Positions 1 through 61,235 of a DNA stretch of 61,235 bases are shown in pieces. A program made the translations under genes and the position numbers. Each line of letters starts with the position of its first letter. Within the stretch, counting starts at the first letter, position 1. This DNA is from Tabrizicola sp. (GTDB taxonomy: Bacteria; Pseudomonadota; Alphaproteobacteria; Rhodobacterales; Rhodobacteraceae), in assembly GCF_016792905.1 (NCBI RefSeq), contig NZ_JAEULP010000057.1:1-61235 (forward strand). The letters run 5' to 3'. The notes beneath the pieces are model-generated. The model searched no databases, had not been told where the DNA came from, and saw only the letters and a program-made list of their open reading frames with translations.

Positions 1-42
1 ATGCTTACCCAGGTCATCGGCTGGTTCCACGACCCGCGCTGA
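1..42 (+). CDS. C-terminal end of an unidentified suf-operon gene (partial)
   Basis: The window opens inside a reading frame that ends MLTQVIGWFHDPR and a TGA stop at 40-42, 20 bases before sufC. The visible ATG at position 1 may be internal. Rhodobacterales suf operons often carry a small uncharacterised gene between sufB and sufC, and this tail fits that slot. The fragment is too short to identify, and a spurious frame cannot be excluded. Confidence 0.35.
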   Translation: MLTQVIGWFHDPR

Positions 43-62
43 CCGACCAAAGGAAATGAAAG

Positions 63-818
63 ATGCTTGAAATCAACAACCTGCACGTCAAACTTGAAGA
101 TGAGGACAAGGTGATCCTCCGTGGTGTCGACCTGAAGGTCGGCGCGGGAGAGGTCCATGCGATCATGGGGCCGAACGGGTCGGGCAAGTCGACGCTCAGC
201 TATGTGCTGTCGGGCCGCGAGGGCTATGAGGTGACGGAAGGCTCGGCCACGCTCGACGGGCAGGACCTTCTGGAGATGGAGCCCGAGGCGCGGGCGGCGG
301 CGGGCCTGTTCCTTGCCTTCCAGTATCCGGTCGAGATCCCCGGCGTCGGCAACATGACCTTCCTGCGCACTGCGCTGAACGCACAGCGCAAGGCGCGCGG
401 CGAACCAGAGGTCAGCGCGGGCGATTTCCTGAAGCTGGTGCGCGAGAAGGCCAAGACCCTGAAGATCGACGCCGAGATGCTGAAGCGCCCGGTCAACGTG
501 GGCTTTTCCGGCGGCGAGAAGAAGCGCAACGAAATCCTGCAGATGGCGATCCTGGAGCCCCGGATGTGCATCCTCGACGAAACCGACTCGGGTCTGGACG
601 TCGATGCGATGAAGCTTGTCTCCGACGGGGTCAACGCGCTGCGCAGCGCGGGGCGCTCGTTCCTGGTCATCACCCACTACCAGCGGCTTCTGGACCATAT
701 CCGCCCGGACGTGGTTCACATCATGGCGGCGGGGCGGATCGTCAAGACCGGCGGGCCGGACCTGGCGCTGGAGGTCGAGACCAACGGCTATGCCGACATC
801 CTGAACGAGGTGGGCTGA
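63..818 (+). CDS. sufC: Fe-S cluster assembly ATPase SufC
   Basis: SufC is the cytoplasmic ABC-type ATPase of the SufBCD scaffold that assembles Fe-S clusters on SufB. The 251-residue protein has a Walker A loop at residues 36-44 (GPNGSGKST), the SufC-type signature FSGGEKKRNEI, and a Walker B region CILDETDSGLDVDA. It has no membrane segment. Length and motifs match the family throughout. A purine-rich AAAGGAAATGAAAG stretch precedes the ATG. The stop overlaps the sufD start (TGATG), so the two are probably translationally coupled. Confidence 0.97.
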   Translation: MLEINNLHVKLEDEDKVILRGVDLKVGAGEVHAIMGPNGSGKSTLSYVLSGREGYEVTEGSATLDGQDLLEMEPEARAAAGLFLAFQYPVEIPGVGNMTFLRTALNAQRKARGEPEVSAGDFLKLVREKAKTLKIDAEMLKRPVNVGFSGGEKKRNEILQMAILEPRMCILDETDSGLDVDAMKLVSDGVNALRSAGRSFLVITHYQRLLDHIRPDVVHIMAAGRIVKTGGPDLALEVETNGYADILNEVG

Positions 819-2119
819 TGGCACTGCCCAAGGCGAAGGAAGACGCCCTGGCGGCGCGTCTTGCGGCCCTGTCGCTGCCCGCCGCAAAGGGCTGGCTTGC
901 GGCCGCACGCAGCGATGCGCTGGCCCGGCTGACCGCGATGGGCCTGCCCGCGCGGCGCGACGAATACTGGCGTTACACCGATCCGGCCAGCCTGAACGCG
1001 ACCGAGGTGCCCGTCGCCCACCGCTTCGATGCAAGCGACGAGGCCGCGCCCTTCGATGGCATGGACCGGCTGAAGATCGTCTTCGTCGACGGCATCTTCG
1101 ATCCCGCGGCCTCGGACGACCTGAGCCTTGCGGGCGTGACCATCGAGCGGCTGGCGCAGGTCGGCGGCACGGACATCCACTGGGCGCAAGGCACCTATGG
1201 CGTCCTGGAAGCGCGCGGTCAGACCCCGGTCGCGCGGCCCTTTGCCGCGTTGAATTCGGCCTTTGCGACCGACGGCGTGCTGATCCATGTCACCGGCAAG
1301 GCGGCCAGGCCGGTTTCGCTGGTTTATGTCCACGAGTCAGAGACTTCCGATGCGATCCTGCATCATTGCGTGAAGCTGGAGGCGGGGGCGGAGCTGACGC
1401 TTCTGGAAAACGGTCCCGCCGCGGCGCGCTTTTCCAAGGTGCTGGAGGTCGAGATCGCCGATGGCGCGAGCTTCCATCACATCCGCCTGCAGGGCCGCGA
1501 CCACGAACGCCGCGCGGTGACGCATGTCTTCGCCCGGCTCGGGGCGAAATCGCAGATGCGCTCCTTCACGCTGACTGCCAACGGCCGCCTGACCCGCAAC
1601 GAGGCGGTGATCGAGCTGACCGGCGACGAGGGCCGCGCCCATGTGGCCGGGGCCACCGTCGGCGATGGCGAGTTCCACCACGACGACACCGTCTTCATCA
1701 CCCATGCGGCCGTGGCCTGCGAAAGCCGCCAGGTGTTCAAGAAGGTGCTGATGAACGGGGCCACCGGGGTCTTCCAGGGCAAGATCCTCGTGAAGCCCGG
1801 TGCGCAGAAGACCGACGGCTACCAGATCAGCCAGAGCCTGCTTCTGGACGAGGACAGCCAGTTCCTGGCGAAGCCCGAGCTGGAAATCTATGCCGACGAC
1901 GTGAAGTGCAGCCACGGCTCGACCTCGGGCGCCATCGACGAGACGGCGCTCTTCTACCTGCAATCGCGCGGGGTGCCGCGGCGGACGGCGCAGGCGCTTC
2001 TGGTGCTGGCCTTCCTCGCCGAAGCCATCCAGGAGATCGCCGACGAGGACATCGCCGAAGACATCCGCGCGCGGCTGGAAGGCTGGCTGGAACGGCACGG
2101 AAAGAAAGGCACGGCATGA
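818..2119 (+). CDS. sufD: Fe-S cluster assembly protein SufD
   Basis: SufD is the SufB-like beta-helix partner of the SufBC2D scaffold complex. The 433-residue product begins MALPKAKEDALAARLAAL. It has the family's mid-protein region (RNEAVIELTGDEGRAHVAG, then YQISQSLLLDE) and the C-terminal signature IYADDVKCSHGSTSGAID, which holds the conserved Cys-Ser-His-Gly. The ATG at 818 overlaps the sufC TGA, and the length from there fits the family. A longer in-frame extension back to 566 runs inside sufC and is not credible. The 3' end overlaps the next gene by ATGA. Confidence 0.96.
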   Translation: MALPKAKEDALAARLAALSLPAAKGWLAAARSDALARLTAMGLPARRDEYWRYTDPASLNATEVPVAHRFDASDEAAPFDGMDRLKIVFVDGIFDPAASDDLSLAGVTIERLAQVGGTDIHWAQGTYGVLEARGQTPVARPFAALNSAFATDGVLIHVTGKAARPVSLVYVHESETSDAILHHCVKLEAGAELTLLENGPAAARFSKVLEVEIADGASFHHIRLQGRDHERRAVTHVFARLGAKSQMRSFTLTANGRLTRNEAVIELTGDEGRAHVAGATVGDGEFHHDDTVFITHAAVACESRQVFKKVLMNGATGVFQGKILVKPGAQKTDGYQISQSLLLDEDSQFLAKPELEIYADDVKCSHGSTSGAIDETALFYLQSRGVPRRTAQALLVLAFLAEAIQEIADEDIAEDIRARLEGWLERHGKKGTA

Positions 2120-2595
2120 CGGTCACGACCGACCTCGTCGCCACCTGGCGGCGCCCGCGCGCCGTGCTGCGCCAGCACCTGGCGCGGGGCCGGTCCGAGG
2201 CCTTTGCCTTCACCTTCCTGCTGGTGTTCCTGATCCTCGCCTTCATCGCGCAATGGCCCGTCGCCGCGCGCGAGGCCTATCTGGCCGGTGAGCCTACGGC
2301 GCTGCCGCGCATCCTGCCGCGCGCCTATGCGGTACTGGCAACGATACCGCTCTGGTATGGGCTGGCCGCCCTTGGCCATCTGGTCGCGCGGGCGTTCGGC
2401 GGGCAGGGGTCCTGGTATGCCGCGCGGCTTGCGCTCTTCTGGGCGCTGGCGACGGTCGGCCCGCTGATGCTGCTCTATGGCCTCGTCGGGGGCATGATCG
2501 GCCCCGGCCCGGCGCTGACGCTGGTGACATTGGCGCTTGGCGCAGCCTTCCTGTGGCTCTGGGCCACGCTCCTGCACGAGGCGGAACGCGGATGA
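2116..2595 (+). CDS. YIP1-family membrane protein, first of a pair
   Basis: A 159-residue hydrophobic protein starting MTVTTDLVATWRRPRAVLRQ. An N-terminal amphipathic part is followed by several hydrophobic stretches (around residues 32-45, 68-82, 98-120 and 130-148), an arrangement resembling YIP1-domain proteins. It carries the motif ARAFGGQGSW, closely echoed by GRAFGGQGNF in the next gene, so the two look like tandem paralogues. The ATG overlaps the sufD stop (ATGA), and its own stop overlaps the next start. The location inside the suf operon suggests co-expression with Fe-S assembly, but no biochemical role is established. Confidence 0.8.
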   Translation: MTVTTDLVATWRRPRAVLRQHLARGRSEAFAFTFLLVFLILAFIAQWPVAAREAYLAGEPTALPRILPRAYAVLATIPLWYGLAALGHLVARAFGGQGSWYAARLALFWALATVGPLMLLYGLVGGMIGPGPALTLVTLALGAAFLWLWATLLHEAERG

Positions 2596-3197
2596 CCGGC
2601 GAGTTGACCCTGTCGCACCGCATCGGTGCCCTGGCGCAACTGACGCTGCAGGACCCCCGGCAGGCGGCCCAGGTCCTGCTGGCCGAGCCGGTGCCGATGC
2701 GGGCGCGGTCGGCGGGGCTCCTGCTTGTCGCGGTCGTCTCGGCGGTGCTGGCCAACCTGCAGGCCGGGCTGAACCCGCAGCCGATGGACCCGCTCAGCGC
2801 CTTCATGCTGGCAAGCCCCTTCCGCACGGCGCTGTTCCAGTGGTTCTTCCTGGCCCTGTCGATCGTCCTGATCGACCGGGTCGGCCGGGCATTCGGCGGG
2901 CAGGGCAACTTTGCCGATGCGCTTCTGGTCGTCGTCTGGTTGCAGCTCCTGACGCTTGCGCTTCAGTTTCTGCAACTGGTCGCCACGCTGGTCGCGCCGC
3001 CCCTGGCCGGGATCATCGGGATCGGCGGCTTTGTCGTTTTCCTCTGGCTGATGACCGCCTTCATCGCCGAACTGCATGGGTTCCGCTCGCGCGGGCGCGT
3101 CTTCGTCGGCATGGTGCTGACCGCGCTTGGCACCGGGGTGATCCTTGGCACCCTGCTGATCCTGATCCTGGGGCCGGAGGCCTTCGCCGATGTATGA
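2592..3197 (+). CDS. YIP1-family membrane protein, second of a pair
   Basis: A 201-residue membrane protein starting MTGELTLSHRIGALAQ. It has YIP1-like topology: a cytosolic N-terminal segment of about 40 residues and several hydrophobic helices. It shares the RAFGGQG motif with the preceding gene. I chose ATG 2592 because it makes an ATGA overlap with the upstream stop; an in-frame upstream ATG at 2553 would add 13 residues. The 3' end overlaps sufS by 8 bases, so it is locked into the suf operon. Function unknown. Confidence 0.8.
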   Translation: MTGELTLSHRIGALAQLTLQDPRQAAQVLLAEPVPMRARSAGLLLVAVVSAVLANLQAGLNPQPMDPLSAFMLASPFRTALFQWFFLALSIVLIDRVGRAFGGQGNFADALLVVVWLQLLTLALQFLQLVATLVAPPLAGIIGIGGFVVFLWLMTAFIAELHGFRSRGRVFVGMVLTALGTGVILGTLLILILGPEAFADV

Positions 3198-4410
3198 CGT
3201 CCGGAAGATTCGCGCCGATTTCCCGATCCTTGGCCGCGAGGTGAACGGCAAGCCGCTCGTCTACCTTGACAACGGCGCCAGCGCGCAGAAGCCGCAGGTG
3301 GTGATCGACGCCATCACCCGGGGCTATGCCGAGGAATATGCCAACGTCCACCGCGGGTTGCATTTCCTGTCGAACCTCGCGACCGAGAAATACGAATCCA
3401 CCCGCGGCAAGCTGGCCCGCTTCCTGAACGCCGGGTCGGAGGAGGAGATCGTCTTTACCACCGGCACGACCGAAGGCATCAACCTCGTCTCCTACGCCTG
3501 GGCCACCCCGCGCCTGCAAGCCGGGGACGAGATCGTCCTCTCGATCATGGAACACCACGCCAACATCGTGCCCTGGCACTTCCTGCGCGAACGCCAGGGG
3601 GTGGTGCTGAAATGGGTGGAGGTGGACGCCAACGGCGACCTTGACCCGCAGGCCGTGATCGACGCCATCGGGCCGAAGACGCGGCTTGTCGCCGTGACCC
3701 ACATGTCGAACGTCCTTGGCACCGTGGTCGACGTGGCCGCCATCTGCCGGGGCGCGCGCGAGAAGGGCGTTCCGGTGCTGGTCGACGGCTCGCAGGCCGC
3801 CGTCCACATGCCGGTCGACGTCCAGGCCATCGGCTGCGATTTCTACGCCATCACCGGGCACAAGCTTTACGGGCCGTCAGGCTCGGGCGGTATCTACATC
3901 CGTCGCGAACGCCAGGCCGAGATGCGCCCCTTCCTGGGCGGCGGCGACATGATCCGCGAGGTCACGCGCGAGGCCATCACCTGGGCCGACCCGCCGATGA
4001 AGTTCGAGGCCGGGACGCCCGGCATCGTGCAGCAGATCGGCCTTGGCGTCGCGCTCGACTATCTGGTGCACCTCGGCATGGCCGATGTCGCCGCGCATGA
4101 GCGCAGCTTGCGCGACTATGCCCGCGACCGGCTGAACGGGCTCAACTGGCTGAACGTGCAGGGCAATTCGGCGGGGAAGGGGGCGATCTTCTCGTTCACC
4201 CTGCAGGGCGCGGCCCATGCCCACGATATCTCGACCATCCTCGACAAGCGCGGCATCGCCGTCCGCGCCGGCACCCATTGCGCCATGCCGCTGATGGAGC
4301 ACTACGGCATCACCGCCTCGTGCCGCGCGTCCTTCGGGCTTTACAACACGGTCGAGGAGGTCGACGCGCTCGTCAGCGCGCTGGATCTGGCGCACGAGCT
4401 GTTCGCCTGA
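3190..4410 (+). CDS. sufS: Cysteine desulfurase SufS
   Basis: PLP-dependent group II cysteine desulfurase, 406 residues, that mobilises sulfur from L-cysteine for the SufBCD scaffold. The PLP lysine is Lys225 in ITGHKLYGPSG. The persulfide-carrying cysteine is Cys364 in RAGTHCAMPLM, the same number as in E. coli SufS. The N terminus (VRKIRADFPIL) and EHHANIVPW also match the family. The start lies inside the end of the preceding YIP1 gene. No sufE-like gene follows in the window; the next feature is a tRNA. Confidence 0.97.
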   Translation: MYDVRKIRADFPILGREVNGKPLVYLDNGASAQKPQVVIDAITRGYAEEYANVHRGLHFLSNLATEKYESTRGKLARFLNAGSEEEIVFTTGTTEGINLVSYAWATPRLQAGDEIVLSIMEHHANIVPWHFLRERQGVVLKWVEVDANGDLDPQAVIDAIGPKTRLVAVTHMSNVLGTVVDVAAICRGAREKGVPVLVDGSQAAVHMPVDVQAIGCDFYAITGHKLYGPSGSGGIYIRRERQAEMRPFLGGGDMIREVTREAITWADPPMKFEAGTPGIVQQIGLGVALDYLVHLGMADVAAHERSLRDYARDRLNGLNWLNVQGNSAGKGAIFSFTLQGAAHAHDISTILDKRGIAVRAGTHCAMPLMEHYGITASCRASFGLYNTVEEVDALVSALDLAHELFA

Positions 4411-4423
4411 CGCGCATCGGCCA

Positions 4424-4451
4424 TTGAAACCCCCGCGGCCTTCCGCTAAGG
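4424..4451 (+). promoter_or_regulatory. Candidate sigma-70 promoter for tRNA-Arg
   Basis: TTGAAA at 4424-4429 lies 16 bases upstream of CTAAGG at 4446-4451, which ends 10 bases before the tRNA. The -35 is good and the -10 is weak. It is the only plausible promoter-like pair in the short gap after sufS. The call rests on position and consensus alone. Confidence 0.35.
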
Positions 4452-4461
4452 ACGGGCGCAG

Positions 4462-4538
4462 GCACCCATAGCTCAGCTGGATAGAGCGTTGCCCTCCGAA
4501 GGCAAAGGTCGCACGTTCGAATCGTGCTGGGTGCGCCA
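4462..4538 (+). tRNA. tRNA-Arg (anticodon CCG)
   Basis: A complete 77-base cloverleaf with encoded CCA. The acceptor stem pairs GCACCCA (4462-4468) with TGGGTGC (4528-4534). The D stem is GCTC/GAGC. The anticodon stem TTGCC/GGCAA encloses loop CTCCGAA with anticodon CCG at 4496-4498. The T stem GCACG/CGTGC encloses TTCGAAT. The discriminator is G4535 and CCA is 4536-4538. It reads the CGG arginine codon, common in this GC-rich coding sequence. Confidence 0.96.
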
Positions 4539-4593
4539 GCCCCATCCTCCCGCTCCGGCCCCGATGTCCGGCCCGTGACGGGCCCGCCCGACC

Positions 4594-5634
4594 TTGGACC
4601 GACCCTTGCCCATTCTGGCCCGTATTGCTGCCGGTCTTGCCCTGGGAACCCTGGGCGGCCTTGTGTTCTACACTCTGGCGCTGCCCTTGCCATGGATGCT
4701 CGGCGCGCTGTTCGTGACCATGGTGGCGGCGATTGCCGGGGTGCCGGTGCTGGGTCCGACGCGCCTGCGTCCGGCCATCGTCGCGGTGATCGGCGTGCTG
4801 CTCGGATCGCGCTTCACGCCTGCGGTGATCGGCCAGGCGGGCGAAGCGCTGGTGACGATCTCGATCCTGCTGGCCTACCTTGCCGCGGTCGCCGCCCTGG
4901 TCGTGCCCTGGTATCGCATCGTTGGGCGGCAGGACTGGACCACCGCCTATTTCGCCGGCATGCCCGGCGGGCTGTCCGAAATGGTCGAACTGGGCGAGGC
5001 GAAGGGGGCCGACGTTCCGGCCATCGTGCTGGCGCATTCGCTGCGGATCGTGCTGACCATCGGGCTGATGGCCGTGTTGTTCCGGTTGGTGCTGGGCTAT
5101 GACGTTGGCAGCGCGGGCGGCGCCATTGCGGGCAGGACGCTGGACTGGCCGGACGCTGCCATCCTGACCGCCTGTGCCGTTCTGGGGGCGCTGCTCGGCC
5201 CGAGACTGCGACTTCCGGCCCCGACGTTCCTTGGCCCGCTGATCCTGTCTGCCGCCATCCACATGGCCGGGATCACTGAAAGCGCACCCCCGGGGCTGCT
5301 GATCAACGTGGCGCAGGTGGCGCTTGGCACCATCCTCGGCTGTCGCTTCCTTGGCATCGACACGCGCATGCTGTTCCGCGCCGGGCTCCTCAGCCTCGGG
5401 GCGACGGTGCTGACCCTTCTGCTCGCGGTGGCGGCGGCCTTCGCGATGCGGGCGGGCGCGGGGGTCGCGCTGGACCAGGCCATGCTGGCGCTTGCCCCCG
5501 GCGGGCTGACCGAGATGGGGCTGATCGCGCTCGCCATCCACGCCGACGTGGCCTTTGTCGCGCTGCACCATGTGGTGCGCATCCTTGTGGTCATCGTCCT
5601 GGCGCCGGTGCTGGTCCGGCTGGTGCAGCGCTAG
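4594..5634 (+). CDS. AbrB-family (membrane AbrB duplication) integral membrane protein
   Basis: A 346-residue, very hydrophobic protein with an internal duplication. Each half carries an LPWMLGALF-like or PTFLGPLIL-like segment followed by a motif of the type MPGGLSEMVELGE in the first half and APGGLTEMGLIAL in the second. This is the hallmark of the membrane AbrB family, often labelled putative ammonia monooxygenase or AbrB regulator, whose transport role is unclear. The only start giving the full first helix is TTG 4594. There is no clear ribosome binding site, so the start is uncertain. It stands alone on the plus strand, convergent with the next gene. Confidence 0.85.
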   Translation: MDRPLPILARIAAGLALGTLGGLVFYTLALPLPWMLGALFVTMVAAIAGVPVLGPTRLRPAIVAVIGVLLGSRFTPAVIGQAGEALVTISILLAYLAAVAALVVPWYRIVGRQDWTTAYFAGMPGGLSEMVELGEAKGADVPAIVLAHSLRIVLTIGLMAVLFRLVLGYDVGSAGGAIAGRTLDWPDAAILTACAVLGALLGPRLRLPAPTFLGPLILSAAIHMAGITESAPPGLLINVAQVALGTILGCRFLGIDTRMLFRAGLLSLGATVLTLLLAVAAAFAMRAGAGVALDQAMLALAPGGLTEMGLIALAIHADVAFVALHHVVRILVVIVLAPVLVRLVQR

Positions 5635-5636
5635 GT

Positions 5637-6290
5637 TCAGAGGTCGGTCGCATCCTGCAAGCGCACCCCCTTCAGCCCGGCCCGCACCACGGCATCCCGC
5701 ATCACCCGGTCGCAGAACACATCCATCGAATAAGGCGAGGCGAAGACATGCGCCCCGCCCACCGCTTCGGGCCGGAACATCAGCGCGGCCCCGCCCGCCC
5801 GATGATAGTATTTGCCGTTCACATACTCTCCTGTCTTGATCTTCACCCGGGACGCGCCCTCGTCCAGCGCGTCCAGTTCCCGCAGGACAGAGCAGAGGTG
5901 CAACTGCGGCCCCGGGCGCCCATCCCACAGGGTGAAATCGCAGGCCGCAAAGGCGAAGGCCGTGGGGTCCACCGCCAGGAACACCTGTTTCAGCGGCTCC
6001 GACACGATCCATTTCGACGCCAGCATCTCGAAATCGCGCGGCAGGCCGTTGGTCTTGCCCCCCTTCGGCGCATGGAGCAGATGCGGGCGCTCGGGATACT
6101 GGTCGGGGTCGCCGTTCGGCGGTTCGATCGTGAAGCTGCCGGGACGGCGAAGGCGGTCTTCGTTGGCAAAGTCGATCTTCGGAAAGCCACCGGCAGGCCA
6201 GAAGCTCGGCTCGATCAGGAAGTAGCGGCCCTTGGCGCGGCGCTCGGCCTCGGTCAGGGGCGGGGTGAAGGGGTGGCGGTCATCGGTCAC
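5637..6290 (-). CDS. Imm11/DUF1629-like protein of unknown function
   Basis: A 217-residue soluble protein with no signal peptide or membrane segment. The start is GTG 6290, preceded by GGAGGAAA at good spacing; an in-frame ATG at 6380 lies in the divergent promoter region and lacks support. Aromatic-rich N-terminal text (RYFLIEPSFWPAGGF) and the end RVMRDAVVRAGLKGVRL resemble DUF1629 proteins, also filed as an Imm11-type immunity domain. I could not confirm the family. No toxin gene is adjacent, so an immunity role is speculation. Confidence 0.65.
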   Translation of the reverse strand: MTDDRHPFTPPLTEAERRAKGRYFLIEPSFWPAGGFPKIDFANEDRLRRPGSFTIEPPNGDPDQYPERPHLLHAPKGGKTNGLPRDFEMLASKWIVSEPLKQVFLAVDPTAFAFAACDFTLWDGRPGPQLHLCSVLRELDALDEGASRVKIKTGEYVNGKYYHRAGGAALMFRPEAVGGAHVFASPYSMDVFCDRVMRDAVVRAGLKGVRLQDATDL

Positions 6291-6375
6291 GGCGTGGTTT
6301 CCTCCGGGTTGCAGGTCTGGCGCGGTCAGGGCAGGGCGACAAGGCAGGAATTCCCGCCACCGCATCTTGCCTACT

Positions 6376-6396
6376 TGCAAATGCTTCTCATTTACA
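6376..6396. promoter_or_regulatory. Mur/Fur-type operator upstream of sitA
   Basis: TGCAAATG (6376-6383), a 5-base spacer, and CATTTACA (6389-6396) form a 21-bp inverted repeat matching at 7 of 8 positions per arm. It resembles the operator of the alphaproteobacterial manganese-responsive Fur homologue Mur. It overlaps a plausible promoter: TTGCAA at 6375-6380 and TTCTAT around 6397-6402. Occupancy would therefore block transcription of the metal-uptake operon 31 bases downstream. The regulator gene is not in the window. Confidence 0.7.
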
Positions 6397-6426
6397 TTCT
6401 ATTCGCCACAACCCGAGGTCCGCCCC

Positions 6427-7320
6427 ATGCATCTGTCCCGCCGTGCCCTGCTTGTCGCCAGTCTTCTCGCCCTGCCGCTGTCGGCACAGGCGCAGGACCG
6501 GCTGAAGATCGTGACCACCTTCACGGTGATCGCCGACATGGCGCGCAACGTGGCGGGTGAGGCGGCGGATGTCGTCTCCGTCACCAAGCCCGGGGCGGAA
6601 ATCCACGGCTATGAACCCACCCCGCAGGACATTGTCGCCGCGTCGGATGCCGACCTGATCCTCTGGAACGGACTTGGCCTCGAACGCTGGTTCGAGCAGT
6701 TCCTGTCGAACCTGGGCGAGGTGCCCTCGGCCACCCTGACCGACGGCATCCAGCCGATTTCGATCACTGGCGGCGATTATGACGGCAAGCCGAACCCCCA
6801 CGCCTGGATGAGCCTGTCGAACGCGGGCATCTACGTCGACAACATCGCAGGTGCGCTCTCCGCCGCCGATCCGGCCAATGCCGCGACCTATGCGGCCAAT
6901 GCCGAAGCCTACAAGGCCACCCTCGCCGCCGCGCTCGACCCGCTGAAAGCAGAGATCGCCGCCTTGCCCGAAGGCCATCGTTGGCTGGCGACCTGCGAAG
7001 GAGCGTTCAGCTATCTCGCCCGCGACCTTGACCTGCACGAGCTTTACCTCTGGCCGATCAACGCCGACCAGCAGGGCAGCCCGCGCCAGGTGCAGGCGGT
7101 GATCGACGGGGTGCGCGAACACGCGATTCCGGCGGTCTTCTGCGAAAGCACGGTCTCCTCCGACCCTGCCGAACAGGTCGCCCGCGAGACCGGGGCTGCC
7201 TTCGGCGGCATCCTCTACGTCGACAGCCTGTCCGAACCCGATGGCCCGGTGCCGACCTATCTCGACCTTCTGAAGGTCACCACCGAGACCATCGCCAAGG
7301 GCCTTGCGCCGACGAACTGA
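6427..7320 (+). CDS. sitA: Manganese/iron ABC transporter substrate-binding protein
   Basis: A 297-residue periplasmic cluster A-I binding protein. The signal peptide is [20 protein letters not shown] with cleavage near AQA. The expected metal ligands are His60 ([11 protein letters not shown]), His125 (NPHAWMS), Glu191 (CEGAFSY) and Asp266 (YVDSLS). Glutamate rather than histidine at the third position points to Mn2+/Fe2+ (SitA/MntC type) rather than Zn2+ (ZnuA). ATG 6427 is chosen because it starts the signal peptide; the in-frame extension to 6232 crosses the operator. First gene of sitABCD. Confidence 0.93.
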
Positions 7321-7327
7321 GGGCTTC

Positions 7328-8191
7328 ATGCGCGACGCGACCGCAGACACCGGCAGCACCGAAGGCATCTTCGCCGAAGGCGTGACCGTCACCTACCGTA
7401 ACGGCCTGACCGCGCTGACCGACGCGAGCTTCCGGATTCCGCAAGGCACGATCACCGCGCTGGTCGGCGTGAACGGGGCGGGGAAGTCCACGCTCTTCAA
7501 GGCGATCATGGGCTTCGTCCCCGTCGCCCGCGGCACGATCCGCCTGCTCGGGATGCCCGTCCGCGACGCGCTGCGCCGGAACCTCGTAGCTTACGTCCCC
7601 CAGGCCGAGGAGGTCGACTGGTCCTTCCCGGTGCTGGTCGAGGACGTGGTGATGATGGGCCGCTATGGCCACATGGGGATGCTACGCCGCCCCGCTGCCA
7701 CCGACCGGGCCAAGGTCGACGAAGCACTGGCCCGCGTCGGCCTTGCCGACCTGCGCCACCGCCAGATCGGAGAACTGTCCGGCGGCCAGAAGAAGCGGGT
7801 GTTCCTGGCAAGGGCATTGGCGCAGGAGGGGCGGATCATCCTTCTGGACGAACCCTTCACCGGCGTCGACGTGAAGACCGAGGAGCAGATCATCGCCCTC
7901 TTGCGCAGCTTGCGCGACGAGGGCCATGTCATGCTGGTTTCCACCCACAACCTCGGCTCGGTCCCCGATTTCTGCGACCGGACCGTGCTGGTGAAGGGCA
8001 CCGTCCTCGCCTACGGCCCGACCGAGACGACCTTCACCCGCGAGAATCTGGAACATGCCTTCGGCGGCGTCCTGCGGCATTTCACCCTCAGCGGCACCGA
8101 CCTGCACGAAGACGACGACACTCGCGAGATCAGTATCCTGACCGACGACGAACGCCCCTTCGTGCAATACGGAAAGAAGGGCGACAAATGA
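7328..8191 (+). CDS. sitB: Manganese/iron ABC transporter ATP-binding protein
   Basis: The 287-residue ATPase that energises SitCD. Walker A is [11 protein letters not shown], the signature is [16 protein letters not shown], and Walker B is [12 protein letters not shown] followed by the H-loop STHNLG. The ATG at 7328 is 7 bases after the sitA stop. The C-terminal tail ([12 protein letters not shown]) is acidic. A 144-base gap with a dispersed repeat and hairpins separates it from sitC, unusual in an otherwise tight operon. Confidence 0.93.
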
Positions 8192-8201
8192 CCCGTCCCG
8201 C

Positions 8202-8234
8202 CTTTCACATTTGCCCAAATATCCCCGCCGGAGG
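8202..8234 (-). repeat. Dispersed ATATTTGG/ATGAAAG repeat, copy 1
   Basis: On the minus strand it reads CCTCCGGCGGGG, then ATATTTGGGC, then AAATGTGAAAG. It lies between sitB and sitC in the orientation opposite to transcription. It has the short-arm form, with CCTCCGGCGGGG in place of the longer GC hairpin. Two further hairpins follow in the same gap: TCCGCG/CGCGGA at 8248-8266 and CCGACCC/GGGTCGG at 8315-8333, the second ending 2 bases before the sitC ATG. Confidence 0.8.
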
Positions 8235-8335
8235 CCGCCCGAGGTCTTCCGCGTTCTTCACGCGGAGGGCCGAGACAAAAGACTTGCGCGTCAGCGCTCA
8301 ATTCGAAAACCGCCCCGACCCGCGCGGGGTCGGCC

Positions 8336-9169
8336 ATGCTTGAACCCTTCGCCTACCAGTACATGACCAACGCCATGTGGGTCTCGGCGCTGGTCGGCGG
8401 CGTCTGCGGCTTTCTCTCGGCCTATCTGATGCTGAAAGGCTGGTCGCTGATCGGCGACGCCCTGTCCCACTCCGTCGTCCCCGGCGTGGCGGGGGCCTAT
8501 ATCCTCGGCCTGCCCTTCGCACTCGGCGCTTTCCTCTCGGGCGGCCTTGCCGCCGCCGCGATGCTGTTCCTGACCAACCGCACCGGCCTCAAGACCGATA
8601 CGGTGATCGGCCTGATCTTCACCTCGTTCTTCGGCCTCGGCCTGTTCCTGATCTCGATCTACCCGACCTCCGTCTCGATCCAGACCATCACCATGGGCAA
8701 CATCCTTGCCATTTCCCCCGGCGACACGGCTCAACTGGTGATCATCGGGGGCGTTTCCGCTGCCGTCCTCCTGATCCTCTGGAAGGACCTGATGGTCACC
8801 TTCTTCGACGAGGCGCACGCCCGCACCATCGGATTGCGGCCGGACGTGCTGAAGATCATCTTCTTCACCCTCCTTTCGGCCTCGACCGTCGCGGCGATGC
8901 AGACCGTGGGGGCGTTCCTCGTCGTCGCAATGGTCGTGACCCCCGGCGCCACCGCCTATCTCCTGACCGACCGCTTTCCCCGCCTTCTGGCGCTGGCTGC
9001 AACGATCGGTGCCGCGACCGGGGCCGTCGGGGCCTACATCAGCTATTTTCTCGACGGCGCGACCGGAGGCGTCATCGTCCTGCTCCAGACCGCGCTCTTC
9101 GCCCTGGCCTTCGTCTTCGCCCCGAAACACGGCCTTCTCGCCGCGAAAGCCCGGGCGAGGCAGGCATGA
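8336..9169 (+). CDS. sitC: Manganese/iron ABC transporter permease SitC
   Basis: A 277-residue integral membrane permease of the ABC-3 family. Repeated hydrophobic helices surround the family motifs LMLKGWSLIGDALSHSVVPG and PGATAYLLTDRF. It forms the inner-membrane channel with SitD. The ATG at 8336 has no visible Shine-Dalgarno and sits 2 bases after a GC hairpin, so its translation may be conditional or coupled. The 3' end overlaps sitD by ATGA. Confidence 0.92.
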   Translation: MLEPFAYQYMTNAMWVSALVGGVCGFLSAYLMLKGWSLIGDALSHSVVPGVAGAYILGLPFALGAFLSGGLAAAAMLFLTNRTGLKTDTVIGLIFTSFFGLGLFLISIYPTSVSIQTITMGNILAISPGDTAQLVIIGGVSAAVLLILWKDLMVTFFDEAHARTIGLRPDVLKIIFFTLLSASTVAAMQTVGAFLVVAMVVTPGATAYLLTDRFPRLLALAATIGAATGAVGAYISYFLDGATGGVIVLLQTALFALAFVFAPKHGLLAAKARARQA

Positions 9170-9987
9170 CCGACAGCCTCCTCCTCCCGTTCCAGTTCCC
9201 GTTCATGCAGAACGCCTTCTGGATCGCGCTGATCGTGGCACCCCCTTGCGCGCTTCTCTCCTGCTTCCTCGTGCTGAAGGGCTGGGCGCTGATGGGCGAT
9301 GCCGTCAGCCATGCCATCCTTCCCGGGATCGTGCTGGCCTACATGGCGGGAGTGCCCCTGCTGATCGGCGCCTTTGTCGCAGGGCTCGGCTCCGCGCTCC
9401 TGACCGGCTGGATTGCCGACAACAGCCGGATCAAGCGCGACACGGTGATGGGCGTGGTCTTCTCATCCATGTTCGCCTCGGGCGTGGTGCTGATCACGGC
9501 TTTCCCGACCGACATCCACCTGGACCACATTCTCTTCGGCAACATGCTGGGGGTGGGGCAGGGCGACCTGATCACTGCCGCCGCCATTGCCGGTCCCGTG
9601 ACCCTGATCCTGGCGCTGAAATGGCGCGACCTGATGCTCCATGCCTTCGACCCCGCCCAGGCCCAGGTCTCGGGCCTGCGGACGAGGCTTCTGCACTACG
9701 GGCTCCTCGCCGTGCTTGCCCTCACCATCGTCGCCACGCTGTCCTCGGTCGGCCTGGTGCTGGCCATCGGCCTCCTGATCGCGCCGGGGGCCATTGCTTT
9801 CCTCGTGACCCGCAGTTTCGGTGCCATGCTCGTCACGGCGACCGCGGTTTGCCTGCTGGCCATGCTTACGGGCATCTACTTAAGCTTCTTCCTCGACAGC
9901 GCCCCGGGGCCGACGATCATCCTGATCCTGACCACGATCTTCCTTGTGACCTTCCTGCGGCGGGTGCTTCAGGCCCGCAACGCCTGA
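9166..9987 (+). CDS. sitD: Manganese/iron ABC transporter permease SitD
   Basis: A 273-residue second permease, paralogous to SitC. It has LVLKGWALMGDAVSHAILPG near the N terminus and GLLIAPGAIAFLVTRSF later. It starts at ATG 9166, overlapping the sitC stop. Together with SitABC it makes a complete importer. A 41-base gap with no obvious terminator separates it from the following methyltransferase gene. Confidence 0.92.
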   Translation: MTDSLLLPFQFPFMQNAFWIALIVAPPCALLSCFLVLKGWALMGDAVSHAILPGIVLAYMAGVPLLIGAFVAGLGSALLTGWIADNSRIKRDTVMGVVFSSMFASGVVLITAFPTDIHLDHILFGNMLGVGQGDLITAAAIAGPVTLILALKWRDLMLHAFDPAQAQVSGLRTRLLHYGLLAVLALTIVATLSSVGLVLAIGLLIAPGAIAFLVTRSFGAMLVTATAVCLLAMLTGIYLSFFLDSAPGPTIILILTTIFLVTFLRRVLQARNA

Positions 9988-10028
9988 TCCGGCTTTACGA
10001 CACGGGTCCAAGCCCTTACCCATGACGC

Positions 10029-10835
10029 ATGACACAGCCGCCCACCGCCCTGACCCGCGCTGTCGACGCAGGCCTTGCCCGCGTCGCGGCCGAACCACCC
10101 GGACCGGACCGGCTTGCCGCCCAGTTGCGGCACCTGGCGAAATGGCGATCCATCGTGTTGGCCAACACGCTCGCGGCCCGCGAGGGTACCCGCGTCGCCA
10201 GCGGACCCTTCGCCGGGATGGACTATCCGGTCGCCGCGTCCGAAGGCGCCCGCGCGCCCAGGCTCCTGGGCATCTACGAATCCGCACTCCACCCGGTGAT
10301 CGAAAGCGTCATCGCCCGCGCCCCGGCCCAGGTGCTGGATGTGGGCTGTGCCGAGGGGTATTATGCCGTCGGTCTTGCCCGGCGCCTGCCCTCCGCACTG
10401 GTGCATGCCCGCGACACCGACGCCAGGGCACGCGCCCTGTGTGCCAGCCTCGCGCAGGCGAACGGGGTCGGGGACCGGCTTCGCATCGGCGGCGAAGTGG
10501 CGCACGCCGATTTTGCCCTGTGCGAGGCGGCACCGACCTTCCTGCTCTGTGACATCGAAGGCGCCGAGGCGGACCTGCTTGATCCCCGCCTTGCCCCGGC
10601 CCTGACCTGCGCCGACATTCTGGTCGAGGTTCACGAAGGCATGCGGCCCGGCCTTGTCGCCGCCCTGACCGGGCGTTTCACTGCCAGCCACCGCGTCACC
10701 AGGATCGACCGGCTGCTTCGTCCCGACCTCTTGCCCGACTGGTCCGAAACCCTGTCCGACCTCGACCGCCTGCTGCTGCTGTGGGAATGGCGCGCCACGC
10801 CGACGCCCTGGCTCTGGATGGAATGCCGCCAATGA
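10029..10835 (+). CDS. Class I SAM-dependent methyltransferase (FkbM-like)
   Basis: A 268-residue soluble protein. The SAM-binding motif I is VLDVGCAEGYYAVGLA (around residue 100), followed by an acidic motif II region and FLLCDIEGAEADLL, similar to FkbM-type methyltransferases. The substrate is not evident. It overlaps the downstream glycosyltransferase by ATGA, suggesting joint action on a glycan or exported polysaccharide. An alternative ATG lies at 10022 in another frame; 10029 is the only start that opens this frame fully. Confidence 0.82.
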   Translation: MTQPPTALTRAVDAGLARVAAEPPGPDRLAAQLRHLAKWRSIVLANTLAAREGTRVASGPFAGMDYPVAASEGARAPRLLGIYESALHPVIESVIARAPAQVLDVGCAEGYYAVGLARRLPSALVHARDTDARARALCASLAQANGVGDRLRIGGEVAHADFALCEAAPTFLLCDIEGAEADLLDPRLAPALTCADILVEVHEGMRPGLVAALTGRFTASHRVTRIDRLLRPDLLPDWSETLSDLDRLLLLWEWRATPTPWLWMECRQ

Positions 10836-12547
10836 CCGCCCCCGCCAATCCCGCCCCGTCCGGCCGCACCAATGCCGCAGTCTGGTTTTCGTCCGATGGC
10901 TACGATCCGGCCAAGAAGGGCATCAACGGCCGTCGCGTCGCCGGGGCAAGCTTCCTGCGCGGGTTCTTCGCCCATGGCGAGGTGGACGAATTCGTCGCCC
11001 TGGCCCATTCCCGGGCCGACCATACCGCCTTTGCCGATCTGGCGCGCGCCTCCGGCGTGACCCGGCCCTTGCGGCAGGTCCGGCTGGACGCGCCTCAGGG
11101 GCTCGCGCCGGTCGAGGTCGTCCAGTATCCCGCTCCGACCCCGCCGACCGAGTTCTGGCGCCGCGCGCCGCATGGCGCGGCGGCCTGGGCGCTGTGCGGG
11201 ATCACCCATACCACCGCGACGCGCAACGTGATGGAGACCGTCTTCCAGATGCGCTCGGCCCCGCAGATGCCCTGGGATGCGGTGATCTGCACCTCGGTTG
11301 CCGTGCAGGCTTCGATCCGCCGCCTGATGGAACTGGCCGAGGCGCATCTGGCGCAGCGCTATCGCGGCGCGGTCCTGCCCGCGCGACCGCTTCTTCCTGT
11401 GGTTCCGCTCGGTATCCACTGCGATGATTTCCGGCCCGATCCCGCGCTGGGACAGGCGCTGCGCGACCGGATCGGCGCCGACCCCGGTGATCTGGTCGTG
11501 GTCAGCATCGCTCGCCTGACGCCCGATGAAAAATTCGACCCGTTGCCGCTCTTCCTCGCCATGGAGCTTGCCGCGCAGGACTGGCGGGCACAGGGCGGGG
11601 GCAGGCTGCATCTGGTCTTGTGCGGCAAGTTCTCCGAAGCGCAGTGGGCCGACAGCTTTGCCAAGGCCGCCGCCCGGCTGATGCCCTCCTGCGGCTATCA
11701 TGTGCTCGACGGCGCCGATGCCGCCGAACGCAAGGCCACGCTTTCGGGCGGAGATGTCTTTGTCTTCCCGATCGACAACCTGCAGGAAACCTTCGGCCTC
11801 GCCCCGATCGAGGCGATGGCGGCGGGCCTGCCGGTGATCGTCTCCGACTGGGACGGGATGAAGGACACCGTGACCCCGGACGTGGGCTTCCGCATCCCGA
11901 CCGAACTGCCGCGCGCGGGGCTTTCGAGCTATGTCAGCCATCGCCACATGGGCGGAACCGACAGCTACATCCAGTATCTGAGCCAGGTCTCGGCGATGAC
12001 GCCGCTTGATGTCGCGGCCATGGCGCGCGCGCTGGTCACGCTCGCCCGCGATCCGGACCTGCGGGCGCGGATGGGGGCCAGGGCGCGCGACCGGGCGCGG
12101 CGGCTTTACGACTGGTCGGTGGTGATCCCGCAGATGCAGGCGCTCTGGGGCGAGCAGGCGGCGATGCTGGCCCATGCAAGAAGGGTCGGCGGCCCGGCCA
12201 TATCCCCGCACAGCGCCGATCTCATCCCGGTCGGTCCGGCGGTGCAAGAGATGTTTGCCGCCTACCCGACCTCGTTTTCCGACCCGGACCGTCGCCTGTC
12301 CGCAACCGGCCACCCGGACCAGCCTGCGCCACGCGAAACCTTCACGCTGCGCAACTACGCCGTTCGCGGCCGCCTCCTGGAAGATACATCCCGGATCGAG
12401 ACCGTCCTTGCCGCCTATGCGTCAGCGGGCCCCCGGGGCGCGACCGAGGCCGAGATCGCAGCGACCACGCGCCTTCCCCGCCTGATGGTCGCCCGGGTGT
12501 CGCTCTGGCTCCTGAAATACAACTACCTGCAAGAGGCCCGCACATGA
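10832..12547 (+). CDS. Glycosyltransferase family 4 with C-terminal extension
   Basis: A 571-residue GT-B glycosyltransferase. The GT4 domain shows VVSIARLTPDEKFDPL, then DVFVFPIDNLQETFGLAPIE with the E-x7-E-type nucleotide-sugar motif, then AMAAGLPVIVSDWDG. Beyond the catalytic part, roughly residues 475-571 form an extension ending in a segment (TEAEIAATTRLPRLMVARVS) that reads like a winged-helix or dimerisation fold. ATG 10832 makes an ATGA overlap with the methyltransferase and is preferred over the in-frame ATG at 10781. Acceptor and sugar donor are unknown. Confidence 0.85.
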   Translation: MTAPANPAPSGRTNAAVWFSSDGYDPAKKGINGRRVAGASFLRGFFAHGEVDEFVALAHSRADHTAFADLARASGVTRPLRQVRLDAPQGLAPVEVVQYPAPTPPTEFWRRAPHGAAAWALCGITHTTATRNVMETVFQMRSAPQMPWDAVICTSVAVQASIRRLMELAEAHLAQRYRGAVLPARPLLPVVPLGIHCDDFRPDPALGQALRDRIGADPGDLVVVSIARLTPDEKFDPLPLFLAMELAAQDWRAQGGGRLHLVLCGKFSEAQWADSFAKAAARLMPSCGYHVLDGADAAERKATLSGGDVFVFPIDNLQETFGLAPIEAMAAGLPVIVSDWDGMKDTVTPDVGFRIPTELPRAGLSSYVSHRHMGGTDSYIQYLSQVSAMTPLDVAAMARALVTLARDPDLRARMGARARDRARRLYDWSVVIPQMQALWGEQAAMLAHARRVGGPAISPHSADLIPVGPAVQEMFAAYPTSFSDPDRRLSATGHPDQPAPRETFTLRNYAVRGRLLEDTSRIETVLAAYASAGPRGATEAEIAATTRLPRLMVARVSLWLLKYNYLQEART

Positions 12548-13266
12548 CCCGTTCCATCCTGATCACCGGCGCCGGGGCAGGGATCGGCCGCGCCACCGCC
12601 CGCCTCTTCCTTGCCGAAGGCTGGGAGGTCACGCTCCTCGGCCGCCGCCGCGCGGCGCTTGAGGAAACCGCGAACGGCGCCCCGGCCCGCATCCTGATCG
12701 CCGACGTGGGCGACCCGGCCGACGTCGAAGCCGCTTTCGCGCAGCTTCCCCGCCTCGACGTCCTGTTCAACAACGCGGGCATCTCCGCCCCCGCCGCGCC
12801 GATCGACGAGATCCCGGTGGAAACCTGGCTTGATGTCATCCGCACCAACATCACCGGCATGTTCCTCTGCGCCCGCGCCGCCTTCGGCCTGATGCGACGC
12901 CAGTCCCCGCGGGGCGGGCGCATCATCAACAACGGCTCGATCTCGGCGCATGTCCCGCGCCCCGGCTCGACGCCCTATACCATGTCCAAGCATGCTGTGA
13001 CCGGCCTGACCCGGACGCTCGGCCTTGACGGGCGCGCCTTCGACATCGCCTGCGCGCAGATCGACATCGGCAATGCCCTGACCGACATGGCTGCAAGCTT
13101 CACCACGGGCGTTCCCCAGGCCAATGGCGACACCCGTGTCGAGCCGGTGATGGATGTGGACCACGTCGCAAGCATGGTCCTGCACATGGCCAGCCTGCCC
13201 CTGGAGGTGAACACGCCCTTCGTGACCATCATGGCGCGCGACATGCCCTATATCGGGCGCGGCTAG
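12544..13266 (+). CDS. SDR-family oxidoreductase
   Basis: A 240-residue classical short-chain dehydrogenase/reductase. It has a Rossmann NAD(P) motif GAGAGIGRATARL at residues 8-20, NNAG at the expected position, and catalytic Tyr-x3-Lys in TPYTMSKHAVTGL. It overlaps the upstream glycosyltransferase by ATGA, so the three genes 10029-13266 look like one coupled unit. Substrate is unknown; sugar-nucleotide or polyol modification would fit the context but is inference. Confidence 0.9.
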   Translation: MTRSILITGAGAGIGRATARLFLAEGWEVTLLGRRRAALEETANGAPARILIADVGDPADVEAAFAQLPRLDVLFNNAGISAPAAPIDEIPVETWLDVIRTNITGMFLCARAAFGLMRRQSPRGGRIINNGSISAHVPRPGSTPYTMSKHAVTGLTRTLGLDGRAFDIACAQIDIGNALTDMAASFTTGVPQANGDTRVEPVMDVDHVASMVLHMASLPLEVNTPFVTIMARDMPYIGRG

Positions 13267-13333
13267 CCAAGGTCCGGCAGCGGTTCGCCATTCCCCGCGT
13301 ACCGACCAAGGGCCGTGCCTCTCCGGATGCGGT

Positions 13334-13696
13334 TCAGACTGCGCGGGCGAACAGGTCGGGCAGGCGACGCAACAGCTGCAGAACCCGTGCGTCCTGGATC
13401 GAGTAGTAGATCGCCTTGCCCTCGCGGCGGGTGGCGACCATCCCCTCCAGCCGAAGCCGCGCGAGCTGCTGGCTGACCGCCGCCTGCCGCTGGCCCAGAA
13501 GCGCTTCCAGCTCGGTGACCGACCTCTCGCCGCCCGCAAGATGGCACAGGATCATCAGCCGCCCTTCATGGCTCAGGGCCTTCAGGAAATCAGCCACTTC
13601 CACCGACCGGTCCACGACCCGCCGCGCAATGTCACGGTCGTCAACCCGCTCGACGCCGACGGGAATGGCTCCGGGATTGAAACGCTCAAGCGACAT
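13334..13696 (-). CDS. ArsR-family winged-helix transcriptional regulator
   Basis: A 120-residue regulator. The ArsR winged helix includes LKALSHEGRLMILCHL, the recognition region LLGQRQAAVSQQLARLR, and the wing REGKAIYYSI. The motif around the single Cys (ILCHL) and AVSQQLARLR resemble the BigR/SqrR sulfide-responsive branch, but a second redox cysteine is not visible, so that assignment is weak. It is monocistronic, convergent with the SDR and divergent from the PHP gene. Confidence 0.88.
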   Translation of the reverse strand: MSLERFNPGAIPVGVERVDDRDIARRVVDRSVEVADFLKALSHEGRLMILCHLAGGERSVTELEALLGQRQAAVSQQLARLRLEGMVATRREGKAIYYSIQDARVLQLLRRLPDLFARAV

Positions 13697-13860
13697 GGCA
13701 CGACCTCACACAACTTCACATTGCAAGACGATAGCATGACCGCGATCCGGCCTCGACAGGCTCTTGTCGTTGCTTTCGCCGCCGGGCAAGGTTCCGCCGA
13801 ACCTCGGGCTGCGACTCTGCCGCCGCCGCGCCGGGCCGCTTGCACGAAGGAACCCGATCC

Positions 13861-14808
13861 ATGCGCCCCTCTGCCTTCACCGCCCCCGGCCGTTTCTGGC
13901 GCGGCAACCTGCACACCCATTCCACCAATTCCGACGGGGTGCTTTCGCCCGAGGAGGTCTGTCGCCGCTACAGGGCCGAGGGCTATGATTTCCTCGCGCT
14001 GACCGATCATTTCATCGGCATCTACGGCTATCCGATGACCGACACGCGCGCCTTCCGCGGCGACGGTTTCACCACGCTGATCGGCGCCGAACTGCATTCC
14101 GGCGCCCAGACGAACGGCGAGTTGTGGCACATCCTCGCCGTGGGCCTGCCGCATGATTTCGCGCCGCCCGTCACCACCAGTTTCATCGCCGAACCGGGGC
14201 AGGAAAGCGGCCCGGCCATTGCCGCCCGCGCCGTCGCCGCCGGGGCCTTCGTCGCCGTCGCCCATCCGCAGTGGTCGGGCCTGACCCTGGCCGATGCGCG
14301 TTCCATAGACTCCGCCCATGCGGTCGAAATCTACAACCACGGCTGCGCGGCGGGCTGCGACCGGCCGGACGGCGCCGGGATTGCCGATCTCCTCCTGACC
14401 GAGGGGCGCAGGCTGTCGCTCATCGCCACCGATGACGCGCATTTCTCCGAGCCCGACCATTTCGGCGGCTGGGTCATGGTGAAGGCAACCGAGAACACCC
14501 CCGAAGCGCTGCTGGCGGCGCTGAAACGCGGCGATTTCTATTCCAGCCAGGGCCCGCAGATCCACGATGTGCATCTCGACAGCGACAAGGTCGTGGTCGA
14601 ATGCTCTGCCGCCGTCTCGGTCGTGGCGATGGGCTGGGGGACGGGGGCGAAGGGCGTCCACGGCCATTCGATGACCCGCTGCGAGGTGCCGCTTGACCGT
14701 TTGCTCGGCAGCCCCTGGGTCCGCGTCTCGGTCATCGACGCGGCCGGGAAACGCGCCTGGTCGAACCCGATCTGGCGTGAGGCAGGCAAGAACCCGCGCG
14801 TGCTCTGA
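13861..14808 (+). CDS. PHP-domain metal-dependent phosphoesterase-like protein
   Basis: A 315-residue protein with an N-terminal PHP domain. The metal-binding HTHSTNSDG (around residue 18) is followed by ALTDHF, a GAELHS segment, VAHPQW and later TDDAHF, the usual ordered PHP ligands. The C-terminal third (EVPLDRLLGSPWVRVSVIDA) is beta-rich. Likely a phosphoesterase acting on a small phosphate ester; substrate unknown. Start ATG 13861 follows GAAGGAACCCGATCC. An upstream in-frame ATG at 13840 adds seven residues and is less well supported. Confidence 0.85.
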   Translation: MRPSAFTAPGRFWRGNLHTHSTNSDGVLSPEEVCRRYRAEGYDFLALTDHFIGIYGYPMTDTRAFRGDGFTTLIGAELHSGAQTNGELWHILAVGLPHDFAPPVTTSFIAEPGQESGPAIAARAVAAGAFVAVAHPQWSGLTLADARSIDSAHAVEIYNHGCAAGCDRPDGAGIADLLLTEGRRLSLIATDDAHFSEPDHFGGWVMVKATENTPEALLAALKRGDFYSSQGPQIHDVHLDSDKVVVECSAAVSVVAMGWGTGAKGVHGHSMTRCEVPLDRLLGSPWVRVSVIDAAGKRAWSNPIWREAGKNPRVL

Positions 14809-15419
14809 TCCGCGGGCAACGGCAGCGCTGCAGGGTGTTCCGCAGGTCCGGGCGTTGACAGGCCCGGTCAATCGCCGGGGGGAAGCATCATCGCGGCTGC
14901 TGACGTTTGCAGCGCGCCGCCGGTCGGGCAGATCAGGCCAGCCTTGCCTTGCGCCTGAAGAAGACCGGAATGCCGGACTGCGACTCCTGGTTCCGGCAGG
15001 TTTTCAGACTGCTGATCCGCCGCAGCGCCGGGTCTTCGCTCCACATCGCGCGGAAGCACCAGGTCAGTACGGATTTCGAACGGGCCATTTTCATCTCCCT
15101 CGGATGGTGCCGATTAACCAACTATTCCCGCATAGGTTGTGCTTGGCGTGACCGTTCTGGGGAAATCCCGGGAAAGATCGTGGCGGGATCGTGAAAAGGC
15201 GCAAAGGATCGAACGATGGCCCGAAATCGGGTCGGTTGTTGCGCACTCTGGCGCGGCGCAACGCTGAAATCAGCTCCGGGGGACAGGGCAAGGGCAGCCT
15301 GCCGGGCCACACGCATCGGCTGAGTCGCCTGCCTCCGACCGCCGAAAGAACGGTATCTGGCAGATCCGGTCTTGCACCAATGCGCGCCTGCGCCGACACT
15401 CTCTCTCAGGAGGATGGCG
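14809..15419. other. Gene-poor intergenic stretch
   Basis: About 610 bases lie between the PHP gene and the DUF1801/YdeI gene. The only candidate content is a 51-codon minus-strand ORF (14933-15088). Nothing resembling an RNA gene, a repeat family seen elsewhere in the window, or a mobile-element end was recognised. Base composition is not obviously different from the flanks. It may hold promoters for both flanking plus-strand genes. Confidence 0.5.
14933..15088 (-). CDS. Possible small basic protein (51 aa)
   Basis: A 51-codon ORF starting at ATG 15088, preceded by GAGGGAGATGAAA, a good ribosome binding site; an ATG two codons upstream is also possible. The product is basic with two cysteines, a tryptophan pair in LTWCFRAMWSEDPALRR, and the end VFFRRKARLA. 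I do not recognise a family. Support is the ribosome binding site and its place in an otherwise empty 600-base gap. It could be a chance ORF. Confidence 0.35.
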   Translation of the reverse strand: MARSKSVLTWCFRAMWSEDPALRRISSLKTCRNQESQSGIPVFFRRKARLA

Positions 15420-16055
15420 ATGACCGACCGCGCCATGATCACCGATGTCGAGGACTTCTTCGCCAGGGGCTGCGGCCGCTGCGACCGCTTCGCGACGCCT
15501 GACTGCTCGACCCGGCTCTGGTTGAAGGGCCTCCTGACCCTCCGCCGCATCTGCCGCGATGCGGGCCTGACCGAGACCGCGAAATGGGGCCATCCCTGCT
15601 ACATGCACGCGGGCCGCAACATCGCCATCATCGGCGCCTTCCGAGATGATTTCCGCCTGACCTTCTTCAACGCCGCCCTGATGCAGGACCCGGAGCGCGC
15701 GTTGCAGAAGCAGGGCCCCAACACCAAGCACCCCGACTGCATCCGCTTCACCGACAACGACGCGCCCGCTGCAATGGAACCCGTGATCCGCGCTTATCTC
15801 GCCGAAAGTATGGGCTACGCCGAAAGGGGCATCCTGCCGACGAAGGAGCCGTCCGAGGTCGACATGCCCCCGGAACTCATCGAGGCGCTGGATGCCGACC
15901 CCGATCTGGCCGAGGCCTTCGCCGCCCTGACGCCGGGGCGGCAGAAAAGCTGGGCCTTCCACCTGAGCACGGCCAAGACCAGCACCACGCGGCTGTCGCG
16001 CATCGAGAAAGGTCGGGCCAAGATCATGGCAGGCAAGGGCGCCACGGAATACTGA
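15420..16055 (+). CDS. DUF1801/YdeI (OmpD-associated) family protein
   Basis: A 211-residue cytosolic protein. The N-terminal two-thirds match the DUF1801 fold (ETAKWGHPCYMHAGRNIAII). The C terminus carries the YdeI-type tail LTPGRQKSWAFHLSTAKTS followed by SRIEKGRAKIMAGKG. YdeI-family proteins have been linked to stress or antimicrobial tolerance, but mechanism is unknown. Start: AGGAGG is followed by two in-frame ATGs, and ATG 15420 has the proper 6-base spacing while ATG 15414 abuts the ribosome binding site. Confidence 0.85.
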   Translation: MTDRAMITDVEDFFARGCGRCDRFATPDCSTRLWLKGLLTLRRICRDAGLTETAKWGHPCYMHAGRNIAIIGAFRDDFRLTFFNAALMQDPERALQKQGPNTKHPDCIRFTDNDAPAAMEPVIRAYLAESMGYAERGILPTKEPSEVDMPPELIEALDADPDLAEAFAALTPGRQKSWAFHLSTAKTSTTRLSRIEKGRAKIMAGKGATEY

Positions 16056-16104
16056 TCGGAGGCCGACCCTCAGCCCGACTCCTCATGGCTAACACAACCT
16101 GAAA

Positions 16105-16160
16105 GCCCGCAAGCAAGCCATTGATCCGTAAAGGATCCCGCGCTCTGCCCAGCGTGGACA
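16105..16160 (+). repeat. CAAGCCATTGAT/GTGGACA dispersed repeat, copy 1
   Basis: Ordered blocks are CCCGC (16105-16109), CAAGCCATTGAT (16113-16124), GATCCC (16133-16138), then TGCCCA and GTGGACA (16154-16160). The same blocks in the same order, with spacing differing by one base, occur at 32122-32176. It sits between the convergent DUF1801/YdeI gene and hutU. The TGCCCA/TGGACA pair is a degraded version of the perfect TGTCCAC-T-GTGGACA palindrome of copy 2. Confidence 0.65.
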
Positions 16161-16166
16161 GGGAGG

Positions 16167-16184
16167 GTGGGCATTTCTGCCCAC
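16167..16184 (-). terminator. Hairpin downstream of hutU
   Basis: GTGGGCA (16167-16173), loop TTTC, TGCCCAC (16178-16184) form a perfect 7-bp stem 17 bases past the hutU stop. No long T tract follows, so it would be a weak or Rho-assisted terminator. It can serve either of the two convergent transcripts. Confidence 0.45.
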
Positions 16185-16200
16185 GCCCCGGCAAGCCCCC

Positions 16201-17886
16201 TCAGTTCCCCAATATCCCCGGCAGCCGCAGCCCGTGGTCCTTGGCACACTGGATCGCGATCTCATAGCCCGCATCCGCGTGCCGCCAGACGCCCGAGGCC
16301 GGGTCGTTCCACAACACCCTTTCCAGCCGCTTCGCCGCCTCCGGCGTCCCGTCGGCCAGGATCACCACCCCCGCGTGCTGGCTGAACCCCATGCCCACGC
16401 CGCCCCCGTGATGCAGCGACACCCAGGTCGCCCCCGAAGCGGTGTTCACCAGCGCGTTCAGCAGCGGCCAGTCGCTGACCGCGTCCGAGCCGTCCCGCAT
16501 CGCCTCGGTCTCCCGGTTGGGCGAGGCGACCGACCCGGAATCCAGATGGTCCCGTCCGATCACGATGGGGGCCTTCAACTCGCCGGAGGCCACCATCTCG
16601 TTGAACATCAGCCCGGCCCGGTGCCGGTCGCCAAGCCCGATCCAGCAGATGCGGGCCGGAAGCCCCTGGAAGGCGATCCGTTCCTGCGCCATGTCGAGCC
16701 AGCGGTGCAGGTGGGCATTGTCCGGGAAGAGCTTCTTCATCGCCGCGTCGGTCTTGCGGATATCCTCCGGGTCGCCCGAGAGGGCACACCAGCGGAACGG
16801 GCCGATCCCCTTGCAGAACAGCGGGCGGATATAGGCGGGCACGAAGCCCGGGAAAGCGAAGGCGTTCTCGAACCCCTCGTCCTTCGCCACCTGCCGGATG
16901 TTGTTGCCGTAGTCGAGCGTCGGCACGCCCGCGTTCCAGAAACCCACCATGGCCTCGACATGGTCGCGCATGGAATGCCGCGCTGCCGTTTCCACCGCCT
17001 TCGGATCGGTTTCCTGCTTCGCGCGCCACTCCGCGACGGTCCAGCCCGACGGGCAATAGCCATGCAGCGGGTCATGCGCCGAGGTCTGGTCGGTCACGAT
17101 GTCGGGGCGCGGGCCGCCTGCCTGCATCCGCTTCAGCAGTTCGGGGAACACCTCCGCCGCATTGCCCAGAAGACCGACCGACTTGGCCTCGCCCTTCGCC
17201 GTCCAGTCGGCGATCATCGCCAGCGCTTCGTCCAGCGTCTTGGCCTTGGCATCGACATAGCGGGTGCGCAGGCGGAAATCGATCCGGGTCTCGTCAACCT
17301 CCACCGCCAGACAGCAGGCGCCCGCCATGACAGCGGCCAAGGGCTGCGCCCCGCCCATGCCGCCAAGGCCGCCGGTCAGGATCCACTTGCCCTTCAGGTC
17401 GCCATTGTAGTGCTGGCGACCGGCTTCCGCGAAGGTCTCGTAGGTGCCCTGCACGATGCCTTGCGTGCCGATGTAGATCCAGGACCCGGCGGTCATCTGG
17501 CCGTACATCATCAGGCCCTTCCTGTCCAACTCGTTGAAATGCGCCCAGGTCGCCCAATGGGGAACAAGGTTCGAGTTCGCGATCAGCACCCGCGGCGCAT
17601 CAGCATGGGTCCGCACGATGGCGATGGGCTTGCCGGATTGCACGACCAGCGTCTCGTCGGCTTCCAGGTCCTTCAGCCCCGCGACGATCCGGTCGAAATC
17701 CTCCCAGGTCCGCGCCGCCCGGCCGATGCCGCCGTAGACCACCAGCTCATGCGGGTTTTCGGCCACGTCGGGATGCAGGTTGTTCATCAGCATCCGCATC
17801 GCGGCCTCTCCGGCCCAGGTCTTGGCGGTCTTCTCCGGGCCGGTCGGGGGATAGATGTCGCGCAGGTTGTGGCGGGGGTTGGTCAT
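16201..17886 (-). CDS. hutU: Urocanate hydratase
   Basis: HutU converts urocanate to 4-imidazolone-5-propionate using tightly bound NAD+, step 2 of histidine degradation. The 561-residue protein begins [16 protein letters not shown]. It has the dinucleotide region [16 protein letters not shown] and the C-terminal [13 protein letters not shown] of the family; length is standard. A much longer in-frame extension to 18657 runs through hutH antisense to nothing real and is rejected. It is the last gene of hutI-hutH-hutU, separated from hutH by an 80-base gap filled by a dispersed repeat. Confidence 0.97.
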
Positions 17887-17911
17887 GTCGGGCTCCTTCG
17901 GCTTTCGGAGA

Positions 17912-17966
17912 CCCCGGGGGCGCTTCGCCGCCCGGACCCCCGGAGGATATTTGGGCAAAGATGAAA
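17912..17966 (+). repeat. Dispersed ATATTTGG/ATGAAAG repeat, copy 2 (hairpin form)
   Basis: CCCCGGGGGCG-CTTCGCCGCCCGG forms a GC hairpin with a CTTCG loop. It is followed by ACCCCCGGAGG, the core ATATTTGGGC, then AAAGATGAAA. The core runs into the hutH stop codon. The element fills the hutH-hutU gap in the orientation opposite to transcription. Confidence 0.85.
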
Positions 17967-19499
17967 TCAGGCGAGATGAGGCATCGGGATGCCGGTGGCT
18001 TTGGAGAGCGCGCCTTCCGCCACCAGTGCGGCGGCGCGGGCGAGGTCGGGGGCAAGGTAGCGGTCGTCCTCCAGCGCGCGGACCTGCGTGCGGAGCGCAC
18101 GGACGGCGGCTTGCAGCGGGGTGGAGGTCTTCAAGGGCGCGCGGAATTCCACGCCTTGCGCGGCGCACATCGCCTCGACCCCCAGGATGACGTTCAGGTT
18201 CTTCACCATCCGGCGCAGGCGGCGCGCACCATGGGCGGCCATGCTCACATGGTCCTCCTGGTTGGCAGAGGTCGGCGTGGAATCGATCACCGTCGGATGC
18301 GCCAGGTGCTTGTTTTCGCTCATCAAGGCCGCCGTGGTGACTTCGGCGATCATCAGGCCGGAGTTGAGGCCGGGCTTCGGCGTCAGGAATGCGGGAAGAT
18401 CGAAAGAAAGCGTCGGGTCGACCATCAGCGCCACCCGCCTTTGCGCGATCGCCCCGATCTCGGCCAGAGCCATCGCGATCATGTCGGCGGCGAAACCCAC
18501 CGGCTCGGCGTGGAAGTTGCCGCCCGAGACGATCTGCCCGCCCGACAGGACCAGCGGATTGTCGGTGGCGGCATTGGCCTCGGTCTGCAGGGTGCGCGCG
18601 GCCATGCGGAGCACGTCCATCGCCGCCCCCGTCACCTGCGGCTGGCAGCGGATGCAATAGGGATCCTGCACCCTTGTATCGCCGTCGCGGTGGCTCTCGC
18701 GGATTTCGCTTCCCGCCAGCAGCGCCCGCATCGTCGCCGCCGCGTCGATCTGGCCCGGCTGGCCGCGAAGCGCGTGGATTTCGGCTTCCAAGGGCGCGGT
18801 TGAGCCCATGATCGCATCGGTCGACAGCGCCGAGATGACCAGCGCCTCGCGCGCGGCCTGCCAGCCCTGGAACAGGCCTGCCAGTGCATAGGCGGTGGAG
18901 AACTGCGTGCCGTTGATCAGCGCCAGCCCTTCCTTGGCACCAAGCTGGATCGGCGAAATCCCTTTCGAAGCAAGTGCTTCCACGCCGGTTCTCACCTTGC
19001 CGTCCACCAGCGCCTCGCCATGGCCGATCATCACGGCGGTCATGTGGGCCAAGGGTGCCAGGTCGCCAGATGCCCCGACCGACCCCTGATCCGGGATCAG
19101 CGGTGTCACGCGGTGTTCAAGCATCACCTCGATGCAGGCCACCACTTCCGGCCGCACGCCCGAGGCCCCGCGGCCCAGCGACAGCAGCTTCAGCACCATC
19201 ATCAACCGAGCCACGTCTTCCGGCATCGGCTCGCCCACGCCGCAGCAGTGGCTGAGGATCAGGTTTTTCTGAAGCGTTGCCGTATCTTCCGGGGCGATCT
19301 TGATGCTCGCCAGCTTCCCGAACCCGGTGTTGACGCCATAGACCGCAACGGTCCCGTTCGCCGCCGCCGCGATATGGCTCGCCGCGCGTTCAATGCCGGG
19401 ACGCGCGCTGTCGTGCAACCGGGCGGGCAGGCCCTCGCGGAAGATGCGCTCAAGCTGCGCCAGCGTGACCTGGCCGGGGACAAGGATTTCAGGCGTCAA
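17967..19499 (-). CDS. hutH: Histidine ammonia-lyase
   Basis: HutH deaminates L-histidine to urocanate, step 1 of the pathway. The 510-residue protein contains the MIO-forming triad Ala143-Ser144-Gly145 in [11 protein letters not shown] and the active-site region [10 protein letters not shown]. The start is TTG 19499, 11 bases inside the end of hutI and preceded by GGAGG; it gives the standard family length. A longer in-frame ORF to 19649 would add 50 low-complexity residues antisense-derived from hutI and is rejected. Middle gene of hutI-hutH-hutU. Confidence 0.95.
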
Positions 19500-20682
19500 G
19501 ACGGCCTCCGAAAATGCGTTTGTGAAGGGTGGTGGCCCCGATGCGGTAGGCAAGCTCGGCCGGGTGGTCGGCGTCCCAGATGCAAAGGTCGGACCGGAGC
19601 CCCGGAGCGATGCGGCCCCGGTCGGCAAGGCCAAGCGCGCGGGCGGCATGGGCGGTGGTGCCGAGAAGCGCCTCCTCCGGCGTCATGCGGAACAGGGTGC
19701 AGGCCATGTTCATGGCCAGCGTCAGCGAGGCCAGGGGCGAGGAACCGGGGTTGAGGTCGGTCGCCACCGCCATCGGCACGCCTGCGGCGCGCAGGGCGGC
19801 AATCGGCGGCATCTGCGTTTCGCGCAGAGTGTAGAAGGCGCCGGGCAGGATGACGGCGACCGTGCCCGCGGCCTGCATCGCGGCGATGCCCTCCGCGGAC
19901 AGATATTCCAGATGATCCGCCGACAACGCCCCGTGTCGGGCGGCAAAGGCGGCGCCCTGCTGGTCGGTCAGCTGCTCGGCATGCAGCTTGACCGGCAGAC
20001 CCAGCGCGCGGGCCTCGGCGAAGAGGGGCGTCAGCTCCTCGACCGAGAAGGCGATGTTTTCGCAGAAGGCATCGACGGCGTCGACCAGCCCCTCGGCCTG
20101 CGCCGCCCGCAGCGAGGGGATTGCGACATGCGCAATGTAACCCGTTGCGTTGCCTTTGTATTCCGGCGGAATGGCATGGGCGGCAAGATGCGTGGTCCTG
20201 ACCGTCACCGGGCGCGCTTGCCCGATCCGCCGCGCCACCCGCAGCATCTTCAGCTCGTCCTCGATCGTCAGCCCGTAGCCCGATTTCACCTCGATGGTGG
20301 TCGCGCCCGAGGCGATCAGCTGGTCCACACGGGGCAGGGCCTTGGCCAGAAGCGCCTCCTCGCCCGCCGCCCGTGTCGCGGTGACGGTGGACAGGATCCC
20401 GCCCCCCGCCCGCGCGACCTCCTCATAGCTCGCGCCCTTCAGCCGCAGTTCGAACTCCACCGCCCGATGGCCGCCGAAGACCGCATGGGTGTGGCAGTCG
20501 ATCAGGCCGGGGGTGAGAAGGCGGCCCCCGGCATCCTGCGCGGGAAGTGACCGGAAGGCCGATGGCAGGTCGTGCATCGGCCCGGACCAGGCGATCCTAT
20601 CCCCCTCCAGCGCCACGGCGGCATCGCGGACCAGGCCGTAGCCATTTGTCATCGTTGCAAGGGTTGCGTGGGTCAGGAGCAT
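19489..20682 (-). CDS. hutI: Imidazolonepropionase
   Basis: HutI hydrolyses 4-imidazolone-5-propionate to N-formimidoyl-L-glutamate, step 3. The 397-residue amidohydrolase has the metal site [37 protein letters not shown] and ATDLNPGSS, as expected. The ATG at 20682 is 66 bases from the divergent hutF start, with a palindromic operator between. It is first in the minus-strand hut operon, and its end overlaps hutH by 11 bases. Confidence 0.96.
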
Positions 20683-20713
20683 TGGCTTGCCTTATGGCTG
20701 GTGTATTGGCTAA

Positions 20714-20727
20714 TATGTCTAGACATA
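20714..20727. promoter_or_regulatory. HutC-type operator in the divergent hut promoter
   Basis: TATGTCTAGACATA is a perfect 14-bp palindrome centred between the divergent hutI and hutF starts. HutC proteins are urocanate-responsive GntR/UTRA repressors that bind short dyads of this kind, and hutC lies two genes away. One site placed here can repress both operons. Confidence 0.75.
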
Positions 20728-20748
20728 ATGCAAGTCAAGTGAGTCGCC

Positions 20749-22098
20749 ATGATCCTGCACGCCGAAACTGCGCTTCTGCCCGACGGCTGGGCGAAGGATG
20801 TCCGCATCGTGGTCGAGGACGGCCGCATCGCCTCGGTCAGTCCCAGCCACGCGCCAGAGGGGCTGGCCTTCGGCTGCCTGCTGCCAGCGCCGGTCAACCT
20901 GCATTCCCATACCTTCCAGCGCGCCATGGCGGGGATGACCGAGGCGCGCACGGCGGGGCAGGACAGTTTCTGGACCTGGCGGGCGCTGATGTACCGATTC
21001 CTCGAACGGCTCTCGCCCGAGGATGTGCAGGCGATCGCCGCGCAGGCCATGGTCGAGATGGCGGAATCGGGTTTCGCCTCGGTCTGTGAGTTCCACTACC
21101 TGCACCACCCGGTCGGCGGCGGCACCTATGCCGATCCCGCCGAGATGACGGCGCGGATCGCGGCGGCGGCGGGGGAGACCGGGTTGGGCCTGACCCATCT
21201 GCCGGTGATCTACGAACAGGGCGGCGTGGATGGCCGTCCGCTTCAGGGCGGGCAGTTGCGCTTTGGCTCCTCGCCCGACACCTATGCCGCGATCCTTGAA
21301 GGGGCGCGGGTGGCGCTGTCGCACCTACCCGATTCCAGACTTGGCGTCGCGCCACATTCCCTGCGCGCCGTCAGCCGCGAGACGCTGGCCCGCGCCGCCG
21401 GGATGGTTCCCGAAGGCCCGGTCCACATCCACATCGCCGAACAGGTCGCCGAAGTGACCGAAGTGCAGGCCGCCTGGGGCATGCGGCCCGTGGACTGGGC
21501 TTTGGCGAATCTTCCCCTCGACCAACGCTGGTGCATGATCCACGCCACGCAGATGACCCCATCCGAAACGACCGCGCTGGCCAGGACCGGGGCCGTCGCG
21601 GGTCTCTGCGCGATCACCGAGGCGAACCTTGGCGACGGCATCTTCGACAGCCCCGGCTGGCTGGCTGCGGGGGGTGCCTTCGGGGTGGGGACGGACAGCA
21701 ATGTCCGCATCTCGGCTCCCGAGGAACTGCGGCTCCTGGAATATTCCCAGCGTCTGGACCACAAGGCCCGGGCGGTCATGGCCGACGCGCGCTCGACCGG
21801 GCGGTTCCTGTGGGAGGGCGCCCTGAAGGGCGGAGCGCAGGCGGCGGGCCGGGCCTCGGGCCGGATCGAGGCCGGGCAATGGGCCGATCTTCTGGCGCTC
21901 GACACCGGCGACCTGCGGCTGGAAGGCTTCGAGGGCGATGCACTCCTCGATTCCTTCCTGTTCGCCGGGCGCGACGGCCTTGTGACCGACCTCTGGTCCG
22001 CCGGTCGCCACATCGTCCGCGAGGGCCGCCACATCGCCCGCGAGGCCACGGCAACGCGGTTCCGCAGCACGATGCGCCGCCTGCGCGAGGCGCTGTGA
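20749..22098 (+). CDS. hutF: Formimidoylglutamate deiminase
   Basis: HutF converts N-formimidoylglutamate to N-formylglutamate plus ammonia, the five-step branch of histidine degradation. The 449-residue amidohydrolase carries the metal motif NLHSHTFQRAMAGM, a central HIHIAEQ and GTDSNVRISAPEELR, distinctive for HutF. The ATG at 20749 has only a weak ribosome binding site. The end overlaps hutC by GTGA. The partner N-formylglutamate deformylase (hutG) is not in the window. Confidence 0.95.
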   Translation: MILHAETALLPDGWAKDVRIVVEDGRIASVSPSHAPEGLAFGCLLPAPVNLHSHTFQRAMAGMTEARTAGQDSFWTWRALMYRFLERLSPEDVQAIAAQAMVEMAESGFASVCEFHYLHHPVGGGTYADPAEMTARIAAAAGETGLGLTHLPVIYEQGGVDGRPLQGGQLRFGSSPDTYAAILEGARVALSHLPDSRLGVAPHSLRAVSRETLARAAGMVPEGPVHIHIAEQVAEVTEVQAAWGMRPVDWALANLPLDQRWCMIHATQMTPSETTALARTGAVAGLCAITEANLGDGIFDSPGWLAAGGAFGVGTDSNVRISAPEELRLLEYSQRLDHKARAVMADARSTGRFLWEGALKGGAQAAGRASGRIEAGQWADLLALDTGDLRLEGFEGDALLDSFLFAGRDGLVTDLWSAGRHIVREGRHIAREATATRFRSTMRRLREAL

Positions 22099-22781
22099 CC
22101 CTCGGCTGGGAAGACATCCGCGCCGAGGTCCTGCGCCGCATCCGCGCGCGCGACTGGCCCCCCGGCGCGCTGATCCCGGGCGAGGAGGCCCTTTCGGCAG
22201 AGTTCGGCGTCGCCCGCGCCACGGTGAACCGCGCCCTGCGCGAGCTTGCCGAGGCGGGGGTGATCGAGCGGAAGAAGCGCGCCGGAACCCGGGTGGCCGA
22301 ATTGCCGGTGCGCCGGGCGAGGCTGGAGATCCCGGTGATCCGGCTGGATGTGCTGAGCCGGGGCCTGACTTATGACTTCGACCTGCTGGCTGATCGGCTG
22401 ACCGCAGCGCCGGTGCCGGTGACCGCGCGGCTGGGTCTGCCGGAAGCCACGCGGATGCGCTATCTGGAAACGCTGCATCTGGCGGGCGGGCGACCTTACG
22501 TGCTGGAGAGCCGCTGGCTGAACCCCGCCGCGCTGTCGGGTCCGCCGCCCGATTTTGCCACGGTGAGCGCGAACGAATGGCTGGTGACGCATATCAGCCT
22601 CGTCTCCGGTGACATCGCCTTCACCGCCGAACCGGCCAGCGCCCGCGAGGCGGATGTGCTGGGCGCGGCCCCCGGAACAGCACTTCTGGTGGCCGAACGC
22701 ACGACCCACGGCACCGCCGGTCCGGTGACGCTGGTGCGCCTTGCCCATGCACCGGGGCATCGGGTGCAGATGGTGTTCTGA
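22095..22781 (+). CDS. hutC: Histidine utilisation repressor HutC (GntR/UTRA)
   Basis: A 228-residue regulator. The N-terminal GntR winged helix includes IPGEEALSAEFGVARATVNRA. It is followed by a UTRA ligand domain (VLESRWLNPAAL, ending GHRVQMVF) typical of HutC. The start is GTG 22095, overlapping the hutF stop. It probably represses both hut transcripts from the 20714-20727 operator and is relieved by urocanate, as in characterised HutC proteins. Confidence 0.93.
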   Translation: MTLGWEDIRAEVLRRIRARDWPPGALIPGEEALSAEFGVARATVNRALRELAEAGVIERKKRAGTRVAELPVRRARLEIPVIRLDVLSRGLTYDFDLLADRLTAAPVPVTARLGLPEATRMRYLETLHLAGGRPYVLESRWLNPAALSGPPPDFATVSANEWLVTHISLVSGDIAFTAEPASAREADVLGAAPGTALLVAERTTHGTAGPVTLVRLAHAPGHRVQMVF

Positions 22782-22789
22782 CCGCGGCC

Positions 22790-23635
22790 CTACCCGAAGT
22801 TCCGCGCGACAAGCTGGGTCAGCTTGCGATGCAGGGGCAGGGTCCGGTGCCGGATGTGGATCGCGGCGAAGACCGGCTGGCGCAGGTCGGGGGCGTCTTC
22901 CACCATCAGGAACCGGCCCCCGGCCACAAGATCGGCGGCGGTCTTCTCCAGCACATAGCCCGAGCCCCCCATCGCGGTCAGCAGCGACACCACCGATCCC
23001 GACTGTCCGACCGACACCGCCGCCGTCGCAAGGTCGGGCGTCAACTGGCGGTGCATCTCCTCGAAGGCGGGGGAGAAATGCGCGAAGACGAAGCGGGCGG
23101 GCGTGATTTCGGCCAGCCGCGGGGTCTCGGTCGAGATCATCCGGTAGGTCACGTCGCCCACGCTTTCGAAATGCAGGTCGGGGTGGGGTTTCGGGGAAAA
23201 CATCACCGCGAAGTCGAGAATGCCGGTGAGGAGATCGGCGCACATCTGGTTGGAATAGTCCGGCTCGATGTAGAAGGCGGTCTCCGGCAGCACCGCCCGG
23301 AAGCGTGCCACCCAGTCACCCAGATAGACCGCCGCCAGGTCGTTCTGGATGCCCAGCCGCATCAGTTGCGAAGCCCCCTGCGGGATCTGGATGCGCCGCT
23401 TGGCCTCGTTCCACTCATGCCGGAGCGCACGGGCATGCGGCTCGAAGCGCTTGCCTTCGGGGGTGAGGTCGGTCCCGGCACGGCTGCGGTCGAAAAGCCG
23501 TGACCCCACCGCCTGCTCCAGCGCCGTCACCCGGGCCGAGACGGTGGATTGGGTGATCCTGAGCCGCTCCGCCGTGCGGTGGAAGCTGCGGGTTTCGGCA
23601 AGGTCGAGGAAGGTGTCGAGGAGGTCGATCTGCAT
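22790..23635 (-). CDS. LysR-family transcriptional regulator
   Basis: A 281-residue LysR regulator with N-terminal HTH MQIDLLDTFLDLAETRSFHR and TQSTVSARVTALEQ, followed by a periplasmic-binding-protein-like effector domain. It is convergent with hutC (8-base gap) and divergent from the first DAO-GcvT flavoprotein gene. The latter arrangement suggests control of the methylated-amine cluster rather than hut. The effector is unknown. Confidence 0.9.
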   Translation of the reverse strand: MQIDLLDTFLDLAETRSFHRTAERLRITQSTVSARVTALEQAVGSRLFDRSRAGTDLTPEGKRFEPHARALRHEWNEAKRRIQIPQGASQLMRLGIQNDLAAVYLGDWVARFRAVLPETAFYIEPDYSNQMCADLLTGILDFAVMFSPKPHPDLHFESVGDVTYRMISTETPRLAEITPARFVFAHFSPAFEEMHRQLTPDLATAAVSVGQSGSVVSLLTAMGGSGYVLEKTAADLVAGGRFLMVEDAPDLRQPVFAAIHIRHRTLPLHRKLTQLVARNFG

Positions 23636-23662
23636 GGTTGGGCCGTGGCGCTTTCTGGCAAG

Positions 23663-23718
23663 CCCCGGGGGCGCTTCGCCCCCCGGACCCCCAGAGGATA
23701 TTTTCAGACAGATGAAAG
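23663..23718 (+). repeat. Dispersed ATATTTGG/ATGAAAG repeat, copy 3 (hairpin form)
   Basis: CCCCGGGGGCG-CTTCGCCCCCCGG hairpin, ACCCCCAGAGG, then a diverged core ATATTTTCAGAC and AGATGAAAG. Its hairpin is almost the same as in copy 2. It lies in the divergent gap between the LysR gene and the flavoprotein gene at 23815. Confidence 0.8.
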
Positions 23719-23814
23719 CCGTGATCGGGTTTTCCGATCAATACCCCGGCCCGGCCCGAATTGAAAGCGGGCGCGTGGCGGCAGATAGTGGCGCCAGGGT
23801 TCGGGAGGGCGGTC

Positions 23815-26241
23815 ATGGCGGAATTTGCGCAAGCGCGGGTGGTGATCATCGGGGGCGGGGCCGTTGGCACCTCGGCGCTCTACCATCTGGCCAAGGCGGG
23901 CTGGACCGATTGCCTGCTCTTGGAAAAGAACGAACTGACCGCCGGGTCGACCTGGCATGCGGCGGGGAACGTGCCGACCTTCTCCTCCTCCTGGTCGATC
24001 ATGAACGTGCAGCGCTATTCGGCGAACCTCTACCGGGGCCTCGGGCAGGCGGTGGATTACCCGATGAACTACCACGTCACCGGCTCGGTGCGGCTGGGCC
24101 ATTCCAAGGAACGCCTTCAGGAATTCAAGCGCGTCAGGGGCATGGGGCGCTATCAGGGCATGGATCTGGACATCCTCACACCCGAGGAAATCCGCTCGAA
24201 ATATCCCTTCGTCGAGACCCATGACCTGACCGGAGCCCTCTACGACCCCTATGACGGCGACATCGACCCGGCGCAGCTGACCCAGGCTCTGGCCGCTGGG
24301 GCGCGGAAACTCGGCGCGCGGATCGAACGCTTCTGCCCGGTGACGGCGGCGAAATGGACGGGCAGCGAATGGGTGCTGACGACGCCGAAGGGCGAGGTCC
24401 GCGCCGAATATGTGGTGAACGCGGGAGGCTATTACGCGGCGCAGGTGGGCGCGCTGTTCGGCCGCGGGGTGCCGATGATGGTGATGAGCCACCAGTACAT
24501 GCTGTTCGACACCATCCCCGAGCTGGAGGCCTGGTCGAAGGAAGTGGGCCACAAGCTTCCTCTCCTCCGCGACGTGGATTCGTCCTACTACCTCCGGCAG
24601 GAGAAGATGGGCTTCAACCTCGGCCCCTACGAGAACCCCTGCCGCGCGCATTGGGCGACGCCGGACGACCCGATGCCCGAGGATTTCAGCTTCCAGCTGT
24701 TCCCCGACGATCTGGAGCGGCTGGAATGGCACATCAACGACGCGATGGCGCGGGTGCCGCTCTTGCAACAGGCCGCGCTGACCAAGGTGATCAACGGCCC
24801 GATCCCCTATACCCCCGACGGCAATCCCCTGATCGGCCCGATGCCCGGCGTTCCGAACGCCTTCGAGGCCTGCGTCTTCACCTTCGGCATCTGCCAGGCC
24901 GGTGGCGCGGGCAAGGTGCTGGCGGAATGGGTGACGGAGGGTGGCACCGAATGGGACATGTGGTCCTGCGATCCCCGCCGCTTCACCGGCTGGGAGGATC
25001 ACGACTACCTCGTCGACAAGGGCAAGGAAGTCTACGGCCACGAATATGGCATGCATTTCCCGATGGCCCGCTGGCCTGCCGCCCCCGACCGCAAGCTCTC
25101 CCCCATCCACGACAAGCTGAAAGCCCTCGGCGCCCAGTTCGCGCCCTACAACGGTTGGGAGCGGGCGGAATGGTATGCCGCGCCGGGTGACGACACCAGC
25201 TGGGAGGCGACGCAGACTTGGGACCGAACCGGCCCGTGGGAGAAGCGTATTCGCGCCGAAGCCGAGGCGGTGCGGGACGGGGTGGGGGTTCTCGACCTCC
25301 CCGGTTTCACCCGCCTGCGCCTTGTCGGTCCCGGCGCGCGGGCGCACCTCGCCTCGCTCACCGCCTCGAAATTGCCGCAGCCGGGGCGCACGGGCCTCCT
25401 CTATTTCGCCGACGACCGTGGCCGGATCGTCACCGAAATGACCTGCCTGCCGTTCAGCGACGAGGACGTGGGCGTGATCACCGCCGCGGTGGCACAGTCC
25501 CATGACGCAGACATCCTGCGAAAAGGGCTGCCGGAGGGCGTGGTGCTGGAGGACTGGACCGACAAGATCCACTGCTTCATCGTCACCGGCCCCAAAGCGC
25601 GCGACCTGCTGGCGCTGATCACCGAGGGCGACCTGACGCTGCCCTGGCTCTCCGTCCAGTATTTCGCCAAGGTTGCGGGCAAGGATGTGGCCCTGCTGCG
25701 GGTGTCCTTCGCCGGGGAACTGGGTTGGGAAATCCACTGCGACCGCGAGGATGCCTCCCATATCTACGACGCGCTCCTCGCGGGCGGCGCGAAACCCTTC
25801 GGTATGAAGGCGCTGAACTCCTTGCGGATCGAGAAGGGCTACCGTGCCTGGAAGGGCGACCTCTCGACCGATTACTCCCTGCTGGAAGGCGGGCTTGAGC
25901 GCTTCATCGACTGGACGCATGACTTCCCCGGCAAGGCGGCGCTGGCGACCGAAAAGCAGCGCGGGGTGAAGAAGCGCTTCGTCTCGCTGAAGGTCGAGGC
26001 AGGCGAGGCCGACGCACCCTACATGTCGACGCTCTGGCACGATGGCCAGGTTGCGGGTGAAACCACATCCGGCGCCTGGGGCTACCGGGTGGGCGGCTCG
26101 CTGGCGCTGGGCATGCTCAGGGCGGACCTCGCGGTGCCGGGAACGCAGGTGGAGGTGGAAATCTTCGGCGACCGCATGAAGGCAACCGTCCTGCCGGATG
26201 GCCCGGCCTGGGACGCGAAGAACGAGCGCATCCGCGCGTGA
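23815..26241 (+). CDS. DAO-GcvT flavoprotein, dimethylglycine/sarcosine dehydrogenase-like (paralogue 1)
   Basis: An 808-residue two-part enzyme. The N-terminal FAD-dependent DAO domain has VVIIGGGAVGTSALYHL and His48 in GSTWHAAGN, the residue that carries covalent FAD in dimethylglycine and sarcosine dehydrogenases. From about residue 430 on there is a GcvT/aminomethyltransferase-like folate-binding region ending with GELGWEIHC and EKGYRAWKGDL. It probably oxidises an N-methyl amino acid and passes the C1 unit to tetrahydrofolate. Start ATG 23815 follows GGGAGGGCGGTC; a TTG at 23761 would be an alternative. Confidence 0.88.
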   Translation: MAEFAQARVVIIGGGAVGTSALYHLAKAGWTDCLLLEKNELTAGSTWHAAGNVPTFSSSWSIMNVQRYSANLYRGLGQAVDYPMNYHVTGSVRLGHSKERLQEFKRVRGMGRYQGMDLDILTPEEIRSKYPFVETHDLTGALYDPYDGDIDPAQLTQALAAGARKLGARIERFCPVTAAKWTGSEWVLTTPKGEVRAEYVVNAGGYYAAQVGALFGRGVPMMVMSHQYMLFDTIPELEAWSKEVGHKLPLLRDVDSSYYLRQEKMGFNLGPYENPCRAHWATPDDPMPEDFSFQLFPDDLERLEWHINDAMARVPLLQQAALTKVINGPIPYTPDGNPLIGPMPGVPNAFEACVFTFGICQAGGAGKVLAEWVTEGGTEWDMWSCDPRRFTGWEDHDYLVDKGKEVYGHEYGMHFPMARWPAAPDRKLSPIHDKLKALGAQFAPYNGWERAEWYAAPGDDTSWEATQTWDRTGPWEKRIRAEAEAVRDGVGVLDLPGFTRLRLVGPGARAHLASLTASKLPQPGRTGLLYFADDRGRIVTEMTCLPFSDEDVGVITAAVAQSHDADILRKGLPEGVVLEDWTDKIHCFIVTGPKARDLLALITEGDLTLPWLSVQYFAKVAGKDVALLRVSFAGELGWEIHCDREDASHIYDALLAGGAKPFGMKALNSLRIEKGYRAWKGDLSTDYSLLEGGLERFIDWTHDFPGKAALATEKQRGVKKRFVSLKVEAGEADAPYMSTLWHDGQVAGETTSGAWGYRVGGSLALGMLRADLAVPGTQVEVEIFGDRMKATVLPDGPAWDAKNERIRA

Positions 26242-26252
26242 CATCTGGCGGA

Positions 26253-26300
26253 CCGGGGGCCAGCCCCCGGACCCCCGGGATATTTGAACCAGTATGAAAG
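26253..26300 (+). repeat. Dispersed ATATTTGG/ATGAAAG repeat, copy 4 (hairpin form)
   Basis: CCGGGGGCCAGCCCCCGG (26253-26270) is a strong hairpin. It is followed by ACCCCCGGG, the core ATATTTGAACC, and AGTATGAAAG. It sits between the two DAO-GcvT genes in the same orientation as transcription and ends 9 bases before the downstream ATG. It therefore replaces the usual leader and could affect translation of paralogue 2. Confidence 0.85.
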
Positions 26301-26309
26301 ACCGAAGTG

Positions 26310-28751
26310 ATGGCTGAGATTCCGACGAAAGCGCGTGCAGTGGTGATCGGGGGCGGGGTTTCGGGCTGTTCGGTGGCCTATCACCTCGCGAAAGCGGGCT
26401 GGACCGATGTGGTCCTCCTGGAGCGTCGCAAGCTGACCTCCGGCACCACCTGGCACGCGGCGGGGCTGATCGGGCAGTTGCGGGGCAGTGCGAACATGAC
26501 GCGGCTCGCCAAGTATTCGGCCGACCTCTACCGGGGGCTGGAGGCCGAGACGGGCGTCGCGACGGGCATGAAGCAGGTGGGCAGTATCTCGGTCGCGCTG
26601 ACGAAGGAACGGCATGAGGAACTGCTGCGGCAAGCCACCGTGGCGCGGATTTTCAACGTCGAGGTGCACGAGATTTCACCGCAGGAGGCCAAGGCCAAAT
26701 ATCCGCACCTGAACATCGACGGCGTCGTCGGCGCGGTGGCGCTGCCGCTCGACGGCCAGTGCGACCCGGCCAACATCGCCATGGCGCTGGCAAAGGGCGC
26801 CCGGATGCGGGGCGCGAAGATCTTCGAGGGCGCTCTGGTGACGAAAGTCACGACCGCCGGGGGCCGCGTGACCGGAGTGGACTACGAGACCGCCGAGGGG
26901 CCGGGACATATCGCGGCCGATGTCATCGTAAACTGCGGCGGCATGTGGGGCAGGGACCTTGCGCTTCAGAACGGCGTCACACTGCCACTTCATGCCTGCG
27001 AGCATTTCTATCTGATCACCGAACCCGTCGCCGGGATCGATCTGAACCTGCCGGTGCTCCGCGTCCCCGACGAATGCGCCTACTACAAGCAGGACGCAGG
27101 GAAAATGATGCTCGGCGCCTTCGAGCCGAAGGCGAAGCCTTGGGGCATGGAGGGCATCCGCAAGGACTTTGAATTCGACACGCTGCCCGAGGACTGGGAC
27201 CATTTCATGCCCATCCTCGAACATGCGATGAACCGGCTGCCGCTGTTCCAGACGGCGGGCATCCACACTTTCTTCAACGGGCCGGAAAGCTTCACCCCCG
27301 ACGACCGCTACTACCTGGGCGAAGCGCCCGAGGTGAAGGGCTACTGGATCGCCGCTGGCTACAATTCCATCGGCATCGTGTCCTCGGGCGGGGCCGGGCA
27401 GGCGCTGGCGCACTGGATCACGGAAGGAGAGCCACCCTTCGATCTCTGGGAAGTCGACATTCGCCGCGCGCAACCGTTCCAGAAGAACCGCAAGTATCTG
27501 AAAGAGCGCGTGTCCGAGACTCTGGGCCTCCTCTATGCCGATCATTTCCCCTACCGGCAGGTCGTGACCGCAAGGGGTGTCCGCCGCTCGCCGATCCACG
27601 ACCATCTTGCCGCGCGCGGGGCGGTCTTCGGCGAGGTTGCGGGCTGGGAACGCGCCAACTGGTTCGCCAATCCGGGGCAGGAGCGGGAGTATCGCTATTC
27701 GTGGAAGCGGCAGAACTGGTTCGACAACCAGCGTGCCGAGCATATGGCGGTGCGGGAAAGCGCGGGCCTCTTTGACATGACGAGCTTCGGCAAGATCAGG
27801 GTCGAGGGCCGCGACGCCTGCGCATACCTCAACCGCATCTCCTCGGCGCAGATGGACGTGGCGCCGGGGCGGATCGTCTACACCATGTTCCTGAATGAAA
27901 ACGGCGGGATAGAGGCTGATCTTACGGTGACACGCCTCAGCGAGACCGCCTTCCTCGCCGTCGTCCCCGGCGCGACCCTGCAACGCAACCTCGCCTGGAT
28001 GCGCCAGCATGTCGGTGACGATTTCGCCGTGATCACCGATGTGACCGCCGCCGAATCCGTCCTCTGCCTGATGGGTCCGCAGTCGCGCGAAGTGCTCGCC
28101 AAGGTTTCGCCAAACGACTTCAGCAACACCGTCCATCCCTTTGGCCAGGCAAAGGAAATCGAGATTGGCTACGGGATCGCCCGCGCCCATCGCGTCACTT
28201 ACGTCGGCGAACTTGGATGGGAGCTTTACGTCAGCGCCGACCAGACCGCCCATGTCTTCGAGGCGATCATGGAGGCGGCCCCCGACCTGAAACTCTGCGG
28301 CCTCCACACTCTCGACTCCTGCCGGATCGAGAAGGCCTACCGCCATTGGGGCCATGACATCACCGACGAGGATCATGTGCTGGAAGCGGGCCTCGGCTTC
28401 ACCGTCAGCCGCAAGAAGACCGCCTTCCTCGGGCGCGATGCCGTGCTGCGCAAGGAACAGGCGGGCCTCGACCGCAAGCTCCTCCAGTTCCGCCTGAAGG
28501 ACCCGGACCCGCTGCTCTTCCACAACGAAGCCATTGTCCGCGATGGAAAAATCGTCGGCCCCGTCACCAGCGGCGCCTACGGCCACCACCTCGGCGGCGC
28601 GATCGGCCTGGGCTATGTCCCGGCGAAAGGCGAAACCGACGACGACACCCTCGGCGCGCGCTACGAAATCGAGGTCGCGGGGCAACGGCACGAGGCCATC
28701 GCCAGCCTTGCGCCCATGTACGACCCGAAATCCGAAAGGATCCGCGCATGA
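26310..28751 (+). CDS. DAO-GcvT flavoprotein, dimethylglycine/sarcosine dehydrogenase-like (paralogue 2)
   Basis: An 813-residue paralogue of the preceding enzyme. FAD motif AVVIGGGVSGCSVAYHL, covalent-FAD candidate His49 in GTTWHAAGL, a DAO core with GYNSIGIVSSGGAGQALA, and a C-terminal GcvT-type region (GELGWELYVSADQT, RIEKAYRHWGHDI). ATG 26310 is preferred over the adjacent in-frame GTG 26307. There is no classical ribosome binding site because a dispersed repeat abuts it. The end overlaps the next gene by ATGA. The two paralogues may handle successive demethylations, for example dimethylglycine then sarcosine; this is inference. Confidence 0.88.
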   Translation: MAEIPTKARAVVIGGGVSGCSVAYHLAKAGWTDVVLLERRKLTSGTTWHAAGLIGQLRGSANMTRLAKYSADLYRGLEAETGVATGMKQVGSISVALTKERHEELLRQATVARIFNVEVHEISPQEAKAKYPHLNIDGVVGAVALPLDGQCDPANIAMALAKGARMRGAKIFEGALVTKVTTAGGRVTGVDYETAEGPGHIAADVIVNCGGMWGRDLALQNGVTLPLHACEHFYLITEPVAGIDLNLPVLRVPDECAYYKQDAGKMMLGAFEPKAKPWGMEGIRKDFEFDTLPEDWDHFMPILEHAMNRLPLFQTAGIHTFFNGPESFTPDDRYYLGEAPEVKGYWIAAGYNSIGIVSSGGAGQALAHWITEGEPPFDLWEVDIRRAQPFQKNRKYLKERVSETLGLLYADHFPYRQVVTARGVRRSPIHDHLAARGAVFGEVAGWERANWFANPGQEREYRYSWKRQNWFDNQRAEHMAVRESAGLFDMTSFGKIRVEGRDACAYLNRISSAQMDVAPGRIVYTMFLNENGGIEADLTVTRLSETAFLAVVPGATLQRNLAWMRQHVGDDFAVITDVTAAESVLCLMGPQSREVLAKVSPNDFSNTVHPFGQAKEIEIGYGIARAHRVTYVGELGWELYVSADQTAHVFEAIMEAAPDLKLCGLHTLDSCRIEKAYRHWGHDITDEDHVLEAGLGFTVSRKKTAFLGRDAVLRKEQAGLDRKLLQFRLKDPDPLLFHNEAIVRDGKIVGPVTSGAYGHHLGGAIGLGYVPAKGETDDDTLGARYEIEVAGQRHEAIASLAPMYDPKSERIRA

Positions 28752-29578
28752 CCCTGGCCGCGCGCCATCAGGCGTTCCACGACCTGCACCAGTCGGGCTG
28801 CTTCGTCATCCCGAACCCCTGGGACCGGGGTTCTGCGCGGATGATGGCCGCCCTCGGCGCGAAAGCCCTCGCGACAAGCTCCGCCGCCCATGCCTTCACC
28901 CTCGGCCGCCCCGACCTTGGCGGCGTGACCCGCGACGAGGCGCTGGCCCATGCGCAGGACCTGATCGCCGCCACGCCGCTGCCGGTTTCCGGCGATTTCG
29001 AGAACGGCTTCGGTGACAGCCCCGACGATGTGGCCGAAACCGTCCGCCTGTCGGGCGAGGCAGGCCTGTCGGGGATCAGCGTCGAGGATACGCAGATGAT
29101 CCCCGGCAACGCGCCCTATGATTTCGCGCTTGCCGTCGAACGCATCAAGGCCGGGGCCGCCGCCGCCCGCGCCCTGGGTCGCCCCTTCATCTTCTGCGCC
29201 CGCGCCGATGGCGTCATGCATGGCACCTACGCGCTGGCAGAAGCCATCCGCCGCCTGCAGGCCTTCGAGGCCGCCGGGGCTGACCTTCTCTACATCCCGG
29301 TGCCCCCCGGCCCCAGCGAGCTGAAGCAAATCCTCGCCGCCGTTAGTAAACCCGTGAACGCCCTCGCCGCAGGCCCGCTGAAACAGCTCACCGTTGCCGA
29401 AATGGCGACAATCGGTGTCCGCCGCGTCTCCACCGGCAGCCAGATCGCCCGCCTTACCCACGCCGCGATCCGCGACGCCACGAAAGCCATGCTCGACCAC
29501 GGCTCCTTCGCCCCGCTCGCGGGCACCGCCAACGGCGACGAGATCGACGCCCTCCTCCTCAAGGGATCAGCCCAATGA
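28748..29578 (+). CDS. Isocitrate lyase/PEP mutase superfamily protein
   Basis: A 276-residue TIM-barrel protein. FVIPNPWDRGSARMM at the N terminus, the Mg2+-site segment SGDFENGFG, SVEDTQM and FIFCARADG match the ICL/PEPM family, which makes or breaks C-C or C-P bonds next to a carboxylate. The cysteine of true isocitrate lyase (KKCGH) is absent, so oxaloacetate-hydrolase or 2-methylisocitrate-lyase-like chemistry is more likely. It is coupled by ATGA on both sides to the C1 cluster; its role there is unknown. Confidence 0.85.
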   Translation: MTLAARHQAFHDLHQSGCFVIPNPWDRGSARMMAALGAKALATSSAAHAFTLGRPDLGGVTRDEALAHAQDLIAATPLPVSGDFENGFGDSPDDVAETVRLSGEAGLSGISVEDTQMIPGNAPYDFALAVERIKAGAAAARALGRPFIFCARADGVMHGTYALAEAIRRLQAFEAAGADLLYIPVPPGPSELKQILAAVSKPVNALAAGPLKQLTVAEMATIGVRRVSTGSQIARLTHAAIRDATKAMLDHGSFAPLAGTANGDEIDALLLKGSAQ

Positions 29579-31137
29579 CCGACATGCCCGACATCGGCGA
29601 AACCTGCGAACCCGCCCGCGCCCGCCGCTCCGGTGGCCGCCAGGCCCGCGTCGCCCTCCGCGCCGCCCCTCTGGCCGACGACGTGAAACCCGTCCGCGCA
29701 GGGCTCCCCGGCGGCCAGTACAAGCCCCTGACCGAGGCAGGCGTGCAGCAGATTCACGCCGCTGCCCTCGACGCGCTGGAACAGATCGGCCTCTCCCAGG
29801 CCCCGCCCTCGGGCGTCAAGCTCCTGACCGATGCGGGCGCGATCCAAGGAGCGGACGGCCGCATCCGCTTTCCCCGCGCGCTGGTCGAGGACATGCTGAC
29901 CGTGGCCGCCCGCAACATCACGCTCCACGCCCGCGACCCGAAGCAGGACCTGCACCTGACCGGCACCAACGTCCATTACGGCACCGCGGGCGCGGCGGTC
30001 CATATCGTCGACCCCGTCACCCTCGACTACCGCGAGTCGACCGCGCAGGACCTCTATGACGCGGCCCGCCTCGTCGACAACCTCGACAACATCCACTTCT
30101 ACCAGCGCACGATGGTCTGCCGGGACGTCACCGACAACAAGGAGATGGACCTCAACACGCTGTACGGCAGCCTTGCGGGCACCACCAAGCACGTCGGCAC
30201 CAGCTTCTCCGACCCCTCCCATGTCGCCGATTGTTTCGAAATGCTGCACATAGTTGCGGGGGGCGAGGAGAAATGGCTGGAACGCCCCTTCGTCTCCAAC
30301 TCCAACTGTTTCGTCGTCCCGCCGATGAAATTCGCGGAGGAAAGCTGCATCACCATGGAGGATTGCATCCGGCGCGGCATGCCGATGCTCCTCCTCTCTG
30401 CCGGTCAGGCCGGGGCCACCGCGCCCGCGCCGATCGCGCTGACCATCGTGCAGGCCGTCGCCGAATGCCTGGCGGGCGTGGTCTATGTCAACGCGATCAA
30501 GCCCGGGGCGCCCGCGATCTTCGGAACCTGGCCCTTCGTCTCCGACCTGCGTACCGGCGCCATGTCCGGGGGCAGTGCCGAACAGGCGCTCCTCACCGCA
30601 GGCTGCGCCCAGATGCACCGTTTCTACGACCTGCCCGGCGGCGCGGCCTCGGGGATCAGCGATTCGAAGCTTCCCGACATGCAGGCCGGATGGGAGCAGG
30701 GCATCACCAACGCGCTTGCCGGTCTCGCGGGCCTCAACATGTGCTACGAGGCGGTGGGGATGCACGCCTCGCTCCTCGGCTTCTGCCTCGAAAGCCTGGT
30801 CCTCGGCGACGACCTCCTCGGCCAGACCATGCGACTGGTGCGCGGCATCGACGTCACGCCCGACTCGACCAGCCTTGATGCGATGAAAGAAGTCTGCCTT
30901 GGCGGACCCGGCCATTACCTTGGGTCGGACCAGACGCTGAAGCTGATGCAGACCGAATACATCTACCCGAACGTGGGCAACCGCATGTCGCCGAAGGAAT
31001 GGAACGAGGCCGGCAAGCCGATCCTGCTCGACACCGCCATCGCCCGGAAGAACGCGATCCTGGCCAAGGCGGGTTGCCGGGTCGAGCCGGAGATTGACGC
31101 GGCGATCCGCAAGCGGTTCAATATCTACTTCCGGTAG
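29575..31137 (+). CDS. MttB-superfamily (trimethylamine/glycine betaine) methyltransferase, non-pyrrolysine
   Basis: A 520-residue protein with an Arg-rich N terminus and YKPLTEAGVQQIHAAALDAL, continuing through NVHYGTAGAAVHIVD. The segment aligned by eye with the pyrrolysine region of archaeal MttB (ASGISDSKLPDMQAGWE, around residues 358-374) has only sense codons, so this is a non-Pyl member like bacterial MtgB. MtgB demethylates glycine betaine to dimethylglycine using a corrinoid protein. No corrinoid protein or reactivator is encoded in the window. It starts in an ATGA overlap and ends the tightly coupled run. Confidence 0.88.
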   Translation: MTDMPDIGETCEPARARRSGGRQARVALRAAPLADDVKPVRAGLPGGQYKPLTEAGVQQIHAAALDALEQIGLSQAPPSGVKLLTDAGAIQGADGRIRFPRALVEDMLTVAARNITLHARDPKQDLHLTGTNVHYGTAGAAVHIVDPVTLDYRESTAQDLYDAARLVDNLDNIHFYQRTMVCRDVTDNKEMDLNTLYGSLAGTTKHVGTSFSDPSHVADCFEMLHIVAGGEEKWLERPFVSNSNCFVVPPMKFAEESCITMEDCIRRGMPMLLLSAGQAGATAPAPIALTIVQAVAECLAGVVYVNAIKPGAPAIFGTWPFVSDLRTGAMSGGSAEQALLTAGCAQMHRFYDLPGGAASGISDSKLPDMQAGWEQGITNALAGLAGLNMCYEAVGMHASLLGFCLESLVLGDDLLGQTMRLVRGIDVTPDSTSLDAMKEVCLGGPGHYLGSDQTLKLMQTEYIYPNVGNRMSPKEWNEAGKPILLDTAIARKNAILAKAGCRVEPEIDAAIRKRFNIYFR

Positions 31138-31178
31138 GACTTGAGCGTCGGGCGATAACGCACGGAAAAGAGGGAAGA

Positions 31179-32078
31179 ATGCACTACGGCTATATCGGCC
31201 TTGGCAACCTTGGCGGCCATCTTGCGTCGAACCTGCTGCAAGCCGGGCACCGCGTCACGGTCTACGACCGCAATCCCGCGCTGGCCGAACGTCACGCCGC
31301 GCTGGGGGCGACGGTCGCGCCTTCGGTTTCCGATCTGGCCGGGCAGGTGGACCATGTCTTCACCTGCCTGCCAAATCCTGCCGTCTCCGAGGCCGTGCTG
31401 GCCGAGCTGATGACCGGCCTGAAACCCGGCGCAACCTGGATCGAGAACTCGACGCTCGGTCGCGACGACGTGCTGCGCCTCGCGGGTCTCGCCCGGATCG
31501 GGCAGGTGCGCCTCTTGGAAGCGCCGGTGACGGGCGGTGTCCATCTCGCCGCTCGGGGTGAAATCACCGTGCTTCTGGGCGGCGATCAGGATCTCGTCGA
31601 CCTCCACCGTCCGGCGCTGACGGTCATCGGCAACCGCATCTTCCACATGGGGCCGCTCGGGTCGGCGGCGGTGATCAAGGTCATCACCAACATGCTGGCC
31701 TTCATCCATCTGAAAGCGACGTCCGAAGCGCTGATGCTGGCCAAACGCGGGGGCCTCGACCTCGGGCAGGCCTGGCATGCAATCCAGGCGTCGTCGGGCA
31801 ACAGTTTCGTCCATGAAACCGAAGGCGCGCTGATTCTGAACGGGTCCTACGACATTGCCTTCAACATCGACCTTGCGCTGAAGGACCTGGGCTTCGCACT
31901 CGGCTTCGGCAAGGAATTCGGCGTGCCGCTGGACCTGGCCTCTATCACCAACCAGACCTACATCGCTGCGAAGGCCGCCTTCGGAGGAGAGGCGCAATCG
32001 CCGATGATCGCCAAGCTTCTGGAGGATCTTCTCGGCACCGACCTGCGGGCCGAAGGCTTCCCTGCGCGGCTGGAGTGA
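31179..32078 (+). CDS. 3-Hydroxyisobutyrate dehydrogenase-like NAD(P) oxidoreductase
   Basis: A 299-residue beta-hydroxyacid dehydrogenase. Rossmann motif GYIGLGNLGGHLASNL, substrate region EAPVTGGVHLA, and catalytic lysine in KVITNMLAF. It belongs with 3-hydroxyisobutyrate, tartronate-semialdehyde or 6-phosphogluconate-type reductases; the exact substrate is not clear. AGAGGGAAGA precedes the ATG, and the 41-base gap after the MttB gene suggests the same transcript. Confidence 0.85.
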   Translation: MHYGYIGLGNLGGHLASNLLQAGHRVTVYDRNPALAERHAALGATVAPSVSDLAGQVDHVFTCLPNPAVSEAVLAELMTGLKPGATWIENSTLGRDDVLRLAGLARIGQVRLLEAPVTGGVHLAARGEITVLLGGDQDLVDLHRPALTVIGNRIFHMGPLGSAAVIKVITNMLAFIHLKATSEALMLAKRGGLDLGQAWHAIQASSGNSFVHETEGALILNGSYDIAFNIDLALKDLGFALGFGKEFGVPLDLASITNQTYIAAKAAFGGEAQSPMIAKLLEDLLGTDLRAEGFPARLE

Positions 32079-32121
32079 CGGCTTGAGGGCGCAGGCGACG
32101 CGGGTTAAGGTTCGGTAAACG

Positions 32122-32176
32122 CCCGCGGCCAAGCCATTGATTTCGCTGCGATCCCCAATCCTGTCCACTGTGGACA
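32122..32176 (+). repeat. CAAGCCATTGAT/GTGGACA dispersed repeat, copy 2
   Basis: Blocks CCCGC (32122-32126), CAAGCCATTGAT (32130-32141), GATCCC (32150-32155), then the perfect palindrome TGTCCAC-T-GTGGACA (32162-32176). Order and spacing match copy 1 at 16105-16160. It ends 15 bases before the PLP-enzyme ATG, so here it occupies a promoter/leader position. Confidence 0.7.
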
Positions 32177-32191
32177 CCGAAGGAGCCCGCC

Positions 32192-33298
32192 ATGACCGCC
32201 GAGACCGACGCCCGCGTCGCCCGCCTTCTCCACCACCGCAAGGCGGGCCTTGCCCTGGGCGAGCCGATCACTCCGGCGATCTCGGTCGCGACCACCTTCC
32301 ACCTGCCCGAGGCGCAGGGGGCGGCCTACTATTACGGCCGCTCCGGCCAGCCGACCTGGGACGCGGTCGAGGCCCAGCTTTCGATCCTTGAGGCCGCCGA
32401 GACCGTCTCCTTCCCCTCCGGCATGGCCGCCATCACCGCGGCCCTCGTCTGCTGCCTGAGGGCGGGGGCAAAGGTGATGCTCCCCTCCGACGGCTACTAC
32501 GTGACCCGCCTGATCGGCCGCGACCTGTTGCAGGTCTACGGGGTCGAGGTCGTGCAGGTGCCCACCGCCCAGATGGCGGCGGAGGACTTCACCGGCTTCG
32601 ATGCGATCTACATCGAGACGCCCTCGAACCCCGGTCTCGATACCCTCGACATTGCCGCGTTGGCCCGGAAGGCCAGGGCTGCCGGGGCGCTGCTCATTGC
32701 CGACAACACGACGATGACCCCGCTCCTCCAGCGCCCGCTCGACCTTGGGGCCGACCTGGTGGTCGCCGCCGACACCAAGGCCCCGGCCGGCCATTCCGAC
32801 GCGCTCTTCGGCCATGTCGCGGGGCGGGACGCGAACCTGATGGCCCGCATCCGCGAATGGCGGCGGCAGTCGGGATCGGTGCCCGGCCCGTTCGAGGCCT
32901 TCCTCGTCCACCGGGGCCTGGAGACGCTCGAGGTACGCCTGACCCGGATGTGCGCCTCCGCCGCCGCGATCGCCGAACGGCTGGCCGCCCACCGATCCGT
33001 GCGAGGCCTGCGCTATCCCGGCCTGCCCGGGGATGCCTCCCACAAGTCGATCGGCAGCCAGATGGCGAACGGCGGTTTCCTGATCGGCTTCGAGCTGGCG
33101 GGTGAGGCAGAGGCGGAAGCCTTCCTCTCCCGCTGCCCGCTCATCGAGCAGGCGACGAGCTTCGGCGGGGTCCACACCGCCGCCGAACGCCGCTCACGGT
33201 GGGGGGATGCGGTGGCGGACGGGTTCATCCGGCTCTCGGTCGGCGTGGAGCCGGTGGAGACCCTGTGGTCTGCCATCGACACGGCGCTGGCGGGTTAG
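32192..33298 (+). CDS. Cys/Met-metabolism PLP-dependent enzyme
   Basis: A 368-residue trans-sulfuration-type enzyme of the cystathionine gamma-synthase/beta-lyase fold. PLP-region motifs are YYYGRSGQPTWDAVE, FPSGMAAITAAL, YIETPSNPGLD and ADNTTMTPLLQRP. The Schiff-base lysine lies in VVAADTKAPAGHSD. The lysine context (TKAPAGHSD rather than TKYxxGHSD) departs from the standard, so MetB/MetC/MetZ cannot be told apart. CGAAGGAGCCCGCC gives a good ribosome binding site. It is convergent with the SDR gene across a twin palindrome. Confidence 0.85.
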   Translation: MTAETDARVARLLHHRKAGLALGEPITPAISVATTFHLPEAQGAAYYYGRSGQPTWDAVEAQLSILEAAETVSFPSGMAAITAALVCCLRAGAKVMLPSDGYYVTRLIGRDLLQVYGVEVVQVPTAQMAAEDFTGFDAIYIETPSNPGLDTLDIAALARKARAAGALLIADNTTMTPLLQRPLDLGADLVVAADTKAPAGHSDALFGHVAGRDANLMARIREWRRQSGSVPGPFEAFLVHRGLETLEVRLTRMCASAAAIAERLAAHRSVRGLRYPGLPGDASHKSIGSQMANGGFLIGFELAGEAEAEAFLSRCPLIEQATSFGGVHTAAERRSRWGDAVADGFIRLSVGVEPVETLWSAIDTALAG

Positions 33299-33305
33299 AG
33301 CGGCC

Positions 33306-33347
33306 AAATCTTTTCGAAAAGATTTGCAAATTCCTTCGAAGGAATTT
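33306..33347. terminator. Twin perfect 20-bp palindromes between convergent genes
   Basis: AAATCTTTTCGAAAAGATTT (33306-33325) and AAATTCCTTCGAAGGAATTT (33328-33347) are both perfect palindromes with TTCGAA centres, separated by GC. They are strikingly AT-rich for this chromosome. Each can form a hairpin on either strand with U/A-rich flanks. Their position 8 bases after the PLP-gene stop and 12 bases before the SDR stop suits a bidirectional terminator, though a binding site or repeat element is also possible. Confidence 0.65.
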
Positions 33348-33359
33348 CGGACTCCCGGC

Positions 33360-34016
33360 TCACAGGGCGTCGAGAATCCGCGCCGCCTCACCCTGCACAT
33401 CGGCGAGCTTCGTCCGGTCCTCGCCCGGAAAGAACCGTGCCCGGGTGGCGGTGGGCAGGGCTGCGGGCTCGGCGATCACCACCCTTGGCCCGTGCTTCGC
33501 AGTCTCGACCTGCCAACTGCGCGCCAGCGCCATCTGGGCGGCTTTCGTGGCACCATAGGAGCCGAAGAATGGCTGTCCCGTCCGCGGATCGTCGAGAAAC
33601 AGCGCAGTGCCCTCATGCGCCCGCAGAAGCGGCTCGACCATCGGGATCAGCATTCCCGTCGCCCGGGCATTGGTGGCCAGCGACTTCTCCCAGTCCTTCT
33701 GATCGATATGCCCGGCGGGGGCCAGCGGGGCAGCGTGGATCGCCGCATGGACCCAGAGACCGAGCCCGCCCCAGCGGTCGTGGACCTGTCGGCAAAGGTG
33801 CCGCATCGCGTCGTCGTTGGTCACATCCATCGGCGCGAGCGTCAGGCCACCGGCGCCCGGCAGGCCCGCGCGTTTGACCCGGTCGTCGAGGTCTTCAAGC
33901 CCCCCCACGGTGCGGGCGACGGCCACCACCTGCCAGCCGCGCAGCGCCAGTTGTTCGGCCATGGCAGCCCCCAGCCCGCGCGAGGCTCCGGTGACGAGTG
34001 CGATCTTCTGGGTCAT
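33360..34016 (-). CDS. SDR-family oxidoreductase
   Basis: A 218-residue short-chain dehydrogenase. NAD(P) motif GASRGLGAAMAE at residues 8-19 and active-site Tyr-x3-Lys in GSYGATKAAQM. Start ATG 34016 follows AAGGACCGACCC. The in-frame extension to 34082 would encode residues translated from a dispersed repeat and is rejected. Substrate unknown. Same strand as the DUF1801 and purF genes upstream and probably cotranscribed. Confidence 0.88.
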   Translation of the reverse strand: MTQKIALVTGASRGLGAAMAEQLALRGWQVVAVARTVGGLEDLDDRVKRAGLPGAGGLTLAPMDVTNDDAMRHLCRQVHDRWGGLGLWVHAAIHAAPLAPAGHIDQKDWEKSLATNARATGMLIPMVEPLLRAHEGTALFLDDPRTGQPFFGSYGATKAAQMALARSWQVETAKHGPRVVIAEPAALPTATRARFFPGEDRTKLADVQGEAARILDAL

Positions 34017-34043
34017 GGGTCGGTCCTTCTGGTGGCCGTTGGA

Positions 34044-34077
34044 GCCTCCGGCGGGGATATTTGGCCCAGTATGAAAG
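34044..34077 (+). repeat. Dispersed ATATTTGG/ATGAAAG repeat, copy 5
   Basis: GCCTCCGGCGGGG, core ATATTTGGCCC, then AGTATGAAAG: one of the closest copies to consensus, short-arm form. It lies between two minus-strand genes (SDR and DUF1801), opposite to transcription. Confidence 0.88.
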
Positions 34078-34094
34078 GGCAAGGGGAGGGTGGG

Positions 34095-34463
34095 TCAGGC
34101 CGTGCGACCATATCCCGCAGCGATCTCGGCCTGGCGGGCGCGGATGATCTGTTCGAGGAGTTGGTCGGGCAAGGGATGGCTGGGCGTGAAGAGGACGCCG
34201 GATTTCGAGGTCTTGAACGGGGTGCAGTCGATCTGCGGGATCACGCTACCGGAATGCGGGTAGAGGGCGAGGTGTTTCGCGAAGGCCGCATAGCCCGCGA
34301 CCATCCTGCCCTTCGGCCCCGGCTGGCGAAAGCCGGGCATGGCGTAGGACATGACTTCGATGTGGTCGGGGAGGAGGGCCTTCAGGCGCAGACGGAAATC
34401 GGCCAGGGCCTGCCGCTTGTCCGGGGGCAGGGCGGTGATGTAGGCGTCGACCTCGCTGGTCAC
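34095..34463 (-). CDS. DUF1801-domain protein
   Basis: A 122-residue single-domain DUF1801 protein. Family features are ALLPDHIEVMSYAMPGFR, a central YAAFAKHLALYPHSG, and CTPFKTSKSGVLFTP. DUF1801 proteins are small cytosolic proteins of unknown function. The start at 34463 overlaps the purF stop by 4 bases, so it is translated with purF. The other DUF1801 gene in this window (15420) has an added YdeI tail. Confidence 0.9.
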   Translation of the reverse strand: MTSEVDAYITALPPDKRQALADFRLRLKALLPDHIEVMSYAMPGFRQPGPKGRMVAGYAAFAKHLALYPHSGSVIPQIDCTPFKTSKSGVLFTPSHPLPDQLLEQIIRARQAEIAAGYGRTA

Positions 34464-35935
34464 TCTGCCGCCTTCATCTGGAAGCCTTCCTCGATCTTGT
34501 CCGAAGGCGCGACCGGGTAATCACCCGAGAAGCAGGCGTCGCAGAATTTCGGGTTGGCGTTATCGCGGCCCGCGGCCTCGCCGGCGGCGCGGTAAAGGCC
34601 GTCAAGCGAGATGAACTTGAGGCTGTCGACCCCGATCCAGTCGCGCATCTCGTCCTCGGACATCGTCGCGGCGAGGAGCTTCGAGCGTTCCGGCGTGTCC
34701 ACTCCGTAGAAGCAGGGCCAGGCGGTGGGGGGCGAGGCGATGCGGAAGTGGACCTCGGCGGCCCCGGCCTCCAGGATCATGTCCTTGATCTTGCGGCTGG
34801 TGGTGCCGCGCACGACCGAGTCATCCACCAGGATCACGCGCTTGCCCTTGATCAGCGCGCGGTTGACGTTCAGCTTCAACCGGACGCCCATGTTGCGGAT
34901 GTGGTCGGTCGGTTCGATGAAGGTCCGGCCCATGTACTGGTTGCGGATGATCCCCATCGCATAGGGAATGCCCGATTCCTGGCTGTAGCCGATGGCCGCC
35001 GGGGTGCCGCTGTCCGGCACGGGGCAGACGAGGTCGGCGTCCACCGGCGCCTCGCGCGCGAGTTCGACGCCGATCTGGCGGCGGGTCTCATAGACCGAGC
35101 GGCCGCCGATGATGCTGTCGGGGCGGGAGAAGTAGACGTTCTCGAAGATGCAGAACCGCGATTTCGCCGGGGTGAAGGGGCGGGTCGACTCGACCCGGTT
35201 GCCCTCGATCACCACCATCTCGCCCGGTTCGATCTCGCGGATGAACTCGGCGCCGATGATATCCAGCCCGCAGGTTTCCGAGCTGAGCGCCCATCCGGAA
35301 TCGCCGATCCGCCCCAGCACCAGCGGGCGGACACCAAGCGGGTCGCGGACGCCGATCAGCTTGGTCCGGGTCATCGCGACGACGCTGAAGGCACCCTCCA
35401 CCCGGCGCAGCGCGTCCTTGATCCGCTCCGACAGGGTCTTCTGGATCGAGCGCGCCATCAGGTGGATGATGCATTCGCTGTCCGACGAGGACTGGAAGAT
35501 CGAGCCGCGCTCGATCAGTTCGCGGCGCAGGGCGGAGGCATTGGTCAGGTTGCCATTGTGGGCAATCGCGCAGCCGCCCATCGAGAACTCGCCGAAGAAG
35601 GGCTGCACGTCGCGGATCGCGGTCGCCCCTTTCGATCCGGCGGTGGAATAGCGCACATGGCCGATGGCAAGCGACCCCGGCAGCGTGTCCATCACGTCGG
35701 CCTTGGTGAAATTGTCGCGGACATAGCCGAAGCGGCGGGCCGAGTTGAAGCCGTGGTCGGGATGGTAGCAGACGATGCCGCCGGCCTCTTGCCCCCGGTG
35801 TTGCAGGGCATGCAGGCCAAGGGCCACGAAGTTCGACGCATCGGCCACGCCAACCACGCCGAAAATCCCGCATTCCTCCTTCAGCTTGTCCCCGTCACTC
35901 AGGGCTTCGAAGGGGTGAGAGCGGAAGGGGGCCAT
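34460..35935 (-). CDS. purF: Amidophosphoribosyltransferase
   Basis: PurF makes 5-phosphoribosylamine from PRPP and glutamine, the first committed purine step. In the 491-residue protein the nucleophile is Cys22 in KEECGIFGV, so about 21 residues would be removed as a propeptide. The PRPP loop is VILVDDSVVRGTTS. Cysteines at SRFCIFE, WPCFYG and the CDAC pair fit the four [4Fe-4S] ligands of the Bacillus-type enzyme. The cluster makes it a possible client of Fe-S assembly. Confidence 0.97.
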   Translation of the reverse strand: MAPFRSHPFEALSDGDKLKEECGIFGVVGVADASNFVALGLHALQHRGQEAGGIVCYHPDHGFNSARRFGYVRDNFTKADVMDTLPGSLAIGHVRYSTAGSKGATAIRDVQPFFGEFSMGGCAIAHNGNLTNASALRRELIERGSIFQSSSDSECIIHLMARSIQKTLSERIKDALRRVEGAFSVVAMTRTKLIGVRDPLGVRPLVLGRIGDSGWALSSETCGLDIIGAEFIREIEPGEMVVIEGNRVESTRPFTPAKSRFCIFENVYFSRPDSIIGGRSVYETRRQIGVELAREAPVDADLVCPVPDSGTPAAIGYSQESGIPYAMGIIRNQYMGRTFIEPTDHIRNMGVRLKLNVNRALIKGKRVILVDDSVVRGTTSRKIKDMILEAGAAEVHFRIASPPTAWPCFYGVDTPERSKLLAATMSEDEMRDWIGVDSLKFISLDGLYRAAGEAAGRDNANPKFCDACFSGDYPVAPSDKIEEGFQMKAAE

Positions 35936-36018
35936 GCGTCCGAATCCTGTCCATTGCCTTGGCCCGCTGTTTACGGCAGCGCTTCGGGGCTGTCACGCCC
36001 CGAAACGCTGGGCAGGGG

Positions 36019-36639
36019 TCACGGATTGGTGGCCGGGGCCGCGGGTGCTTCGGTCGACGGGGCCGTCTCGGTCGTGGGGGCAGCACCCGTGGCGCAGACA
36101 TTGGTCAGGTCGTTGTAGCGATCGACGATCCAGCCCGGCGCGTCCGAGGGGATGTTGTCGTCGATCTGCCGCTGGAAGTTGGCGAAGACCAGTGCCGTGC
36201 GGCTGTTGTCGATCATCTCGATCCGCTGGTCGCTCAGCACGCGGTCGTAGACGATGAAAGCGATGGCGATCAGAAGAACCCCGCGCGCCGCCCCGAACAG
36301 GAAGCCTAGCGCCTGGTCGATCCCGCCAAGCGCCGAACGCTGCACCGCGCCCGAGAAGAGCGGCGTGAAAAGCGCGGCGACGATCAGGCCGACGACGAAG
36401 ACCCCGGCAAAGGCCGCGACCACCGAAAGCTCGCAGCTGTCCGAAAGGAATTCGCCGACCACCGGCAGTTCCTTCACCAGGGGCTGCACGCCGGGCGCAA
36501 AGTAGTAGGCGGCGATGGCCGCGCCGATCCAGCCGATGATCGCCATAAGCTCGCGCACCAGACCGCGCGAGAAGGCGAGAATGGCCGAGATGATGATGAT
36601 GAGCGCCGCGCCCCCATCAACTGCGGTCAGGTTTTCCAT
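36019..36639 (-). CDS. cvpA: CvpA-family membrane protein
   Basis: A 206-residue inner-membrane protein with about four hydrophobic segments starting at AALIIIISAILAFSRGLVRE, a signature of CvpA. The C-terminal tail is low-complexity (Ala/Pro/Thr-rich) and probably exported or disordered. CvpA is linked to colicin V production and, more generally, to envelope stress and purF-linked expression. It sits 83 bases upstream of purF on the same strand, the usual order. Confidence 0.92.
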   Translation of the reverse strand: MENLTAVDGGAALIIIISAILAFSRGLVRELMAIIGWIGAAIAAYYFAPGVQPLVKELPVVGEFLSDSCELSVVAAFAGVFVVGLIVAALFTPLFSGAVQRSALGGIDQALGFLFGAARGVLLIAIAFIVYDRVLSDQRIEMIDNSRTALVFANFQRQIDDNIPSDAPGWIVDRYNDLTNVCATGAAPTTETAPSTEAPAAPATNP

Positions 36640-36673
36640 CGCTTACGTCCCCATTCCGTTCTTTTCCAAGGGC

Positions 36674-38029
36674 TTATCCTGCCCCGAACATGTCGCCCAC
36701 AAACGCCGTCAGGTCCGGCATCTGCCGCACCGTCAGACCTGCCGCCCCTTCGATTTTCGAATGGGACGGCACAGTTGCCTGTGAGAAACCAAGTTTCGAG
36801 GCTTCTTTCAACCTGTTTTCGGTTTGCCCGACCGGACGCAAGGCCCCGGAAAGGCTGATTTCTCCGAAAAGTACCATGTCGGGCGGAATCGCCACATCCT
36901 CGCGCGCCGAAAGCAGCGCCCCGGCGACGGCAAGGTCGGCAGCGGGTTCACTGACCCGAAGGCCGCCTGCGACATTGAGGAACACGTCCAGCCCCGCGAA
37001 GGGAATGCCGCAACGGGCCTCCAGCACGGCGAGGATGGTCGAGACACGACCAGAGTCGAGGCCGACCACTGTTCTGCGGGGGCTGGCGAGGGTGGAAGGG
37101 GCGACAAGCGCCTGGATTTCGGTCAGGACCGGCCTTGTGCCCTCGATCCCCGCGAAGACGGCGGAGCCCGGCGCGGGCTGGTCGCGGTTGGCCAGGAACA
37201 GGGCCGAGGGGTTCGGGACCTCCGCCAGTCCGCCCCCGGTCATCTCGAACACGCCGATCTCGTCCGCTGGTCCGAAGCGGTTCTTCACCGCGCGCAGGAT
37301 GCGGAACTGGTGGCCACGCTCGCCTTCGAAGTAAAGGACGGTGTCGACCATGTGTTCCACCACCCGGGGTCCGGCGATCTGGCCTTCCTTCGTCACATGG
37401 CCGACCAGCACCACCGCCACGCCCCGCCGCTTGGCGAAGGTGACAAGCTCATGCGCCGCGGCGCGGACCTGGGAGACCGAGCCGGGCGCGGCCTCGACCT
37501 GGTCCAGCCACATGGTCTGGATGGAATCGATGATCGCAAGCGCCGGACGTTCGGCGTCGAGCGTGGTCAGGATGTCGCGCAGGTTGGTCTCGGCGCCCAG
37601 TTGCACGGCGGCATCGGTCAGCCCGAGGCGCTGCGCCCGCATCCGCACCTGCGCTGAAGCCTCTTCGCCAGAAATATACAGGCATTTCAGCCCCTTGCGG
37701 GCGAAACTTGCGGCGGCTTGCAGAAGGAGCGTGGATTTCCCGATCCCCGGATCGCCGCCCACCAGAATGGCCGAAGCGGGGACGAGGCCCCCCCCCAGCA
37801 CCCGGTCCAGCTCGTCAATGCCTGACGACGCACGGGGCGGCGGGGCTTCCTCGGTCGCCAGATCGCTCAGCGGGATTGCCCGGCCCTTGGCCCCCAGTGC
37901 CTTCGGCCCGGTGGACAGGGGCGCCTCTTCGACGATCGTGTTCCACCCGCCGCAGGCATCGCATTTCCCGGCCCATTTGCGATAGGCCGCGCCACAGACG
38001 GTACAGGTGAAAGAGGCAATCTGTTTCAT
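36674..38029 (-). CDS. radA: DNA repair protein RadA
   Basis: The 451-residue RadA/Sms branch-migration ATPase. The N-terminal zinc finger uses Cys9, Cys12, Cys23 and Cys26 (CTVCGAAYRKWAGKCDACG). Walker A is GGDPGIGKSTLL, the RadA motif is KNRFGPADEIGVFEM, and the C terminus is Lon-protease-like. It acts on recombination intermediates in the cytosol. It is followed by cvpA with a 34-base gap, a conserved alphaproteobacterial pairing. Confidence 0.97.
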   Translation of the reverse strand: MKQIASFTCTVCGAAYRKWAGKCDACGGWNTIVEEAPLSTGPKALGAKGRAIPLSDLATEEAPPPRASSGIDELDRVLGGGLVPASAILVGGDPGIGKSTLLLQAAASFARKGLKCLYISGEEASAQVRMRAQRLGLTDAAVQLGAETNLRDILTTLDAERPALAIIDSIQTMWLDQVEAAPGSVSQVRAAAHELVTFAKRRGVAVVLVGHVTKEGQIAGPRVVEHMVDTVLYFEGERGHQFRILRAVKNRFGPADEIGVFEMTGGGLAEVPNPSALFLANRDQPAPGSAVFAGIEGTRPVLTEIQALVAPSTLASPRRTVVGLDSGRVSTILAVLEARCGIPFAGLDVFLNVAGGLRVSEPAADLAVAGALLSAREDVAIPPDMVLFGEISLSGALRPVGQTENRLKEASKLGFSQATVPSHSKIEGAAGLTVRQMPDLTAFVGDMFGAG

Positions 38030-38104
38030 CAGGCGCGACAGTGCCGGGACTTTTGGGCGTTATCAAGGCATCGGCAAGACAACCCTTCGCCGCTGCCTTT
38101 CCCC

Positions 38105-39109
38105 TCACTCCACCTGCAAGCCCCAGGCTTCGGCGGTCAGGGCAAGCGAGCGGCGTCGCGCGGCGGGGTCCCAGATGTCGGTGACGATGATGAACTCATC
38201 CGCCCCGGTTCGTTCCTGCAACGCCGACAATCCCGCCTTCACCTCGGCGGGCGTGCCCACCACCGCGCAGCCCAGCATGCGCGAGACCTGCGCCTCTTCG
38301 CGCGGGGTCCAGTAGGTGCCGATATCGTCGATCGGCGGCTGCGACAGCCCGCGCACGCCCCGGAAGATGCCGCAGAAGCTCATCTGCGCGGTGGTGAACA
38401 GCCGCCGCGCCTCAACCGACGTATCGGCGCAAACCACATTCACCCCGATCATGGTGCGCGGCGCCTGCAACTGCGCCGAGGGCTTGAAGCGGCTGCGGTA
38501 GAGGTGCAGCGCCTCGTCCAGGTAGTCCGGCGCGAAATGCGAGGCGAAGCCGTAGGGCAGGCCCAGCTCCGCCGCCAGCATGGCGCCGAACTGCGAGGAG
38601 CCGAGGATCCAGAAGTCCACTTCCGCCCCGCAAGCCGGCCAGGCGCGGACATAGCCCGGCTCGTCCGCAGGGGCGAACCAGTGCATCAGCTCCATCACCT
38701 CCTGCGGGAAGCGTTCGGCGGCACCTGCCGGGGTGCGGATGGCCTGCAACGTCGCCTGATCGGTTCCGGGCGCGCGGCCAAGGCCAAGGTCGACCCGGCC
38801 CGGGTAAAGCGCGGCCAGCGTGCCGAACTGTTCGGCGATGATATAGGGCGCATGGTTGGGCAGCATGATCCCGCCCGAGCCGATGCGGATGCGCCTTGTG
38901 TGCTGACCGGCATGGGCCAGCACCACCGATGTCGCCGCCGAGGCGATGCTTTGCATGTTGTGGTGTTCGGCCACCCAGTAGCGGTTGAACCCCAGCCGGT
39001 CGACATGGGCGGCGATGGCCTGCGCCTCGGCCAGCGCGTTCGCCGCATCAAACCCCTCGCGGACGCGGACAAGGTCAAGCAGGGACAGCGGGATCGGGTC
39101 GGCGGTCAT
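38105..39109 (-). CDS. LLM-class (luciferase-like) flavin-dependent oxidoreductase
   Basis: A 334-residue luciferase-like monooxygenase. The N-terminal strand IPLSLLDLVRVREG, the region FNRYWVAEHHNMQSIASA, and RIGSGGIMLPNHAPYIIAEQ match the YhbW-type subgroup. It uses reduced FMN supplied by a separate reductase; substrate unknown. It lies 75 bases upstream of radA on the same strand. Confidence 0.92.
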   Translation of the reverse strand: MTADPIPLSLLDLVRVREGFDAANALAEAQAIAAHVDRLGFNRYWVAEHHNMQSIASAATSVVLAHAGQHTRRIRIGSGGIMLPNHAPYIIAEQFGTLAALYPGRVDLGLGRAPGTDQATLQAIRTPAGAAERFPQEVMELMHWFAPADEPGYVRAWPACGAEVDFWILGSSQFGAMLAAELGLPYGFASHFAPDYLDEALHLYRSRFKPSAQLQAPRTMIGVNVVCADTSVEARRLFTTAQMSFCGIFRGVRGLSQPPIDDIGTYWTPREEAQVSRMLGCAVVGTPAEVKAGLSALQERTGADEFIIVTDIWDPAARRRSLALTAEAWGLQVE

Positions 39110-39127
39110 GGAGGCAGGCTTTGCGGC

Positions 39128-39577
39128 TCAGGGGTTATCCGCGCGGTCCGCACGGAGGCTGCGCGCAGTGGCCCAGCCGATCACGATGGAGCTAAGCACG
39201 CAGAGGCTGAAAAGCCAGAGCCCCCAGGCGGTTTCCACCGTGACATGCCCCGCGCCCTTCACGATCACGATGTAGAGCGCGATCAGGAAGACGTCGGCCA
39301 TCGCGAGTTTTCCCAGGATTTCCAGCGCAGGCAGGGTCTTGGGGCTGAGGAGGTTCCAGTGCAGGAGCGCCAGGCCAATGGTCTTGGCATAGGGCGCGAA
39401 GATCGCAAGGAAGGTGACGAGGAGGGCCAGTGCCACGTCGGACTCCCAGAGCGATTGCAGCCCGGTGATCACGCTGATCTCGTCCATCCCGAAGATCGGC
39501 AGGATCGCCGCACGCAGGAGGGGGGCGAACCAGGCGACGGGGAAGAGGATGAGGAGGGCGAGGTTGAGATACTTCAT
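39128..39577 (-). CDS. Paraquat-inducible protein A-like membrane protein
   Basis: A 149-residue integral membrane protein with four hydrophobic segments. It resembles half of PqiA (LALLILFPVAWFAPLL, then GLALLHWNLLSPKTLPALEI and LGKLAMADVFLIAL). Start ATG 39577 is preceded by AGAGGGGAACAG; the in-frame upstream extension to 39646 is translated from a dispersed repeat. PqiA-type proteins work with MCE/Mla lipid transport, matching the adjacent mlaF and mlaE. Confidence 0.85.
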   Translation of the reverse strand: MKYLNLALLILFPVAWFAPLLRAAILPIFGMDEISVITGLQSLWESDVALALLVTFLAIFAPYAKTIGLALLHWNLLSPKTLPALEILGKLAMADVFLIALYIVIVKGAGHVTVETAWGLWLFSLCVLSSIVIGWATARSLRADRADNP

Positions 39578-39602
39578 CTGTTCCCCTCTGGAGTGGCGTT
39601 GA

Positions 39603-39655
39603 CCGGGGGTTTCACACCCCCGGATCCCCGCGGGATAATTGGACAAATGTGAAAG
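39603..39655 (+). repeat. Dispersed ATATTTGG/ATGAAAG repeat, copy 6 (hairpin form)
   Basis: CCGGGGGTTTCACACCCCCGG hairpin (39603-39623, loop TTTCA or similar), then ATCCCCGCGGG, a core with one change (ATAATTGGAC) and AAATGTGAAAG. It fills the mlaF-pqiA gap opposite to transcription. Its GTTTCACACCCC arm is shared with copy 8. Confidence 0.85.
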
Positions 39656-39667
39656 GCTGCATAAAGC

Positions 39668-40414
39668 TCATCTCACACTCTCGATCGGCCCGTCCGCCCG
39701 CCCGTGGATGAACTGCTGCACATAAGCATCTGGCGTCGCGTCCATTTCGCCCACCGGCCCGGTCCAGCGGATCACGCCCCCATGCAGCATCGCCACGTTG
39801 TCGGCAATCGCGCGGACCGAGGACATGTCGTGCGTGATGGTCATCGCCGTCGCCCCCATCTCCACCACGATCTCGCGGATCAGGTCGTTGATGACGCCCG
39901 CCATGATCGGGTCCAGCCCGGTCGTCGGCTCGTCGAAGAAGATGATCTCCGGTTCCGCCGCGATGGCGCGGGCGAGGCCGACCCGCTTCTGCATGCCCCC
40001 AGACAGCTCGGCAGGGAAAAGGTCGGCAACCTCCGGCTTCAGGCCGACGCGGCGCAGCTTCTCCACCGCCACCTCGCGCGCCTGCGCCTTGGGCAGGGCC
40101 TTGGCGCCCCGCACCAGCCGGAAGGCCACGTTCTCCCACACCCGCAGGCTGTCGAACAGCGCGCCGCCCTGGAACAGCATCCCGAACCGCGCCAGAAACG
40201 CATCGCGGTCGCCTGACGTCACGTCCTGCCCGTCCAGCGTGATGGTGCCGCTGTCAGGGCGCACCAGCCCAAGGATGCACTTCAACAGCACCGACTTGCC
40301 CGTGCCCGATCCGCCGATGATCACCATCGAGGTGCCCGAGGCAATCGACAGGTTCACCCCCTGCAACACCCGGTTCCCACCGAACCGCTTCTGGACATCG
40401 GTAAGCTCAATCAT
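39668..40414 (-). CDS. mlaF: ABC transporter ATP-binding protein MlaF
   Basis: A 248-residue ATPase of the Mla-type phospholipid transport complex. Walker A is GGSGTGKSVLLK, the signature ELSGGMQKRVGLARAI, and Walker B IIFFDEPTTGLDP. The glutamine-to-Met change in the signature (GGMQKR) is the MlaF/Ttg2A type. The start overlaps the mlaE stop by ATGA. The substrate-binding MCE protein MlaD is not adjacent. Confidence 0.93.
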   Translation of the reverse strand: MIELTDVQKRFGGNRVLQGVNLSIASGTSMVIIGGSGTGKSVLLKCILGLVRPDSGTITLDGQDVTSGDRDAFLARFGMLFQGGALFDSLRVWENVAFRLVRGAKALPKAQAREVAVEKLRRVGLKPEVADLFPAELSGGMQKRVGLARAIAAEPEIIFFDEPTTGLDPIMAGVINDLIREIVVEMGATAMTITHDMSSVRAIADNVAMLHGGVIRWTGPVGEMDATPDAYVQQFIHGRADGPIESVR

Positions 40415-41190
40415 GACGAGAAGAACACTTCGGTCAGGACGTAGTTCGCGGCAAGGATCAGCACCGAGGCCGAAACCACCGCCGATTTCGTCGCCGCGCC
40501 CACGCCCTGCGCGCCACGGGCGGAGTTCATCCCGTGATAGCAGCCCATCAGTGCCACGATGAAGCCGAAGACCGCGCCTTTCACCAGCCCCGAGCCCACG
40601 TCCCAGCCTTGCAGGAAATCGACCGTGTTCTTCAGGTAGGCGGCGGAATTGAAGTCGAGCCGCGTCGTACCCACCAGCCAGCCGCCCATGATCCCGATGG
40701 CATCGCCCGTCGCGACCAGCACCGGCATCGCCAGCGTCGCGGCCACGACGCGCGGAACGGCGAGGTATTTCAGTGGGTTGGTGGACAAGGTTACAAGCGC
40801 GTCGATCTGCTCCGTCACCTTCATCGTGCCGATCTCGGCGGCGATGGACGACGCCACGCGCGCCGCGACCATCAGGCCCCCCAGCACCGGCCCCAGTTCG
40901 CGCGTCATGCCGATGGCGACGATGGAGGGCACCACCGATTCCGCGTTGAACCGCGAGCCGCCCGCATAGATCTGCAAGGCCAGGGCGCCGCCGGTGAAGA
41001 TCGCGGTCAGGCCGACGACGGGCAGGGAGAACCAGCCGATCTGCAACAGCGATACGCCCAGTTCGCGCAGGTAGAACGGCGGGCGCAGGAGGTGCCCGAG
41101 GACCTGCGCGGCAAACAGGGCCACCCGACCCACCGCAGCAATCGCCTGAAGAACCGGGCGGCCAAGCGACCCGAGCGTCGTGGAAATCAT
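40411..41190 (-). CDS. mlaE: MlaE-family ABC permease
   Basis: A 259-residue permease of the Mla lipid transporter. It has hydrophobic segments and the MlaE motif [21 protein letters not shown], then the region [18 protein letters not shown]. It pairs with MlaF in the inner membrane to move phospholipids, keeping the outer membrane asymmetric. Coupled by ATGA to both mlaF and the upstream alr gene. Confidence 0.93.
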
Positions 41191-42236
41191 GCGGGCCGTT
41201 CCTGATAGCGCCGGGTGTAGCGCGCGCCGAGGGCGGTCAGCAGCTCATAGCCGATGGTCCCGGCCACATCGGCCAGCGCGTCGACACCCTGGTTCGGGCC
41301 GATGATGTCCAGTTCACGCGGGGTCTCGGGCAGGTCGGTGATGTCGACGGTGATCATGTCCATCGAGACGCGGCCGACCAGAGGGCAGGGAATGTCGCCA
41401 TCCCAGAGCCGTGCCTTGCCCGACAGGGTGCGGGGCAGGCCATCGGCATAGCCCGCCGCGACCGTGGCGATGACGCTCGGCCGCTCCGCCACCCAGGCGC
41501 AGCCATAGCCCACCGACTCGCCCGGCTCGACCTCGCGGGTCTGGATCACCGGCAGGCTCAGCGTGACCACCGGGATCGCCGCGTCATAGGGGCGCCCGCC
41601 GTACAGGCCGACGCCGGGCCGCGTCAGGTCGAAGTGGTAGCGGGACCCGAGAAGGATGCCCCCGGTCGCGGCCAGGCTGCGCGGCAGGCCGGTGCCGTCG
41701 GTCATCTCGTGGAACGCCCGAAGCTGCGCCTCGTTCAGCGGATGATCCGGCTCGTCGGCGCAGGCGAGGTGGCTCATGAGGAGTTCCGGCCCGGCCTCGA
41801 CCAGGATCGGCGCGACCGCCTGCCATTCCAGCATCTCGACGCCCAGCCGGTTCATGCCGGTGTCAAGCTGCACGCCGAACGGATGGCCGGGCAGCGATTC
41901 CAGGTGCCGGGTGATCTGGTCCAGGCTGTTCAGCATCGGCGTCAGGTCGAGATCGTGGATCATCTCGGTATCGCCCGACATGTGCCCGGAGAGGACCGCG
42001 ATCTGCGGCCCCGGACCCAGCGCTTGCCGGACCGCCGCGCCTTCCTCGGCAGCGGCGACGAAGAACCGTCGCGCCCCGGCACCCGCCAGGGCACGCGCCA
42101 CCCGGGTCACGCCCAGCCCATAGGCATCGGCCTTGACCACGGCGGCGGTTTGCACGCCCGCGCCGGTCATCCGGTCCAGCGCGCGCCAGTTTGCCGCAAT
42201 GGCGTCGAGGTCGATGGTCAGGGTTGCGGTAGCCAT
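41187..42236 (-). CDS. alr: Alanine racemase
   Basis: A 349-residue PLP-dependent racemase that supplies D-alanine for peptidoglycan. The PLP lysine is in [12 protein letters not shown] near residue 35. Other family motifs are [23 protein letters not shown], and a C-terminal [13 protein letters not shown]. Length is on the short side but normal. The 3' end overlaps mlaE (ATGA). A P-type ATPase gene on the other strand lies between alr and dnaB, which are usually neighbours. Confidence 0.95.
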
Positions 42237-42356
42237 GCGGCTGTTTTCACCGGGGCGGCGCGCGGGTCAAGCGGAAACCGGCGCAGGCGCCAGCGCTTGG
42301 CCGTGCCTTGCCCTTTCCGGCCCCCTGGGCGACGGTGGGGCGACAGGAGTCCGTCC

Positions 42357-44258
42357 ATGAGCACCCATGCCCACGATCACCCCGAAGACGAGGACGCCGA
42401 TCTTTACCTGACCCTCCTGTGCTGGATGGGGCTGGGCCTTGCATCGCTTCACCCCTTCGTCCAGCCCTTGCCGACGGGTCTGGTCTGGGCTGCGCTCGGG
42501 GTTTCCTACCTGACCGGCGGCCTGCCGCCCCTGCGCACCGCGCTGCATGAACTTTGGCACGATCGGCGACTCGACATCGACCTTCTCATGGTGGTCGCGG
42601 CGGCAGCGGCGGCAGCGGTCGGCGCAGCGCTGGAAGGCGCGGTGCTGCTCGCGCTCTTCTCGCTCTCGCACACGCTGGAACACCGCTCGATGGGCAAGGC
42701 CCGCCGCGCGGTCGAGGCGCTGATGCAGCTTCGCCCGGAGACGGCGCTTCTGGATGGCCCGGACGGGGTGGTCGAGGTGCCGGTCGCCGATCTGGTCCCC
42801 GGCGACCGGGTGATCCTGCGCCCCGGCGCGCGGGTGCCGGTCGACGGCCGCATCGCGGTCGGCTCGGGGCATCTGGACGAAAGCACGGTCACCGGCGAAT
42901 CGGCGCCCGTTCGAAAGGCCACGGGCGATCCGGTGCATGAGGCGACGGTGAACCTTGATGGCATCCTGACGGTCGAGGTGGTGCGCGGGCTTGCGACCAG
43001 CACCGTCGCGCAGATGATCAAGCTCGTCACCGAAGCGCAGGCGCAGAAAGCCCCCTCCGAGCGCTTCTCCGACTGGTTCGGCCAGCGCTACACCATCGCC
43101 GTCTTCGTCGGCTCGGTCCTGTCATTCTTCGTCTTCCGCCTCATCGGCCATGCCCCCGGCGAGGCCCTCTACCGCGCCGCCACCCTTCTGGTCGCGGCCA
43201 GCCCCTGCGCCGTGGTGATCTCGGTTCCGGCGGCGATCCTCTCGGCGCTGTCGGCGGCGGCGCGGGGCGGCGTCCTCTTCAAGGGGGGCGCCGCGCTGGA
43301 GGGGCTGGCGGAAGTCAGGACCTTCGCCTTTGACAAGACCGGCACGCTGACCACGGGGCTGGCCTCCGTCACCAACATCATTGCCCTGGAGGAGGACGAG
43401 GCGCAGTTCCTGGCCGTTGCCGCCGGGCTTGAGGCCCAGTCCGAGCACCCGATCGCCGCCGCCATCCGGCGCGAGGCGGCGGAGCGTGGCATCCCCCCGC
43501 TCCCGGTCCGGGACACCCGCGCCCACCCGAGCGAGGGGATCACCGGACGGGACGCGGCAGGGCCGGTCTGGGCGGGCAATGCCCGGATGCTGGCGGCAAT
43601 GGGGGGCACCCTGCCGGATGCGCTGACACCGCTGGCAGACGGGTCCGAGACGCTGGTTCTCGTCGGTCGCGGCCCGCGGGTGCTGGGCGGGATCACCGTC
43701 GCCGACGAAGCCCGCGCGACCGCCGCCGAGGCGCTTGCCGCGCTGAAGGCCGGGGGGCGGACCGACATCCTGATGATGACCGGCGACCGCGCCCCCGTCG
43801 CCGCCCGGATCGGCGAGAGGCTGGGCCTTCAGCCCGGGGAAATCCACGCAGGGTTGCTTCCCGGCGACAAGGTGAAACTGGTCGACGCCGCCACCGCCAA
43901 GGGCAAGGTCGCCTTTATCGGCGACGGGGTGAACGACGCCGCCGCCCTGGCCCGGGCCGATGTCGGCGTGGCGATGGGGGTCGCGGGCAGCGAGGTCGCG
44001 CTTCAGGCTGCCGACGTGGCGCTGATGGCCGAGGACCTGCGCAAACTCGCCGCCGCGCGCCGCCTGGCCGCCCGGGCAGCCAGGGTGATCCGGCAGAACC
44101 TGGCGATCTCCATCGGGGCGATGGTCATTCTGGTCACGGGCAGCCTCTTCTTCGAGCTGCCCTTGCCCCTTGCGGTGCTGGGTCACGAAGGCGGCACGCT
44201 TCTGGTCGTCCTGAACGGGTTGCGCCTCTTGGCCGACCCGATCCGCGCGAAAGCCTAG
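42357..44258 (+). CDS. P1B-4-type metal-transporting ATPase
   Basis: A 633-residue heavy-metal P-type ATPase. The phosphorylation site is Asp326 (FDKTGTLT), with TVTGES upstream and GDGVNDAAALARAD downstream. The metal-site motif is Ser282-Pro283-Cys284 in membrane helix 6, and His610-Glu611-Gly612-Gly613-Thr614 lies in the last helix pair. SPC plus HEGGT defines the P1B-4 class (CtpD/CoaT, Co2+ or Fe2+ efflux). No N-terminal metal-binding domain, only a short His/Asp-rich leader (MSTHAHDHPEDED). The start has AGGAG upstream. Convergent with dnaB, 9 bases apart. Confidence 0.92.
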   Translation: MSTHAHDHPEDEDADLYLTLLCWMGLGLASLHPFVQPLPTGLVWAALGVSYLTGGLPPLRTALHELWHDRRLDIDLLMVVAAAAAAAVGAALEGAVLLALFSLSHTLEHRSMGKARRAVEALMQLRPETALLDGPDGVVEVPVADLVPGDRVILRPGARVPVDGRIAVGSGHLDESTVTGESAPVRKATGDPVHEATVNLDGILTVEVVRGLATSTVAQMIKLVTEAQAQKAPSERFSDWFGQRYTIAVFVGSVLSFFVFRLIGHAPGEALYRAATLLVAASPCAVVISVPAAILSALSAAARGGVLFKGGAALEGLAEVRTFAFDKTGTLTTGLASVTNIIALEEDEAQFLAVAAGLEAQSEHPIAAAIRREAAERGIPPLPVRDTRAHPSEGITGRDAAGPVWAGNARMLAAMGGTLPDALTPLADGSETLVLVGRGPRVLGGITVADEARATAAEALAALKAGGRTDILMMTGDRAPVAARIGERLGLQPGEIHAGLLPGDKVKLVDAATAKGKVAFIGDGVNDAAALARADVGVAMGVAGSEVALQAADVALMAEDLRKLAAARRLAARAARVIRQNLAISIGAMVILVTGSLFFELPLPLAVLGHEGGTLLVVLNGLRLLADPIRAKA

Positions 44259-44267
44259 AACCCCCGC

Positions 44268-45770
44268 CTAGAACCCGACATCCGGCCCGCCCGACCCCTG
44301 CCAGGGCCGCGCGAGGTTGCCGAAGCGGGTGAAGCGGCCCTCGAAGGACAGTTCCACCGTGCCGATGGGCCCGTGGCGCTGCTTGCCGATGATCACCTCG
44401 GCCTTGCCATGCACCGATTCCATCAGCGCCTGCCACTGCGCCATCTTTTCCAGTTCGTGATCGCCCGGCTTCTCGCGCTCGCGGTAATATTCCTCGCGGA
44501 AGACGAACATGACGACGTCGGCGTCCTGCTCGATCGACCCCGATTCCCGCAGGTCGGAAAGCTGCGGCCGCTTGTCGTCGCGGCTTTCCACCGCGCGGGA
44601 GAGCTGCGACAGCGCGATCACCGGGATGTTGAGCTCCTTGGCAATCGCCTTCAGGCCTTGTGTGATCTCGCTGACTTCCTGCACCCGGTTGTCTTTCGAC
44701 GAGCCCTTGAGGAGTTGCAGGTAGTCGATGATCAGCACATCCAGCCCATGCGTCCGCTTCAGCCGCCGCGCCCGCGCCGCGACCTGCGAAATCGGCAGGG
44801 CAGGGGTGTCGTCGATGTAGAGGGGACAGGCCTCCAGCGCCTTCGCCGCCTCGACGAAGCGGCGGAACTCGTGCTCCGTCATGTCACCGCGGCGGATCTG
44901 TTCCGACGGCACTTCGGCCGCTTCCGACAGGATACGGGCGGCCAACTGCTCCGCTGACATTTCCAGCGAGAAGAACCCGACCACGCCCCCCTCGACCGAG
45001 CCCTCCATCCCGTCCGGCAACCGGCCCCGCTTGTGCGTCTTGGCGATGTTGAAGGCGATGTTCGTCGCGAGCGAGGTCTTGCCCATCGAGGGCCGCCCGG
45101 CCAGGATCAGCAGGTCCGAAGGGTGCAACCCGCCAAGCTTCTTGTCCATGTCGAGAAGGCCGGTCGAAATCCCCGCCAGTCCGCCGTCACGCTGATAGGC
45201 GGCATTCGCCACATTCACTGCGTCCGTTACCGCCTTGAGAAAGCTCTGGAAACCGCGCTCGGCGACGCCCTGTTCGCCGAGCTTGTAGAGCCGCTGCTCG
45301 GCCTCGATGATCTGGTCCTTGGGTTCCGAGGCCACCTCGACCTTGGCCGCCTGCGCCGCGATGTCGCGGCCAAGCTGGATCAGTTCGCGCCGCACCGCCA
45401 GGTCATAGACCATCTGCGCATAGTCCCGCGCCGCATAAGCCGAGATCGCCGCCCCGGCCAGCCGCACCAGATAGGCCGGGCCGCCCAGGTCCTTCAGTCC
45501 CTGATCGTCCTCCAGGAAGGCCTTCAGCGTGACGGGCGAGGCGAGCGCGTTCTTCTGGATGCGGGCCGCCGACACCTCGAAGATGCGCTGATGCACCGGG
45601 TCGAAGAAATGCTCGGCCTTCACCAGCGACGACACCCGGTCGAAGATGTCGTTGTTGGTCAGGATCGCGCCCAGAAGCTGTTGTTCGGCCTCGATATTAT
45701 GCGGTAACACCTCGGACTCAGGGGTGGCCTGCGCCGGAATCATGGGGCGTAGCGCGGTGATCTCGGTCAT
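44268..45770 (-). CDS. dnaB: Replicative DNA helicase
   Basis: The 500-residue hexameric helicase that unwinds the replication fork. N-terminal domain with LPHNIEAEQQLLGAI; RecA-like ATPase with GRPSMGKTSLA and LIIDYLQLL; and VIALSQLSR near the C-terminal part. Length is typical. The 217-base gap to pyrE on the upstream side holds only promoter-like sequence: TTGGGG (minus strand, about 45941-45936), 17 bases, then GTTACA. No clear DnaA-box cluster is present. Confidence 0.97.
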   Translation of the reverse strand: MTEITALRPMIPAQATPESEVLPHNIEAEQQLLGAILTNNDIFDRVSSLVKAEHFFDPVHQRIFEVSAARIQKNALASPVTLKAFLEDDQGLKDLGGPAYLVRLAGAAISAYAARDYAQMVYDLAVRRELIQLGRDIAAQAAKVEVASEPKDQIIEAEQRLYKLGEQGVAERGFQSFLKAVTDAVNVANAAYQRDGGLAGISTGLLDMDKKLGGLHPSDLLILAGRPSMGKTSLATNIAFNIAKTHKRGRLPDGMEGSVEGGVVGFFSLEMSAEQLAARILSEAAEVPSEQIRRGDMTEHEFRRFVEAAKALEACPLYIDDTPALPISQVAARARRLKRTHGLDVLIIDYLQLLKGSSKDNRVQEVSEITQGLKAIAKELNIPVIALSQLSRAVESRDDKRPQLSDLRESGSIEQDADVVMFVFREEYYREREKPGDHELEKMAQWQALMESVHGKAEVIIGKQRHGPIGTVELSFEGRFTRFGNLARPWQGSGGPDVGF

Positions 45771-45987
45771 GTCTGCCTCCTGCCGGTGCCTTCTCTGCCT
45801 GATCCGTCGGGCTCCGGCAATCCGGGGAAAACCCTGTGGACAAGGGGGGCCGAGTCGCGCTGGTTGCGCGCTTGAGCGTCGATCCTACCACATCTTGACC
45901 GCTCGCGTGCGATGTAACGATTCCTTGTCAGTTGTCCCCAAGGGAACCCACAGACATGCCCACCGAAATCCGGTGCTTGCCGCAGCG

Positions 45988-46668
45988 TCAGGCAGGTTTC
46001 CGCGCGTCCTGCCAGGCGCGCGGCGCCTTCAGGAAGCTTTCCACCTCGGCCAGCGTGCCTGCGTCGAACGACCCTTGCGTCCGCGCCTCGGCCAGAACGT
46101 CCCACCAGGTGCACAGGTGATGCAGCTTCACCCCATGCGCGCCAAGCTTGGCCTCGGTATCCGGGAAGATGCCGTAGTAGAAGATCACCGCCGTATGCCC
46201 GCAACTGGCCCCAGTCTCGCGGATCGCATCGACGAAGCTCAGCTTCGAGCCTCCGTCGGTCGTCAGATCCTCGACCAGCAGGACCCGCTGCCCCTCGCTC
46301 ATCGCGCCCTCGATCCGGGCGTTGCGGCCATAGCCCTTGGGCTTCTTCCGGACATAGGTCATCGGCAAGGCCAGACGCTCGGCCACCAGCGCGGCAAAGG
46401 GAATGCCCGCCGTCTCGCCGCCCGCGATGTTGTCGAAGGCCTCGAACCCCGCCTCGCGCATCACGGTGACGGCGAGGAAGTCCATCAGCGTGGACCGGAT
46501 GCGCGGATAGCTGATCAGCTTGCGGCAGTCGATGTAGGTGGGCGAGGGCAGGCCCGAGGCCAGGGTGAAGGGCGTCTCGGCGTTGAAATGCACCGCCTTG
46601 ATTTCCAGCAGCGCGCGGGCCGTCAGCCGGGCGATTTCGTCCTTGGGCGGGAAGGCGGAGGGGATCAT
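45988..46668 (-). CDS. pyrE: Orotate phosphoribosyltransferase
   Basis: A 226-residue enzyme joining orotate to PRPP to form OMP in pyrimidine synthesis. The PRPP-binding motif is [13 protein letters not shown], preceded by the catalytic-loop region [17 protein letters not shown]-terminal substrate region [18 protein letters not shown]. It follows pyrC on the same strand with a 52-base gap, so the two probably share a transcript. Confidence 0.96.
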
Positions 46669-46720
46669 GCGCGGGGCCTTTCAAACGTCTAGGAATGCTC
46701 TGGATTTTTCCTGGACCTGG

Positions 46721-47761
46721 TCAGGGGACAACGTGCCAATGCACGGGAAAACCGGGGTCGAAAACAGTAACGGGGCCGGCCTCCGAGATGATCTTGCCGG
46801 GCCAGGTGCAGGCCTCGGCCCGCTTCTCCAGCGTGATCGTAGGCGCATTCACCGGCAGGCGATAGAAGGCCGGGCCATGGCGCGAGGCGAAGCCTTCCAG
46901 CTTGTCCAGTGCACCCTCTTGCTCGAACACATGGGCCAGAAGGCTCAGGGTATTCGTTGCCGTGAAGCAGCCTGCGCAGCCGCAGGCATGTTCCTTCAAA
47001 GCATCCACATGCGGCGCAGAATCGGTGCCAAGGAAATAGCGGGGCGAACCGGAGGTTGCGGCCTTCCGCAGCGCCAGCCGGTGTTTCTCGCGCTTGGCGA
47101 CCGGCAGGCAGTAGTAATGCGGCTTGATCCCGCCCGCGAGGATGTGGTTGCGGTTGATGATCAGGTGATGCGTGGTGATCGTGGCGGCCAACCTGTCGCC
47201 GCCCTCGGCGGCATAGGCCACGCCTTCTTCGGTGGTGATGTGTTCCATCACCACCCGCAGGTCCGGCAAACGGCGGCGCAAGGGGTCGAGGACCGTGTCG
47301 ATGAACACAGCCTCCCGATCGAAGATGTCGACCTCCGCCGCCGTCACCTCGCCATGCGTGCACAGGGGCAGACCGATCCGCGCCATGGTCTCCAGCACGG
47401 GCATGACCCTGTCCAGATCGCGCACCCCCGAGGCGGAATTGGTCGTCGCCCCCGCGGGATACAGCTTCACCGCCTTCACCAGTCCCGAGGCCGCTGCACG
47501 CTCTACATCCGCAGGATCGGTGCCCTCGGTCAGATACAGCGTCATCAAGGGCTCGAAGGCCATTCCCTCGGGCAGGGCGGCCAGGATCCGCTCGCGATAG
47601 GCCGCCGCATCGGCCAGCGTTACCACCGGCGGCACCAGGTTCGGCATGATGATCGCGCGCGCGAAATGCCGGGCGGTTTCCGGCAGCACCGCCTTCAGCA
47701 TCGCGCCATCGCGCAGGTGCAGGTGCCAGTCGTCGGGGCGGGGCAGGGTGACCTGATGCAT
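46721..47761 (-). CDS. pyrC: Dihydroorotase (type II)
   Basis: A 346-residue zinc amidohydrolase closing N-carbamoyl-aspartate to dihydroorotate. Metal motif [14 protein letters not shown] at the N terminus, carbamylated-lysine region [15 protein letters not shown], and FLGTDSAPH later: the E. coli-type class. Start ATG 47761 ([13 protein letters not shown]) fits the family; an in-frame ATG at 47809 would add 16 Cys/Arg-rich residues with no family counterpart. Probably in one operon with pyrE. Confidence 0.96.
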
Positions 47762-47850
47762 GGCCCGGCAGGTAACGCAAACCCGACCCCGTTTCCAGTG
47801 GCATCGCATGTCATCCTGCGACAGGATCGCCGCAGTTGAAGGAGACCCCG

Positions 47851-48249
47851 ATGTTCCGCCCGCTACTCGTCCTCGCCTGCCTGACCCTCCCCGCCGCCGC
47901 GCAGGAGGTCGACTGTAAGAATGCCGTCACCCAGATGGATATGAACCAGTGCGCCTATGCCGACTGGGAGGCCGCCGATGCGGGCCTGAATGCCGCCTAC
48001 AAACGCGCGATGACCCTCCTGAAACAATGGGATGCCGACCTGCCGAAGGGCGAACAGGGGGGCGCGGCCGCGCTGAAAGAGGTTCAGCGCGCCTGGATCA
48101 CCTTCCGCGACAAGGCTTGCGAAGTGGAAGGCTATGCGATGAAGGGCGGCAGCGCCGAGCCGCTCCTCGTCTACGGCTGCATGCGCCAGCTGACCGAGGA
48201 CCGAACCGGCCAACTGAACGGTTTCGTCGACAACTACGGCAGCTTCTAG
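47851..48249 (+). CDS. LprI/DUF1311-family periplasmic protein
   Basis: A 132-residue exported protein. The signal peptide is [17 protein letters not shown] with cleavage before QEVDC. The mature part carries the LprI/DUF1311 cysteine pattern ([39 protein letters not shown]). The family is named after a mycobacterial lysozyme inhibitor, but function is unproven here. GAAGGAGACCCCG precedes ATG 47851. The stop is shared in a CTAG overlap with the convergent gene. Confidence 0.85.
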
Positions 48250-49163
48250 ACCGTCTCGCCCGTCAGTTCCGCGAGCCTGCGGGCAAAGCGCGGCGCATTC
48301 AGCCGCGCCGTGACCGACCGGCAGATCTTCACTTCGCGCTTCGGATGCCCGGAAAGCCGCGCCGCCGCGAGCACGGCACCCAGATAGCTCCCGTTCGACC
48401 GCCGCCCGCGCCAGAGCCAGGAAAACCGCTCTTCCGACAGGTTCCCCTCCATCGCCGCCTCAAGGATCCGGTCCAGCACCTTCATCTCGCGCAGGGTGTC
48501 CTCGGTCCCCTCGCCGGTATAGCGGGCGTGCAAGGGCGTCACCCAGGGTCGCTGGAACAGGGCTGCATGCATCGCGTCCGGCTGGTGCAGCGGATCATGG
48601 ATCAGCCAGACCTTCGAAGCGCTTTCCGTCATGTCCGGGGCATAGCCGTAACGGCCGCGGAAGTTGATCCGCCGGGCGATCCGGTGCCGTTCGTCCCAGC
48701 CCGCAAGGGCGGGGTCCAGCGTGGCGCGGGGCGCGACCAGCACCAGTTCCGCCTGGGGCGCGGTGATCGAATAGGCCGCCGCCGCATAGCCCGCGGGCCC
48801 CGCGCCATAGAACACCACCCGGTCGAAATCCTCCAGGAACCCGTCGTCGGCCAGCCGGTCGAAATAGCGGAACACCGCCGGGTCGCGCCACCAGGTCTCG
48901 CCCTCGGCCAGGATCGTCAGGAGCGACCAGCCCCGGTTCTGCGCCAGGGTGAAATGCTCCGGCAGTTTGTCGTCGCGCTCGCGCAGGGTGGCCGCGTCCT
49001 CGAAGGTGACCAGCAGCACCGGGCGCTCTTCCGCGAAGAAGGCGTAGTGCTTGTCGCCGAGCGGCAGAAAGTCGCCATCGCCTTCGGCGATCCGCAGCAT
49101 GCGGCGCTGCCAGTCAGGGGGCTGGATCGGATTTGTCACGGAAGGGGTGTCAGTCTTGGGCAT
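48246..49163 (-). CDS. Conserved protein of unknown function, alpha/beta-hydrolase-like
   Basis: A 305-residue cytosolic protein. I see VVFYGAGPAGYAAAAYSI around residue 115, reminiscent of a nucleophile-elbow or Rossmann turn. It is followed by LVLVAPRATLDPALAGWDER and the C-terminal basic segment SGHPKREVKICRSVTARL. Similar proteins in Rhodobacteraceae have carried unreliable labels such as PAPS reductase; none of the expected motifs is visible. Function unknown. It overlaps the end of the LprI-like gene by 4 bases. Confidence 0.7.
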   Translation of the reverse strand: MPKTDTPSVTNPIQPPDWQRRMLRIAEGDGDFLPLGDKHYAFFAEERPVLLVTFEDAATLRERDDKLPEHFTLAQNRGWSLLTILAEGETWWRDPAVFRYFDRLADDGFLEDFDRVVFYGAGPAGYAAAAYSITAPQAELVLVAPRATLDPALAGWDERHRIARRINFRGRYGYAPDMTESASKVWLIHDPLHQPDAMHAALFQRPWVTPLHARYTGEGTEDTLREMKVLDRILEAAMEGNLSEERFSWLWRGRRSNGSYLGAVLAAARLSGHPKREVKICRSVTARLNAPRFARRLAELTGETV

Positions 49164-49323
49164 GGCGGGGCTCGATGCCGCGACTCTGGCGAGAGAATGC
49201 GGCCTCTACAAGACCTTGCGGTGGAAACATTTGCGTCGGCTACACGCTTCAGGCGCGCAATCCTGCACCATTCCGGGATCGCGTCAACCAAAGGTTGCAA
49301 TCCTGCCGTATTCGCCAATGAGG

Positions 49324-50349
49324 TCAGGTCCGTCTGACGAACGGCTTCCAGATCGACTCGGCCTGGGCCTGGTCCAGCACGCGCGTCGGCCCCGCCATCA
49401 GCAACTGGCCGTAAAGACTGCGCCAGGCGTCGCCGCGCATCAGAGCCTTGAAGCGGTCCTCGCGCCACGCGACCGCCGCGCGGTGGAGTGGCCCGAGCAC
49501 CGGGTCGGCCTGCAGCGTCGCGCGCAGACCGCGACTGTCCAGTTTCAGGATCGAGCGGTCCTCCTCGGCGTCGAAGTTCCGCTCCACCCAATACCCGACA
49601 TCCAGCCCCGTATCCTCATGCACCGCGCGCCCGCGATCGCGCTTCAGAAGGAAGCTCTGCGCCGCTCCCAGAGCATAGTGGTTCAGCTGAACCATCGCAT
49701 GATTGTCCCGCCCGAGGTCGGAAAAGATCCGCCCCCGGTGAAATGCGGCGGGCAGGATCCGCCCGGACCCGTCATACCAGCGCTGGCCGGCCTGCTGCTC
49801 CGCCACCTGAGCGCGCGGCCGATGCACTCCAAGCTTGCGGAAGCTGCCGTCATTCTTCACCAGCGTCTTGAACAGCGCCGCGCGCCACGGCCAATGCAGC
49901 ACTTTCGGGGCCGCCCGGGTGAAGGTCTCGGTCACGGGGACATCGCGGTAGTCCAGCACTCCGGCATTGCCGAACAGCCGCCAGGTCAGCGTCACCGCCG
50001 TCGCGCCCGGAAGGGCGGCCAGCAGGGCGGGCAGGGTTCGGTTGCCGACATGCACGTTGACAAACTCGTCGATGTCCAGCGGCAAAAGCCAGTCGGCCCC
50101 CGTCACCAACGGATGCCGGTCCGCTTGCTTCAGCGCCGACCATTGCGGCCCCTCGGGATGCGGCCCCGGATTGGGCAAATGCGTCAGCCAGCCCATCGCT
50201 TCCAGCCGACCGAGCATCGCATCGGTGCCATCGTCGCAGTCGTTGGAGAAGACCAGGAAATCCGTGATCCCGGCAGCCCGGTGATGCGCCAGCCATTCCA
50301 GCAGGAACGCGCCCTCGTTGCGCACACAAAGGACAGCCGTGATCTTCAC
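49324..50349 (-). CDS. GT2-like glycosyltransferase
   Basis: A 341-residue protein starting VKITAVLCVRNEGAFLLEWL, the typical opening of family 2/GT92-like enzymes. It contains a DxD-like LLPLDIDEFVNV, consistent with metal-nucleotide-sugar binding. No membrane anchor is visible. The start is GTG 50349. The in-frame ATG at 50424 would add 25 residues translated from a dispersed repeat (its YFGQYES stretch) and is rejected. Donor and acceptor unknown. Confidence 0.85.
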   Translation of the reverse strand: MKITAVLCVRNEGAFLLEWLAHHRAAGITDFLVFSNDCDDGTDAMLGRLEAMGWLTHLPNPGPHPEGPQWSALKQADRHPLVTGADWLLPLDIDEFVNVHVGNRTLPALLAALPGATAVTLTWRLFGNAGVLDYRDVPVTETFTRAAPKVLHWPWRAALFKTLVKNDGSFRKLGVHRPRAQVAEQQAGQRWYDGSGRILPAAFHRGRIFSDLGRDNHAMVQLNHYALGAAQSFLLKRDRGRAVHEDTGLDVGYWVERNFDAEEDRSILKLDSRGLRATLQADPVLGPLHRAAVAWREDRFKALMRGDAWRSLYGQLLMAGPTRVLDQAQAESIWKPFVRRT

Positions 50350-50359
50350 CGCACTTGCG

Positions 50360-50393
50360 CTTTCATACTGGCCAAAATATCCCCGCCGGAGGC
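50360..50393 (-). repeat. Dispersed ATATTTGG/ATGAAAG repeat, copy 7
   Basis: On the minus strand: GCCTCCGGCGGGG, core ATATTTTGGCC, then AGTATGAAAG. It ends 10 bases before the glycosyltransferase GTG, in the same orientation as transcription. It is preceded by GGCGGCGGA, giving a small CGGAG/CTCCG hairpin. Confidence 0.85.
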
Positions 50394-50468
50394 TCCGCCG
50401 CCCGCCAAGAGGCGCGCCGGTCAAGGGGTTAGCACGACCCGCGCCGCAGCCAAATCAGAAAACGCGCC

Positions 50469-51473
50469 TCACCCCGCCTTCCGGTTGACCCGCGCCCGCT
50501 TCGCCGCGAACCGCGCCTCCATCCGCGCCTGCGCCTCGGGCGAGCCGTCATGCCAGGTCCCGAACAGATAGTCGAAGGGCACCACGCCATCGGCATAGTT
50601 CACCTCGAAATACTTGTGGTGCAGGTAATGCGTGTAGGCCGGTGTATCGAGGGCACCTTCGCCCAGCTCGATCTTGTCAAACCCGATATGCCCGCCCGCC
50701 GCACCGAAGCCCGCGAAATGCAGCTGGTACAGCGCAAGGACAGGGTTCGACGGCAGGATCAGGTGCCAGAGCATCACGCCGAAATAGGCCAGCGCCTCGA
50801 TGGGGTGCATCGACAGGGACGACCAGGGCGAGGGGTTGACCGAGTTGTGGTGGACCGAGTGGATCCATTTGTAGAGGACCGGAATATGGATCAGGCGGTG
50901 GATGAGGTAGAAATGCGCCTCGTGCAGCATCGGCACGAAGACGAAGACCAGCCCCACCAGCACCGGATGTTCGGCGAACCCCAGCCAGGGCGCATAGCCG
51001 TTGGCATAGGCCCAGAGCATCCCGACCTCGACTGCCGTCCAGGACCCGACGCCGATGCTCAGCGTGCGGACCGCGTTGTCGATGTTCTGGCTGCCGAACC
51101 AGAACACGTCCGATTTCTGGTCGCCGGGAAACTTGCCGTTGTACTTGAACCGGGTGCCTTGCGCCCGCTGCCAGTAAAGCCGCAGCTCGAAAGCCCCGTA
51201 GTACAGCGCAATCGCCACCGCATTGATCAGGTACAGCCGCAGCACCCAGCCCCAGGACAAAGTCTTCAGGGTTTCGGTGTCCGGAATGACAAAGCGCCAC
51301 CACAGAAGTGCAGTCGCGAAGAAGAACAGGCTCCAGGGCCAGAAATAGCCCGGTACACATTTCAGGATCTTAACCGGATCGGGCTGCCGGGACCAGAATG
51401 GCGCGATGTCCAGCCTTTTGTCCGGCGCCCGGTCGCCCCGCTTGTTGCGCTTGCCGAATTGCAGATCGTCCAT
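50469..51473 (-). CDS. Sterol desaturase/fatty acid hydroxylase-family protein
   Basis: A 334-residue integral membrane di-iron enzyme. Histidine boxes are HEAHFYLIHRLIH, HSVHHNS and HYLHHKYFE, in the order and spacing of the FA_hydroxylase family. Several hydrophobic helices precede them. Substrate could be a sterol, carotenoid or fatty chain; the window does not decide. ATG 51473 is used; an in-frame TTG at 51494 would add seven residues over a G tract. The next gene downstream is the GT2-like gene. Confidence 0.88.
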   Translation of the reverse strand: MDDLQFGKRNKRGDRAPDKRLDIAPFWSRQPDPVKILKCVPGYFWPWSLFFFATALLWWRFVIPDTETLKTLSWGWVLRLYLINAVAIALYYGAFELRLYWQRAQGTRFKYNGKFPGDQKSDVFWFGSQNIDNAVRTLSIGVGSWTAVEVGMLWAYANGYAPWLGFAEHPVLVGLVFVFVPMLHEAHFYLIHRLIHIPVLYKWIHSVHHNSVNPSPWSSLSMHPIEALAYFGVMLWHLILPSNPVLALYQLHFAGFGAAGGHIGFDKIELGEGALDTPAYTHYLHHKYFEVNYADGVVPFDYLFGTWHDGSPEAQARMEARFAAKRARVNRKAG

Positions 51474-51586
51474 GGGCCCCCCCCGTTTGCTCAATATTTA
51501 GCGTTAAACTAATGAGTCGGGAAGCGAAAAACCGCGAAGCCGATCGTCGGCTCCGCGGCTCTTGGGAGGGGCAATCCAGCCTGTCG

Positions 51587-52807
51587 TCAGAAGAACGCCT
51601 GCAACCCGGTGATCGCGCGCCCAAGGATTAGCGCATGGATGTCATGCGTGCCCTCGTAGGTGTTCACCGTCTCCAGGTTCACCATGTGGCGCATGATCTG
51701 GAAATCCTCCTGGATGCCGTTGCCGCCATGCATGTCGCGCGCCCAGCGGGCCGCTTCCAGCGCCTTGCCGCAGTTGTTGCGCTTGATGAGGGAAATCATC
51801 TCCGGCGCGGCATTGGCCTCGTCCATCAGCCGCCCGACCCGCAGGCAGGCCTGAAGCCCGAGCGAAATCTCGGTCAGCATGTTGGCCAGCTTCAGCTGGA
51901 AGATCTGCGTCCCGGCGATGGGCTTGTTGAACTGCTTCCGATCCAGCCCGTACTGCCGCGCCGCCGCCATGCAGAACTCGGCCGAGCCCATCACGCCCCA
52001 GGCGATGCCATAGCGTGCCCGGTTCAGGCAGCCGAACGGGCCCTTCAGCCCCTCGACATGCGGCAGCAGCGCGTCCTCGCCGACTTCCACGTCCTTCAGC
52101 ACGATCTCGCCGGTGATCGAGGCGCGCAGGGAAAGCTTGCCCCCCACCTTCGGCGCCGACAGGCCCTTGGTGCCCTTGTCCAGCACAAAGCCCTTGATCT
52201 TGCCGCCATGCGCCTCGGACTTGGCCCAGACCACGAAGACATCGGCGATGGGCGCGTTCGAAATCCACATCTTGGCGCCGTTCAGCACATAGCCGTTCGC
52301 GGTCTTCTTCGCCGTGGTCTTCATCCCCGCCGGGTCCGAGCCTGCATCCGGTTCGGTCAACCCGAAGCAGCCGATCCACTCGCCCGACGCCAGCTTCGGC
52401 AGGTATTTCCTGCGCTGTCCTTCCGTGCCATAGGCATAGATCGGGTACATCACCAGCGACGACTGTACCGACATCATGCTGCGGTAGCCCGAATCGACCC
52501 GCTCGACCTCGCGCGCCACCAGTCCGTAAGCCACATAGGAGGCGCCGAGCCCGCCGTATTCCTCCGGGATCGTCACGCCCAGAAGGCCCATCTCGCCCAT
52601 CTCGCGGAAGATCGCCGGATCGGTCTTCTCTTCCCGGTAGGCGGCGATGACCCGGCTTTGCAGCTTCTCCTGCGCATAGGCCCGCGCCCCGTCGCGCAGC
52701 ATCCGCTCTTCCTCGGTCAGCTGGTCGTTCAGCCGGAAGGGGTCTTCCCAGTCGAAGCGGCCCAGATCGGGGGCATCCTTGGCTTTCAGCTTGGGCTTGT
52801 CGGTCAT
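51587..52807 (-). CDS. gcdH: Glutaryl-CoA dehydrogenase
   Basis: A 406-residue acyl-CoA dehydrogenase that oxidatively decarboxylates glutaryl-CoA to crotonyl-CoA (lysine/tryptophan degradation). The catalytic base is Glu385 in [18 protein letters not shown]. The substrate region [16 protein letters not shown] and the FAD segment [13 protein letters not shown] are typical of GcdH. The FAD-dependent protein is cytosolic. It is divergent from a LysR gene with a 90-base shared promoter. The CoA-transferase often found beside gcdH is absent. Confidence 0.95.
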
Positions 52808-52881
52808 GACATGTCTCCTTCTTTGCGCGGGATCATTGCAGAAAAGGGCAGGGCAGGCTATCGAAAGCCCTGCACGGGTTC

Positions 52882-52896
52882 ATGAGGGAAACTCAT
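52882..52896. promoter_or_regulatory. LysR-type operator between gcdH and its regulator
   Basis: ATGAG (52882-52886), GGAAA, CTCAT (52892-52896) is a perfect 5-5-5 inverted repeat in the divergent promoter. It ends one base before the LysR start codon. The site also supplies the purine run GAGGGAAA that would be the ribosome binding site. Autoregulation plus gcdH control is the natural reading. Confidence 0.6.
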
Positions 52897-52897
52897 A

Positions 52898-53848
52898 ATG
52901 CTGCCCCGCCGCTACCTGCCGCCGATCCCCGCCCTGATGGCGCTGGAGGCGGTCGACCGCCTCGGCACGGCCTCTGCCGCCGCCGAAGAGCTGAACCTGA
53001 CGCAAGGTGCCATCAGCCGCGCCCTGCAGGGGCTGGAGGCGCAGCTCGGCATCCGCCTGATCCGCCGCGAACGCCAGCGCCTGCACCTGACCCCCGCAGG
53101 CCAGGACTACGTCGCCGAGGTCCGCAAGGCGCTGAACCTCCTCGCCTCCGCGTCCATCACCCTCCGCGCCAACCCGACCGGCGGCTCCCTCAACCTCGCG
53201 ATCCTGCCCGCCTTCGGCATGCACTGGCTCGCCCCCCGCCTCGCCCGCTTCGCGCAAAACCACCCGGAAGTCACCGTCAACCTCTCCACAAGGCTAAGAC
53301 CCTTCGACTTCGCCGGCACCGCCTTCGACGCCGCCATCCACTATGGCAGACTTGATGGGGGCCGCCAGGACTGGCCCGGTGTCCACTACCTGAAACTCAT
53401 GGAGGAAGAGGTCCTCGCCGTCGCCGCCCCCGGCTTCCCGGCGCTGACGCAAGCCACCGACATCCTGCGCCACCCCCTCCTGCAACTCGAATCCCGCACC
53501 GGCGACTGGGGCCGCTGGCTTGCCCACCATGGCCACGCGGGCCTCCGCCCTCCCGGCATGATGTTCGACCAGTTCGCCACGCTCACCCAGGGCGCGATCC
53601 ACGGCATGGGCGCCGCCCTGATCCCCACCTTCCTGATCCAGCGCGAACTCTCCGAAGGCCGCCTGGTCCCGGTCTTCGGCCCCCCCGTCGCCGCCCTCGG
53701 CTCCTACTACCTCGTCTGGCCGCAGGCCCAACCGGAACGCGCCCCCCTCCGCTCCCTGCGACTTTGGTTGCAGGCCGAGGCCGCCGATCCCGCCTTGACC
53801 CCCGCCCCCCCGCCCGCCACTCTGCCGCCAAGACCGGAGGCCCCGTGA
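52898..53848 (+). CDS. LysR-family regulator, GcvA/GcdR-like
   Basis: A 316-residue LysR protein. The N terminus MLPRRYLPPIPALMALEAVDR and helix-turn-helix ASAAAEELNLTQGAISRALQ are of the GcvA subgroup. An effector domain follows, with a Pro-rich tail (PALTPAPPPATLPPRPEAP). Divergent from gcdH, so probably its regulator, responding to glutarate or glutaryl-CoA by analogy. The 3' end overlaps the MoxR gene by GTGA. Confidence 0.9.
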   Translation: MLPRRYLPPIPALMALEAVDRLGTASAAAEELNLTQGAISRALQGLEAQLGIRLIRRERQRLHLTPAGQDYVAEVRKALNLLASASITLRANPTGGSLNLAILPAFGMHWLAPRLARFAQNHPEVTVNLSTRLRPFDFAGTAFDAAIHYGRLDGGRQDWPGVHYLKLMEEEVLAVAAPGFPALTQATDILRHPLLQLESRTGDWGRWLAHHGHAGLRPPGMMFDQFATLTQGAIHGMGAALIPTFLIQRELSEGRLVPVFGPPVAALGSYYLVWPQAQPERAPLRSLRLWLQAEAADPALTPAPPPATLPPRPEAP

Positions 53849-54750
53849 CCGCACTCCCCGCCAGCATCGACGCCGTCGAGACCCTGCTCGCGTCGCAGGG
53901 CTACGTCGCCTCCCGCGCGCTCGCGACCGTGGTCTTCCTTTCCCTCAAACTCGGCCGTCCGCTCTTCCTCGAAGGCGAGGCCGGCACCGGCAAGACCGAG
54001 ATCGCCAAGACCCTCGCCACCGCGCTCAACCGCCGCCTGATCCGCCTGCAATGCTACGAAGGCCTCGACGCCGCTTCCGCCGTCGCCGAATGGAATTTCG
54101 CCGCCCAGATGATCGCCATCCGCACCGCCGAGGCGACCGCAGACCGCGGCACGCTCCAGAGCGAGCTTTTCACCGAAGACTACCTGATCGAACGCCCGCT
54201 CCTCGCCGCCATGCGCCCGCAGCCGGGCGGCGCCCCCGTCCTTCTCATCGACGAGCTTGACCGCACCGACGAACCCTTCGAGGCCTTCCTCCTCGAAGCC
54301 CTCTCGGATTTCCAGGTCACCATCCCGGAACTCGGCACCATCCGCGCCCCCGAACCTCCCATCGTCATCCTGACCTCGAACCGCACGCGCGAGGTCCACG
54401 ACGCCCTGAAACGCCGCTGCCTCTACCACTGGGTCGACTACCCCAGCTTCGACCGGGAACTGCAAATCCTCCACTCCCGCGCCCCCGAGGCGCGCGAAAC
54501 CCTTTCCCGCGAAGTGGTCGCCTTCGTCCAGAAGCTTCGCCGCGAGGACCTGTTCAAGCGCCCCGGCGTCGCCGAAACCATCGACTGGGCCAAATGCCTG
54601 CTCGCCCTCGATGTCATCGCGCTGTCGCCCGAGGTCATCTCCGACACGCTCGGCGCGATCCTGAAATACCAGGACGACATCCAGAAACTGCAAGGCTCCG
54701 AGGCCAAACGCCTTCTCGACGAAGTCAAACGCGAACTGGCCCCCGCATGA
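53845..54750 (+). CDS. MoxR-family AAA+ ATPase (CoxD-like)
   Basis: A 301-residue AAA+ chaperone. Walker A GEAGTGKTEIAK (Gly44-Lys50), Walker B VLLIDELDRTDE, and sensor region ILTSNRTREVHDALKRR. MoxR proteins act with VWA proteins to mature metalloenzymes; with a CoxE-like VWA gene next door this is the CoxD/CoxE type used for Mo-Cu CO dehydrogenase and relatives. Start GTG 53845 overlaps the LysR stop. A dispersed repeat separates it from the VWA gene. Confidence 0.92.
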   Translation: MTALPASIDAVETLLASQGYVASRALATVVFLSLKLGRPLFLEGEAGTGKTEIAKTLATALNRRLIRLQCYEGLDAASAVAEWNFAAQMIAIRTAEATADRGTLQSELFTEDYLIERPLLAAMRPQPGGAPVLLIDELDRTDEPFEAFLLEALSDFQVTIPELGTIRAPEPPIVILTSNRTREVHDALKRRCLYHWVDYPSFDRELQILHSRAPEARETLSREVVAFVQKLRREDLFKRPGVAETIDWAKCLLALDVIALSPEVISDTLGAILKYQDDIQKLQGSEAKRLLDEVKRELAPA

Positions 54751-54753
54751 CCA

Positions 54754-54807
54754 TTCATACTGGTCCAAATATCCCACGGGGAGCGCGAGGGGTGTGAAAC
54801 CCCTCGC
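54754..54807 (-). repeat. Dispersed ATATTTGG/ATGAAAG repeat, copy 8 (hairpin form)
   Basis: On the minus strand: GCGAGGGG-TTTCACAC-CCCTCGC hairpin (54785-54807), GCTCCCCGTGGG, core ATATTTGGACC, then AGTATGAA. It fills the MoxR-VWA gap, opposite to transcription. A GTG inside the hairpin (54794) opens the VWA frame early, but ATG 54815 is the likely start. Confidence 0.88.
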
Positions 54808-54814
54808 TTCGACG

Positions 54815-56065
54815 ATGGCAACCTATGCCCCCCTCGACATCCCCGAAGACGGCAAGCTTGCGCACAACATCGCCCATTTCGCCCGCGCGCTGCGCAAGGC
54901 CGGGCTCCCCATCGGCCCCGGCCGCACCCTCGACGCGGTGAAAGCCGTCGCTGCCGCGGGCTTCGACCAGCGCGAGGATTTCTACTTCACCCTGCAGGCC
55001 ATCTTCGTCTCCCGCCCCGAGGAACGCGCCCTTTTCGCCCAGGTCTTCCGGCTGTTCTGGCGCGATCCGCGCTATCTCGATCACATGATGTCGCTGATGC
55101 TGCCGCAGATCCAGGGCGTGCAGGAGGACCGCGTGGCGCAAGCTGCCGAGAAACGCGCAGCCGAGGCTCTCCTCGATGGCCAGCTTCCCCCCCGGCCGAA
55201 AGACGACCAAGAGGGCGACCAGATCGAGATCGACGCCAGTGCGACCATGTCGGCCGAGGAACGCCTCAAGACGCTCGATTTCGAACAGATGTCCGCCGCG
55301 GAAATCGCCGAAGCCAGGCGGATGCTGGCAAAGCTCTCGCTTCCCGTCCAACCGCTGAAAACCCGCCGCAGCGCCCCGAGCTCGCTCACCGCCAGGATCG
55401 ACGCCCGCCGCACCCTGCGCGAGGCGATGCGGACGGGCGGCGAAATCGCGAACCTCGCCCACAAGGCCCCAGTCACCCGCTGGCCCAATCTCGTCGTCCT
55501 CTGCGATATCTCCGGGTCGATGGCCGACTATTCCCGCATGGTCCTGCATTTCGTCCATGCCGTCGCCAACCGGAAGGGTCAGGGCTGGGCCAGGGTCCAC
55601 GCCTTCACCTTCGGCACCCGCCTCACCAACATCACCCGGCACCTGCGCGCCCGTGACGTCGATGCCGCCCTCAGGGCCGCCGGAAGCGAGGCGCAGGACT
55701 GGTCGGGCGGCACCCGCATCGGCCAGTCGCTCCACGCCTTCAACCGCGACTGGTCGCGGCGGGTGCTGGGGCAGGGGGCGGTCGTCCTTCTTATCACCGA
55801 CGGGCTCGACCGTGACGACACGGCGCTTCTCGCGAAGGAAACAGAACGCCTCCACCTCTCCTGCCGCCGCCTGATCTGGCTCAATCCGCTTCTCCGCTGG
55901 ACCGGCTTTGCCCCGAAGGCGGCGGGCATCCGCGCCATCCTGCCCCATGTCGACAGCTTCCGCGCCGGGCATTCCATCGCCTCGCTGGAAGCCCTGGGCC
56001 AGGCGATCTCGGAAAAGGGCGACCGGGGCGAGCGCGACCGCCTCCTTGCGCTTGTCCGGTCGTAA
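54815..56065 (+). CDS. VWA-domain protein (CoxE-like)
   Basis: A 416-residue protein. A helical N-terminal half (KLAHNIAHFARALRKAGLPI) is followed by a von Willebrand A domain with MIDAS Asp231-x-Ser233-x-Ser235 in LCDISGSMADYS, and LLITDGLDRDD for the second part of the site. CoxE-type VWA proteins partner MoxR ATPases in inserting or activating metal cofactors. ATG 54815 is preferred to GTG 54794, which lies in a repeat hairpin. Confidence 0.92.
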   Translation: MATYAPLDIPEDGKLAHNIAHFARALRKAGLPIGPGRTLDAVKAVAAAGFDQREDFYFTLQAIFVSRPEERALFAQVFRLFWRDPRYLDHMMSLMLPQIQGVQEDRVAQAAEKRAAEALLDGQLPPRPKDDQEGDQIEIDASATMSAEERLKTLDFEQMSAAEIAEARRMLAKLSLPVQPLKTRRSAPSSLTARIDARRTLREAMRTGGEIANLAHKAPVTRWPNLVVLCDISGSMADYSRMVLHFVHAVANRKGQGWARVHAFTFGTRLTNITRHLRARDVDAALRAAGSEAQDWSGGTRIGQSLHAFNRDWSRRVLGQGAVVLLITDGLDRDDTALLAKETERLHLSCRRLIWLNPLLRWTGFAPKAAGIRAILPHVDSFRAGHSIASLEALGQAISEKGDRGERDRLLALVRS

Positions 56066-56090
56066 GCGGCTCTCCGCGCAAGGATATGTC

Positions 56091-56118
56091 TTGGCAAGTC
56101 AGTGATATCGCATATCAG
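56091..56118 (+). promoter_or_regulatory. Candidate promoter with overlapping palindrome, upstream of the OmpA-family gene
   Basis: TTGGCA (56091-56096), a 16-base spacer and TATCAG (56113-56118) look like a sigma-70 promoter 95 bases before the OmpA-family start. A perfect 6-3-6 palindrome TGATAT-CGC-ATATCA (56103-56117) spans the spacer and -10, where a bound regulator would block polymerase. It is not an FNR box, which needs TTGAT-N4-ATCAA. Confidence 0.45.
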
Positions 56119-56213
56119 CCGCATCCCCGCTTTGTTATGCCTGTCCGGGCAAACGGGAACCCAAACGACTCGTCGCGGTTGTCCCGCAAGCCCTTCAGAA
56201 TGAGGACTGGTGA

Positions 56214-58595
56214 ATGAGAAAGCTTCTGGTATCGACCACGGCCCTTTCGGTGGCCATCAGCCCCCTGGGCACCATGCCCGTCTTCGCGCAGGTCCTGAAC
56301 GAGGACGGCTCGGTCTCGGGGGAGGATGGCACCGTCCTTTGCGTGCCCACCGCCGAAGCGGCTTGCGACCTTGACGCGATCATCGCGAAGCTCGCCGCCG
56401 ACAAGGCCGCCGCCGAGGAAGCGGCTGCTCAGGCCGAAGCCGAAGCCCAGGCCGCCGCCGCTGCGGAAGCCGAGGCAGCCGCTGCCAAGGCCGCGGAAGA
56501 TGCCGCTGCCGCCGAAGCCGCCGCCCAGGCGGAAGCCGAGGCCAAGGCCCAGGCCGAAGCCGAAGCCGCCGCTGCCGCCCAGGCGCAGGCCGAGGCAGAA
56601 GCTGCCGCCCAGGCCGAGGCCGAAGCTGCCGCCAAGGCCGAGGCCGATGCGGCTGCCCAGAAAGCCGCTGACGATGCCGCTGCCGCGGAGGCTGCGGCGC
56701 AGGCCCAGGCCGAAGCCGATGCCCAGGCCCAGGCAGAAGCTGACGCCGCCGCCGCCAAGGCCGCCGAAGAGCAGGCCGCTGCGGATGCCGCCGCCAAGGC
56801 CGCCGCCGATGCCGAGGCCGCAGCGAAAGCCGCCGAGGAAGCCGCTGCGGCCGAAGCCGCCGCAGCCGAACAGGCTGCCCCGGCCGAAGAGGCAGCACCT
56901 GCCGAGGAAGCTGCACCTGCCGAGGACGTCGCTCCCGCCGAGGAACCCGTTGTCGAAGAGGCGGCGCCCGCGGAAGAGCCGGTGGTCGATGAAGCCGCTC
57001 CGGCCGAGGAACCCGCCGTCGAGGAGGCTGCTCCCGCCGAGGAACCTGCCGCGGAAGAGGCGACCCCGGCTGAAGAACCTGCCGCGGAAGAAGCCGCACC
57101 CGCTGAAGAGCCTGCGGTCGTGGAAGCTCCGGCGGAAGAGCCGGCCGTGGCCGAGGAACCCGCAGCGGAAGAGCCAGCCGTGGTCGAGGAACCCGCAGCC
57201 GAAGAAGCCGCAAGCGAGGCTCCGGCTGACGCCATCATCGATTCGGCCACCGGCGAACCCGTCGATCCGGCTGCTGCCGCCGCGGCCGTGGCTGCTGCCG
57301 AAGCCGAGCTTGCGATCACCGACGGGGGCGAGATCGTCGACCCGGCGGCGGGTCTGAAGGTCGCCGAACCCGATCCGGCGGTCGAGGTCGTTCCGGTCGA
57401 TACTCCGGAAGTGACCGAGGGCGAGGTCGAAAGCCTGACCCAGCTTCTTACCGCCGACCCGACCGCCATCGACCCCTCGGCGCTTGCCGCCGCCGAGACG
57501 CTCGCCGCACCGGCGACCGAAGGCAAAGCTGTTGCCGAAGTCGACCCCGCCTCGCTCGTCGCCGACGTGACCGAGACGATCACCGACGACAACGCCCGTA
57601 CCTCCGCCGAGGAATTTGCGGCGGCTCCGGTCGAAGTGTCCAAGGGCAAGAAGAGCGGCCTGTCCGACCTTGAAAAGGCCGGCCTCCTGGTCCTTGGTGC
57701 CCTCGCCGTCGGCGCGATCATCAAGAACAACCGCGAAGCGGCAGCCACCGACACCACCGTCTCGACGATGGGCGACAGCCGCGTGGTCTCGAACACCGGC
57801 GACCGCGTGATCGTCCTGCAACCCGACGGTACCTACCGCGTGCTCAAGGACGACGACACCGTGATCCGCCGCCCGGGTTCCACCGTGCGCACCGAGACCT
57901 TCAGGGATGGCTCCACCCGCACCATCGTCCAGCGCGGGGACGGCACCCAGGTGGTCACGATCCGCGATGCCACCGGCCGCGTGCTGCGCCGCGCGACCTA
58001 TGACGACCTTGGCCGCGAGATCGTGCTGATCGACGACCTGGCGACGGAAGAGCCGGTCTACATCCGCGACCTGCCGAAGCCGAAGAAGCGCATCGTCATC
58101 TCCTCCAAGGACCAGGACGCCGCGCTGAAACGCGAGCTTGCCGCGCTGGAAGCCGACCGTGCCGGCCGCAAGTTCTCGCTCCGCCAGATCCGCGAGATCC
58201 CGGAAGTCCGCGCGCTTGCCGCCACCATCGACGTCGAGCCCGTGACCTTCGCCTCCGGCTCTGCCGCCGTCGCCGCCAAGGAAGCGCGCAACCTCGCCGA
58301 CCTCGGCCGCGTCATGCAGGAGCTTCTGGACGAGAACCCGCGCGAGGTCTTCCTGATCGAAGGCCACACCGACGCGACCGGCAAGGCGGCGATGAACCTC
58401 GCCCTCTCCGACCGCCGCGCGGAATCGGTGGCCCTCGCCCTGACCGAATACTTCGACATCCCGCCGGAGAACATGGTCGTCCAGGGCTATGGCGAGACGG
58501 AGCTTCTGATCGACACCCAGGAAAGCGAAGCCGCCAACCGTCGGGTCGAAGTCCGGGTGATCACGCCCTTGCTGCGCACCGCCACCCGCGGCTGA
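56214..58595 (+). CDS. Large Ala/Glu/Pro-rich OmpA-family protein
   Basis: A 793-residue cell-envelope protein. Signal peptide ([19 protein letters not shown], cleavage near FAQ), then a long Ala/Glu/Lys/Gln-rich helix of 200+ residues (around 60-220), then Pro-Ala-Glu-Glu repeats (about 225-335). A hydrophobic segment [15 protein letters not shown] lies at about 488-503. The OmpA-like C-terminal domain (about 677-787) has [20 protein letters not shown] and ends [13 protein letters not shown], fitting peptidoglycan binding. The long charged helix could span the periplasm. Good GGAC/GGTGA leader. Confidence 0.88.
56395..57230 (+). repeat. Low-complexity coding repeats (Ala/Glu then Pro-Ala-Glu-Glu)
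   Basis: DNA made of iterated GCCGAGGCC/GCCGCC-type codons, then GCCGAGGAACCC-type units encoding [15 protein letters not shown]. Such tracts expand and contract by slippage or recombination, so strain-to-strain length differences are expected. They produce long spurious ORFs on both strands. Confidence 0.85.
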
Positions 58596-58615
58596 CGCAG
58601 CCCCAAGACCAAAGT

Positions 58616-58648
58616 CGCGCCGCGGGCACCCCCCGCGGCGCGTTCATT
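58616..58648 (+). terminator. Intrinsic terminator after the OmpA-family gene
   Basis: CGCGCCGCGGG (58616-58626) and CCCGCGGCGCG (58632-58642) form a perfect 11-bp stem with a 5-base loop. It is followed by TTCATT, 20 bases after the stop codon. It separates the OmpA-family gene from xdhC transcription. Confidence 0.8.
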
Positions 58649-58687
58649 TCTGTGGCAATGACCCCGGCCCGGACGCATACTCCCTCC

Positions 58688-59674
58688 ATGACCCGCGCTC
58701 CCCACGACCTGATCCCCGAAGCCGCCCTCGCCTGGCACCGTGAGGGCAAAGGCGCAGCCCTCGCCACCGTGATCGAGACCTGGGGTTCCGCACCGCGCCA
58801 GGCCGGAAGCCAGCTCGCAGTCTCGGGCACGGGCGAGATGACGGGCTCCGTTTCCGGCGGCTGCGTCGAGGGCGCGGTGATCACCGAGGCGCTCGACGCC
58901 CTCCAAGACCGCAAGTCCCGCATCCTGACCTTCGGCGTCAGCGACGAAACCGCCTTTGCCGCAGGCCTCGCCTGTGGCGGCACCATCCGCGTCCTCGTCG
59001 AGCCGGTGGGCGAGGGCGCCGAAGCCCTGCCCGAAACGCTTCTCGCCCAACTGACCGAAGCCCGCGCCGAACCCCGCGCTGCCGCCATCGTCACCACCCC
59101 CGCCCCCTGGACCCGAACCCTCGTCCTCCCCGGCGCAGACCCCGCCACCGACGCCCGCTTCAAGTCCGACCGCTCCGGCATGGAGGACGACGGTCGCTTC
59201 ATCGCCATCCACAACCCGCCCTTGCGCCTGATCGTCATCGGCGCGGTGCACATCGCCCAGCCGCTTCTGACCATCGCCCGGACCTGCGGCTATGCGCCCA
59301 CCCTGATCGACCCCCGCGCCGCCTTCGGGTCCGAGGCGCGCTTCCCCGGCGAGACCATCCTGGACGACTGGCCCGACGAGGCGCTGGCCGCCCTGAAACC
59401 CGACGCCCGCACCGCCATCGTGACCCTGACCCACGACCCGAAGCTCGACGATCCCGCGATCCGCTTCGCCCTCACCTCACCCGCCTTCTACCTCGGCTGC
59501 CTCGGCTCGACCCGCACTCACGCCAAGCGTGTCGACCGGCTGACCCAAGACGGTTTCACCCCAGACCAGATCGCAAAGATCCACGCCCCGGTCGGTCTCG
59601 ACATCGGTGCCAAGACCCCGGCGGAAATCGCCATCAGCGTCATGGCCCAGATCACCCAGACCCTGCGCAAGTAA
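58688..59674 (+). CDS. XdhC/CoxF-family protein
   Basis: A 328-residue XdhC-type protein that in known systems sulfurates or inserts the molybdenum cofactor for xanthine or CO dehydrogenases. N-terminal region ATVIETWGSAPRQAGSQLAV with SGGCVEGAVI; the C-terminal Rossmann part has VIGAVHIAQPLL and CLGSTRTHAKRV. Start ATG 58688; an in-frame ATG at 58652 would add 12 residues. The stop overlaps the next gene (TAATG). Follows a terminator, so it has its own promoter. Confidence 0.92.
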   Translation: MTRAPHDLIPEAALAWHREGKGAALATVIETWGSAPRQAGSQLAVSGTGEMTGSVSGGCVEGAVITEALDALQDRKSRILTFGVSDETAFAAGLACGGTIRVLVEPVGEGAEALPETLLAQLTEARAEPRAAAIVTTPAPWTRTLVLPGADPATDARFKSDRSGMEDDGRFIAIHNPPLRLIVIGAVHIAQPLLTIARTCGYAPTLIDPRAAFGSEARFPGETILDDWPDEALAALKPDARTAIVTLTHDPKLDDPAIRFALTSPAFYLGCLGSTRTHAKRVDRLTQDGFTPDQIAKIHAPVGLDIGAKTPAEIAISVMAQITQTLRK

Positions 59675-60675
59675 TGCGCTTCGGCCCTGTCCTCCTTGAT
59701 CAGGCCGAAGGCGCGATCCTAGCCCATTCCGTTGCCCTGCCCGAAGGCCGCCTGCGCAAGGGCTGCATCCTTGGCCCGCCCGAAATTGCCCAGCTTCGCG
59801 CCATCGGTCGCAGCGAAGTCATCGCCGCCCGCCTTGACCCGGATGACCTGCACGAAGACGCCGCCGCCCTTGCCATCGCCCGCGCGCTGGTCCCCGACCC
59901 CGAAACCTCCGGCCTCGACCTGCGCCCGGTCGGCACGGGCCGGGTCAACCTCCACGCCCGTAGCGCGGGGGTGGTCGAAGTCCTCGCCCCTCGGGTCGAT
60001 GCCCTGAACGCCGTCGATCCGATGATCACCCTCGCCACCGTGCCGCGCTGGCAGCGCGTGAAGGCGGGCGAGATGGTCGCCACCGTCAAGGTCATCGCCT
60101 ACGGTGTCGCGCGCGCCTCGGTCGATGCCGCCTGTGCCGCCGGAACGCGCGCCCTCAACCTGCATCCGCCCCGGCGGACCCGCATCGCGCTGGTGGAAAC
60201 CCACACTGATCCGAATGCCCGCCCGCTTGGGGCCAAGGCCATCACCGACCGTCTCGCCACCCTCGGCGCCGAGCTGATCTCACACCGGCACAGCCCGCAC
60301 CGCGAAGCCGACCTCGCTTCCATGCTGGGCAAGGTCAGGGGCGCCGACCTGATCCTGATCCTTACAGCCTCCGCCACCTCCGACCCCGAAGACGTGGCTC
60401 CGGGCGCCGTCCGCAGGGCAGGGGGCCGGGTGGACCGCTTCGGTATGCCGGTCGATCCCGGCAATCTCCTGTTCCTCGGCAGCTTCGGCGAAACCCCAGT
60501 CATTGGCCTGCCCGGCTGCGTCCGCAGCCCCGCGCTGAACGGGGCCGACTGGGTGATGGAGCGGCTGATCTGCGGCATCCCCGTCATCGCCGGCGACATT
60601 GCCGGAATGGGGGTTGGAGGACTTTTGAAGGAAATCCCCACGCGGGGACGCCCGCGCGAAGCAAAGCACGAATGA
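59674..60675 (+). CDS. Molybdopterin-binding (MoCF-type) protein
   Basis: A 333-residue protein. The C-terminal part contains the MoCF/MogA-like molybdopterin fold (LILILTASATSDPEDVAPGA, GNLLFLGSFGETPVIGLPG). The N-terminal part resembles MoeA-like ALPEGRLRKGCILGPPE. It is usually encoded with XdhC and takes part in cofactor delivery, but the precise step is not known. The start overlaps the XdhC stop. No molybdoenzyme gene is in the window. Confidence 0.85.
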   Translation: MRFGPVLLDQAEGAILAHSVALPEGRLRKGCILGPPEIAQLRAIGRSEVIAARLDPDDLHEDAAALAIARALVPDPETSGLDLRPVGTGRVNLHARSAGVVEVLAPRVDALNAVDPMITLATVPRWQRVKAGEMVATVKVIAYGVARASVDAACAAGTRALNLHPPRRTRIALVETHTDPNARPLGAKAITDRLATLGAELISHRHSPHREADLASMLGKVRGADLILILTASATSDPEDVAPGAVRRAGGRVDRFGMPVDPGNLLFLGSFGETPVIGLPGCVRSPALNGADWVMERLICGIPVIAGDIAGMGVGGLLKEIPTRGRPREAKHE

Positions 60676-60700
60676 AAACGGGGGCGAATTGCCCCCGCGT
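60675..60700 (-). terminator. Intrinsic terminator for infC
   Basis: CGGGGGC (60679-60685), loop GAATT, GCCCCCG (60691-60697) is a perfect 7-bp stem. Read on the minus strand it is followed by TTTTC, so it ends the infC transcript. It also blocks readthrough from the molybdopterin-binding gene. Confidence 0.8.
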
Positions 60701-60724
60701 TCGTTCCGGATGAAACGGCCTGCC

Positions 60725-61235
60725 TTACTTCGGCGCGACCATCATCACCATCTGGCGGCCTTCCAGCCTGGGGAAGCTTTCGATCTTGCCGATTTCGGCA
60801 ACGTCGGCCTCGACCCGCTTCAAGAGCTCCAGCCCCAGCTCCTGGTGCGCCATCTCGCGGCCCCGGAAGCGCAGGGTGACCTTCACCTTGTCGCCTTCTT
60901 CCAGGAACTTCACGACCGAGCGCATCTTGACGTCATAGTCATGGATGTCAGTGCCGGGACGGAACTTGATTTCCTTGATCTCGATGATCTTCTGCTTCTT
61001 GCGGGCTTCCGCCTCGCGCTTCTGCGTCTCGTACTTGAATTTGCCGAAGTCCATGATCTTGCAGACCGGCGGAACGGCGGTCGGCGAGATTTCGACCAGG
61101 TCCAGTCCGGCTTCCTCGGCCATCTGCATCGCGCGGGCAGGGGTCACGACCCCGACATTCTCGCCATCCGCACCGATCAGGCGGATTTCCGGAGCGCGGA
61201 TGCGGTCGTTGATGCGGGGACCGGTTTCGCGTTGC
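60725..61235 (-). CDS. infC: Translation initiation factor IF-3 (5' end outside window)
   Basis: IF-3 binds the 30S subunit, keeps it apart from 50S and monitors start-codon selection. The visible part, from [10 protein letters not shown] at the window edge, includes the family text [19 protein letters not shown] and [16 protein letters not shown] in the N domain, then [20 protein letters not shown] and [17 protein letters not shown] in the C domain. The start codon is beyond 61235; a GTG at 61147 is internal. Confidence 0.97.

Follow-up and report, generated by a model that had tools for sequence, protein, structure and literature searches.

Relation to described repeats

Among the nearest known systems is the TM_ECO / ITxF set of bacterial intrastrand triplex motifs (Holder et al. 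2015, PMC4666352). As the main text of that paper presents them, these motifs have many intergenic copies, show no strand bias, consist of three consecutive strands and are capable of a purine-motif triplex. The Tabrizicola repeat examined here is like them in each of these respects. The same text reports that ITxF loci are more variable than controls, and it cites an earlier test that gave no promoter or terminator activity. The E. coli motif folds in vitro, but in vivo footprinting gave no support for a stable triplex. By our own reading of the E. coli triplex sequences listed there, both A.A-T and T.A-T occur at the odd positions. The six Rhodobacterales and alphaproteobacterial names that we looked for are absent from the main text of PMC4666352, whose ITxF search was limited to stems of 6-15 and loops of 1-6. 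In our repeat the purine run has 5 layers in 84 of 119 copies of the long hairpin type, and the usual loop is TTTCACA (7 nt). The usual long-type copy lies outside limits of at least 6 triads per stem and 1-6 nt per loop, so much of the family would be missed by such a search. The repeat also differs from these motifs in its sequence and in its strand order, which on the complementary strand is class I instead of class II. It is joined, too, to an AT-rich core and to variants that lack a third strand.

The BIME and REP sequences of E. coli have positions in operons. Our repeat is similar to them, as they appear in the text of PMC2817692, in combining short motifs and palindromes into an extragenic mosaic, in having some 100 copies or more, and in forming inverted pairs in some genomes. 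It differs in that no RAYT-type Y1 transposase was found in 18 copy-rich genomes, in that its sites and their direction are mostly fixed across the genus, and in its asymmetric core and species dialects. The CGTC-tagged REPs (PMC3733652) are likewise short and palindromic without a dedicated transposase, and they are mostly alphaproteobacterial. They are reported in all alphaproteobacterial orders, so Rhodobacterales may be included, although the six Rhodobacterales names that we looked for are absent from the text of PMC3733652. That text gives them 8-9 bp stems, 4-5 nt loops, a terminal CGTC (or TGTC, CCTC), a short CCA-like tail and mainly head-to-head dimers, all unlike our repeat, and describes no third strand. 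DNA uptake sequences offer another likeness, since they too are short repeats whose sequence changes together from one related species to the next while the sites stay. They have species dialects, are far more numerous and often lie inside genes. Our repeat has about 100 copies, and 86 of the 89 that could be placed are intergenic.

We found no description of the repeat in the literature searched. We argue, at about even confidence, that it is a family-specific, triplex-capable, BIME-like mosaic intergenic repeat without a known transposase. The family itself, its counts and clade limits, the two-way intergenic positions, the mostly fixed sites, the swapping, the dialects and the third-strand covariation all come from comparing sequences.

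Copies in the window and in the genome

The window is the whole stretch of 61,235 nucleotides of a Tabrizicola contig that was analysed. The original prediction listed eight copies in it, and all eight are present at those positions and on those strands. As it had described, five have a long hairpin followed by an ACCCCC-like tract (17912, 23663, 26253, 39603 and 54754) and three have a short GCCTCCGGCGGGG arm (8202, 34044 and 50360). The tract varies, being GCTCCCC at 54754 and ATCCCC at 39603. The element predicted at 8202-8234(-) is real, but it forms only the 3' end of a composite that spans 8201-8315(-). This copy 1 is antisense, flanked by the genes for an ABC ATPase and an ABC-3 permease. 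It consists, in order, of an upstream module (GGGCGGTTTTCGAATTGAGCGC..TTTGTCTCG), a variable hairpin, CTCGG, the short arm CCTCCGGCGG and the core GGATATTTGGGCAAATGTGAAAGG.

Copy 2 (17912-17966, plus strand) is of the long hairpin type, has a core that ends in CAAAGATGAAA and is antisense between the genes for an aromatic amino acid lyase and a urocanase. Copy 3 (23663-23718, plus), also long, sits in the divergent gap between a LysR gene and a FAD-dependent oxidoreductase-GCV_T gene. Copy 4 (26253-26300, plus) is long and sense, and it occupies the whole gap between two FAD-dependent oxidoreductase-GCV_T genes. The short-arm copy 5 (34044-34077, plus) is antisense, immediately 5' of a short-chain dehydrogenase gene. 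Copy 6 (39603-39655, plus) is long and antisense, with an ABC ATPase gene on one side and a PqiA-like gene on the other; copy 7 (50360-50393, minus) has the short arm and is sense, 5' of a glycosyltransferase gene. Copy 8 (54754-54807, minus) is long, with the stem GCGAGGGG..CCCCTCGC, and is antisense in the gap that separates an AAA ATPase gene from a CoxE-like VWA gene. Its third strand CTCCCC (54778-54783, minus) complements, in parallel orientation, the purine run GAGGGG of the stem (54800-54805). The eight copies do share a core. The single ending proposed for it, AGTATGAAAG, is one among several: four of the eight have AGTATGAA (with AG next in 3), two have AAATGTGAAAG, one has AAAGATGAAA and one has ACAGATGAAAG.

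With at most one mismatch, the core GGATATTTNNNNMANNNTGAA matches the 3.79 Mb genome 99 times (68 exact, 31 with one mismatch), against 0 in the control, so the matches far exceed chance. At most two mismatches gives 117 against 2. The original prediction of hundreds of copies per genome at uniform density was too high: core patterns find about 100-115, and copies are packed about 5 times more densely in the window (8 in 61 kb) than over the genome (99 in 3.79 Mb). Its expectation of a clade-specific dispersed intergenic repeat is borne out, as the arm is found in 67 of 120 genomes of the bacterial family (our own included) and in 0 of 207 genomes from 148 other families of the class. The repeat occurs in well-studied marine and photosynthetic bacteria.

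In one unit, a GC-rich hairpin cassette precedes an AT-rich core cassette of 24 nt. Several short motifs are variably combined, among them the upstream module, multiple hairpin types and multiple core types, and the stems vary with compensation. The module carries further hairpins and was seen in 33 copies in the fetched DNA. We dropped a protein-coding reading of it on seeing, by eye, compensated changes in its stems and a 2-nt difference between copies. With its hairpin arms, high copy number and extragenic position, the repeat has the features of a REP-like imperfect palindrome. RAYT-mobilised REPs carry GTAG or a similar tetranucleotide at one end; by eye, no constant GTAG stood out among 98 copies, and the complement of the short arm has GGAG.

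Position and direction relative to genes

Of 98 distinct copies, the 89 in larger loci were placed with a purpose-written gene caller. Between two genes lie 86 of them, with 2 within a called ORF and 1 at a locus edge, in keeping with the earlier claim that no gene overlaps explain the similarity. In direction, 34 are sense, 27 antisense, 20 convergent and 5 divergent. The binomial p is 0.44 for sense against antisense (34:27) and 0.004 for convergent against divergent (20:5).

These counts bear on whether the copies are transcription terminators of the family, with a GC hairpin and then ATATTT ending the upstream gene on the same strand. An AT-rich tract does follow the hairpin, and convergent gaps outnumber divergent ones. 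Of the 9 copies in the stretches from genome G001, 7 lie sense between codirectional genes and one other is convergent, and in those from G063 10 of 19 are convergent. However, 27 of 61 codirectional copies in our genome are antisense, and in long copies ATATTT lies about 8-12 nt past the stem. Operon-like gene pairs also host copies, in both directions. In 11 named plasmid loci the genes on both sides carry annotations; of these copies 6 are sense, 3 antisense, 1 convergent and 1 divergent, so that 3 of 9 codirectional copies are antisense. The sense ones are nirJ-nitrite reductase, dgcN-dgcA, magnesium chelatase H-bchL, nrdE-nrdF, enoyl-CoA hydratase-acyl-CoA dehydrogenase and bchY-bchZ, and the antisense ones are rfbA-epimerase, gcvH-gcvP and meaB-rpmB. 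This either-direction placement, in operon-like pairs too, argues against a plain terminator, and we consider termination, for which the original prediction had suggested a test, improbable as the main role. We also rejected the idea of promoters that point in the reverse direction, since 54 of the 86 placed copies would face the 3' end of the adjoining gene. At 80 loci round the copy 5 site the short pattern matched 70 times (42 antisense), the long pattern 55 (30 antisense) and a reversed control 3. We set these direction counts aside because the loci were chosen round that site.

Any host effect of the repeat would, we suggest, be independent of orientation, for example an intergenic hairpin that tunes transcript stability or coupling. 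The location between bchY-bchZ, gcvH-gcvP and nrdE-nrdF makes such an effect directly testable.

Mostly fixed sites

Seven genomes of the same genus hold 43 intergenic copies (and 2 more inside called genes), of which 32 could be mapped, 7 are not syntenic and 4 are unmapped. In 31 of the 32 the gap and the direction are as in the window. Five of the 32 are at the copy 6 site, where the window core (ATAATT) falls outside the pattern and the match was made by hand. The comparison by site covers copies 1-6 and 8, copy 7 having no anchor pair in any genome. Where relatives have both anchors, the element is present at the copy 1 site in 4 of 5 (it is absent in G124) and at the copy 2 and copy 3 sites in 6 of 6 each. 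At the copy 4 site it is present in 4 relatives, and G126 has another palindrome instead. That comparison leaves out G129 and G142, and sites of G120 and G126 that lack both anchors are left out as well. The copy 5 site has the element in 7 of 7 relatives, and it is conserved across genera with many core types. Most relatives have GGAGGG/CCCTCC/CCTCCC stems at the copy 6 site, and in G142 the copy was not seen within 400 of roughly 536 bases. The copy 8 site has the element in 6 of 7.

One can imagine that the repeat is a still-moving REP/REPIN-type or other miniature mobile element. Its copies are short and palindromic, some stand in tandem, and G063 has long inverted pairs. G129 has a clean empty site in place of copy 8, with overlapping TGATG genes, and the sole exception among the 32 mapped copies is a G129 copy without a counterpart in the window's gap. 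The other 31 keep their site and direction, and no Y1/RAYT transposase (Y1_Tnp, PF01797) was found in the 18 copy-rich genomes at E <= 0.001. That search covered the Y1 family, and its control was positive in 5 of 14 named genomes. In all, 1 of 35 genomes matched (G029), and it has no repeat copy by the arm pattern. We think a moving element unlikely. Of the REP/MITE-like label of the original prediction, the REP part holds for position and architecture, but no RAYT-type transposase turned up in those 18 genomes, and a MITE that is moving at present does not fit the 31 copies of 32. A fixed direction at each site could alternatively mean a direction-specific function.

Third strand and triplex capability

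The stretch after the hairpin complements the purine run of the stem exactly and in parallel in 91 of 98 hairpins with a core and in 3 of 178 without one, counts that include orthologues. One of those 3 stands beside a decayed core. Where the run contains A, 17 of 21 are exact in parallel and 0 of 21 antiparallel in register. Because copies have A-containing cassettes in common through descent or copying, these amount to only about 6 independent classes; the odd base stands at the matching place in 6 of the 6 (permutation p 0.003). The third strand can lie along the purine strand of the stem, so the long-type unit can fold as an intrastrand triplex. The order of the strands is that of a purine-motif class I triplex on the complementary strand. 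Both this order and the letters permit a triplex in the long-type copies alone. On the element strand, C+.G-C layers would need protonation. A third strand is missing from the short-arm copies, and the family as a whole therefore cannot owe its upkeep to the triplex.

Some copies misfit. GGGAGGG/CCCACCC occurs in 3 copies, with CCACCC in 2 of 62; here the pyrimidine motif wants T but the purine motif accepts the base found. There are three further altered third strands, one TTCCCC, and 6 of 98 pure-G copies that misfit. A misfit copy in G135 has CCTCC in strand 2 and then C only. A search of 130 relatives for a strand 2 with T in its third position gave 4 matches, of which 3 have no element and 1 is this G135 copy.

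The same parts could instead act in RNA, where a hairpin with its third strand, or competing 1:2 and 1:3 hairpins, would protect or regulate mRNA. The compensated variation of the stems would suit this, and with GGAGGG stems strand 3 can also form 5 antiparallel pairs if the register is shifted. A 1:3 alternative hairpin is nevertheless a weaker account of the third strand, because the antiparallel pairing of GAGGGG/CTCCCC is short and is in register in none of the 21. Since both directions are used, only part of the sites would yield the right RNA, and the window copies match no Rfam family at E up to 1. We see the RNA reading as rather doubtful.

That the triplex folds in cells and that the repeat has a function are inferences. 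If folding also drives the exchange of cassettes proposed below, the covariation of three strands would be evolutionary evidence that selection or copying sees a DNA triplex in living bacteria. In vivo evidence for triplexes in bacteria is thin, and three strands that covary across copies are seldom offered by sequence alone.

Cassette exchange and species dialects

Comparison of the sites shows that hairpin and core types are exchanged in place while the sites are mostly kept. At the copy 5 site the gene tree requires at least 16 changes of hairpin type (58 rows); over 55 rows it requires at least 14 changes of the left dinucleotide and about 24 of the right half. The 58 rows are the window and 57 of the 80 loci; 14 loci without a clear element and 9 further loci were left out. 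L204, L243 and L250 were scored as having no hairpin type. The figure of 24 is approximate because the right half of L190 was misclassified, and of the 55 inner branches of the tree 16 are weak. Gene conversion between copies would produce such outcomes.

We tentatively propose that fixed, non-transposing intergenic sites keep exchanging hairpin and core cassettes, that triplex folding drives the exchange, and that a species-specific core dialect results; on balance we would sooner expect this chain to fail at some step than to hold throughout. In our main reading the folded DNA of an element would stall replication or repair. The stalled element would be repaired from another copy, and its cassettes would be swapped with the element unmoved. 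The repeat separates site, which is mostly fixed, from content, which is swapped, and these are usually confounded. It is a natural series for how dispersed copies stay alike without transposition.

The right half of the core varies between genera and is homogenised within species. This would also be expected if the repeat were the site of a DNA-binding protein (a nucleoid protein, gyrase or a regulator) whose preferred core drifts between species, and the core is roughly dyad-symmetric by eye. However, several core types stand side by side in a single genome, and there is no candidate protein. The 65 copies on the G124 chromosome form same-strand runs with no clean two-arm split by replication strand, in a polarity check that used a noisy GC skew from 20 samples. 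We regard a protein site as not very probable. The dialects themselves are distinct: CCAGTATGAA accounts for 39 of 79 in our genome and CCAGAATGAA for 0, while in G124 CCAGAATGAA accounts for 8 of 25 and CCAGTATGAA for 0.

The repeat and its cassettes

The original prediction placed eight copies of an intergenic repeat in the window, and all eight were found there: copies 1 to 8 lie at 8202..8234(-), 17912..17966(+), 23663..23718(+), 26253..26300(+), 34044..34077(+), 39603..39655(+), 50360..50393(-) and 54754..54807(-), copy 1 being the 3' end of a longer composite at 8201..8315(-). Aligning them gives the core GGATATTTNNNNMANNNTGAA. This core has 99 matches in the whole genome (3,788,555 bases, 91 contigs), 68 of them exact and 31 with one mismatch, versus 0 for the same pattern read backwards. 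At two mismatches the numbers are 117 and 2. The window is a dense patch, since it holds 8 of the 99 matches in 1.6% of the genome. An Rfam search gave no match at the window copies.

The anatomy was read from 98 distinct copies printed with their flanks. Each is a hairpin cassette joined to a core cassette. Most hairpins belong to one of two kinds: the short arm is GCCTCCGGCGGGG, and the long stem, exemplified by CCGGGGG-TTTCACA-CCCCCGG, is followed by ACCCCC. The cores have GGATATTT in common with few changes, and the variable part is the right half (CCAGTATGAAAG, CAAATGTGAAAG, CAAAGATGAAAG, CCAGGTGAAAG or ACAGATGAAAG). Judged by eye, weak pairing is possible between the right half and ATATTTG, which gives the core an approximate dyad symmetry. 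Window copy 1 is among 33 copies that match a longer upstream module in the fetched DNA, a non-random sample of 566,742 bases picked around core matches. The module carries extra hairpins whose stems vary with compensation. The relative G063 has long inverted pairs of the repeat, about 110 bases (loci L105-L111), and in most of them the variable bases match between both arms.

Other arrangements were seen as well. One inverted pair in the own genome (L064, G000 C87:5709-5792) has the core GGATATTTAGTCCAGTATGAA on both arms. Tandem copies occur at L004, L020, L036, L037, L052 and L002 with a spacing of 59-113 bases, and in 5 of these 6 pairs the first copy is of the CCAGTATGAA type and the second of the CAAAGATGAA or CAAATGTGA type.

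Distribution

The exact arm CTCCGGCGGGGATATTT is present in 67 of 120 family genomes (one per genus, own included), with at most 76 copies per genome and 0 for all controls. It is absent from 207 genomes in 148 other families of the class. A class-wide set of 210 had matches in the own genome alone, and two other family members in that set had none. The named carriers (Tabrizicola, Rhodobacter, Pseudorhodobacter, Cypionkella, Gemmobacter) are all Rhodobacterales. Plasmid carriers include Cereibacter, Paracoccus, Ruegeria, Phaeobacter and Dinoroseobacter. Matches in Streptomyces and Kitasatospora (E 1) end short of ATATTT, as does one in Embleya. A phage collection yielded two weak matches only, to the long type and within a capsid gene. 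Other genera keep the arm with a right half of their own, for example GACACATGATG in G063, CCAAGAAGTG in G001 and GAGCAAAAGATG in G093. Uptake sequences have dialects, and those of the repeat resemble them.

Fixed sites and changing cassettes

Orthologous regions from seven genomes of the same genus (60 kb each, one 40 kb) hold 43 intergenic copies, of which 32 were mappable onto the window. Gap and direction are those of a window copy in 31 of the 32, five of the mapped copies (copy 6) being matched by hand. Seven of the eight window sites are comparable across relatives. In the relative G129 nothing occupies the copy-8 gap, and its two flanking genes overlap as TGATG.

Several genera carry the element at the copy-5 site, and its direction is constant. 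The hairpin there is short, long or none clear, and the cores differ (e.g. GGATATTTGGGCAAATGTGAAAG and GAGTATTTTTGAAAAGAGCAAATG), even between the sister sequences L190 and L189. A quick tree built from the adjacent gene requires at least 16 changes for the hairpin (58 rows), 14 for the left dinucleotide and about 24 for the right half (55 rows each). Copies are homogenised inside each genome. The own genome has the core type CCAGTATGAA in 39 of 79 and CCAGAATGAA in 0, while the relative G124 has CCAGAATGAA in 8 of 25 and CCAGTATGAA in 0. This pattern points to copying among copies at fixed sites in preference to transposition to new ones.

A third strand

In the 119 long-type copies that were parsed the order is always the same: a purine run, a loop, the complementary run, two outer base pairs, one linker base, the third strand and then the core. 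The linker base is A in 108 of 119. Third-strand length tracks the purine run, six going with six in 25 of 28 and seven with seven in 6 of 6; for runs of five it is also five in 61 of 84, a count blurred by a possible following A. Pure-G runs have an all-C third strand in 92 of 98. Among the 21 runs that contain A, the third strand is the exact parallel complement in 17 and the in-register antiparallel one in 0. The remaining four are three GGGAGGG with CCCACCC and one GGGGGGAGG run with a shortened third strand. The classes of purine run and third strand are GGAGGG/CCTCCC, GAGGGG/CTCCCC, GGGGAGG/CCCCTCC, GGAGGGG/CCTCCCC, GGGAGGG/CCCACCC and GGGGGGAGG/CCCCCCT, and the position of the odd base matches in 6 of 6 (permutation p 0.003). 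Such a third strand is present in 91 of 98 hairpins with a core versus 3 of 178 hairpins of the same kind without one, and one of those three adjoins a decayed core.

Cassettes of the GAGGGG and CCCTC kinds share descent, so their counts are not independent: a search of 295 genomes for GAGGGG gave 6 matches in three other family genomes plus 2 in the own genome (third strand CTCCCC in 7, TTCCCC in 1) and two further, unrelated matches, and CCCTC in strand 2 occurs in 62 copies from 26 of 130 relatives, with CCTCCC in 56, CCACCC in 2 (G125, G138), CTCCC with a different stem in 1 (G028) and other changes in 3 (G022, G129, G133). One copy in the relative G135 does not fit the rule.

The parallel complement is the mirror of strand 2. 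Mirrors are not produced by direct or inverted copying, and a triplex requires one. On the element strand the third strand would be a pyrimidine motif. On the complementary strand it would be a purine motif, class I in the terminology of Holder et al. (PMC4666352); this motif also takes T opposite A and so covers the CCCACCC misfit class.

We infer the following route for the copying. Single-stranded DNA at the repeat sites would fold, the folded repeat might provoke repair or template switching, and that repair may be templated by another copy. Orientation would be irrelevant, with an effect at the DNA level or a hairpin functional in either transcript. Several points count against this route. 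There would mostly be five triplex layers, short-arm copies have no third strand, and some third strands are misfits. In the E. coli work (PMC4666352) the in vivo results did not support a stable triplex.

Genes around the copies

A self-trained gene caller placed 89 copies. Relative to the element strand, 34 are sense and 27 antisense between codirectional genes, which is no direction preference (p 0.44). Of the others, 20 are convergent, 5 divergent, 2 within a called ORF and 1 at an edge; copies sit in divergent gaps less often than in convergent ones (p 0.004). The smaller samples of three relatives depart from the direction pattern, with 7 of 9 copies sense in G001, and 10 of 19 and 5 of 11 convergent in G063 and G093.

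Pfam neighbours in the window are ABC ATPase with ABC-3 permease, aromatic amino acid lyase with urocanase, two oxidoreductase-GCV_T genes, and AAA with CoxE-like VWA. These pairs look like putative operon partners. Fourteen plasmid loci were fetched, of which 11 are flanked on each side by an annotated gene. Six are sense (nirJ-nitrite reductase, dgcN-dgcA, magnesium chelatase H-bchL, nrdE-nrdF, enoyl-CoA hydratase-acyl-CoA dehydrogenase, bchY-bchZ), three antisense (rfbA-epimerase, gcvH-gcvP, meaB-rpmB), one convergent and one divergent. Such pairs would leave little room for a strong terminator.

Known systems

The repeat is like BIMEs in architecture and position, and its predicted fold would match intrastrand triplex motifs. 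It differs from REP/REPIN by the RAYT criterion: a Y1 transposase was looked for in 18 copy-rich genomes and none was found. For the most part it also falls outside the stem and loop sizes accepted by the ITxF triplex search (PMC4666352). The repeat is therefore kept apart from REP/REPIN and not classed as a member. No published description was found in a search that included literal sequence strings and had most subscription journals outside it.

Other elements

In the relative G126 a different palindromic pair, GGTGCGCTATAGCGCACC plus GGTGCGCTGTAGCGCACC, replaces the element in the copy-4 gap (L176-L177). A separate repeat of two adjoining perfect palindromes with TTCG centres occupies a convergent gap at 33305-33347, and near-identical 43-base copies of it are found at many sites in genomes of the same genus, among the matches listed. 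Rfam PYLIS_3 matches 30655-30754(+) above the gathering score, within a trimethylamine methyltransferase (MTTB) gene. Its 520-aa frame is open with no stop, and the match is probably coding-sequence similarity and not pyrrolysine use.
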